A DNA stretch of 30,062 nucleotides from a virus: IMG/VR virus record IMGVR_UViG_3300030382_003059, positions 1 through 30,062 of that record. One strand, 5' to 3'. Positions 1 through 30,062 of the stretch are shown here, one piece after another. Positions within the stretch are counted from its first letter, which is position 1, and every line of letters begins with the position of its first letter. The translations under genes and the position numbers were made by a program. The notes below the pieces were generated by a model that saw only the letters and a program-made list of their open reading frames with translations, made no database searches and was not told where the DNA came from.

Positions 1-406
1 CATCAGTTCCTGTTATTATTAGACACTCTTCTGAAGCATCCCACGTAAAATTATCTCCTGAAGTACCACTATGAAATATTACATCATGACCTGCGCCTGC
101 AGAACCAATTGTTAAAGCCCCAGTAACCGTCATTGTGTCGGTTGTTGATTCGGTGAGCTTAACCATATTAGTGCCACCGACATAAATATCTAATACATCA
201 GCGCCGGATTCTTGTAGATATGTATCACTACCGTCACCACCAAGTACAAGTTTATTGGTGGAACTTATTGTTAGGTTACCATTAACTATTTCATCATAGT
301 TTCCAGAACCGTCACCATTTACTGTGAGGTCGCCATTAATGGTAAGACTGCCTGATATTGTACCGCCTCCTGAGAAGGAAGCCGCTCTCGATAGTCCGAA
401 TGGCAT
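1..406 (-). CDS. Fibre-like virion protein, N-terminal part (runs off the window edge)
   Basis: The reading frame is open from an ATG at 406 to the window edge (135 codons) and is preceded by an AAAGGA ribosome binding site. The protein begins MPFGLSRAASFSGGGTISG and continues with repeated short beta-strand units of the TINGDL/TVNGDG type (residues about 20-50). A segment with many G, D, T and S residues follows (VLGGDGSD, DIYVGGTN). Such strings of short beta repeats are typical of phage fibre and spike shafts or their head-proximal anchors. It is the last late gene seen here, downstream of the connector-type genes, which suits a fibre or appendage protein. The C-terminal part, which would carry any receptor-binding domain, is outside the window. 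The exact role is inferred from composition and position. Confidence 0.6.
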   Translation of the reverse strand, partial: MPFGLSRAASFSGGGTISGSLTINGDLTVNGDGSGNYDEIVNGNLTISSTNKLVLGGDGSDTYLQESGADVLDIYVGGTNMVKLTESTTDTMTVTGALTIGSAGAGHDVIFHSGTSGDNFTWDASEECLIITGTD

Positions 407-422
407 CTTTTATTCCTTTCGC

Positions 423-731
423 TTAGTAGAGAGCAACGACCTTAAAGGCAGTTTCAGAACCGCCAAACGCGAACTTTGTTATTGAAAGAGGTAATACTGA
501 ACCAACTGCGAATATCGCAGCCACTGCAGCCCCTGGTATAACAAGTGTGTTCTCATCCGCCATTGTGATTGTTAAATCTTCTGAACCTGCAGGTACAACA
601 ACACCCATCAATGCTCTTGTTGGGGCACTTGTTGTTACTGCGGTTGCACTTGTTGCGGTGAGTATTTCGGCTCTGGTTACTGGAGCTCCAGCTTCCTTTA
701 CACTCCAGCTTTGTAGTCCTTTAATAGCCAT
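423..731 (-). CDS. Small hypothetical virion protein (102 aa)
   Basis: A 102-aa protein starting MAIKGLQSWSVKEAG, with a strong CAGGAG site 8 bases before its ATG. It is rich in A, T and V and predicted to be mostly beta strand, with no membrane segment, signal peptide or cysteine. It lies 16 bp upstream of the fibre-like gene in the same operon. That position and composition resemble small phage decoration or adaptor proteins, but I do not recognise a family. Function is unknown; a structural role is inferred only from the neighbourhood. Confidence 0.6.
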   Translation of the reverse strand: MAIKGLQSWSVKEAGAPVTRAEILTATSATAVTTSAPTRALMGVVVPAGSEDLTITMADENTLVIPGAAVAAIFAVGSVLPLSITKFAFGGSETAFKVVALY

Positions 732-750
732 GTTTTTTCTCCTGTGTTAC

Positions 751-786
751 GATACCTTACCGAGCCTGACTGGTCTCATGGGTATC
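751..786 (-). other. Hairpin in the 59-bp gap between two late genes
   Basis: GATACC (751-756) and GGTATC (781-786) form a perfect 6-bp inverted repeat around a 24-nt loop that contains a further GAG/CTC pairing. It sits between the end of the 234-aa gene and the ribosome binding site of the 102-aa gene. No T-run follows on the minus strand, so it may be an RNA processing or stability hairpin rather than a terminator. Weak evidence. Confidence 0.3.
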
Positions 787-790
787 TTGG

Positions 791-1495
791 TTACATTAAT
801 GCGTAGGGTGAAGATGACATTTGCATAACAACTTTTCTTTTGTTACTGTCATTATCACCAATTTTTTTATAGAACTGTCTTAAATAATACTCCTTTAATT
901 CTATATTACCTTCGTTTTCTGCCCTTTTTGACTTTAGGTAATCTACTACCGCTAGTGATAGTAGCCTATTTAAATTTACGTGAGATGTCTCATCTGCACT
1001 TGAATCAGCCACTTCCTTTGGAATCTGATATATTGTTACACTCTCTGAAGCAGTTTCTGCTGTTAGTAATGCAGTAGCCATGGTTAATGTACCAGCAGCT
1101 GCGTTAGTTAATTGATAATCACCATCATTACTAGCAGACCCAATAACTCTTATTTTATCAGTTGCTGCAAACCCTGCAGTAACAAATCCACTACCACTAT
1201 CAGTTATTGTATCAGAACTTCCACCACCATCTACAAATGCAATTGTAGTTCCTGATATTCTAGCTGAAGTATCCTCGATGGCTTCGGCAACAAAAGTTTC
1301 ATCAAATCCTGTGTATTCAATACGTAATCCATTGGTGATATCCTCATCAGGATATTCAACTGTCTTACCTGAATACGTTGATGTTATACGACCTAGTTGG
1401 TCTGGGTAGTCAGTTGGATAGTCCTTATATAAATAAATACATATCTTTCTACCCTTTAATTGATAAAACCAAGTTGCATCAACATAACTACTCAT
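791..1495 (-). CDS. Probable neck/connector-type virion protein (234 aa)
   Basis: A 234-aa protein starting MSSYVDATWFYQLKGRK. Residues about 1-75 and 160-234 look like one alpha/beta protein. Residues about 80-155 are a beta-rich, G/S/T/D-rich insertion (TTIAFVDGGGSSDTI and onward) of the kind found as a mobile domain in phage structural proteins. The C-terminal helical part (NLNRLLSLAVVDYLKSKRAE and EYYLRQFYKKI) resembles small head-tail connector proteins. Its ATG overlaps the stop of the preceding 92-aa gene (ATGA), so translation is probably coupled. The connector role is inferred from gene order after portal and capsid, not from a catalytic or diagnostic motif. Confidence 0.6.
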   Translation of the reverse strand: MSSYVDATWFYQLKGRKICIYLYKDYPTDYPDQLGRITSTYSGKTVEYPDEDITNGLRIEYTGFDETFVAEAIEDTSARISGTTIAFVDGGGSSDTITDSGSGFVTAGFAATDKIRVIGSASNDGDYQLTNAAAGTLTMATALLTAETASESVTIYQIPKEVADSSADETSHVNLNRLLSLAVVDYLKSKRAENEGNIELKEYYLRQFYKKIGDNDSNKRKVVMQMSSSPYALM

Positions 1496-1770
1496 GGATT
1501 TGTATCCTCTGAAACAATTACATTACCTGATATTCTTCTAATTCTTTTGTATTTATTATCGTCTTTTGTGTCCAAAATACTCACTGAATCAATTGCAATC
1601 AAGTCAGCAGGAAATTCATAGTCCTTTTCACCACTGATAATATTCTGCTTATTTATCTTTAAGCTTTCCTTGGTATTGGATTTTATATGATGAACAGCAT
1701 CCTTTATCCAAGCCAACCCTAAAGTTGTTTGAGATATACCGGAACGTTCCATTATTTCTAGGACTGTCAT
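1492..1770 (-). CDS. Small virion/connector-type protein (92 aa)
   Basis: A 92-aa protein starting MTVLEIMERSGISQTTLG. The first 45 residues are helical and the rest beta-rich (DYEFPADLIAIDSVSIL). It follows the 164-aa gene directly (TAA then ATG, no gap) and overlaps the next gene by 4 bp. The pattern of a short helical start followed by a YEFPADLIAID-like strand region is common in phage neck or tail-completion proteins. I infer a connector role at low certainty; that the ORF is a gene is well supported by coupling and frame. Confidence 0.6.
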   Translation of the reverse strand: MTVLEIMERSGISQTTLGLAWIKDAVHHIKSNTKESLKINKQNIISGEKDYEFPADLIAIDSVSILDTKDDNKYKRIRRISGNVIVSEDTNP

Positions 1771-2265
1771 TTATGATACACCACCATCATCAAGTATTGC
1801 AAATACATCATATACTAAATCCCCTGACGAACTTGCACAATTAATATCTGATAAAGCTTCACCTCTTAACCTAGCAAACCAAACCTCATTTGGCTCAATA
1901 ACAATAGTACCTGAACCAACTGCTAAGTTCCCTCCACTCATACCAACATATAAGTTAGCAGTACTTGATGTACTGCCATCAGTGGTTGCATCATTTTTAA
2001 TTAAAATAAATACAACATCATCATTGTCTTCATCAACCTCAGCTAATGTATCATCATAATCTACAGTTTGATTAAGATATTGTACATCATTTGTATTAAC
2101 CAAATCCCTAGCAGTAGTGCCATCTGTTTGACCTCTCCAATGTATCCATTTATTATTATCTCCAACATCATTTAAATCATAAACGGTAGTACCTCCAATA
2201 GTTGCTTTTATATTGTCAGGTAATAATGATGCTGATACACTCACTGTTGCTCTATTTGCTGCCAT
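1771..2265 (-). CDS. Hypothetical beta-rich virion protein (164 aa)
   Basis: A 164-aa protein starting MAANRATVSVSASLLPDNI. It is acidic and beta-rich, with a central DDT-D-N-D-acidic stretch (around residues 70-85). The second half, through GTIVIEPNEVWFARL, resembles compact beta-sandwich proteins placed near capsid and neck genes. No cysteine cluster, no membrane segment. It sits in the late operon 10 bp after the coiled-coil protein. Family not recognised; structural role inferred from position. Confidence 0.6.
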   Translation of the reverse strand: MAANRATVSVSASLLPDNIKATIGGTTVYDLNDVGDNNKWIHWRGQTDGTTARDLVNTNDVQYLNQTVDYDDTLAEVDEDNDDVVFILIKNDATTDGSTSSTANLYVGMSGGNLAVGSGTIVIEPNEVWFARLRGEALSDINCASSSGDLVYDVFAILDDGGVS

Positions 2266-2275
2266 ATTTTACCAA

Positions 2276-3433
2276 TTATCTTCCCGAGGCCGCTTGAGCC
2301 GCTAATGTTTTATTAATCATTTTACTATTATTTTTTATATATAAACTTACCTCAGCAACTGCCCACTCGTAATACTTTTTTGATTCAGCGGAATAAAATG
2401 CGGCATTTTGAAGTAATGATGTAACATTCTGTATTTGAGCATTTATCTCATTCTGATATCTTGATACCTCAGCTTGAAGTAATTGTAACTTCGATGAGTA
2501 TTCCTGAGTTTCCTTTTGTAGTTTAAGATTTGCTTCCTGCTGAGCCTCTGTCGCATTTATATCTGCTTGTCGTACAGCTTCCTGTAGTTTTGCTTGGTAT
2601 TCTGTATTATCATCATTGAATTTATTTAATTGATTTTGCATAGCTCCTGAGTATGCTTGTATATAAGTAGAAATCTTTTGTATTTGAGCCCCTGCTAATT
2701 CAAAATCTTCTTGGTCTTCAATATATTGACCAGCTATATTAAACCATTGTTCTGTATCTGTTTCTGAACTACCTAATGTCCCAGCTTCCATTTCAGTAAT
2801 TTGATCGCTTGAAGCATCTAAAGATGGAGCAGTATATGTTGGTGGAGTTCCTAAATTATTTAATACTACACTAGAAATATCAGGAGTTGTAAAAGATGGA
2901 GCATCAGGAGATACAGGAGAAGGACTTAAAACAATATCAGATATTTTACCTGACGCCAATCTACCATATTCTTTTGATATTGAATGGTATACAACCGCAT
3001 TTCTTAAATCTGAATCATCGTCTATATTAGAATAATTTACATATGTTACATAAATTTTATATGTACTATCAGGGTCTGGTTTTACAATAATTCTATTTGC
3101 ATCAGCTATAAAATATTTTGGAAAAGTATTTGTAGCCTTTTTAAGACTTGCACTACTACCAATAAATCCCCTGTCTTGAATTCCAACTTCTTGAGCAACA
3201 TATGAATCCCTTCTTACTGATATAACACTATCTGTACCTGTTGGCATCGTAACTTGTTGAGGGTCATTATCCCCACCATGTGTTGCAGGAACTGTTTCAG
3301 AAGCAGCCCATCTCAATAATTCTTTTGGTACACTGGAAACCACGAACCTCTGAGCAGACTCTATGAACCCAGTGTCAGCAGTGCCGACTCCTGTTATATT
3401 TTGTATATCACTTGCTATTTCGCTTGTTGCCAT
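2276..3433 (-). CDS. Virion structural protein with C-terminal coiled coil (385 aa)
   Basis: A 385-aa protein starting MATSEIASDIQNITGVGTA. Residues 1-165 form an alpha/beta domain (FPKYFIADANRIIVKPDPD, then IYVTYVNYSNI) like those of phage adaptor or neck proteins. Residues about 170-215 are a Pro/Ser/Thr-rich linker. Residues about 225-370 are long heptad-like helices rich in Q, A, E and K (YQAKLQEAVRQADINATEAQ), ending in the aromatic segment YYEWAVAEVSLYIKNN. The architecture suggests a protein bridging head and tail or a fibre attachment protein. Found downstream of capsid and decoration genes, it begins 119 bp after a gap containing a strong hairpin. Precise role not known. Confidence 0.65.
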   Translation of the reverse strand: MATSEIASDIQNITGVGTADTGFIESAQRFVVSSVPKELLRWAASETVPATHGGDNDPQQVTMPTGTDSVISVRRDSYVAQEVGIQDRGFIGSSASLKKATNTFPKYFIADANRIIVKPDPDSTYKIYVTYVNYSNIDDDSDLRNAVVYHSISKEYGRLASGKISDIVLSPSPVSPDAPSFTTPDISSVVLNNLGTPPTYTAPSLDASSDQITEMEAGTLGSSETDTEQWFNIAGQYIEDQEDFELAGAQIQKISTYIQAYSGAMQNQLNKFNDDNTEYQAKLQEAVRQADINATEAQQEANLKLQKETQEYSSKLQLLQAEVSRYQNEINAQIQNVTSLLQNAAFYSAESKKYYEWAVAEVSLYIKNNSKMINKTLAAQAASGR

Positions 3434-3457
3434 ATCAAATCTTTACCTCTGTAATAA

Positions 3458-3510
3458 GGAGGCCAGTTACACTAGGAAAAAGGAGGTCAAACCTAGCATT
3501 ACCGGCCTCC
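3458..3510 (-). terminator. Strong hairpin after the capsid/decoration pair (possible partial terminator)
   Basis: GGAGGCC (3458-3464) with GGCCTCC (3504-3510), and CTAGG (3472-3476) with CCTAG (3492-3496), form an imperfect 19-bp stem around a 15-nt loop. It lies between the decoration-like gene and the coiled-coil gene on the minus-strand transcript. The T-run after it is short (TTATTA), so it may terminate partially or protect the upstream mRNA. Phages commonly place such a hairpin after highly expressed capsid genes. Confidence 0.5.
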
Positions 3511-3552
3511 CAATTTATCTCTATATCGAGCTATTACCTCTCGAATTTAAGA

Positions 3553-4461
3553 TTAAGCTATATTTAAGTCAATTAAGGCATACTCACCACTTACTAAAGT
3601 ACTAACCATAGATTGACCTATAGGCATCAATACATCATCAGCTCCAACAAGACATGCACCTGCAGTGCCACCACTACGAGTTACTTTTTGACCAAGTACA
3701 ATAGTGCCACTAGCAAGTACTGCTTTTGGCCCTCTCACTTGCACCCATCCATAGTAATCATCAGTCATGTCAATGTTAGTTACTCCAATTACAGAACCTG
3801 TTTCTGCAGTAGGAGCCACAATAACATCTTTATAGACGTTTTGAGATAATGTTAACTCTGAAGATGTAGTTAACGCTGTTGCTACTCCACCATAAACTGT
3901 AATAACAATAGATGGGTCATCACTATGGTCATGAGCTGGATGAGATTTAATCCGCCAGGATTGTCCTTCACCAGCAGCATCATTTACATGAAGATAACCA
4001 TCTTGGTATTGATTAGCTGTTATATCTGTATCGCCTTGAGTTTCAACAGATATATCTGTGGTAGTCGCATCTGAATCAGCAGCTACAGCAGCAGTCGCAG
4101 TCATTTGACTGTGATTTGCTATAAGACTTGCTTTTTGTTGAAGTACTTTACCAGCAGTAACTGCTCCATTCATCTGAGCATACTTAAACACTCTATCTCC
4201 TAAGTTTAGTGTACTACCTAAAGGAAATAGTTGTGTTGAAGACTCAGAATATGGATCGGCATCAGCAAAATCAAATCCACCTTCAGCAGATACAGCGCCA
4301 TTATAACCATAGGATGATTTTGCAAACGGAGGAATTATATATCCACCTAGAGGAGCAATACCACTACTATCTTGTACTGGTATTCCACCACTTTTGTTTA
4401 GTCTGCCTTTAACATCCAGTTTATCATCGAACTTATTTTGTCCATATAAAGGATTAGCCAT
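3553..4461 (-). CDS. Probable capsid decoration/head-associated protein (302 aa)
   Basis: A 302-aa protein starting MANPLYGQNKFDDKLDVKG, encoded directly downstream (11 bp) of the major capsid gene. The first 60 residues are Gly/Pro-rich with an extended PLGGYIIPPF segment. The remainder is beta-rich with repeated T/S/D stretches (DSDATTTDISVETQGDTDI) and ends GEYALIDLNIA. Residues from the mid-200s to the C terminus (ASGTIVLGQKVTRSGG, then DDVLMPIGQSM) resemble the fold of phage decoration proteins, in which surfaces are rebuilt around a short beta barrel. Position right after the capsid gene is the main support. It could also be a head fibre. A good ribosome binding site (GGAGG) precedes the ATG. 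Confidence 0.6.
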   Translation of the reverse strand: MANPLYGQNKFDDKLDVKGRLNKSGGIPVQDSSGIAPLGGYIIPPFAKSSYGYNGAVSAEGGFDFADADPYSESSTQLFPLGSTLNLGDRVFKYAQMNGAVTAGKVLQQKASLIANHSQMTATAAVAADSDATTTDISVETQGDTDITANQYQDGYLHVNDAAGEGQSWRIKSHPAHDHSDDPSIVITVYGGVATALTTSSELTLSQNVYKDVIVAPTAETGSVIGVTNIDMTDDYYGWVQVRGPKAVLASGTIVLGQKVTRSGGTAGACLVGADDVLMPIGQSMVSTLVSGEYALIDLNIA

Positions 4462-4472
4462 AATCTAACCTC

Positions 4473-6053
4473 CTACGACCAATAAGCATGGGCTTCTGGC
4501 ATCTGCCATTCCATACCTATTTCACTTTGGATTAAGTCGACTCTACGGTCAACGCCACTGTTTTCAAGCGTTTGAACGCCAACATAGATTGCAGTGTCAC
4601 GATTAATACCATTACCAACCAGAGGCCGCATAGCGCAATGCCTCATATTGATTGCTAATAGTTTAATAGGACTTTTATCTAAGTGAACATTGCGAACAAC
4701 TCTCATGTCACCATAAGGTGTTGAAATGACATTCACAGCCACGCCAAACATATTCTGTTTACCGCCTCTGGAAAAGTCAAAACGACCATATGATTGTCCA
4801 GCTGAATCAGGGCTAGAAGCTCCTGGGTCAACCATACCGATATTGTTTGCAAAATATCCACTGAGTTTATGCAACCAGTTATATGTTTGCGTATCACAGA
4901 AGAATACTGTCGCATTTGCGTTATTATAACGCGGGTCAAGGAAGTTCGACAAGTCATCAAGAAAGTCATCCTGAGTTTTACTTGCCAACGTCAAACTGAA
5001 AACATTACCATAACTGGAAATGAAATCAATTGCACCCTGTGTATATTGAACGCTGCTAACTGAACCTTGAGAACCGAAAAGCATTGCTTGTTCGATATCC
5101 CACTTATGTTCAATCAGTTTTTCACGCCATATTCTCGCGAACTCGTTTGGTTCATATTTCAGAACCGTCGCACGAGTCGTATTATTCATTGCCATGGTGG
5201 TTTTGAAAATCTGTGTAAGTCCAAAACCCGTTGTAAAGGGTTGGTCTTTCCAGGTCTCCGGATAACCAGTACCTTGGCCATGAGCACTACCTACTACATG
5301 AGAACGTCTTGATTCAAGAGCACTTGCAATGCTTTGATCGTGGACAGTGGCATCATTAGATGAACCACCCCAACCAACATCATCGCTTGTCCACCCAGCT
5401 AAGTAATTATAGCCACTTGCAGCGGATTTAATTACTTCACCTTCTATCAAAACACATTCACGGCTGTCTTTAGACAGTGAATCTGATTCTGTCTCTACGC
5501 TTTTTACACGTATCAGAATCTCACTGCCTGCGTCGCCACCAGCACCGGTACTTGACAACGGAATTCTAACTACCTGGTCGGGTAGAAAGAATGTCGGTCT
5601 TGTACCGCTTGCGCCAACATCAACCTTATTCTGCGATTGCCCATAAATGGATTGCACATTACCAGATGATTTATAATCAGTTGACATATAAACCTTAACA
5701 GTGTCGCCAGTTGACATTGAGTCAGGGGCTCCACCATCATTATAGGCTACTAAGTCGGCATCATCAGTTGTTCCACCGAGATTATCTACGTCATTATTAT
5801 CAATCCATCCGGATACATATGCGTATCGTTTATGGTAAGAGGGTCTGCGTTCTGTGAACTTGAATTCAGGGTCATCAGTAGGTCTCTTTGCTACTTTAGA
5901 TACAAAACGAAAAAATGGATCCTGAGCTATTGCTAGTTCAGAAACCCTATCTCCGAAATTATATCGTCGCCTTAAGTCACCAGTATCTTTACTGGTTCCA
6001 TCAGACCAAGTAGCAACATCACTATATGTACTTAAACCAAATACATCAGCCAT
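4473..6053 (-). CDS. Major capsid protein (526 aa)
   Basis: This would be the shell-forming HK97-fold protein. It starts MADVFGLSTYSDVATWSDG and lies where tailed phages put it: portal, scaffold, capsid. Residues about 25-75 form an N-arm with charged patches (RRRYNFGDRVSELAI, then DPFFRFVSKVAKRP). The centre has long polar loops. The end contains the hydrophobic spine segment (HCAMRPLVGNGINRDTAIYV) and finishes DLIQSEIGMEWQMPEAHAYWS. The middle (SFFL-type segments plus NNATRATVLKYEPNEFARIW near residue 290) fits the capsid P- and A-domains. At 526 aa it is longer than many HK97-fold proteins; the loops around residues 90-260 may be an insertion domain. No lysine/asparagine crosslinking can be judged. 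The assignment rests on size, order and general character. Confidence 0.8.
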   Translation of the reverse strand: MADVFGLSTYSDVATWSDGTSKDTGDLRRRYNFGDRVSELAIAQDPFFRFVSKVAKRPTDDPEFKFTERRPSYHKRYAYVSGWIDNNDVDNLGGTTDDADLVAYNDGGAPDSMSTGDTVKVYMSTDYKSSGNVQSIYGQSQNKVDVGASGTRPTFFLPDQVVRIPLSSTGAGGDAGSEILIRVKSVETESDSLSKDSRECVLIEGEVIKSAASGYNYLAGWTSDDVGWGGSSNDATVHDQSIASALESRRSHVVGSAHGQGTGYPETWKDQPFTTGFGLTQIFKTTMAMNNTTRATVLKYEPNEFARIWREKLIEHKWDIEQAMLFGSQGSVSSVQYTQGAIDFISSYGNVFSLTLASKTQDDFLDDLSNFLDPRYNNANATVFFCDTQTYNWLHKLSGYFANNIGMVDPGASSPDSAGQSYGRFDFSRGGKQNMFGVAVNVISTPYGDMRVVRNVHLDKSPIKLLAINMRHCAMRPLVGNGINRDTAIYVGVQTLENSGVDRRVDLIQSEIGMEWQMPEAHAYWS

Positions 6054-6092
6054 GTTTAACTCCTATCTTTTACCTAAGTTAATCTCCGAACA

Positions 6093-6944
6093 TTATTGTC
6101 CGAAGATGTTATCAAACTCACGGTCTGAACCTAGGATAGAATCAAAGATTTGATCGTCTGCTGACTTATCGACTTGTGCGCTACCTGATGTAGCTAGTGA
6201 ACGTGGGCGACTCTGAGTATCTCTCATATGAGCTGCCACACCTTTACTTGCTTCCTTTGCTATGTTTTGTTCACGAGTTTCCCTATTTTTTAAATAGAGA
6301 ATATCTTCCAGTTCTAAAGTTTTGTTTTTGGCAAACTTTGTAAAGTCTTCCCATTGGTCATGCGTTAAATCATGCGAAGCACGAAATGACGCTTCATCAC
6401 TGAGACGACGGTTCTCCATTTGCTGCCTTGAAAGAGTTTCATTCAACCTTCGTTGAACAACACCATCAATCGTAGCGTTCAGAACTTTAGCAGAGTCAGA
6501 ACCTGTGTCAGACATAGCCTCATCAGGGTCGAACACGAAATCTTCATCTAGCTCGAACTTATCCTTCATACTTTCCGGGGCTTGACCGCCACCCTCAAAA
6601 TAATTCCTCACATGAGAAATTAAATTGGGGTCTTCTCTCATTGCATCGAGGACTGGAAGATATGGCTCAAGTTCCTTCAAGCGGGAGTTTAGCCGCTTTG
6701 CTTCTCGACTTGAATCCGAATATCTTTTTTCAAGAGAACCTAAGTCCTCCTGACTTATTTGTGGGTCAGGGTCCTGCTGTGGAGCAGAAGTTGTCTGAAC
6801 CTCATCTTGTATTACGCCATTAACACTTCTATCAAGTGCCTCGAAAAAATCTTCACTTGATTTACTGTCGCTGGCTGGAAGCTCTGCTTCGGGGGCTTGA
6901 TTGAAATCAATGTCATTCAAAGCGTTGCCTGCTTGTTCTTCCAT
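6093..6944 (-). CDS. Probable scaffolding protein (283 aa)
   Basis: A 283-aa, strongly acidic, helix-rich protein starting MEEQAGNALNDIDFNQAP, placed between portal and major capsid genes. Residues 1-70 are disordered and acidic (PQQDPDPQISQEDLG). Residues 70-110 are a charged helix (LEKRYSDSSREAKRLNSRL) suited to a coiled coil. The C-terminal part has further helices (MSDTGSDSAKVLNATIDGV, then LEDILYLKNRETREQNIAKE) and ends in the short hydrophobic tail SDREFDNIFGQ. Gene position, acidity and helicity are the classic signs of a scaffold that guides procapsid assembly and then leaves. No protease motif is visible, so it does not look like a fused protease-scaffold. Confidence 0.75.
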   Translation of the reverse strand: MEEQAGNALNDIDFNQAPEAELPASDSKSSEDFFEALDRSVNGVIQDEVQTTSAPQQDPDPQISQEDLGSLEKRYSDSSREAKRLNSRLKELEPYLPVLDAMREDPNLISHVRNYFEGGGQAPESMKDKFELDEDFVFDPDEAMSDTGSDSAKVLNATIDGVVQRRLNETLSRQQMENRRLSDEASFRASHDLTHDQWEDFTKFAKNKTLELEDILYLKNRETREQNIAKEASKGVAAHMRDTQSRPRSLATSGSAQVDKSADDQIFDSILGSDREFDNIFGQ

Positions 6945-6989
6945 ATTATGAACTCCTTTTCATTTGGATTAATTTACAAAACACTTTCA

Positions 6990-9254
6990 CTATTTTCCAA
7001 CAGTTTGTTTTGCATTATCTACAGCGGATTTTATTTCACGCTTTAGGTCTTTCTTAGCGGTATCATACTCACCCTTGAGCAGTCCCCTAAGAAGTTTTTG
7101 TTGAGCTTCTGTCTGCAGTACATCTTTTCTTACTTCAGATTCACCAGTTCTTACCTTGTCTTTTATACCAGCCTGTACTAGTTGTCTACTCAAAGTCTCT
7201 ATTGTTCCATCCTTGTCTTTTACTGCTTCTTCCATTTGTTGCAGTTGTGATTGCAATTGTGCATATAGAGACTTACGCTCAATAATTCTTTCTTTATTTC
7301 TTATATCGGTTTCACCAATCATGGCAATGTCATCAATGAGACCAGCCTGGAACCACCTGAAATATTCCTCAAGTAATGCCCATCTATTTAATGGCATCGT
7401 TGCACCAGCTACAATTCGTACATCAAACTTCCCTGATGCATAGTCATTCCATTTGCCGACTGCTTCACCATAATCATTGTAAATCGGTATATTAATTCTT
7501 GTCTCTTTCTCTTCTCCACCTTCTTTTTGACCAGCTTCAGGTTGCACAAGTCTGAATATCTTATCAATTGTATAGTGATTTTGTGATACCATTTGAAAGC
7601 ATTTACCGAGTTGTTCAAGAGCGGGTTCAACAATACTACCCATCCATGCCTTTAATCTTCTCGTACCAAATTCATCATTAGCAAGAAGACCTCGATAAGT
7701 CTCTGGTTGGTCTTGAGTGAATCCCATCATTGCAGATGGTACACCAGATATATACTCAGAATCAGATTTACCTTCCTGAGTTATTGTATAAAATGCATTA
7801 TTGATGGCTGCTGGTAATACTGGAGTTGGAGGATTAAATCCCTGACGATACTTTAATAATGCACCAGGGGATGATGAGTATCTCTCCCATTCTTCTTCAT
7901 CAACGGAACCTTCTTCGTATAACCATCTAAGATTTGATGCAAGATTAGCATTGTGAATCATAATCTGGTGAGCCTTGTTGATTTCCTGTTGCTTACCAAT
8001 TAGAGGAGCCACGGCTGACATTGGATATGGTGTTCCAGTATAAATATATGGTATTGGTATTATCGGATACTCATTTACTGGAAGTTCATATTCGTATAAA
8101 AAGGTGTCCTCACCAACACTGCATACAAGGTCAATTCGATTCTCATAGAACTTAACTGAATCAACCACCTTACTTGCAAATTCAGGTTCCTTCATTAATT
8201 CTTTGAAGTCATCCTCTGGAATTATTGTCTGCTCAATCTTGGAACGTATCTCTTCAGCCTGTGATATTAAAATCTGTTTCTGACGTTCAATAGACTCTTG
8301 TGTTTCTTTCTCGGCTTTTTCAAGTTCCAACTGAGCTCTATCGGGAATAATCTCACCTGATTGTAGTGCATTTTGAATCTGTAACTTCTTCTCTTCAAGT
8401 TGAACTGACATCTCAGCAGCAAATTCTTTTATCTCGACATCAATTGCCTTTTGAATCTCACGCATTTCAACTTCATCAGGAGGTGATTTAATATATGCAT
8501 TGATGAATGGCTTCTTTATCTTTTGGTAGGTTTCATAATATGCAATTATATCATCATCCTCACCATCAGCACCAATACCAAGACTGATATCTTCCTGCTG
8601 TATAATCTTTGATTCATCCCTATCTCTCAATGAAAGAGTCTCTGTGATTCCAGAACCGGAACCAGAACTTGCTTTTTGTATCTTTCTATTAAATTCAGGG
8701 AACAGATTCTTTAACTGAGTGCGGGTTACATTTTTGCGGATAGTTATAAAACCTGCATCCCTGAATAGAAAGTCACGGCTCATTGGGTCAACAAAAACAT
8801 CGTATGGCTCAATTCTCTTGAATACAACTTCACCCTTACCGATATCCATATCCTGGTCAACATCAACCAGGAAGTACCCAACTCCCTTTGTTAGAGAATC
8901 AAGAATTACCTGACTATATAAAGATTTACCATTTGATAGATACCAACAGTATTCTGATATATCGGAATGGACTTGAGCAATGTCAGCATCGTCACCAGTT
9001 ACTCCCACAGCTTTCCATCTTGGATTCTGTGCTGTAACAAAATATTTCATTATCTCGACAATAGGCAGTACCCTATTAATCGTGAAACTCGGCATGCCGG
9101 ATTCTTTTAGAACATCAGATTCATCTTTTGTGAGTTGCTCATCGAGGTAAAAATCAAATCCTTTTTGACTTGTAAACTGCCATTTACGACGGTGGGTGCT
9201 ATTAGCTCTATCCCAAAGTTGTTTATTTACTGCCCCCTTATTTTTTCTTGCCAT
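6990..9254 (-). CDS. Portal protein (754 aa)
   Basis: This is the ring at the unique capsid vertex through which DNA is packaged. At 754 aa it is large, like the portals of P22- and N4-type short-tailed phages. It starts MARKNKGAVNKQLWDRANS after a GGAGGTCTAA ribosome binding site. Residues about 40-110 form the wing start (DVLKESGMPSFTINRVLPIV). Residues about 255-370 are a long Glu/Lys/Gln helix-rich insertion. The portal core follows, around residues 400-540 (PIIPIPYIYTGTPYPMSAVAP, then KQQEINKAHQIMIHNANLAS). The SGVPSAMMGFTQDQPETYRG segment matches the portal stem/crown region. The C-terminal 90 residues form a coiled-coil barrel (QLQSQLQQMEEAVKDKDG). It lies downstream of TerL and upstream of the scaffold, the standard order. 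Confidence 0.85.
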   Translation of the reverse strand: MARKNKGAVNKQLWDRANSTHRRKWQFTSQKGFDFYLDEQLTKDESDVLKESGMPSFTINRVLPIVEIMKYFVTAQNPRWKAVGVTGDDADIAQVHSDISEYCWYLSNGKSLYSQVILDSLTKGVGYFLVDVDQDMDIGKGEVVFKRIEPYDVFVDPMSRDFLFRDAGFITIRKNVTRTQLKNLFPEFNRKIQKASSGSGSGITETLSLRDRDESKIIQQEDISLGIGADGEDDDIIAYYETYQKIKKPFINAYIKSPPDEVEMREIQKAIDVEIKEFAAEMSVQLEEKKLQIQNALQSGEIIPDRAQLELEKAEKETQESIERQKQILISQAEEIRSKIEQTIIPEDDFKELMKEPEFASKVVDSVKFYENRIDLVCSVGEDTFLYEYELPVNEYPIIPIPYIYTGTPYPMSAVAPLIGKQQEINKAHQIMIHNANLASNLRWLYEEGSVDEEEWERYSSSPGALLKYRQGFNPPTPVLPAAINNAFYTITQEGKSDSEYISGVPSAMMGFTQDQPETYRGLLANDEFGTRRLKAWMGSIVEPALEQLGKCFQMVSQNHYTIDKIFRLVQPEAGQKEGGEEKETRINIPIYNDYGEAVGKWNDYASGKFDVRIVAGATMPLNRWALLEEYFRWFQAGLIDDIAMIGETDIRNKERIIERKSLYAQLQSQLQQMEEAVKDKDGTIETLSRQLVQAGIKDKVRTGESEVRKDVLQTEAQQKLLRGLLKGEYDTAKKDLKREIKSAVDNAKQTVGK

Positions 9255-9263
9255 TTAGACCTC

Positions 9264-9596
9264 CTAAAAACCTGAAGGCTGTCCGACTTCTCCCTCATTG
9301 TAGAGTTGCCTACTGCGCATTAAAGCCTGTCCTCTAGTACCATACAATGTACTCTTTGGAGGAACAGACATCAATCTGTCAAGTATAAGCCTTCTATACT
9401 TATTAATCATCTCAGTCGATGACCAAGGCAAATCTGACGGGGTTTCATTGGAACCGATTGATTCATTATATTCATCAACACCAAATCCAAGAACATTTTT
9501 ACCAAAGTCGTCCAAGGCACTAACCTCTTTCAACTCCTCCCCCATCTTATGAGGTAATATGGCAATTCCTTTTTCGCTGAAAAGAACGTCACTCAT
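9264..9596 (-). CDS. Hypothetical protein between TerL and portal (110 aa)
   Basis: A 110-aa protein starting MSDVLFSEKGIAILPHKMG. The ATG used here shares one base with the TerL stop (TAATG), which gives translational coupling. An in-frame ATG 15 bp upstream would add five residues (MGSSI) but overlaps TerL more. Residues about 50-90 include STEMINKYRRLILDRLMSVPP and a basic RGQALMRSRQ stretch. No known domain recognised. Proteins in this slot are sometimes terminase- or portal-associated assembly factors, but nothing in the sequence shows that. Confidence 0.6.
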   Translation of the reverse strand: MSDVLFSEKGIAILPHKMGEELKEVSALDDFGKNVLGFGVDEYNESIGSNETPSDLPWSSTEMINKYRRLILDRLMSVPPKSTLYGTRGQALMRSRQLYNEGEVGQPSGF

Positions 9597-11164
9597 TATG
9601 CTACTACCCAACTTTTTGCTTGTTTTCTTTTTCTCACAACAAATTTACCCTTATCGTCTTTATGCATCCCAGGTGGGAATGCGTGCAATAAAGCATAGTA
9701 AAGGGTCTCAATTGTATCGTCATGAGCCATTCTGGGTCCGAAAGTAAGCACTTCTGTAACTAAATCAAACATATTTTCATTTAAATGTATTGTTTTCATA
9801 CTGAAACGAGCAGACAATCCACTATAGATTCGATTTCTCTTGTTTGTTCCCCCAGGTTTTTGTGGTATAACTGATACATTGAACTTATTTCTCAATCTTC
9901 TTTCTTCGTTCAGGGCCTGAAATATACTACGGTTCATGGCAACGTCTTCAACAGTCGCTGAGTTGCAATGGTATTTATCATATAAATCCATGATATAATC
10001 AACGACACCCTTCTTACCTCTTATAGAACCATCCAATGACTTACCCCCAATCGTTGGAATACTTCGATGTCTTTCATACTCGACTACATAAGCATTGTTA
10101 TCAGGGTCAATTGCAACAACCATTATCACCGAAAAGTCTGATTCTTTTGTATCAATATCTGTTGCTGGGTCACATCCTATAAACGTATTAACTGGCACTT
10201 GTTCCCCATTAATTATCAAATGGCCCTGATTGTCTTCATAGTGATAATAACCAGTCCAATACTTTATATCATCACGAATCCATATTGCATCTTCTTCACT
10301 CTGTACCTCCATGAAGTATTCCTGCCAGTATTTAGCTGGTTGACCAGAGTCAATGTAAAACTTCTTGCGTTGTTCAAGAACTTCTTCTGTAAAAAAGCTC
10401 GGCCAAAGAAGTGAACCACTTTCATTACGAGCCTTATATGTCATTACCTTCCAGGCAAATTCGTCTGATTTCCCATCCTTTTTCGCCTTATAATAACTAG
10501 TAAGTAGATTATTGATAAAAGAATCATAGTGTACAGGAGTGCCATTAATTCGTAAACGCCCAGTATGTGGCTCGAGGGCAGGAAAAACAACAGCAGTAAC
10601 AAGATTCGCGTTCTTATCACGTGCATCCTTTGTGATAGTATTGGCTTCATGTTCGAAGTCATCCAGTATAATTAAATCGTATCTCTTGTGTAATTTACTA
10701 CCACCACGTATTCCTGCAACATTAGATTTTGAAATTAATTTACAACCATTATTTAGCTCTATATCTTCCTCAGTCCACTTATTACCCTTCATTGTACCAA
10801 AATAATACAGTATTTTTTCATTATGAGTCAAATGGTGTTTAATATAATCCATGTTACCAACTGATAGTTTATAAGTAGCTGAAACCCAAGCATAGAATAA
10901 ATGGTCATCTTCTGGACAAAAAAGGAAGTCTTTAAGGATTCCTGCTTTGGTTAATACAGTTTTTCCATGTCCACGAGGTAGAATTACTGCCAGTTGTCGA
11001 ACCTTCTTATTATCAATACAATCAGCTACTTCATAGTGAAATGCAGGAGTCTCACTACGCATGAAGTCCTGTGATAGGAACAATTTACCGAATGATATCA
11101 GGTCATTCTTGGCTAGTTGTAGAACACTCTCAGCTTCGCTTACATTTTGAGTATTAATGTTCAC
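9596..11164 (-). CDS. terL: Terminase large subunit, packaging ATPase and nuclease (522 aa)
   Basis: This motor pumps DNA into the procapsid and cuts it. The Walker A motif is PRGHGKT (residues 63-69). Walker B is YDLIILDDFEHE (residues 162-173), with the acidic ILDD pair and catalytic E. The RNase H-like nuclease half begins near residue 315 (TFIGCDPATDIDTKESDF, with the first catalytic Asp in GCDP) and ends with the conserved MAHDDTIETLYYAL near residue 490. At 522 aa it has normal length for a full two-domain TerL. It starts with GTG at 11164, only 2 bases after the stop of a 36-aa ORF, so it is probably translated by coupling; no in-frame ATG lies closer than residue 35. It is separated from TerS by four small or accessory genes, which is unusual. 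Confidence 0.95.
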   Translation of the reverse strand: MNINTQNVSEAESVLQLAKNDLISFGKLFLSQDFMRSETPAFHYEVADCIDNKKVRQLAVILPRGHGKTVLTKAGILKDFLFCPEDDHLFYAWVSATYKLSVGNMDYIKHHLTHNEKILYYFGTMKGNKWTEEDIELNNGCKLISKSNVAGIRGGSKLHKRYDLIILDDFEHEANTITKDARDKNANLVTAVVFPALEPHTGRLRINGTPVHYDSFINNLLTSYYKAKKDGKSDEFAWKVMTYKARNESGSLLWPSFFTEEVLEQRKKFYIDSGQPAKYWQEYFMEVQSEEDAIWIRDDIKYWTGYYHYEDNQGHLIINGEQVPVNTFIGCDPATDIDTKESDFSVIMVVAIDPDNNAYVVEYERHRSIPTIGGKSLDGSIRGKKGVVDYIMDLYDKYHCNSATVEDVAMNRSIFQALNEERRLRNKFNVSVIPQKPGGTNKRNRIYSGLSARFSMKTIHLNENMFDLVTEVLTFGPRMAHDDTIETLYYALLHAFPPGMHKDDKGKFVVRKRKQAKSWVVA

Positions 11165-11166
11165 TT

Positions 11167-11277
11167 CTATTTAAACTTATTGTCTATCCAACATTTTCCA
11201 TAATACATTAGACCTAACCAAATTGATATTTCAATTACCTCAATATATCCAAGTTCATTTAATAGACCTATATCCAT
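11167..11277 (-). CDS. Very small ORF coupled to TerL (36 aa)
   Basis: A 36-aa ORF starting MDIGLLNELGYIEVIEIS and ending CWIDNKFK. Its ATG shares a base with the stop of the preceding 65-aa gene (TAATG), and its own stop lies 2 bases before the GTG of TerL. This double coupling is the evidence that it is translated. The middle (EVIEISIWLGLMYYG) is hydrophobic enough for one short membrane segment or an amphipathic helix. It may serve chiefly as a translational relay for TerL; no function can be claimed. Confidence 0.5.
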   Translation of the reverse strand: MDIGLLNELGYIEVIEISIWLGLMYYGKCWIDNKFK

Positions 11278-11474
11278 TATTTCTTAAACATTTTTTTTAG
11301 TAATAATGCCCCTTTGAATTTCAATATTGCACAAACAAGTATAATAAGAACTATTGTCCCTATATCAACAAAATGATTACCAGAATCAGATTCAATAACC
11401 CCATATGGAGTCTCGATTCGTATCTTCTCAAGAGATTTGCGTTCAACTATTCTTACGGAATCACTTACTAGCAT
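11277..11474 (-). CDS. Small single-span membrane protein (65 aa)
   Basis: A 65-aa protein starting MLVSDSVRIVERKSLEKI. The first 40 residues are polar. A hydrophobic span (DIGTIVLIILVCAILKF, about residues 37-53) follows, then a basic tail (KGALLLKKMFKK) predicted to stay in the cytoplasm. It overlaps the upstream 60-aa gene by 14 bp and the 36-aa ORF by 1 bp. Membrane proteins inside a packaging operon may be lysis-related (holin-like or spanin-like), but there is a single span and no lipobox, so this is only a possibility. Confidence 0.55.
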   Translation of the reverse strand: MLVSDSVRIVERKSLEKIRIETPYGVIESDSGNHFVDIGTIVLIILVCAILKFKGALLLKKMFKK

Positions 11475-11643
11475 CCTTCATAACCTCATCATATAACTTC
11501 ATTGATATCATTTTCTTCACACCATCTGACCAATCATAAGTAAGAGGATGATTCTCGAAAACATCAACAAATCTTTCTTTTAAATCAACACCATCTTTTA
11601 TAATTGTAACATTGGATACAAGTTTACCCATTTCAATTTTCAT
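11461..11643 (-). CDS. Small hypothetical protein (60 aa)
   Basis: A 60-aa protein starting MKIEMGKLVSNVTIIKDGV and ending MKDASK. Its ATG lies one base after the stop of the phosphoesterase gene (TAATATG), with GGGAAAA as a weak ribosome binding site. A TTG start 42 bp upstream is possible but overlaps the neighbour. It has a beta-like first half and an amphipathic helical second half. Not recognised. Confidence 0.5.
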   Translation of the reverse strand: MKIEMGKLVSNVTIIKDGVDLKERFVDVFENHPLTYDWSDGVKKMISMKLYDEVMKDASK

Positions 11644-11644
11644 A

Positions 11645-12529
11645 TTAGTTTTCCCAACATCTGATTCTATTATCTGAAAATTCAATTGTTACCCATCCAG
11701 TCCTAACAAGTTGATAGAACGAATACCTTGCATAGTCTGCATAACGTAGAAAAGAACCACCACGTATGTACCATCTGCGGCGTAAAGTTTCCTCTTCGCA
11801 GTCATCAACAACAATTGAATCCACAGGTTTTGCATATAATTGGTGATTGTGCCCAAGAAAGAATACATCTCCCCAGGGATAGACTGCTGCCATCTTATCA
11901 AGTTCCAAATCGCCGTTTTTTGCCCCTGACTTTCCATGACCACTGACCAAATACCAATCCTTTCCCTTTACTGAAATCTTTGAATATCCTGGTAATCTAT
12001 AATACGGAACACTCAGTTCCTTTGCCATTACCTTGCAAACATCAAAATCAAGTATATTGAAACTACGCAAATAATCATGATTTCCACCACGAATAAATAA
12101 GCATTTATCACGTATTGGTTCAACCCTCTCAACAAATTCCATGTACTGGTCTTCTGGTGGTATGTTTTGTCCACGCTGATTTATTTTATAGTTGGGAGGT
12201 ATCAGTTCAAGGATATCACCATTAGCAAACCAACGGGCATCATCATCCTTTTTAATTGATTCGATTGCTTCATCGAACTTACTGAAATCGTGTTCAACAG
12301 CACCAACGTGTATATCAGTTAATGCATGGATTCGTATTGTATCATTGAACTCTTCTGCAAATATTCGACCCGGTTCAATGTTTTCAGTCTTTTCAATGAC
12401 GACTGACTCTCTTGGGGTTGAAAATCTACGGGCGCATGATTTACACTTATACTCCTGCTTCGTCCCCGACTTTTGTATCTTCTTTCCGTACTTTATCACC
12501 AGGTGACTCGTGCAACTCGGACATATCAT
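11645..12529 (-). CDS. Zinc-ribbon plus calcineurin-like metallophosphoesterase fusion (294 aa)
   Basis: It has two domains. Residues 3-36 form a zinc ribbon with C3-x2-C6 and C29-x2-C32, with a YKCKSCARRF end like the zinc ribbons of IS-element transposases. From about residue 63 there is a complete metallophosphoesterase: D72-x-H74 (ALTDIHVG), D105 (ANGDIL), N150-H151-D (GGNHDY), H198 (SGHGKS), and H227-x-H229 (LGHNHQ). All metal-binding positions are present, so it should hydrolyse phosphate esters using two metal ions; whether the substrate is nucleic acid, nucleotide or protein is unknown. The ATG at 12529 has an excellent AAAGGAG site 7 bases upstream, inside the TerS gene, with an 83-bp overlap. 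Its place between TerS and TerL suggests a packaging-linked or DNA-end role, or defence against nucleotide-signalling immunity; both are inferences. Confidence 0.85.
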   Translation of the reverse strand: MICPSCTSHLVIKYGKKIQKSGTKQEYKCKSCARRFSTPRESVVIEKTENIEPGRIFAEEFNDTIRIHALTDIHVGAVEHDFSKFDEAIESIKKDDDARWFANGDILELIPPNYKINQRGQNIPPEDQYMEFVERVEPIRDKCLFIRGGNHDYLRSFNILDFDVCKVMAKELSVPYYRLPGYSKISVKGKDWYLVSGHGKSGAKNGDLELDKMAAVYPWGDVFFLGHNHQLYAKPVDSIVVDDCEEETLRRRWYIRGGSFLRYADYARYSFYQLVRTGWVTIEFSDNRIRCWEN

Positions 12530-13295
12530 TTGTTTTCTCCTTTAGTAAGTTTCTGGTATCGGCACCGTCCAATTGTTCAGGTGAAAAGCCCTTAAATAGA
12601 CCCATTACACCCGTTTCAATCTTCTTTACACCGCCGCTCAGTGTTCCAATTGCCTTACCCATCTCCTTTAGCGACTGCAATGCAATATTCTCATCATCAG
12701 TACTTTCAGCTAATAGTTTCAATGACTGTAGTACATATGTATGGTCAATCCCCAGCTCCTTGGCAACATCCATTACACTTTTTTCCACTTCTCTAATTAC
12801 CCTTCTTTGTTTTAGTAGTATAGCAGCTTTTCTCTTTGCTGTGTCTTCCTTGTCCTCATTGAAGGCATCCATATACGCCTTAACAGGACCCATCCCCACC
12901 GCAACATTTGTTGCGAAAATTTTCTCCTTATTTGTTGGTTTTTCACGTTTATAAACGCGGTCAGCGGGGTTTTTTATTGTTTTTGAAAACGTATATCTAT
13001 TGGCGTGTTGAGAAAAGTCCGTGTCCATTGTAGTTGTTTTGCGCTTAAGGAACGTGCCGACGACTGTCCGTACGTAACCTTTGGCAAACTTGTAATTTTT
13101 TCTATCATTTGGGTGTTTGATTCCATTTTTTACCCTGAGTAACTGGACAATACGACCATCATCAGAATGAACCCAATCACCCTCATTAGCGGTACGCCAA
13201 TCTTCATATACCTCGACATCTGGGTTTGAAATGCTGAATTCTTCAATGTTATCATATACATAATGCCTAACCTTCTTTATTTTCCGATAATCCAA
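12447..13295 (-). CDS. terS: Terminase small subunit (282 aa)
   Basis: This would be the DNA-recognition subunit that brings phage DNA to TerL. Residues about 118-150 show the typical TerS helix pattern (PTNKEKIFATNVAVGMGPVK, then AYMDAFNEDKEDTAKRKAAI) with LLKQRRVIREVEKSV after it. GIDHTYVLQSLKLLAE and the helical oligomerisation segment follow. The first 110 residues (with a DWVHSDDGRIVQL strand region) are extra compared with short TerS proteins and may be an SH3-like addition. It starts with TTG at 13295, supported by a perfect GGAG ribosome binding site 7 bases upstream; no in-frame ATG fits. It overlaps the 70-aa ORF by 29 bp. Its C-terminal 27 codons overlap the phosphoesterase start. 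Confidence 0.8.
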   Translation of the reverse strand: MDYRKIKKVRHYVYDNIEEFSISNPDVEVYEDWRTANEGDWVHSDDGRIVQLLRVKNGIKHPNDRKNYKFAKGYVRTVVGTFLKRKTTTMDTDFSQHANRYTFSKTIKNPADRVYKREKPTNKEKIFATNVAVGMGPVKAYMDAFNEDKEDTAKRKAAILLKQRRVIREVEKSVMDVAKELGIDHTYVLQSLKLLAESTDDENIALQSLKEMGKAIGTLSGGVKKIETGVMGLFKGFSPEQLDGADTRNLLKEKTNDMSELHESPGDKVRKEDTKVGDEAGV

Positions 13296-13479
13296 AAGGT
13301 TGCTCCTTTAATTCGAGTAGTTCACTATTTAATGACTCAATGAGGTCAAAAACCTTCTGTTGTATGGGGTACATTATACCGTCAATCTCGATTATCGTTT
13401 TATTGTTTGATAGTGACGATAGAACCTCGATTTGTTCACTGAGTTCTAATTGAGCCAATTCATTGATAGCCTTTGCCAT
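13267..13479 (-). CDS. Small hypothetical protein opening the late operon (70 aa)
   Basis: A 70-aa protein starting MAKAINELAQLELSEQIEV, mostly amphipathic helix (VFDLIESLNSELLELKEQP). It has a GGAGATGAG ribosome binding site and overlaps TerS by 29 bp. It is the first gene transcribed leftward from the divergent control region. It may be a small coiled-coil regulator or terminase accessory; no family recognised. Confidence 0.55.
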   Translation of the reverse strand: MAKAINELAQLELSEQIEVLSSLSNNKTIIEIDGIMYPIQQKVFDLIESLNSELLELKEQPFGLSENKEG

Positions 13480-13778
13480 CTCATCTCCAATCTAATAATT
13501 TGACCAAGTTATATCAAGCATTATTTTTTACTTGACTTTTTACCTGATTGTATTATTTTAATTTACTATATATATATTATATATAATAATAGTATAACAG
13601 TACAGCAGCAGTAGTATACCCTATATATAGTGTTTTCGTGAAAATTTGTACTATTTTGATATGCAACGTTATTATCGCTTATACCCCCTATCGGGGGGAT
13701 TTCCTATATATAGAAAACCGTTATTTTTCATTTTTATAAATTTATGTTGTTATTAATTCTAACAAGAAAGGAGGTCCC
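13480..13778. promoter_or_regulatory. Divergent control region between late (minus) and early (plus) genes
   Basis: About 299 bp without a gene, extremely AT-rich. It contains a TA tract (13565-13587) and two copies of the perfect palindrome CTATATATAG, at 13621-13630 and 13704-13713, 83 bp apart. TTTTCGTGAAAA is a further inverted repeat (13633-13644). A short GC-rich hairpin of five C (13684-13688) and five G (13693-13697) has a TATC loop. A TTGACT at 13532 with TATTTT 16 bases later is a weak plus-strand promoter candidate. The paired palindromes are candidate operators for a switch between the two transcription directions. No clear consensus promoter for the minus strand is visible, which would fit use of an activator or phage factor. 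Confidence 0.6.
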
Positions 13779-14066
13779 ATGGACCCAGAAAAACGAAAGC
13801 AACTATTGGCTCAAGGCTTCACTGAAGCAGAAGTCAGTGCAATGGAGTCAGCACTCGTAGCGAAGGCTGAAGAGGATAAGGTAGAAGCATGGCTTGATAG
13901 TCTCAATGATAAGTCTATATCTGAGATTAAGAGGGAAGCTAATGTTAAATCCGCAGTACTCAGAACTAGAGCAGCATTCATGGATAGGTCTGATGCACGT
14001 GTGTATAATCGCATAGCAACTAACCTACGCTTTGTAGTTCAAGGCCCAGGCGCAGTACAGTTCTAG
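13779..14066 (+). CDS. First early gene, hypothetical helical protein (95 aa)
   Basis: A 95-aa protein starting MDPEKRKQLLAQGFTEAEV after a very strong AAAGGAGG site. It is nearly all helix: a first helix pair (FTEAEVSAMESALVAKAEED), then IREANVKSAVLRTRAAF-like basic helices, ending FVVQGPGAVQF. It is isolated as a single-gene unit: control region before, hairpin terminator after. That isolation and the strong translation signal suggest an abundantly made early protein. No family recognised. Confidence 0.65.
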   Translation: MDPEKRKQLLAQGFTEAEVSAMESALVAKAEEDKVEAWLDSLNDKSISEIKREANVKSAVLRTRAAFMDRSDARVYNRIATNLRFVVQGPGAVQF

Positions 14067-14082
14067 AGTTGCCATCATCAGC

Positions 14083-14117
14083 AAAGGGGAGCATATATGT
14101 ATACCGTGCTCCCTTTT
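14083..14117 (+). terminator. Rho-independent terminator-like hairpin
   Basis: AAAGGGGAGCA (14083-14093) pairs with TGCTCCCTTTT (14107-14117) as an 11-bp stem with one G-T pair and a 13-nt loop. The stem ends in a short T-run. It lies 17 bp after the first early gene, so that gene is probably its own transcription unit. Bases 14118-14229 after it are AT-rich and hold only CA-repeat-like DNA (ACACACAGTACACACATATA) and no gene. Confidence 0.6.
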
Positions 14118-14229
14118 GTACACACACAGTACACACATATACACAATAGATAAACGATATAAGTGTACGTACTCATTATTATCTTATATATGTACCATTT
14201 ATTTAATAACATGGTCATAAACATTTAAT

Positions 14230-14327
14230 CAGCTTATAACTCTAGACGTAGAGTGGTCACTAGTTGGCTGGAAACTTGAATTATACTGATACTTTATCCG
14301 AAGATGAAGAGTTTTCAATATAAGCTG
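14230..14327 (+). ncRNA. Cloverleaf-like structured RNA element (gap element A)
   Basis: A 98-nt fold predicted by eye. Closing helix P1 is CAGCTTATA (14230-14238) with TATAAGCTG (14319-14327), nine perfect pairs. P2 stacks directly on it: ACTCTA (14239-14244), loop GACG, TAGAGT (14249-14254). P3 is AGTT (14262-14265) with AACT (14273-14276). The last arm is TTGAA (14276-14280) with TTCAA (14314-14318), holding an inner hairpin CTTTATC (14292-14298), loop CGAA, GATGAAG (14303-14309). P3 and this arm compete for one base. It lacks tRNA consensus bases (no T-loop, no U8-A9 linker). It ends 44 bp before the next ATG, so it could be a leader element or a separate small RNA. Confidence 0.5.
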
Positions 14328-14370
14328 AACCATCAATATTTAACAATTTAACAGTGGAAGGAGTTCAGAG

Positions 14371-14607
14371 ATGAACATAGTTACAATTACAAATAAATTG
14401 ACTGGTAAGCAAAGAAGGATGTATCATAAGGGTACGCCAGAGCAAGGAATTGATAGAATTACTGGTTATTTACAAGGAGTGTATGATGCTGGTAATAATC
14501 TTAATGATTACGATGTTGAACATAAATACCTCAATCAGAAGGGTCGCGAGACAGACTATACAGCAAGAGGTAAGAGTTCTAGAGTAATATTAGCGGAGGA
14601 AGACTAA
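14371..14607 (+). CDS. Small hypothetical early protein (78 aa)
   Basis: A 78-aa protein starting MNIVTITNKLTGKQRRMYH, basic overall, after the site GGAAGGAG. It reads as a compact alpha/beta protein (strand, K/R-rich turn, helix GIDRITGYLQGVYDAG). Its stop overlaps the next ATG (TAATG), so it opens the first run of coupled small early genes. Family unknown. Confidence 0.55.
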   Translation: MNIVTITNKLTGKQRRMYHKGTPEQGIDRITGYLQGVYDAGNNLNDYDVEHKYLNQKGRETDYTARGKSSRVILAEED

Positions 14608-14846
14608 TGGAAAATTGTGAACATGATACACATCACGATGATTGTTGCGTATGTTGGCATAAACAGGGAATGGATCAAAATTATCCCAATGATGCACCAT
14701 TATTTATGCATAAGATGGCTGCCTTACTAATGAACAAAGACTGGCGTACATATTGTTTGGAGATGGCGTTGCAAGCTGCCAAGGATAAATTTGAAAGTAA
14801 TTGGGATGGTATACCCAGTGAACTCAAAAGATTCGTAAGAGGTTGA
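14607..14846 (+). CDS. Small early protein with Cys/His-rich N terminus (79 aa)
   Basis: A 79-aa protein starting MENCEHDTHHDDCCVCWHK. Within 18 residues there are four Cys (C4, C13, C14, C16) and four His (H6, H9, H10, H18), enough to bind zinc. A helical part follows (MHKMAALLMNKDWRTYCLEM). It shares one base with the preceding gene (TAATG). One of several Cys/His mini-proteins in this early region. Role unknown; metal binding is inferred from residue spacing. Confidence 0.55.
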   Translation: MENCEHDTHHDDCCVCWHKQGMDQNYPNDAPLFMHKMAALLMNKDWRTYCLEMALQAAKDKFESNWDGIPSELKRFVRG

Positions 14847-14850
14847 TGTA

Positions 14851-15009
14851 ATGTCTAGAACAAAACATCATAAAAAGAATATGACCGACAAAGAGTGGCG
14901 TAAGCGCAGAAATAATAGAATCGCTGCCACTAGATTTAAGAACAGTGCAAAAAGGAATGAATATCCTGTACTGATAAAGCCAGAAAGATATTTGAAGGGA
15001 TGTGTATAA
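14851..15009 (+). CDS. Very small, highly basic protein (52 aa)
   Basis: A 52-aa ORF starting MSRTKHHKKNMTDKEWRKR. About a third of its residues are K, R or H, which suggests nucleic acid binding. Its TAA shares a base with the next ATG (TAATG), so it is embedded in the coupled gene run. No domain recognised. Confidence 0.5.
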   Translation: MSRTKHHKKNMTDKEWRKRRNNRIAATRFKNSAKRNEYPVLIKPERYLKGCV

Positions 15010-15200
15010 TGAAGAAAAGACCAAAACTTAAAGAGAACGAGTATTGGAGATTGGAATCACTCAACATTAAGGAAATATGTGAAAAGTATAAAGATAAGAT
15101 TTCTGAGATAATACCAGGTAAGTATCCTGTCATAGTAATGGATACCTGTCGCATTAAATATACTGGTAGAATGAGTGATTATTATGAGTGGAGTGATTAA
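15009..15200 (+). CDS. Small hypothetical early protein (63 aa)
   Basis: A 63-aa protein starting MKKRPKLKENEYWRLESLN. The ATG at 15009 overlaps the previous stop and has AGGGA 8 bases upstream; an ATG 9 bp further upstream is possible but less well placed. A lysine-rich start, a helix, then a beta-like end (YPVIVMDTCRIKYTGRMSD). Unrecognised. Confidence 0.5.
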   Translation: MKKRPKLKENEYWRLESLNIKEICEKYKDKISEIIPGKYPVIVMDTCRIKYTGRMSDYYEWSD

Positions 15201-15403
15201 TGATTGATGAAACAAAAGGTATCGAAATGTTTGAAACTTGGATTGTGGGAAGCGGCAGTGAAGGAAACAATCAAGTAATCGAATATCTGATGTTCAATGG
15301 CCATGTAATTGATTCAATGTCAAGAATATATTGGTCATTATTTGCAATAGCATTAATATTAACTTTATCAATAGCGAAGGAGAGGAAGTTATGGAATTTG
15401 TAA
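15200..15403 (+). CDS. Small early membrane protein, C-terminal anchor (67 aa)
   Basis: A 67-aa protein starting MIDETKGIEMFETWIVGSG. Residues about 43-60 (IYWSLFAIALILTLSIA) form one membrane span followed by KERKLWNL, a positive tail. The ATG overlaps the previous stop (TAATG). A small single-span membrane protein made early could act on the host envelope or in superinfection exclusion; this is inference only. Confidence 0.5.
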   Translation: MIDETKGIEMFETWIVGSGSEGNNQVIEYLMFNGHVIDSMSRIYWSLFAIALILTLSIAKERKLWNL

Positions 15404-15693
15404 AGATACTACCAAATTTAGGATTTGTAATACTTGCTGGTGTATTGGCAACAGTAGTAAATAACTGGAACTCGGTTGATTCATCAAAGATAATGATTGA
15501 GTATGAGCCAATAATAGAAGAAGAAATTGATGTGTACAGTCCAAGTGAGTATTTAATTGTTTCAGTGGAAAGATGCTCAACACTAGCTGAAGCAAAGATA
15601 TATGCTAGGGGAGTAATAGAGGATAGCACCGCAACAGGACAAAAGCAATGGTTCTTATGGCGTGGAGGATTCTATAATACTGAAACAGAATAA
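15391..15693 (+). CDS. Small early membrane-anchored protein (100 aa)
   Basis: A 100-aa protein starting MEFVKILPNLGFVILAGVL. The ATG at 15391 follows a GGAGAGGAAG site. Residues 7-23 form an N-terminal membrane anchor. The rest is a soluble alpha/beta domain (YLIVSVERCSTLAEAKIYAR, then GQKQWFLWRGGFYNTE) that would sit outside the membrane or in the cytoplasm depending on orientation. It overlaps the previous gene by 13 bp. Function unknown. Confidence 0.55.
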   Translation: MEFVKILPNLGFVILAGVLATVVNNWNSVDSSKIMIEYEPIIEEEIDVYSPSEYLIVSVERCSTLAEAKIYARGVIEDSTATGQKQWFLWRGGFYNTETE

Positions 15694-15715
15694 TTAAGTG
15701 GGGAGGAACAGTGAT

Positions 15716-16006
15716 ATGAAGACATCTTTAGAGCAAACGGTAGGAATTGCCCAAAAACAAACTATTAAGGGACAGAAAGAAGGCGGGATACCTCCACCAA
15801 TAGGAGTATTCCATGGCCCTGAATGTTTTTGTCAAGACTGTCGTAGATATATCACTGTTGAGGATGGTGAAGTGAAAGAAAAAACGAAACGAATAATAAC
15901 TGCTGATAGACATAAAACTCTTGACTGTACTGAATATATAGTTAATAAAAGAGTCAATAAGTTCAGAGATTCAGCAATGTTTATGAGAGGAGTAGAAGAT
16001 AGATGA
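15716..16006 (+). CDS. Small early protein with short Cys motif (96 aa)
   Basis: A 96-aa protein starting MKTSLEQTVGIAQKQTIKG. ATG 15716 is chosen because GGGGAGG lies 8 bases upstream; a GTG 18 bp earlier is in frame but lacks a site. A CFCQDCRRY segment near residue 39 and a later C (LDCTEY) may hold a metal. The end is basic. Not recognised. Confidence 0.5.
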   Translation: MKTSLEQTVGIAQKQTIKGQKEGGIPPPIGVFHGPECFCQDCRRYITVEDGEVKEKTKRIITADRHKTLDCTEYIVNKRVNKFRDSAMFMRGVEDR

Positions 16007-16329
16007 TTGAATCATTATTTTTAATGCTTTTCACTACATTAATCTTAGGTTTAGCATTAATTATAGCAACAGAGCTCGACAGAAAATGGAAATCAGAGTC
16101 AATATGGTTTTTCTTAACATATAAAGTATGTCCATTTAAGAGAAAATTTCAATTGGTTGAGTTAGTGTGGAGAGTTAATGCAACGTATTCAAGAAGTACA
16201 TTGTGGAGAATACCAAAGAAAGCATTAATTAAATCATTGGAGGAAGATGCAAAATTTATGGCAAAGCAAGATAGTGGTATAAAGGATGTATTTTATAAAC
16301 AATTAAACAGTGCTTGGTTCTTGAACTAA
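16003..16329 (+). CDS. Small early membrane protein, N-terminal anchor (108 aa)
   Basis: A 108-aa protein starting MIESLFLMLFTTLILGLAL. Residues 4-23 are a hydrophobic span; the following KWKSES and the basic soluble part (VCPFKRKFQLVELVWR, RRIPKKALIKSL-like stretch) would lie in the cytoplasm. It overlaps the previous gene by 4 bp. Last gene before the largest structured gap. Confidence 0.5.
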   Translation: MIESLFLMLFTTLILGLALIIATELDRKWKSESIWFFLTYKVCPFKRKFQLVELVWRVNATYSRSTLWRIPKKALIKSLEEDAKFMAKQDSGIKDVFYKQLNSAWFLN

Positions 16330-16330
16330 C

Positions 16331-16637
16331 GCAGTCCTGCTGAAAACTGATATTGTAACCTCCTCCCTTCCACAGGTGAGTAGGCAGGGCATCATTTATT
16401 AAGAAGACAAACAGCACCTATAGCGTACGCATAAATGTTGGAATAATATCGCAGGGGCACCAACTATATTGTCTTCTTGAATGGGCTGACTTCATGGTTC
16501 GCAACCTGGTACAGTACTGTATAGCTCCTATGAGGGCGTTGTCAGCTCATAAATTTAATCTTAGGATTGGAAAACAAGGGGAAGCTAAAGAGAATATTCA
16601 ATGCCCTGCTGGAAAACAATTATCTTAAGATTTAATT
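16331..16637 (+). ncRNA. Chain of structured RNA folds with possible long-range switch (gap elements B0-D)
   Basis: This is a 322-bp gap without a gene. Four closing helices are visible. B0: GTCCTGC (16334-16340) with GCAGGGC (16384-16390). B: AAGAAGACAA (16401-16410) with TTGTCTTCTT (16469-16478), ten perfect pairs, holding GTTGG (16437-16441) with CCAAC (16460-16464). C: TGGGCTGAC (16482-16490) with GTCAGCTCA (16541-16549), holding CTTCAT with ATGAGG and the hairpin GGTTCGCAACC. D: AATTTAATCTTA (16552-16563) with TAAGATTTAATT (16626-16637), one mismatch. GCAGGGCAT (16384-16392) also pairs perfectly with ATGCCCTGC (16601-16609), in competition with B0. The CCTGCTGAAAAC of B0 is repeated as CCTGCTGGAAAAC in D. 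The ribosome binding site of the next gene follows D directly. Confidence 0.5.
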
Positions 16638-16651
16638 AGAAAGGAGAAATT

Positions 16652-16810
16652 ATGATAATGGGAATGTTACCAATAGGAAATGGAGAGAAATGTCCATTTT
16701 GTGAAATGCTTATGACCAAAGATATAAGAATATTTGACCATATCTTTGCTAATCATAAGGAACAGTTAGTAGAACATTTATTTGTTAAGGAGGAAGATTT
16801 TGAAAGTTAA
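16652..16810 (+). CDS. Zinc-finger-like mini-protein (52 aa)
   Basis: A 52-aa ORF starting MIMGMLPIGNGEKCPFCEM after an AAGGAG site. C14-x2-C17 (KCPFCE) followed by D-H30 and N-H36 in IFDHIFANHKEQ gives a C2H2-like spacing, so a single zinc finger is likely. It overlaps the next ORF by 11 bp, with the next gene's AGGAGG lying inside it. DNA, RNA or protein binding is possible; no family recognised. Confidence 0.55.
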   Translation: MIMGMLPIGNGEKCPFCEMLMTKDIRIFDHIFANHKEQLVEHLFVKEEDFES

Positions 16811-17069
16811 GGGAAAAAGAATTATTAATACAGATGAAGCAGCTGAGTTTGCTAATAGCATTAGAGGACAATATATTTTATCACAAGCTCTAGTAATTGC
16901 TGTTAGACAACTGAAAAAATATGAAGATGAAGAATCTGTTTTATATAATATGGAAAATTCAGAGCCAAGTAATAGATCTGATATGGAATATTTATTAGAA
17001 GCATTTCCATTATACAGAGTACATGAAGAGGCTGCATGGTCAACACAAGAAAATAACAAGGAGGTATAA
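16800..17069 (+). CDS. Small phage protein, helical (89 aa)
   Basis: An 89-aa protein starting with TTG at 16800 (M)KVKGKRIINTDEAAEFANS. The start is set by AAGGAGG 6 bases upstream; no in-frame ATG is near. The KRIINTDEAAEFANSIRGQYI start and QALVIAVRQLKKYEDEE helix are of a type seen in many small phage early proteins of unknown function. The second half is acidic. Cytoplasmic; role unknown. Confidence 0.55.
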   Translation: MKVKGKRIINTDEAAEFANSIRGQYILSQALVIAVRQLKKYEDEESVLYNMENSEPSNRSDMEYLLEAFPLYRVHEEAAWSTQENNKEV

Positions 17070-17070
17070 T

Positions 17071-17202
17071 ATGCCACCATTATTATTATTATTTATGGCT
17101 TTATTATCAGTATATGCAGGAATTTTAATAGTTAGAGAAATACTTAGAGCGAAATGGAGGATGTACGATGATAGCAATAATAAATCATCTGACAGAAAAT
17201 AA
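17071..17202 (+). CDS. Small membrane protein (43 aa)
   Basis: A 43-aa ORF starting MPPLLLLFMALLSVYAGIL after an AAGGAGG site. Residues 3-21 form one hydrophobic span, then a basic and polar tail (VREILRAKWR). One base separates it from the preceding stop codon; it overlaps the next ORF by 35 bp. Too short for the usual gene-length cut-offs but supported by a strong site and composition. Confidence 0.5.
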   Translation: MPPLLLLFMALLSVYAGILIVREILRAKWRMYDDSNNKSSDRK

Positions 17203-17311
17203 TATTGAAAAACAGGCTCGTATAAGACAGCATTTAGTGTACAATGTAATGGATAAGTACTGTAATGAGTTCTGGATTTATAGATTATTTAAGAAATTAA
17301 AGTTAAGATGA
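17168..17311 (+). CDS. Very small helical protein (47 aa)
   Basis: A 47-aa ORF starting MIAIINHLTENNIEKQARI with GGAGG 8 bases before its ATG. It ends in a basic helix (RLFKKLKLR). Its TGA stop lies inside the closing helix of the next structured element. No domain recognised. Confidence 0.5.
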   Translation: MIAIINHLTENNIEKQARIRQHLVYNVMDKYCNEFWIYRLFKKLKLR

Positions 17312-17441
17312 GTCGATTGCACCAGTAATTACGATTAATGGGGGATAATGACCGTGCTCTTCCAGTGACTCATTATTTGAGGATAGGCATTGCCAGAGTA
17401 TAAATATGGTATGTGGTTACTTGTTATGGCTCTATCCTCAA
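17307..17441 (+). ncRNA. Tandem pair of structured RNA elements (gap elements E and F)
   Basis: Element E: GATGAGTC (17307-17314) with GACTCATT (17367-17374) closes GCAC (17319-17322) with GTGC (17354-17357), which encloses TAAT-TACG-ATTA (17326-17337), a UACG-loop hairpin. Element F: TTGAGGATAG (17377-17386) with CTATCCTCAA (17432-17441), ten perfect pairs, enclosing GCCA with TGGC. The two are separated by 2 bases and F ends 27 bp before the next ATG. Together they fill the 157-bp gap 17312-17468. The helices are unrelated in sequence to those of the other elements. Confidence 0.45.
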
Positions 17442-17468
17442 TAAATTCAAACAGAAAAGGAGAATATT

Positions 17469-17612
17469 ATGATGTGCTTAGCAGAGTTAGTGATACATTT
17501 ATTTGTATTTGCGTTATCAATGTTAATGATAGCAATTGCAGCATTTATATTATGGGTAGTATTAAGCGAACTATACAGGGAAGGAAAAAGGAAAGAACTA
17601 TGGGGCAAGTAA
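17469..17612 (+). CDS. Small membrane protein (47 aa)
   Basis: A 47-aa ORF starting MMCLAELVIHLFVFALSML after an AAAAGGAG site. Residues 5-32 are a long hydrophobic span; the tail (LYREGKRKELWGK) is basic and probably cytoplasmic. It overlaps the next gene by 13 bp. One of five small membrane proteins in this early region. Confidence 0.55.
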   Translation: MMCLAELVIHLFVFALSMLMIAIAAFILWVVLSELYREGKRKELWGK

Positions 17613-17785
17613 AAGAAATTATAGATGTTATAGAATTATATGAAAATCTTCCACAGAAGCATAAAGATTCAGTTAGTGCAGAAATGGAAGAAATAAAGAA
17701 AATTGTAGGATACAATAAAGAAACAGAACATAAAAAGGAGTCAGAACATGAAATCAAAAAGGAATCTCCACCAAATTGTAGTTGA
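17600..17785 (+). CDS. Small acidic/charged helical protein (61 aa)
   Basis: A 61-aa protein starting MGQVKEIIDVIELYENLPQ. A leading amphipathic helix is followed by a Glu/Lys-rich tail (YNKETEHKKESEHEIKKES) ending PPNCS. The ATG at 17600 has GGAAAG upstream, within the preceding gene. It overlaps the following gene by 38 bp. Unrecognised. Confidence 0.5.
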   Translation: MGQVKEIIDVIELYENLPQKHKDSVSAEMEEIKKIVGYNKETEHKKESEHEIKKESPPNCS

Positions 17786-17933
17786 AGCATTAGAATGTTA
17801 TTCATATCATGCAAATGTGGAAAGTGAATCATTTAAAAAGGTTGTAGCTGATAAAGTATATGAAGATTTCTGTAATGAATTTTATCCACCAGAACCAACA
17901 ACTGCTGACAGATATAATGAAATGGATTTCTGA
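17748..17933 (+). CDS. Small hypothetical protein (61 aa)
   Basis: A 61-aa protein starting MKSKRNLHQIVVEALECYS, with AAAAAGGAG before its ATG. One long amphipathic helix pair (ESFKKVVADKVYEDFCNEF) then a Pro-rich end (YPPEPTTADRYNEMDF). It shares one base with the next gene (TGATG). Unrecognised. Confidence 0.5.
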   Translation: MKSKRNLHQIVVEALECYSYHANVESESFKKVVADKVYEDFCNEFYPPEPTTADRYNEMDF

Positions 17934-18115
17934 TGGCAAAGGGTGGAAAAGATATTAATCCAGATTTATTTGTTAATAAGCTAACAGATGATATAAATAA
18001 AACAATAAAAAACATTGTAATTATACAGTATTCACAAATTACAGGTAAATGCCCAATGGGTCATAAATACTGTATTAAAGCAGAATGTTGGATACAGGAG
18101 GAAGATGATGAATGA
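17933..18115 (+). CDS. Small protein with Cys/His cluster (60 aa)
   Basis: A 60-aa protein starting MAKGGKDINPDLFVNKLTD. After a helical first half comes GKCPMGHKYCIKAECWIQ (residues about 38-55), with three Cys and one His that could bind zinc. It overlaps the zinc-ribbon gene that follows by 11 bp. The pairing of two adjacent Cys-motif genes is notable. Function unknown. Confidence 0.5.
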   Translation: MAKGGKDINPDLFVNKLTDDINKTIKNIVIIQYSQITGKCPMGHKYCIKAECWIQEEDDE

Positions 18116-18296
18116 TTTTAAATGTCCATATTGTGAAAAAATATATCCAACAACAATTTGTTCAAATTTTATGTCTAAAGGCGAATGGGTTTGTAAACCA
18201 TGCTATAAGACATTTGAAGTATTTGACACATATGTTGAAGATATAGATCAACAAGCATTTGCACAAGGAAGAAGGAGCAGTTATGATAACAAATAA
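18105..18296 (+). CDS. Zinc-ribbon mini-protein (63 aa)
   Basis: A 63-aa protein starting MMNDFKCPYCEKIYPTTIC. C7-x2-C10 (KCPYCE) and C31-x2-C34 (VCKPCY) are spaced as a complete zinc ribbon. AGGAGG lies just upstream of the ATG pair; either Met could start. The C-terminal half is acidic, then Gln/Ser-rich. Zinc ribbons of this size often bind nucleic acid or RNA polymerase, but no specific target is shown. Confidence 0.55.
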   Translation: MMNDFKCPYCEKIYPTTICSNFMSKGEWVCKPCYKTFEVFDTYVEDIDQQAFAQGRRSSYDNK

Positions 18297-18429
18297 TACT
18301 GATATGTTATTTAATTTAAAAGAAATAAAGGAAGCAGTCGATTTCGCAACAGGTGATGATGGATTTAGAAGTAATGAAGTTATAGAAATATTGAAACAGA
18401 CAAGAGAGGGGGATTCAAATGGCGAGTAG
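18283..18429 (+). CDS. Very small acidic protein (48 aa)
   Basis: A 48-aa ORF starting MITNNTDMLFNLKEIKEAV after an AAGGAGC site. It overlaps its neighbours by 14 and 11 bp, consistent with coupled translation. Helical, acidic (IEILKQTREGDSNGE end). No family. Confidence 0.45.
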   Translation: MITNNTDMLFNLKEIKEAVDFATGDDGFRSNEVIEILKQTREGDSNGE

Positions 18430-18661
18430 AGATTATGATTGGAGATGTAAACCAGGTTGGCCGTATAAAGGTAATGACCATCCTGAAAGAGACCCACAAT
18501 ATATAAAAGACAGAAACAAACTGTTCAGAAAAAGTGGTAATGGATGGTGGTGGGGTTGGCATCTTGAAAAACCTGATCGAAGACCAATTGATTTATGGTC
18601 TGGTAAAAGGTTTAAGATGCACCAAGGCACAATAACTGATTATGAATTAGAAGGAGAATAA
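18419..18661 (+). CDS. Trp/Arg-rich small protein (80 aa)
   Basis: An 80-aa protein starting MASRDYDWRCKPGWPYKGN. It has an unusual number of aromatic residues, with eight Trp including a WWWGW run near residue 44. It has many D/R/K residues and no membrane span. AGAGGGGG lies upstream of the ATG. Such composition suggests a compact binding protein, possibly a host-enzyme inhibitor, but this is only an impression. Unrecognised. Confidence 0.5.
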   Translation: MASRDYDWRCKPGWPYKGNDHPERDPQYIKDRNKLFRKSGNGWWWGWHLEKPDRRPIDLWSGKRFKMHQGTITDYELEGE

Positions 18662-18665
18662 AATT

Positions 18666-18845
18666 ATGTTAAAAGAAGCAAAAGAAAGCATTACACTTGA
18701 AGAACTTCAGGAATTCGAATTGGAACGGCATAAAATAATGATAAGAATTATTGATGTGTGCGAATACGGTAATCTTGATGATTTGAAAAGATTAAATCAG
18801 ATACTTATTGATAATAATTTTGCACCGTCCAGTGCAGGAGCGTGA
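18666..18845 (+). CDS. Small helical protein (59 aa)
   Basis: A 59-aa ORF starting MLKEAKESITLEELQEFEL with GAAGGAG nearby upstream. Charged helices (ERHKIMIRIIDVCEYGN; DDLKRLNQILIDNNF) and a short Pro/Ser end. It overlaps the following ORF by 14 bp. Unrecognised. Confidence 0.5.
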   Translation: MLKEAKESITLEELQEFELERHKIMIRIIDVCEYGNLDDLKRLNQILIDNNFAPSSAGA

Positions 18846-19014
18846 ATCAAAAGATATTCATCAAGTTCAGTATGAACAAATTTTAAGTTTAATAAATATA
18901 TTAACAGAAAGAATTGATATGTTAGAGAACAAACAAACAGATGAATATAAACTTGTAAATGATAGAATTAATGAAATATTTGATATAATAAAAATGATTG
19001 AAAGGAAACTGTAA
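18832..19014 (+). CDS. Small coiled-coil protein 1 (60 aa)
   Basis: A 60-aa frame starting at GTG 18832, (M)QERESKDIHQVQYEQILSL; a TTG at 18808 would add eight residues. No start has a strong ribosome binding site, so coupling to the previous gene is likely. The body is one long heptad-patterned helix (ILSLINILTERIDMLENKQ). It shares its last base with the next start (TAATG). Related in pattern to the next gene product. Confidence 0.5.
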   Translation: MQERESKDIHQVQYEQILSLINILTERIDMLENKQTDEYKLVNDRINEIFDIIKMIERKL

Positions 19015-19250
19015 TGTCAGAAGTACCAGGAGTAACATCAGAAAACGGCAGTTATGAACAAGTGTCGAAAATAATGATGATGAAAGATATCTTGAAACTT
19101 ATTAATAAAGTTGATGATATAGAACAGAAGATTATAAACCTTGAAGCAAGAGAAAGACATTCAACAAGGGAGATAATGTTAATGATTGAAACAATAACAA
19201 GTGAAATAAAGGAGCAATCAAATGCCAGCAAAAAAGAAAAATCTGTCTAA
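19014..19250 (+). CDS. Small coiled-coil protein 2 (78 aa)
   Basis: A 78-aa protein starting MSEVPGVTSENGSYEQVSK. It has a flexible start, then a heptad helix (ILKLINKVDDIEQKIINLE) matching that of the neighbour, so the two may be paralogues that pair. It ends in a Lys-rich tail (NASKKEKSV). Overlaps the next ORF by 29 bp. Function unknown. Confidence 0.5.
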   Translation: MSEVPGVTSENGSYEQVSKIMMMKDILKLINKVDDIEQKIINLEARERHSTREIMLMIETITSEIKEQSNASKKEKSV

Positions 19251-19380
19251 GAAATCTATTTATATGAGAGAATACATGAGAAAGTATAATAAGAAAAAGA
19301 AGCAGGAGAATGTATTTTGGGACAGTGTAATCTCTGGTTTTAAGAAATTCCTTGAGAGCCCATTTAAGGAGACAAAATGA
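19222..19380 (+). CDS. Very small basic protein (52 aa)
   Basis: A 52-aa ORF starting MPAKKKNLSKKSIYMREYM, with AAAGGAG 8 bases upstream. The first 29 residues are strongly basic (RKYNKKKKQ); the rest is FWDSVISGFKKFLESP. It overlaps the next gene as ATGA. Probably binds nucleic acid; unproven. Confidence 0.5.
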   Translation: MPAKKKNLSKKSIYMREYMRKYNKKKKQENVFWDSVISGFKKFLESPFKETK

Positions 19381-19607
19381 CTAAAAAGGAAAGAGTGTTA
19401 AATCACTTGAAGTCAGGTAAAAGTATAACTTCAATGGAAGCAATTACTCTGTATGGAGTTACAAGACTAGCAGCAGTAATACATACCTTAAAAACATATG
19501 AAGGTTATAATATAGAAAGTGAAAATATTAAGGGTAAAGACACTATTTACTCTAAATATAAATTGATAAAGACAGACGATAACGGACAATACAACTTTTT
19601 AACTTGA
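19377..19607 (+). CDS. Small helix-turn-helix DNA-binding protein (76 aa)
   Basis: A 76-aa protein starting MTKKERVLNHLKSGKSITS. The KERVLNHLKSGKSITSMEAI/TLYGVTRLAAVIHTL pattern is a winged-helix type helix-turn-helix found in many phages: helix 2 is ITSMEAITLYG and helix 3 is VTRLAAVIHTLK. A small beta wing follows (YNIESENIKG, then YSKYKLIKTDD). Position just before the promoter at 19604 suits a local regulator. The exact operator is unknown. Confidence 0.7.
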   Translation: MTKKERVLNHLKSGKSITSMEAITLYGVTRLAAVIHTLKTYEGYNIESENIKGKDTIYSKYKLIKTDDNGQYNFLT

Positions 19608-19632
19608 CTATAAGTTTAACAATTGTTATATT
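19604..19632 (+). promoter_or_regulatory. Sigma70-type promoter for the replication cluster
   Basis: TTGACT (19604-19609) and TATATT (19627-19632) with exactly 17 bp between them: near-consensus -35 and -10 boxes. It overlaps the stop of the helix-turn-helix gene and lies 25 bp before the ATG of the Cas4-like gene, with AAAGGAGG in between. It probably drives the recombination and replication genes using host RNA polymerase. Confidence 0.7.
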
Positions 19633-19657
19633 TATAGGAATCTAAAGGAGGAAATAT

Positions 19658-20434
19658 ATGGATTTAGAAAGCATATATTCTCAGTATTTAAACAACAAAA
19701 GTAGATTATATAAAAAGGAGAACTATCAGCCAGAACGTTTCTCAGCATCAAGTGCAGGCTCATGTCTAAAAAAACAATGGTATAGGTTTCATAATATCGA
19801 AGAATCTGATATACCAGATAAACAGGGTATGAGAAAAATGAGACTGGGTACAATAGTTCACAAGGACTTTGAAAAGGCAGTTAAGTTTTATATAGATAAA
19901 ATATACCGTGGTGATTATAATATAAAGACAGAACATGAAGTAAAACTTGAGAATTGGCCTATAACAGGACATATTGATGTTGCGATGATTCATAAAAGTG
20001 AAAACAGAGCTTGGATATGGGATTATAAAACTGCAGCAATGCACTCTTGGAAATTAACATTTGGGAGAAAAGCCAATCCATTTCATCATAGAAATTATGG
20101 TTTACAAGTAGCTACATATGCAATAGGATTATGTAATACAGAAAATACTATAGAATCTTATTTTGATATTGAAATGGGACTTATATGGTATAAAAAGGAT
20201 GATAGTTTTATGCGTGACCAGGAGGTTCCTGAACAATTTATATATGAAGCTCATGATTACTGGGATGATGCAGTGAAATTCGCAACGGAAATAGAAGACG
20301 AAACAGAAATAAAAGCAAAGTTAGATAAGGGTATACCGTTTAAAAGTTGGGAATGTAATTATTGTAATTGGAAAACAATATGTCATGAACAAATAAAAGG
20401 AACAAAAATAAAGGAGAAAGAATATGCCAGTTAA
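19658..20434 (+). CDS. Cas4/RecB-like PD-(D/E)XK nuclease (258 aa)
   Basis: This is a probable exonuclease for phage recombination or replication. The catalytic set is H68 (LGTIVHKDFE), D107 (ITGHIDVAMI) and D122-x-K124 (IWDYKTA), followed by the Q-containing LQVATYAIGL motif. One cysteine near the start (C36, GSCLKKQWY) and three near the end (C233, C236, C242; WECNYCNWKTIC) match the iron-sulfur cluster pattern of Cas4 and AddB. At 258 aa it is a normal size for a stand-alone Cas4-like nuclease. AAAGGAGG precedes the ATG. It overlaps the annealing-protein gene by 11 bp, which makes a nuclease-annealase pair analogous to Exo/Bet. No Cas1 or CRISPR array is present, so the role is not adaptation. 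Confidence 0.85.
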   Translation: MDLESIYSQYLNNKSRLYKKENYQPERFSASSAGSCLKKQWYRFHNIEESDIPDKQGMRKMRLGTIVHKDFEKAVKFYIDKIYRGDYNIKTEHEVKLENWPITGHIDVAMIHKSENRAWIWDYKTAAMHSWKLTFGRKANPFHHRNYGLQVATYAIGLCNTENTIESYFDIEMGLIWYKKDDSFMRDQEVPEQFIYEAHDYWDDAVKFATEIEDETEIKAKLDKGIPFKSWECNYCNWKTICHEQIKGTKIKEKEYAS

Positions 20435-20951
20435 TATTAAAGGTTCTAACTATAAAACAGTAGTGGAACGATTAAATGAAATGAATGCCGATACTGATGG
20501 TAAATATACTTTGACTACTAAAGTGCTAGAAGATGTAAATGGTACAGTATTAATGAAAGCAAAATTAACTCTACCCGATAGAGGAATATTCACAGGTCAT
20601 GCTTTTGAAAGAGAAAATGCTGGATACATAAATAAAACATCTCATGTTGAAAACTGTGAAACCAGTGCAATAGGTAGAGCTTTAGCAAGTGCCGGTTATG
20701 CGGGTAGTGAGTTTGCTAGTGCAGAAGAAGTTGCTAATGCAATAAAACAACAATCTGCTAAAAAGACTGAAACTCCACTAACGAAAGAACAAATTACTAA
20801 TCTCGAGAAAGCAGCAGCTGAGGTAGGAATGTCTGATGTTATAAAAGATAGCATAAAGAGTTATAAGATTACTACATCAAATTACAAAGCATCTCTAGCT
20901 AAATTAGAAAGATTATTTAATACTGCTGAAGTTGAAGAGGCAAGTAAATGA
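20424..20951 (+). CDS. Probable single-strand annealing/recombination protein (175 aa)
   Basis: A 175-aa protein starting MPVNIKGSNYKTVVERLNE. Residues about 10-75 form a beta-rich domain. The diagnostic stretch is HVENCETSAIGRALASAG near residues 75-95, followed by SAEEVANAIKQQ. This ENCETSA-x-GRALA signature occurs in a widespread phage family next to nucleases and SSBs and is thought to include DNA-annealing or recombination proteins. The C-terminal 65 residues are helical and may be a separate protein-binding part. It lies between the Cas4-like nuclease and the SSB-like protein, which supports a recombination role. Direct evidence of annealing is lacking. Confidence 0.6.
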   Translation: MPVNIKGSNYKTVVERLNEMNADTDGKYTLTTKVLEDVNGTVLMKAKLTLPDRGIFTGHAFERENAGYINKTSHVENCETSAIGRALASAGYAGSEFASAEEVANAIKQQSAKKTETPLTKEQITNLEKAAAEVGMSDVIKDSIKSYKITTSNYKASLAKLERLFNTAEVEEASK

Positions 20952-21196
20952 GATTAAAAGAATTGAGCAGTCAAAGCTCATATAACGACAACATTCTAAT
21001 AGAAGGTAATAAGTATACTGTTGGTACAAACGATGGTAAAGAGTTTAGGTCAGTTACATATAAAGGAACTAAGCTTTTAAGTGGTAAACCAATGATGGTA
21101 TTTAAAACTAATGGAATATCTAAGGAACAGCTAACCATTAATCCATCATTTCATACTTTCACATTAGAATACAATGAAGGAGAAGAAAATGGCTAA
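20948..21196 (+). CDS. Small hypothetical beta-rich protein (82 aa)
   Basis: An 82-aa protein starting MRLKELSSQSSYNDNILIE. Alternating strands (NKYTVGTNDGKEFRSVTYKG) suggest a small beta barrel. ATGA overlap with the annealing protein gene. Its end overlaps the ribosome binding site of the next gene. Probably part of the recombination operon; no family recognised. Confidence 0.5.
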   Translation: MRLKELSSQSSYNDNILIEGNKYTVGTNDGKEFRSVTYKGTKLLSGKPMMVFKTNGISKEQLTINPSFHTFTLEYNEGEENG

Positions 21197-21476
21197 AATA
21201 AGTCAAAAAGATACACAGGCATTAATTGATGCAGGTGCTCTTACAACCGATGAAGTTGCGAAGCTTCAAACAGAAGGACTAGTTGCATCAAGGCGTACAA
21301 GCACAAAACGCTTTATGAAAACTGGAGATAAAACTTGGGTTAGCCCTCAGTTCTATTTTCAAGGTTTAAAAGGAGCCGTCTACAGTAAAGATATGACTTC
21401 TTTGAAGACTAAAGTTGATGCCTTAATCGAAAAGATGGCAACTTCGAAACCAAGTACAACAAAGGGGAATAAATGA
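21189..21476 (+). CDS. Small hypothetical protein (95 aa)
   Basis: A 95-aa protein starting MAKISQKDTQALIDAGALT. ATG 21189 has GAAGGAG 8 bases upstream; an ATG 15 bp earlier is in frame but less suited. Helical start, basic middle (SRRTSTKRFMKTGDK), Lys-rich end. It overlaps the SSB-like gene by 4 bp. Function unknown. Confidence 0.5.
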   Translation: MAKISQKDTQALIDAGALTTDEVAKLQTEGLVASRRTSTKRFMKTGDKTWVSPQFYFQGLKGAVYSKDMTSLKTKVDALIEKMATSKPSTTKGNK

Positions 21477-21997
21477 TGAAACCAACTGGATTAGAATTAG
21501 ATTCCAGTATTCCTGACAAAGGCTCAAGGACAGTAAAACCAGGAGTCTACCCAGCTCATATTACCAATCTTAGAACACACGAATATAACGGTAGTTATGT
21601 TTTCAATACTTCAGTTAAAATTGCTGATGAAGCAAAGAAAATGAATATTGATGGACATGATGTAGGATGGATGAGTGGGAGAGAATATGTGAGTAAGGGA
21701 GTATGGTTAAATCCAAATCCAGCAGAAGGTCAAGAATGGAAAAATAAACGCTACTTAGAATGGTTTACCAACTGTGGTGCAGATTTTGAATCTGCTGATA
21801 CTAATGGTAATATTAAAGTTGGACAGGTAGAAGAAAGTGACATTCTTGGCAATCCTGTTTTTGCTAAACTTGGTAGTGCAAAATACACTGACAGAGAAGG
21901 AATAGAGAAGGAAAAGATAGAAGTTTCTGCAGTATTACCGTGGGAAGATGGAAAGCCGCTATCAGAAGACGAATTAGGTTCAGACGTACCCTTCTAA
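21473..21997 (+). CDS. SSB-like single-stranded DNA-binding protein (174 aa)
   Basis: A 174-aa protein starting MMKPTGLELDSSIPDKGSR. The middle is beta-rich (KPGVYPAHITNLRTHEYNG; FNTSVKIADEAKKM), consistent with an OB fold. The C-terminal tip (DELGSDVPF) is acidic and ends Pro-Phe, the hallmark tail by which bacterial and phage SSBs recruit partners. It follows the annealing protein and precedes the helicase, as an SSB would. The family resembles short phage ssDNA-binding proteins rather than Escherichia coli SSB. Overlap with the previous gene is ATGA. The DNA-binding face cannot be confirmed by eye. Confidence 0.6.
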   Translation: MMKPTGLELDSSIPDKGSRTVKPGVYPAHITNLRTHEYNGSYVFNTSVKIADEAKKMNIDGHDVGWMSGREYVSKGVWLNPNPAEGQEWKNKRYLEWFTNCGADFESADTNGNIKVGQVEESDILGNPVFAKLGSAKYTDREGIEKEKIEVSAVLPWEDGKPLSEDELGSDVPF

Positions 21998-22000
21998 ACT

Positions 22001-22072
22001 AGATAAACCGGAGTTTCTGTGCCGGGGTGAAGGAGTCTGGTTTATCTTATCTCTGGCTCTCTCTTTCGCCCC
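22001..22072 (+). ncRNA. H-type RNA pseudoknot (gap element G)
   Basis: P1: AGATAAACC (22001-22009) with GGTTTATCT (22039-22047), nine perfect pairs. P2: GGGGTGAAGGAG (22024-22035), inside the P1 loop, with CTCTTTCGCCCC (22061-22072), twelve pairs of which two are G-U. Connecting loops are 14, 3 and 13 nt, a textbook H-type pseudoknot geometry. It starts 3 bases after the SSB-like stop. There is no long T-run, so it is not a typical terminator. Confidence 0.55.
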
Positions 22073-22077
22073 ATTAT

Positions 22078-22180
22078 TTAAGGGACTAAAGTGCTCGTAC
22101 TAATATGCAACGGTGATTGTATATTGTGTGCTGAAACTTGTTGGAAGTGAATGGTGGGTGGAAGCTACCCTGTCCCTTAA
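22078..22180 (+). ncRNA. Structured RNA element upstream of a small gene (gap element H)
   Basis: The closing helix TTAAGGGAC (22078-22086) with GTCCCTTAA (22172-22180) has nine perfect pairs around an 85-nt interior. Inside are ACTTGTTGGAAGT and GGGTGGAAGCTACCC hairpins and a GCTGAAACTTG stretch like that of elements A and B0. The ribosome binding site AGGAG of the next gene begins 4 bases after the helix, so folding could affect its translation. Confidence 0.45.
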
Positions 22181-22193
22181 CATAGGAGAAAAC

Positions 22194-22457
22194 ATGAGTA
22201 AAAGAAAATTTCAAACAGTTACAATTAAGCTGACTAAATCAGAAGTTCAGAATTGTATAACATCATTAAGTTTAACAGAAAGTACAGTAAGAAATCTAGC
22301 AATTGGAGAATACAATACATCAGCTATATGGACAAAGTTAAATGATGATTTTAAAAGAATATTAAAAGAAATAAATGAAAGAGAAAGGGAGGAAAATATT
22401 GACACAAAAAAAGAAACGTACTATGCCCAGTCGCCAAACGATGAATATAACGATTAA
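22194..22457 (+). CDS. Small hypothetical protein (87 aa)
   Basis: An 87-aa protein starting MSKRKFQTVTIKLTKSEVQ. ATG 22194 follows AGGAG at 7 bases; the frame extends upstream through element H but that has no site. Beta-like start (VTIKLTKSEV), then helices (AIWTKLNDDFKRILKEIN) with a polar end. Overlaps the next gene by 59 bp. Unrecognised. Confidence 0.5.
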   Translation: MSKRKFQTVTIKLTKSEVQNCITSLSLTESTVRNLAIGEYNTSAIWTKLNDDFKRILKEINEREREENIDTKKETYYAQSPNDEYND

Positions 22458-22704
22458 ACGACTGGTAGAAAAAGCATTAAAAGATAAGCCAAAACATAAG
22501 CCTTCCAGTGGATATAAATTTTTAGAGAATGTTAATCCAGGTACTAAAATAATTACACATGGTAAAATGCAGAGAGCCTTAGTTTTAGAGCATACACCAA
22601 GTTCAACCACTGTAATAGTATATGATGTAGCATTTACAGACTTTAGAGATTATTACCTAGGCAAGCATAGATGGGGTGGTAAAACAGAGGTAAAAGAAAT
22701 ATGA
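22399..22704 (+). CDS. Small basic hypothetical protein (101 aa)
   Basis: A 101-aa protein started at TTG 22399, chosen because GGGAGG lies 6 bases upstream (an in-frame ATG at 22375 has no site). The first 45 residues are very basic (TQKKKRTMPSRQTMNITIK), suggesting nucleic-acid binding. The rest is beta-rich (ALVLEHTPSSTTVIVYDVA). It overlaps the next gene by 4 bp (ATGA). Function unknown. Confidence 0.5.
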   Translation: MTQKKKRTMPSRQTMNITIKRLVEKALKDKPKHKPSSGYKFLENVNPGTKIITHGKMQRALVLEHTPSSTTVIVYDVAFTDFRDYYLGKHRWGGKTEVKEI

Positions 22705-22907
22705 AAGATAAAAGTATATTTGATATTGACTTTTGGTGGGAAAGAGATGACTACTGTTCATTCTTACACTGGATGGCAGATAATAAAATAGGCGATAATG
22801 TTAATAGTGTAGAAGGTGCTCACGAAATAGTATATATAGTTGAAAAGCCTTGGAAATATCAAAGTGAATGGTATGAATTCCAAAAAGAATCGGGGAAAAC
22901 CAAATGA
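22701..22907 (+). CDS. Small acidic aromatic-rich protein (68 aa)
   Basis: A 68-aa protein starting MKDKSIFDIDFWWERDDYC. Rich in W, Y, D and E, with no cysteine cluster or membrane span. It overlaps both neighbours by 4 bp (ATGA). Acidic, aromatic proteins of this size are sometimes DNA mimics, but that is speculation. Confidence 0.5.
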   Translation: MKDKSIFDIDFWWERDDYCSFLHWMADNKIGDNVNSVEGAHEIVYIVEKPWKYQSEWYEFQKESGKTK

Positions 22908-23287
22908 TGATAGGTAAATGCCCAGTTTGTGGACATAGTTCCAGAGAAAATAGAGAACATAATAAATCAAAATCAGAATTATTGAGCAAAAGACATATTG
23001 AAGTAAGACTATCAATCAATACAGTTAGTAAATATATAAGAGATAATAGAACAAATGATAACAGCGATGAAAAAGAGATAAGATTTCTTACAAGAATTAT
23101 GGATATAAGTGATGAATATGTTTATAGATGTATTAAGAGATTTATGGGTAGAAACCTTCATTTAAAAGGATATGGTTTTGATTACCTTATTAAAATGATT
23201 AACAGCGAATCAAGAGACATTGAAAACGCTAAGAAAAATGAAAAGAAAATAATGGGTACTAACCCAATAACAGTAAAGGAGTTATAA
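22904..23287 (+). CDS. Small protein with N-terminal Cys/His motif (127 aa)
   Basis: A 127-aa protein starting MMIGKCPVCGHSSRENREH. C6-x2-C9 with H11 and H19 may form a minimal zinc-binding knuckle. The rest is helical and basic (EVRLSINTVSKYIRDNRTN; DEYVYRCIKRFMGRNLHL). It precedes the DUF932-type gene with a TAATG overlap. Nucleic acid binding is likely from charge and motif; no family recognised. Confidence 0.5.
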   Translation: MMIGKCPVCGHSSRENREHNKSKSELLSKRHIEVRLSINTVSKYIRDNRTNDNSDEKEIRFLTRIMDISDEYVYRCIKRFMGRNLHLKGYGFDYLIKMINSESRDIENAKKNEKKIMGTNPITVKEL

Positions 23288-24087
23288 TGAAAACTTACAA
23301 ACCAGACCATACATTCTTTCCTGTAACAGAGGTTCCTGCAATAGGAGTCCCTGAAGGAACAGATGATAAAGAAATAGACTCAACAGGATATAAGTTCATA
23401 GTTAGAGAAGACGACGGATCGGTTCTCAGTTGTATGACCACTGATTATAAACTTGTACAGAATAAAGATATATTTGATATTGCACAACCAATAGTAAAGG
23501 AAAAGGGTGGATTATTAACAGAAGTCAGACAATTTGGTAATGGAGCGAGAACTAAATATAAATTCACATTTCCCGATGTTGATGTTAAAATAACAAAGAA
23601 AGACCATCTAAATCCTCATATTGATATGTGGAATAGTTATGACGGAACACATCAAGTCAATATGATTGCAGGCTGTTTTAGGTTAATATGCAGTAATGGA
23701 ATGGTAATAGGACATATGATTTCTAATTACAATTTTAGACATCTTATTAGTAATAAAAATCTAAATCCAGAGAACTTTGCCAAAGCTGTTCAAAGGTCAA
23801 TAGATAAGACTCTTGATATATTTGACAAAGATTTCCCAACTCTTATTGAAACTAAGGCAAGAAAATCAGATAAAGCAAAGTTTATCAAGATGTTGCCAGA
23901 GTATGTAGGGGAAGCTGCAGTAGCTCGTATGTTAGCAGGTCATAGTATGAATACATATTGGGACTTAATAAATATAGCTACTTATTTAGCAAGTCATGTC
24001 ATGAATAGAAATTGGGAGAGCACTCACAAATGGGAATCCAAAGTATATCCAACAGTGAAATCGTGGGCTTTAAAGGCTCAAAGCTAG
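23287..24087 (+). CDS. DUF932-type phage/plasmid protein (266 aa)
   Basis: A 266-aa protein starting MKTYKPDHTFFPVTEVPAI. The signature is GCFRLICSNGMVIG (residues about 130-143) followed by the FRHL segment, as in the DUF932 family, which is spread among phages and plasmids and often encoded beside replication genes. The N-terminal 100 residues carry strand pairs (YKFIVREDDGSVLSCMTTDY). The C-terminal part is helical, ending SWALKAQS. Biochemical function is not established for the family. It overlaps the methylase gene by 58 bp at the start chosen there. Confidence 0.75.
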   Translation: MKTYKPDHTFFPVTEVPAIGVPEGTDDKEIDSTGYKFIVREDDGSVLSCMTTDYKLVQNKDIFDIAQPIVKEKGGLLTEVRQFGNGARTKYKFTFPDVDVKITKKDHLNPHIDMWNSYDGTHQVNMIAGCFRLICSNGMVIGHMISNYNFRHLISNKNLNPENFAKAVQRSIDKTLDIFDKDFPTLIETKARKSDKAKFIKMLPEYVGEAAVARMLAGHSMNTYWDLINIATYLASHVMNRNWESTHKWESKVYPTVKSWALKAQS

Positions 24088-24914
24088 ATTGTCCTACAGT
24101 AATACCTTATTGGGGTGGTAAATACGAATTAAGCAGAGTATTAGTTCCTATGATGCCGCCCCACAGGCGGTACTTTGAACCATTCGCAGGAGGTCTTAGT
24201 GTATTCTTCCGGAAGCAAAAAGCAGACGAGAATATACTAAATGACATTGATCGAGATATAATAAATTTGTATATTTGTGTATCTCAAAATCTAGAAAAAT
24301 TAACCGAAATAGCCTTTTGGTTACCTAAATCTAGAATCATATTTGAAATGGCAAAAGAGGAGTGCCGAAAGAAATTAAAAAGAAAGAAACTGCCAAACTA
24401 TCAGCGCGCCGCATTATATTACTACATGATAAAAAATGCTTTCAATAAACAAGCATTTGGCACATTTGGTATGAGCCAGAAAAGTTGGAAAATATCAATG
24501 CTAGCAGACTTAAGATTATCTAGAAAACAACTGGATGGTTCAATATTGGAAAACATGGATATATTTAAATTATTTGATAAATATTCAATTGGTAATGATG
24601 ATTTTGTTTATTTAGACCCACCTTATATGATTGCTACTAAAAGAAAAGAGTATTACCGTCATACTTTTGAAGATGACAGTCACTCCAGACTACTTGAATT
24701 ATGCAATAATATAGACTCTGAAGGTGGAAAGTTCATGTTATCCTATGATGGAGTTGATTTCATTAAACAGCTATACGAAAATTATACTGTTAACTCAATT
24801 CCAATTTATTATGCTGGCAGTTCAAAACATAAAAATAGAGTTGAACACGAAGAATTAGTAATAACTAATTATAAACCAGAAATGAACAACCAAATACCAA
24901 TATTTGAGGAGTAA
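24030..24914 (+). CDS. Dam-family adenine-N6 DNA methyltransferase (294 aa)
   Basis: It transfers a methyl group from S-adenosylmethionine to adenine in DNA. ATG 24030 gives (M)GIQSISNSEIVGFKGSK; a TTG 18 bp upstream is possible. The SAM-binding motif is YFEPFAGGLSVFF (around residues 48-60), preceded by PYWGGKYEL as in Dam. The catalytic motif is YLDPPY (around residue 194). The DIDRDIINLY and AFNKQAFGTFG segments also fit the D12 class. The C-terminal SKHKNRVEHEELVITNY is typical for the end of the fold. It most likely methylates GATC or a related site. It lies between the DUF932 and helicase genes. GATC depletion in this DNA raises the question of its true target. Confidence 0.85.
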   Translation: MGIQSISNSEIVGFKGSKLDCPTVIPYWGGKYELSRVLVPMMPPHRRYFEPFAGGLSVFFRKQKADENILNDIDRDIINLYICVSQNLEKLTEIAFWLPKSRIIFEMAKEECRKKLKRKKLPNYQRAALYYYMIKNAFNKQAFGTFGMSQKSWKISMLADLRLSRKQLDGSILENMDIFKLFDKYSIGNDDFVYLDPPYMIATKRKEYYRHTFEDDSHSRLLELCNNIDSEGGKFMLSYDGVDFIKQLYENYTVNSIPIYYAGSSKHKNRVEHEELVITNYKPEMNNQIPIFEE

Positions 24915-24916
24915 AT

Positions 24917-26281
24917 ATGGCAAAAGTAACTAATTGGGATGACATAACTGCACTGCCAACGAACATAATGGCTGAAAGTACAGTGATAGGATGTTGTCTT
25001 ATAGGTGGAAAAGATGTATATGAAAAAGCAAAAGGATGGATTAGAGAAGATAAAGCATTTTATAGTGAAGACCATAAGAAGATATGGAAAGTAATTGAAA
25101 AATTATATAAGAATAGAGAAGCAATTGACTTAGTAACAGTATCTGCTCTTGCTAAAGACGAGTATGGTAGAGAAAAGATATCAGCATACTGGTTATCTAG
25201 CTTATCAGAGGACTTACCAACAACTCAATCAATTGAAGAATACTCTAAGATTGTGTGGGAGAAATATATTCAAAGAGAAGCTGCTAAATCAGCTCAGAAA
25301 TTATATGGAGTAACTACACAAGAATTCAACAAAACATCCGAAGTATTACAAAAACATAAAGCTTTAATAAACGAATTAGAAAACTTACAACCAACAGCAG
25401 TAAAACCAATCGCTGAAATAATAGACAGGTCAGAAGAAGCAGTTTTAACTGCAGCCAATATAATTAAATTTAATAATAAAATATTAGATTCATTTGCTGG
25501 TGGAATGACCAGGAAAGAACTTACTGTAGTTGGTGGTAGACCCGGTCATGGAAAGTCTGTACTGGCAATCAATATTCTAAGAGGTTTAGTTGAGGATGGA
25601 GCTAAAGTGATGATGATTAATAGGGAAATGACCTGTGAAGAAACTTTCAAAAGAATATTTGCTATGGAAGCATACCCTGAACATCCTTCAGTTACATACA
25701 GTAAAATAAGACATTCTGATTTGACTGATGGAGAAAAACGTCACTTAGGTAAGATTATACAGAAATGTTATGGAAAATACACTGATGATAATTGCATTGT
25801 TGTTGACCATATTAGAACATTGGAAGATACTTTAATAGAAATTGGCAGACATAAGCCTGACGTTGTTATTGATGATTATATTCAATTAATAAAGGTGGCA
25901 AGTCTAAAGAATAAAGACAGACGTTTTGAAATTGAAGAAATACTTATGCAATATAAGTGGGCTTGCAAGGAACATAACTGTCATGCCATACTGGTATCTC
26001 AATTAAACAGAGAAATAGAAAAGAGATATAACCCAAGACCATTTATGAGTGATTATGCTGAGAGTGGTGTTATTGAACAAACAGCAGAATCGGCCATATT
26101 TGTATATTATCCATATACATTTAACCCTGAAGAAAATAGTAGGTTCGGTTCAGAAATCATAACTGCTAAAACGAGATATGGTAAGATTGGTAAATATGAA
26201 TGTGGATTTAATGGTAATAGATGTAAATTCTTTTACACACAAGAGGAGGCTGCTTTGGCTAGTAGTATAAATCAAGATTGA
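24917..26281 (+). CDS. Replicative DNA helicase, DnaB-like (454 aa)
   Basis: This would be the hexameric helicase that opens the replication fork. The N-terminal domain (MAESTVIGCCLIGGKDVYE, then AKDEYGREKISAYWLSSLSE) resembles the DnaB primase-interacting domain. Walker A is GGRPGHGKS (around residues 206-214). Walker B is VVIDDYIQL (around residue 314). The KEHNCHAILVSQLNREIE segment and DYAESGVIEQTAE fit the DnaB arginine finger and motif region. Its length (454 aa) is typical. It follows the methylase by 2 bp and its TGA overlaps the TTG of the next gene. No primase gene is seen, so it may rely on host primase. Confidence 0.9.
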   Translation: MAKVTNWDDITALPTNIMAESTVIGCCLIGGKDVYEKAKGWIREDKAFYSEDHKKIWKVIEKLYKNREAIDLVTVSALAKDEYGREKISAYWLSSLSEDLPTTQSIEEYSKIVWEKYIQREAAKSAQKLYGVTTQEFNKTSEVLQKHKALINELENLQPTAVKPIAEIIDRSEEAVLTAANIIKFNNKILDSFAGGMTRKELTVVGGRPGHGKSVLAINILRGLVEDGAKVMMINREMTCEETFKRIFAMEAYPEHPSVTYSKIRHSDLTDGEKRHLGKIIQKCYGKYTDDNCIVVDHIRTLEDTLIEIGRHKPDVVIDDYIQLIKVASLKNKDRRFEIEEILMQYKWACKEHNCHAILVSQLNREIEKRYNPRPFMSDYAESGVIEQTAESAIFVYYPYTFNPEENSRFGSEIITAKTRYGKIGKYECGFNGNRCKFFYTQEEAALASSINQD

Positions 26282-26775
26282 AGAGATTATACGCAGGGAT
26301 TGACCCAGGATTCAATGGGGCAATTGCAATGTACAGAGAAGATATCAATGCCTGGAGGGTAATGAACTGTCCAAAAACCATACCTGAAATATCAGACATT
26401 GTTATGATTATGAGGGAAGTTATTAAAGATGGTTACTTCGAACCAGTCGTTGCAATTGAAAGAGTATGGGCTCAACCTAACAATGCAGTAAGGTCAGCAT
26501 TTAAATTTGGTACAAACTACGGAGCTTGGATAGCTGCCTTATCATTTGCTGGCATCCCATATATAGAAGTATTACCAGCTAAATGGCAGAAGGAATATAA
26601 ACTGCCAAAAGATAAACCATCAAGAAAAAGACAACTAAGAGATAATGCTTCCAAAATTGTAAAACAAACAGAGGAAGAATCAAAGACAAGAATAACACTA
26701 AAAAATGCCGATGCAATAATGATATGCACATGGCTTAAAAACGGAGGATATAATGACGAGAGCAATAGGAAGTGA
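26278..26775 (+). CDS. RuvC-like Holliday-junction resolvase (165 aa)
   Basis: A 165-aa protein started at TTG 26278 (M)KRLYAGIDPGFNGAIAMYR, overlapping the helicase stop as TTGA. The acidic catalytic set of the RuvC/RNase H fold is visible: D9 (AGIDPG), E61 (VVAIERVWAQP) and D145 (LKNADAIMIC). The middle Pro-rich AKWQKEYKLPKDKPSRK would bind DNA. It cuts branched recombination or replication intermediates so that DNA can be packaged. It is similar in size to phage RuvC proteins. Confidence 0.85.
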   Translation: MKRLYAGIDPGFNGAIAMYREDINAWRVMNCPKTIPEISDIVMIMREVIKDGYFEPVVAIERVWAQPNNAVRSAFKFGTNYGAWIAALSFAGIPYIEVLPAKWQKEYKLPKDKPSRKRQLRDNASKIVKQTEEESKTRITLKNADAIMICTWLKNGGYNDESNRK

Positions 26776-26971
26776 ACATTTAGGAGCAGCTTATTTTAAA
26801 AAGGATTGGGTAGAAACAGGAACTATATCGTTATTCCCATTCAAATTTACAGTAAGTCTATTCCGTGCAGATAAATTCTTATCATTGGCATTGACTATAT
26901 ATAAACTGGAAGTATCATTAAGGTTTAGTTTTGACTCCTGGGTTAATGGGGTTAATAACAACAGTATATAA
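26753..26971 (+). CDS. Small hypothetical protein closing the early unit (72 aa)
   Basis: A 72-aa protein starting MTRAIGSEHLGAAYFKKDW after a strong GGAGG site 6 bases upstream. Hydrophobic and aromatic strands (TISLFPFKFTVSLFRADKF, then LEVSLRFSFDSWVNG) suggest a small beta protein. It overlaps the resolvase by 23 bp. Last plus-strand gene before the convergent region. Not recognised. Confidence 0.55.
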   Translation: MTRAIGSEHLGAAYFKKDWVETGTISLFPFKFTVSLFRADKFLSLALTIYKLEVSLRFSFDSWVNGVNNNSI

Positions 26972-26988
26972 GAAACGATACAGACTAG

Positions 26989-27115
26989 AGATTTATAAGT
27001 CCTACCTTAACTGACAAGTGTTGAGTATCCGTGAGGACTCAAGGGTATCTAAACAACACCTCAATAGCACTTAAATAGTTATTAAGGCATCTCCCTCTAA
27101 GCGGCACCTAAATCT
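26989..27115 (+). ncRNA. Nested structured RNA element in the 3' gap (gap element I)
   Basis: P1: AGATTTA (26989-26995) with TAAATCT (27109-27115). P2: CCTTAA (27005-27010) with TTAAGG (27082-27087). P3: GTGTT (27018-27022) with AACAC (27055-27059). Inside is a hairpin with GAGT (27023-27026), a bulged AT, CC, loop GTGA, GG, and ACTC (27037-27040). The GTGA loop is a GNRA tetraloop. It lies in the early transcript's 3' untranslated region, so it may be a processing or stability element. Confidence 0.4.
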
Positions 27116-27123
27116 TATATACA

Positions 27124-27156
27124 ACAGGGTGGTGGGCTATATGCCCATTGCCCTGT
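27124..27156 (+). terminator. Convergent terminator-like hairpin
   Basis: ACAGGG (27124-27129) with CCCTGT (27151-27156), and TGGGC (27133-27137) with GCCCA (27143-27147), joined by three G-U pairs, form a 14-bp stem with a TATAT loop on the plus strand. It lies past the last early gene and over the end of the leftward gene at 27137. It would end the early transcript. No long T-run follows, so efficiency is uncertain. Confidence 0.5.
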
Positions 27157-29797
27157 ATAATCTATCGAGTTCTGTTTCTTCTTTTCTACGTCTTACCTTA
27201 CGACCGCGTCTTTTCTTCGTTGGTTTTTCAAGTCCAAGGTATTTCAATGGAAATTTTTCTCTTGACTCTCTAGTCCATGAACGTGGATATAATCCAAACT
27301 CATGCATTAACCAGTTCCAGCCGGTTCCTGTCTGTAAAGCCGGGTAACCCCGATGAACTGCTTTAGATAACTCGACATTGAGTGTGGATAAAAGTCTCTG
27401 TTGCTTTTGTACATCAGTTAAAGCATACGCATTATTGTATCCTAAGATAAGATTGGTTACTTCACTTTCAGGTAATTCAATAAATTCTTTAAGCGTGGCT
27501 AAGAAAAACAAGTCACCAACAGCAGGACCAACAAAACCTCTACCCTTAACATCTTCTTTACCATCTGCTACTGCCTTTAAATCTTTTATTCTTTCAACTG
27601 TATCATTTTCTATTAATCTGTGAAAATCAAGATTTGTTAAACCTGACATTAAATGAGTAAATGCATACATACCAGCAAACTTCATTGGTATTAATAAATC
27701 AGGATTATCCCACTGCCTAGCAATAGCAGCATCTTTTGATTTTTTCAATATCTCAGATTGTAATTGTAAAAATGAAAAAGGAAAATGAAAGAACTGCGCA
27801 ACAACTTGACCAACTGCACCAAGATTACCTGCAGTCCCACCTGTAACTGGAGCTTTCTGTGAAGCTGCATATTCAAATGCATACTTGTTCACCATATCAA
27901 GAGCATAAGTTTTAGCAATACTCTGCATCTCTCCCTTATCTTTTACTCCACTAACTTCAAGCTCTTTCCACTTAGTTAAGAATGAAGAACGAAACATATG
28001 TTTACGTAATATATTTTCAGTGTACTTCTGGAATATTGCACCCTTGTCTGTAGCCCAAGCAAGACCTGAATCAAAACTATGCCAACCAAGACCATCTTTG
28101 TAGGCAAAATATGGATTACCTTTATTATCCATTTTAATGTCCATCTCTGACACTCTTGTTCCTTGAGTAGGCAATAAACCTTCCAACGCATATTCCTGTG
28201 CAACATCTTCAAATCTAAATCCAGCTTCTCTTTCAAGTTTTATAATTCTAGTAGCCAACTCTTCATTAGCGTTCCAGTCTTTTATATAATTAAAGAAAGC
28301 TCTATTACCAAGGCCCTGTATATAATATAACCCCGACATCATATTACGAGCTGCAGTGGCAACACCAAAACCAATCTTAGATAAGAACTCAAACCCAGTT
28401 AATGTTCTAACAGTTTTATTAATCCAGCTTGGTCTATCCTTAAATCCATGCGATGACAATGTAAATACATCATCAATATAATTCTTTAATACTCGTGATG
28501 ACTCAGAATCCTTTGGTAATCTCTTTATTCCTCTTAAATAAATGGTCTTCAGCTTATTATGTTTATTAAAAGCCAATGCATCAAGAGAGTATTTACGAAT
28601 AGCTGCTAAAGGATTATGTACCCACTGATGGTATTCTCTTAATCCCCTAGCCTTAGCCTGCTGAGTGGTAAGACCCATGCCGTCTCTCATACGAGCCATT
28701 ATGTCACTAACCTCACCCATATAAGTACCAGCATTTCTTCTAAGAGAATCAACAGTCTTCTCACCATCCATCTTCTCCATCACTTTTTCAATGCTCTGTA
28801 CACCCTCTATCATTATATGAGGAAAATAATTGCCCCTTTTCATACCCATTTCAATATCTTTTATTGTTTTATCGATTTTATCTTCAAATCTTAAAAACTT
28901 TTTACCAAGTCTTGATGACTTTTGAGCATCTGATAACTTTCTACTATTAAATGTAGCCAACCTCATAACCTGTTTATGATACTTCAACCCATTTATTTGG
29001 ACAGAACCCATATCGTCAAGTAAATCCCTACCTGCCTTACCTGCTAATTCAATCCTTGGAGAAAACAGTTCCTTTTTTCCATCAACAATTCTATACTTTC
29101 TTCCATTTGCAGCTGGCTCTGTTTCCATATATTCTATAAACTCAGAGATAACTTTGCCAGATTCAGTCGTCATCATTTCAGCTATTTGGTCACGAATGGA
29201 TTGAGCTTTGCTAAAAGACTCTTCTGACTTAGGATTGGCAAGTTCAGCACTTAACTGTCTTTCAAGTTTTTCTAATTCACCTGATTGCTTCCACCAGTTT
29301 CTATTAGTGGCTCCCCTATCGACTACCTCTTCACGCAACATATTAGATATATTCTTGTTCCAATTAACATAGTTACTATATTTGCTACGTTCATAGTTTA
29401 TCTGACCATTAATCTGTTTATTCATCCAACGAGTAACAGTATACTTACTCATTGTACCTCGTTTTACAAAAAACAGACGTTCAAACCAGTTTATCCTTTT
29501 ATTGCTAAGAGCTTTTGCTTCCTTTTCAATTTCATTTGCTATACGCCTATAATCAGCTTTCTTAAAATTCAAATAGTCTTCAGTGGCTGGCTTATAAGTA
29601 GAGTTAAACACCAGTTCATCAAACATTGTCTTAGCAAAACTTTCACTGACATCACCGTAAGTATCTTTTATAACACTTCCAATGAATCTACTTTTACTGT
29701 CAACATCAAGTATCTTCTCTCCATTAAATAATCGCTGGAGATTCTTCAGATTCTCTCTTGTCTCTAATCTTTTCTCAGATGGTGATAAACAACCCAT
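27137..29797 (-). CDS. Large probable internal virion/ejection protein (886 aa)
   Basis: An 886-aa protein starting MGCLSPSEKRLETRENLKN. It is mostly helical and rich in charged residues. Helical, coiled-coil-like segments cover residues about 90-250 (EIEKEAKALSNKRINWFERL; ELEKLERQLSAELANPKSEE). A region around residues 450-480 (WINKTVRTLTGFEFLSKIGF, then ATAARNMMSGLYYIQGL) is amphipathic to hydrophobic and could cross or bind membrane. Around residue 660 are GGTAGNLGAVGQVVAQFFHF and nearby hydrophobic stretches. The C terminus is very basic (KKRRGRKVRRRKEE). Size, helicity and basic tail resemble large internal proteins ejected with the DNA in podovirus-type phages. No enzyme motif (lysozyme, RNA polymerase) is visible. 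Role inferred. Confidence 0.6.
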   Translation of the reverse strand: MGCLSPSEKRLETRENLKNLQRLFNGEKILDVDSKSRFIGSVIKDTYGDVSESFAKTMFDELVFNSTYKPATEDYLNFKKADYRRIANEIEKEAKALSNKRINWFERLFFVKRGTMSKYTVTRWMNKQINGQINYERSKYSNYVNWNKNISNMLREEVVDRGATNRNWWKQSGELEKLERQLSAELANPKSEESFSKAQSIRDQIAEMMTTESGKVISEFIEYMETEPAANGRKYRIVDGKKELFSPRIELAGKAGRDLLDDMGSVQINGLKYHKQVMRLATFNSRKLSDAQKSSRLGKKFLRFEDKIDKTIKDIEMGMKRGNYFPHIMIEGVQSIEKVMEKMDGEKTVDSLRRNAGTYMGEVSDIMARMRDGMGLTTQQAKARGLREYHQWVHNPLAAIRKYSLDALAFNKHNKLKTIYLRGIKRLPKDSESSRVLKNYIDDVFTLSSHGFKDRPSWINKTVRTLTGFEFLSKIGFGVATAARNMMSGLYYIQGLGNRAFFNYIKDWNANEELATRIIKLEREAGFRFEDVAQEYALEGLLPTQGTRVSEMDIKMDNKGNPYFAYKDGLGWHSFDSGLAWATDKGAIFQKYTENILRKHMFRSSFLTKWKELEVSGVKDKGEMQSIAKTYALDMVNKYAFEYAASQKAPVTGGTAGNLGAVGQVVAQFFHFPFSFLQLQSEILKKSKDAAIARQWDNPDLLIPMKFAGMYAFTHLMSGLTNLDFHRLIENDTVERIKDLKAVADGKEDVKGRGFVGPAVGDLFFLATLKEFIELPESEVTNLILGYNNAYALTDVQKQQRLLSTLNVELSKAVHRGYPALQTGTGWNWLMHEFGLYPRSWTRESREKFPLKYLGLEKPTKKRRGRKVRRRKEETELDRLYRAMGI

Positions 29798-30051
29798 TAG
29801 TCACACTCGTATTTTTTATTCTCTTCTTTTTTCAAACGGTTCCTGTCCAAATAGTAGTCAAATTCTGACTCTATATCATGCCAGTTACCATAATCAACAA
29901 TTCTAGAGAAGTTACCGTTTATATCACGTTTCCAATATTCCTTTGGATTTCTACCCCTTATGTCACCTCTTATACGATGCATCAAAGCTGGGGAATATAA
30001 ATATCCCTTACCAAATGCAAGCTCAACAAGTGGGTTCTTATCTCTAAGCAT
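29797..30051 (-). CDS. Small hypothetical late protein (84 aa)
   Basis: An 84-aa protein starting MLRDKNPLVELAFGKGYLY. It has a short helical start, a Tyr/Arg-rich middle (RIRGDIRGRNPKEYWKRDI) and an acidic end. GAGAAG lies before the ATG, which shares a base with the stop of an upstream minus-strand frame (TAATG at 30049-30053). Only the last three codons of that gene (30051-30062) are in the window. It overlaps the next gene as well, so it belongs to the late operon leading to the large internal protein. Not recognised. Confidence 0.55.
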   Translation of the reverse strand: MLRDKNPLVELAFGKGYLYSPALMHRIRGDIRGRNPKEYWKRDINGNFSRIVDYGNWHDIESEFDYYLDRNRLKKEENKKYECD

Positions 30052-30062
30052 TATCTTCTCAT

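Follow-up and report, generated by a model that had tools for sequence, protein, structure and literature searches.

The early gaps of this viral genome hold several different, apparently undescribed families of structured RNA. Within the window, by which we mean the whole 30,062-nt stretch analysed, an earlier note had described one dispersed family of closed elements in five gaps; we found such elements (A to H) in four of these and no helix passing the shuffle test in the fifth (26972-27136, holding I). That the elements are structured RNAs with covarying helices is borne out in F, H, and B0. The gaps, elements, and one marker gene are as follows.

14067-14370, 16330-16651, 17312-17468, and 21998-22193: gaps confirmed to hold closed elements
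14229-14328, + strand: A, multi-hairpin RNA with a 10-bp closing helix (helix score 23); ATTTAA lies on either side of it
16334-16390, + strand: B0, 7-bp helix with conserved UGAAA, CCUCCUC, and GAGUAG inside; homologues in relatives L003 and L039
16399-16480, + strand: B, 12-bp helix; homologue in L003
16481-16550, + strand: C, 10-bp helix enclosing three small hairpins; weak support
16557-16632, + strand: D, 11-bp helix with one G.U, ending about 20 nt upstream of the ATG at 16652; weak support
17308-17373, + strand: E, 7-bp P1 over the stop codon of the upstream gene, with an inner GCAC/GUGC helix
17377-17441, + strand: F, 11-bp P1, conserved core, and covarying helix; family in 15 phages
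21473-21997, + strand: putative SSB-like gene preceding G and H, the synteny marker of their slot
22001-22072, + strand: G, H-type pseudoknot of 12+12 bp, 3 nt past the SSB-like gene (P1 22001-22012/22036-22047; P2 22024-22035/22061-22072)
22078-22180, + strand: H, 9-bp helix with a 3' GGYGG-NNN-CURCC hairpin
26974-27113, + strand: I, insertion ending the early operon, absent from L003 and L004; structure unsupported

In a shuffle test of inverted repeats, the closing helices of the five gaps exceeded all 300 dinucleotide shuffles, with a summed score of 207 versus 86 ± 24 (maximum 150) and seven helices scoring at least 21 versus a shuffle mean of 0.96 (maximum 4). Four elements, A (-4.2), H (-4.0), B (-2.9), and F (-2.9), fold with a significant z-score. 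The z-scores of B0, C, D, E, and G are each without significance alone, so the support for these five comes from genome-to-genome comparison. For I, folding z is -0.4 on the + strand and +0.2 on the - strand, and no closing helix beat the shuffles. It is scarcely credible that the set consists of inverted repeats arising by chance in AT-rich DNA. Folding gives no significance to I, nor to C or D individually, as that explanation would have it, but for the set as a whole it is contradicted by the shuffles, the covariation, the density of elements in early gaps, and a scan for the F core (below).

The elements match no Rfam family. A search of the window against Rfam 15 (E ≤ 5) gave a single chance match far under the gathering threshold, a search focused on F, H, family K (below), and gaps 2-3 gave sub-threshold chance matches only, and eight relatives yielded nothing but one tRNA. 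ARAGORN and RF00005 detected no tRNA in the window, and a terminator scan for a GC-rich hairpin followed by a T run located no + strand site in the five gaps. The new RNA family proposed earlier is indeed new to Rfam, but it dissolves into several unrelated ones. Its supposed common core, GCTGRAAAC, occurs at chance level (16 matches at ≤1 mismatch versus 11 ± 3 expected); the motif differs in structural position among A, B0, and D, and the copy in H falls in a stretch missing from the L003 homologue. A covariance model of F matches F alone in the window (E ≤ 10). The closing helices are of unrelated sequence, as had been noticed, and the inner architectures are likewise unlike each other, so the elements are not one family.

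Related genomes show how the individual elements change. A is missing with clean flanks in G002, and in L028 position 14228 is joined to 14346, with 117 bases gone; L057 carries an identical copy. In B0, for which only three sequences are available, 100% of cells are paired and four of the seven pairs have changed on both sides. The L003 homologue of B has two double-sided compensatory pairs and two broken ones; C keeps nine of its ten pairs there, with one-sided change only, and D keeps every pair, with one G.U to A-U change. L039 has neither B nor C. C and D, each kept by a single relative and altered on one side of the helix only, are the least supported of the confirmed elements. A 44-aa ORF (16494-16628) spans both and was considered as coding sequence; it has an internal stop in L003 and is therefore not a gene. 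E contains a pseudoknot in which 17340-17345 pairs with 17358-17363, and in L003 this helix shows one compensatory pair (GGGGGA/UCUUCC to AGGGGA/UCUCUU), with one compensatory and one broken pair in P1. Descriptor and nhmmer searches returned no distant homologues of A, C, D, E, or I.

Inside its P1, F has a 5' bulge (YAUU), an invariant GCC(A)/UGGC helix, a 3' bulge (UUA), and a variable distal hairpin. Across the 15 members, whose alignment was fitted to the model and agrees with a MAFFT alignment of eight of them, 100% of cells are paired and 14 are double-changed, as in none of 500 shuffles. A scan of 2.9 million viral contigs for the core only gave 17 matches, 13 of which have P1 and lie with genes of the lineage; the remaining four have a helix of 0-5 bp and no lineage genes. 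With a conserved core and a covarying helix in independent phages, F qualifies as a new RNA family. It is absent from L003 and occurs elsewhere in differing slots upstream of unrelated genes; we therefore rejected the possibility that it is a riboswitch dedicated to a single gene. A further family, K (UCCACAACUAC...GACUCCGCAUC), has an 11-12 bp helix in all ten members, nine of which adjoin lineage genes.

G and H follow a 174-aa gene, so the statement that elements always lie by runs of tiny genes was too strong. That gene is probably SSB-like, as judged only by its C-terminal DVPF tip, and its product has no Pfam or PHROG match. Its 85 homologues have 59 distinct downstream regions, 32% of which contain pseudoknots scoring at least 42, compared with 0% of shuffles. 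Among three genomes, 98.6% of the cells of G are paired, with just two double changes, which is not significant alone. G keeps one position across 25-36% protein identity, a fixity that a purely mobile trans-acting RNA would not need. H, compared among five phages, is 94% paired, with six pairs changed on both sides (0 of 500 shuffles). In most relatives, the slot behind the SSB-like gene is occupied by differing families.

TerL and exonuclease queries each retrieved more than 370 relative contigs; no cultured phage is close (TerL identity ≤26%), and the host search returned only MAG contigs from three different phyla or classes, so no host was assigned. Early gaps of the relatives contain 1.87 elements per kb; mononucleotide shuffles and coding sequence each give 0.33, so the enrichment is about 5.6-fold, and element density is 2.26 per kb in early versus 0.47 per kb in late regions. 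The same gaps hold about 200 further distinct elements, many in tight tandem (of 69 neighbouring pairs, 37 are separated by ≤20 nt) and with arrays reaching three to four elements within one gap. Most of the roughly 200 have as yet no cross-phage family, which makes a shared function conjectural, and some are chance helices (0.33 per kb expected); both points count against the cassette reading proposed below. P1 has a median length of 12 bp (5-95% range, 10-16) and reaches 20 bp in two of 266 cases. Inner sequences are enriched in the anti-SD-like TCCTT (32 versus 13 ± 3). DnaA boxes were considered and rejected: in the CCACAACTA group, certain loops contain TTATCCACA, but not consistently.

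The structure exists at the RNA level, on the sense strand. On the transcribed strand, wobble interruptions are G.U in 32 cases and A.C in none (13:0 and 19:0 in two locus sets), and elements are in excess on the sense strand (237 versus 92), which together require selection on the RNA of one strand. Helices also change by compensatory pairs between genomes. Elements acting as DNA, such as MITE-like palindromes, origins, or recombination sites, could mimic RNA inverted repeats, and the clean presence or absence of elements (A, F, and I are absent, with neat flanks, among L003, L004, and G002) and the ATTTAA flanks of A would suit them; the 32:0 wobble ratio and the sense-strand excess contradict this, and we consider it very improbable.

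In this phage lineage, conserved cores belong to distinct families that are present or absent and sit in differing slots. We propose, at an even balance of confidence, that the gaps serve as slots: they would house small structured RNA cassettes, about 50-160 nt long and co-transcribed with the early genes, and in each cassette a closing helix, mostly of 9-16 bp, would lock a conserved core. Such families would be mutually unrelated, restricted to the lineage, and arranged in tandem, and they would be gained, lost, and moved between slots much as phage tRNA genes are. The closing helices may release the cassettes from the early transcript or protect them inside it, and the cassettes might then function as RNAs in their own right, directed at host or rival factors; RNA mimicry, decoy, or antisense action is the most plausible.

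The elements could instead be cis-acting sites of mRNA processing or stability, of RNase III type, whose helices are cut or block exonucleases and so define early mRNA ends. All lie within the polycistronic early region, their closing helices are near-perfect, and they abut stop codons and Shine-Dalgarno sequences, E even overlapping a stop codon. Classical RNase III double cuts need a longer helix of about 20 bp, a length that P1 rarely attains; irregular, shorter substrates exist, so short helices lower this explanation without excluding it. The invariant bases and bulges of the conserved cores are not needed by a plain double-stranded processing site, and arrays of up to three to four elements per gap exceed processing needs. 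RNase III-type processing, as first suggested, thus does not account for the whole, and we hold a cis role in processing or stabilisation to be possible but unlikely.

Other cis regulators appear less probable still, whether antiterminators that modify RNA polymerase, like putRNA, or, as means of tuning the following gene, binding sites for phage or host proteins or loops that pair with a Shine-Dalgarno sequence. The put RNA of phage HK022, a folded RNA of about 70 nt in the early transcript (PMC9378689), is a precedent, and the TCCTT enrichment and the constancy of G beside the SSB-like gene point the same way. However, the elements are spread over the whole operon, its end included, families do not correspond to downstream genes, and so many unrelated folds are unexpected for one function. 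Many elements have a stop codon directly on one side and a Shine-Dalgarno sequence directly on the other, a placement that suits cis roles as well as it does cassettes. For the fast-turnover cassettes, separate RNAs are more likely than mRNA-processing sites, though not proven.

Non-coding DNA is usually scarce in phage genomes, and here a widespread marine lineage of uncultured phage has early gaps filled with structured RNAs outside known families. If these act in trans, they would form an unmapped layer of phage RNA tools for host takeover or defence evasion; if in cis, they would reveal a new organisation of polycistronic mRNA. In both cases the families supply direct probes, as their conserved cores can be used for expression, for mutation, or as bait. 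More tentatively, and against our own expectation, the lineage may keep, in dedicated genomic slots, a large stock of RNA effectors that act in trans and are exchanged rapidly. This stock would correspond, at the RNA level, to the islands of accessory or anti-defence proteins in other phages and would comprise dozens of RNA classes unknown outside the lineage.

No account of RNA arrays of this kind in phages came up in our literature search, which was largely confined to open-access papers. Type III toxin-antitoxin RNA pseudoknots are tandem direct repeats of about 36 nt next to a toxin gene; G is likewise an H-type pseudoknot, but it is single-copy and adjoins the SSB-like gene. T7-type RNase III sites are also helical elements between early genes, whereas those described here close with short helices, have conserved cores, and occur in tandem arrays and in families shared across phages. 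HK022 put is of fitting size, yet it comprises two stem-loops near early promoters, unlike the many unrelated folds found along the operon. Racrs are small phage-encoded RNAs in accessory positions (PMC10651486), as the elements are, but each is a solitary CRISPR-repeat copy, and no CRISPR-repeat-like sequence was recognised in the elements, as judged without a CRISPR-repeat library. Phage tRNA genes and arrays are similar in being cassettes of small stable RNA in early intergenic slots that vary among relatives, and the two kinds meet directly: a tRNA-Tyr gene occupies the site of I in L005, and a tRNA-Met gene lies beside an element in L030. The elements differ from them in being negative with ARAGORN and Rfam and in having varied folds, with a T-arm-like hairpin in one element family only (L030, L143).

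The window is part of a virus record of 51,136 bases and has divergent gene blocks: a late block (-) encoding terminase, portal, and head proteins, and an early block (+) encoding a Cas4-like exonuclease, a DnaB helicase, and a RuvC-like resolvase. No close cultured phage was found (terminase identity at most 26%), and uncultured relatives are many, with >370 viral contigs per query (terminase; exonuclease). The divergent late/early region (13296-13778) holds CCCCCTATCGGGGG, perhaps a bidirectional control element, which also occurs in the relatives L028, L037, L057, and L097. Two other relative loci, L068 and L079, lie on one 111-kb contig (IMGVR_UViG_3300030329_001359) with two different terminase genes ~60 kb apart, which suggests either that the assembly merged two related phages or that the genome is unusual.

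The elements bounded by closing helices in the five early gaps are not chance. The summed score of non-overlapping closing helices is 207, versus 86 ± 24 (maximum 150) in 300 dinucleotide shuffles, and seven helices score at least 21, versus a shuffle mean of 0.96 (maximum 4). In 78 relative loci, element density is 1.87/kb in early co-directional gaps, versus 0.33/kb both in coding sequence and in gaps after mononucleotide shuffling, and in a terminase-centred set it is 2.26/kb in early versus 0.47/kb in late gaps; gap boundaries in relatives are approximate, because the simple gene caller misses tiny genes. A weak control, four cultured phages, yielded 8 helices over 12.5 kb of "gaps," and several of these fell inside missed genes. 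A late-side gap of the window (3434-3552, -) holds a closed element with an 11-bp helix (GGAGGCC...GGCCTCC) and an inner CTAGG/CCTAG hairpin.

The elements function at the RNA level and on the transcribed strand. In some strict Watson-Crick closing helices, pairing is interrupted by a single non-Watson-Crick position and then resumes; that position is G.U in 13 cases and A.C in none in a first locus set, and G.U in 19 and A.C in none in a second (different contigs, lineages partly overlapping). Base composition predicts roughly equal numbers of the two, and a strand-symmetric DNA function is therefore refuted.

Structured elements in early gaps of the window
16334-16390: B0, covarying (4/7 pairs changed on both sides; three genomes)
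17377-17441: F, core [GG]YAKUGCC(R)...UAUGGC[UC]
22001-22072: G, H-type pseudoknot
22078-22180: H, covarying in five phages

In element F, the G.U at the top of the closing helix (P1) and the GCC/UGGC helix are invariant and the distal hairpin is variable. A descriptor search found 8 members in 4.5 Mb (0.67 expected), with 100% of cells paired, double-sided changes at four P1 pairs, and a covariation score reached by 0/500 shuffles, a result that persists with 15 members. Independently, the core letters alone, used as a pattern against 2.9 million viral contigs, gave 17 matches, 13 of which have 6-10 bp more of P1 and adjoin lineage genes (terminase identity down to 27%); the other four have 0-5 bp of P1 and no lineage genes. 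F lies after the SSB-like gene (21473-21997, +, in the window; so labelled from its DVPF tip alone) in L030, L132, L141, L205, L206, and L219, close to the terminase region in L204 and L212, and at other sites in the window and in L180, L207, and L191. A Flavobacteriales MAG from Saanich Inlet includes a contig with an F-like element (L197:3577-3633, E 2e-6, core partly changed); the contig probably belongs to a phage of this lineage.

For G, three close genomes have 98.6% of cells paired and only two double changes, which 54/500 shuffles match; its main support is the excess of pseudoknots scoring at least 42 downstream of SSB-like homologues (32% of 59 regions versus 0 shuffles). A similar order, P1a-P2a(GGGYG)-P1b-P2b, is found in L006, L030, L071, L106, L189, L190, and L192; homology of the window's G with the pseudoknots of distant phages is likely but not certain, because loop lengths differ. 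The relative L003 has conserved counterparts of elements B, C, D, and E; B and E show compensatory changes there, C and D one-sided changes only.

The earlier note had proposed a single dispersed RNA family with a shared GCTGRAAAC-like core. The F model matches no other element in the window and the shared core occurs at chance frequency; the elements are several families. About 200 distinct inner sequences were collected from relatives, among which several cores recur.

Recurrent cores in relatives
GGTTGGC hairpins
CTCCGCA/CCACAACTA (family K): 11-12 bp helix in 10/10 pattern matches, lineage genes adjoining 9/10
TACCTCG
tRNA T-arm-like hairpin: L030, L143

Over the inner sequences, GTTGGC is present in 19 (2.2 expected) and TCCGCA in 12 (1.0 expected). 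At L030:6671-6865, a tRNA-Met gene is followed by a 14-bp-closed element, itself not a tRNA, that holds a perfect T-arm-like hairpin (GAGGTTCGAATCCTC); a similar element lies in the L143 gap 6979-7371. Loops with TATCCACAACTAC (L031, L068, L185, and L190 elements) are DnaA-box-like in some copies, not all.

The elements are also gained, lost, and exchanged. Element A is absent from the close relative G002/L028 (14228 joined to 14346), F from L003 (17373-17449), and insertion I from L003 and L004; L039 lacks B, C, and D and retains B0, G, and H. Exactly at the site of I, L005 carries a tRNA-Tyr (GTA) gene (L005:1774-1854), which L003 and L004 also lack. In most relatives, different families occupy the slot that follows the SSB-like gene. 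Neighbouring elements are often tightly packed (37/69 at most 20 nt apart), as in B0-B-C-D of the window, with spacers of 8, 0, and 6 nt.

The best-supported view is that the elements are small structured RNA cassettes, which would be co-transcribed with the early genes. RNAs working as units are favoured because cores are conserved regardless of neighbouring genes, elements are exchanged between slots, one slot is shared with a tRNA gene, and elements are packed in tandem. We infer that such cassettes may act in trans, with factors of the host or of rivals as their targets. Roles in cis are plausible too: elements adjoin Shine-Dalgarno sequences as well as stop codons, and among the inner sequences of about 200 elements 32 contain TCCTT, a Shine-Dalgarno complement (13 ± 3 in shuffles). 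Among cis roles, the RNase III-type processing suggested earlier is less likely in its classical form, given the short P1 (median 12 bp) and the conserved cores.

No Rfam family matched, even when the elements alone were searched, and such RNA arrays were not found described in the open-access literature, which is not proof of absence. A prosaic cis function, if true, would lessen the novelty of the cassettes. Among known systems, putRNA is a small phage RNA in an early region (PMC9378689) and Racrs are small phage RNAs against defence (PMC10651486); the definition of neither fits the elements, as far as tested, and since no tested known kind agrees with them in its defining features, the set appears new in kind.
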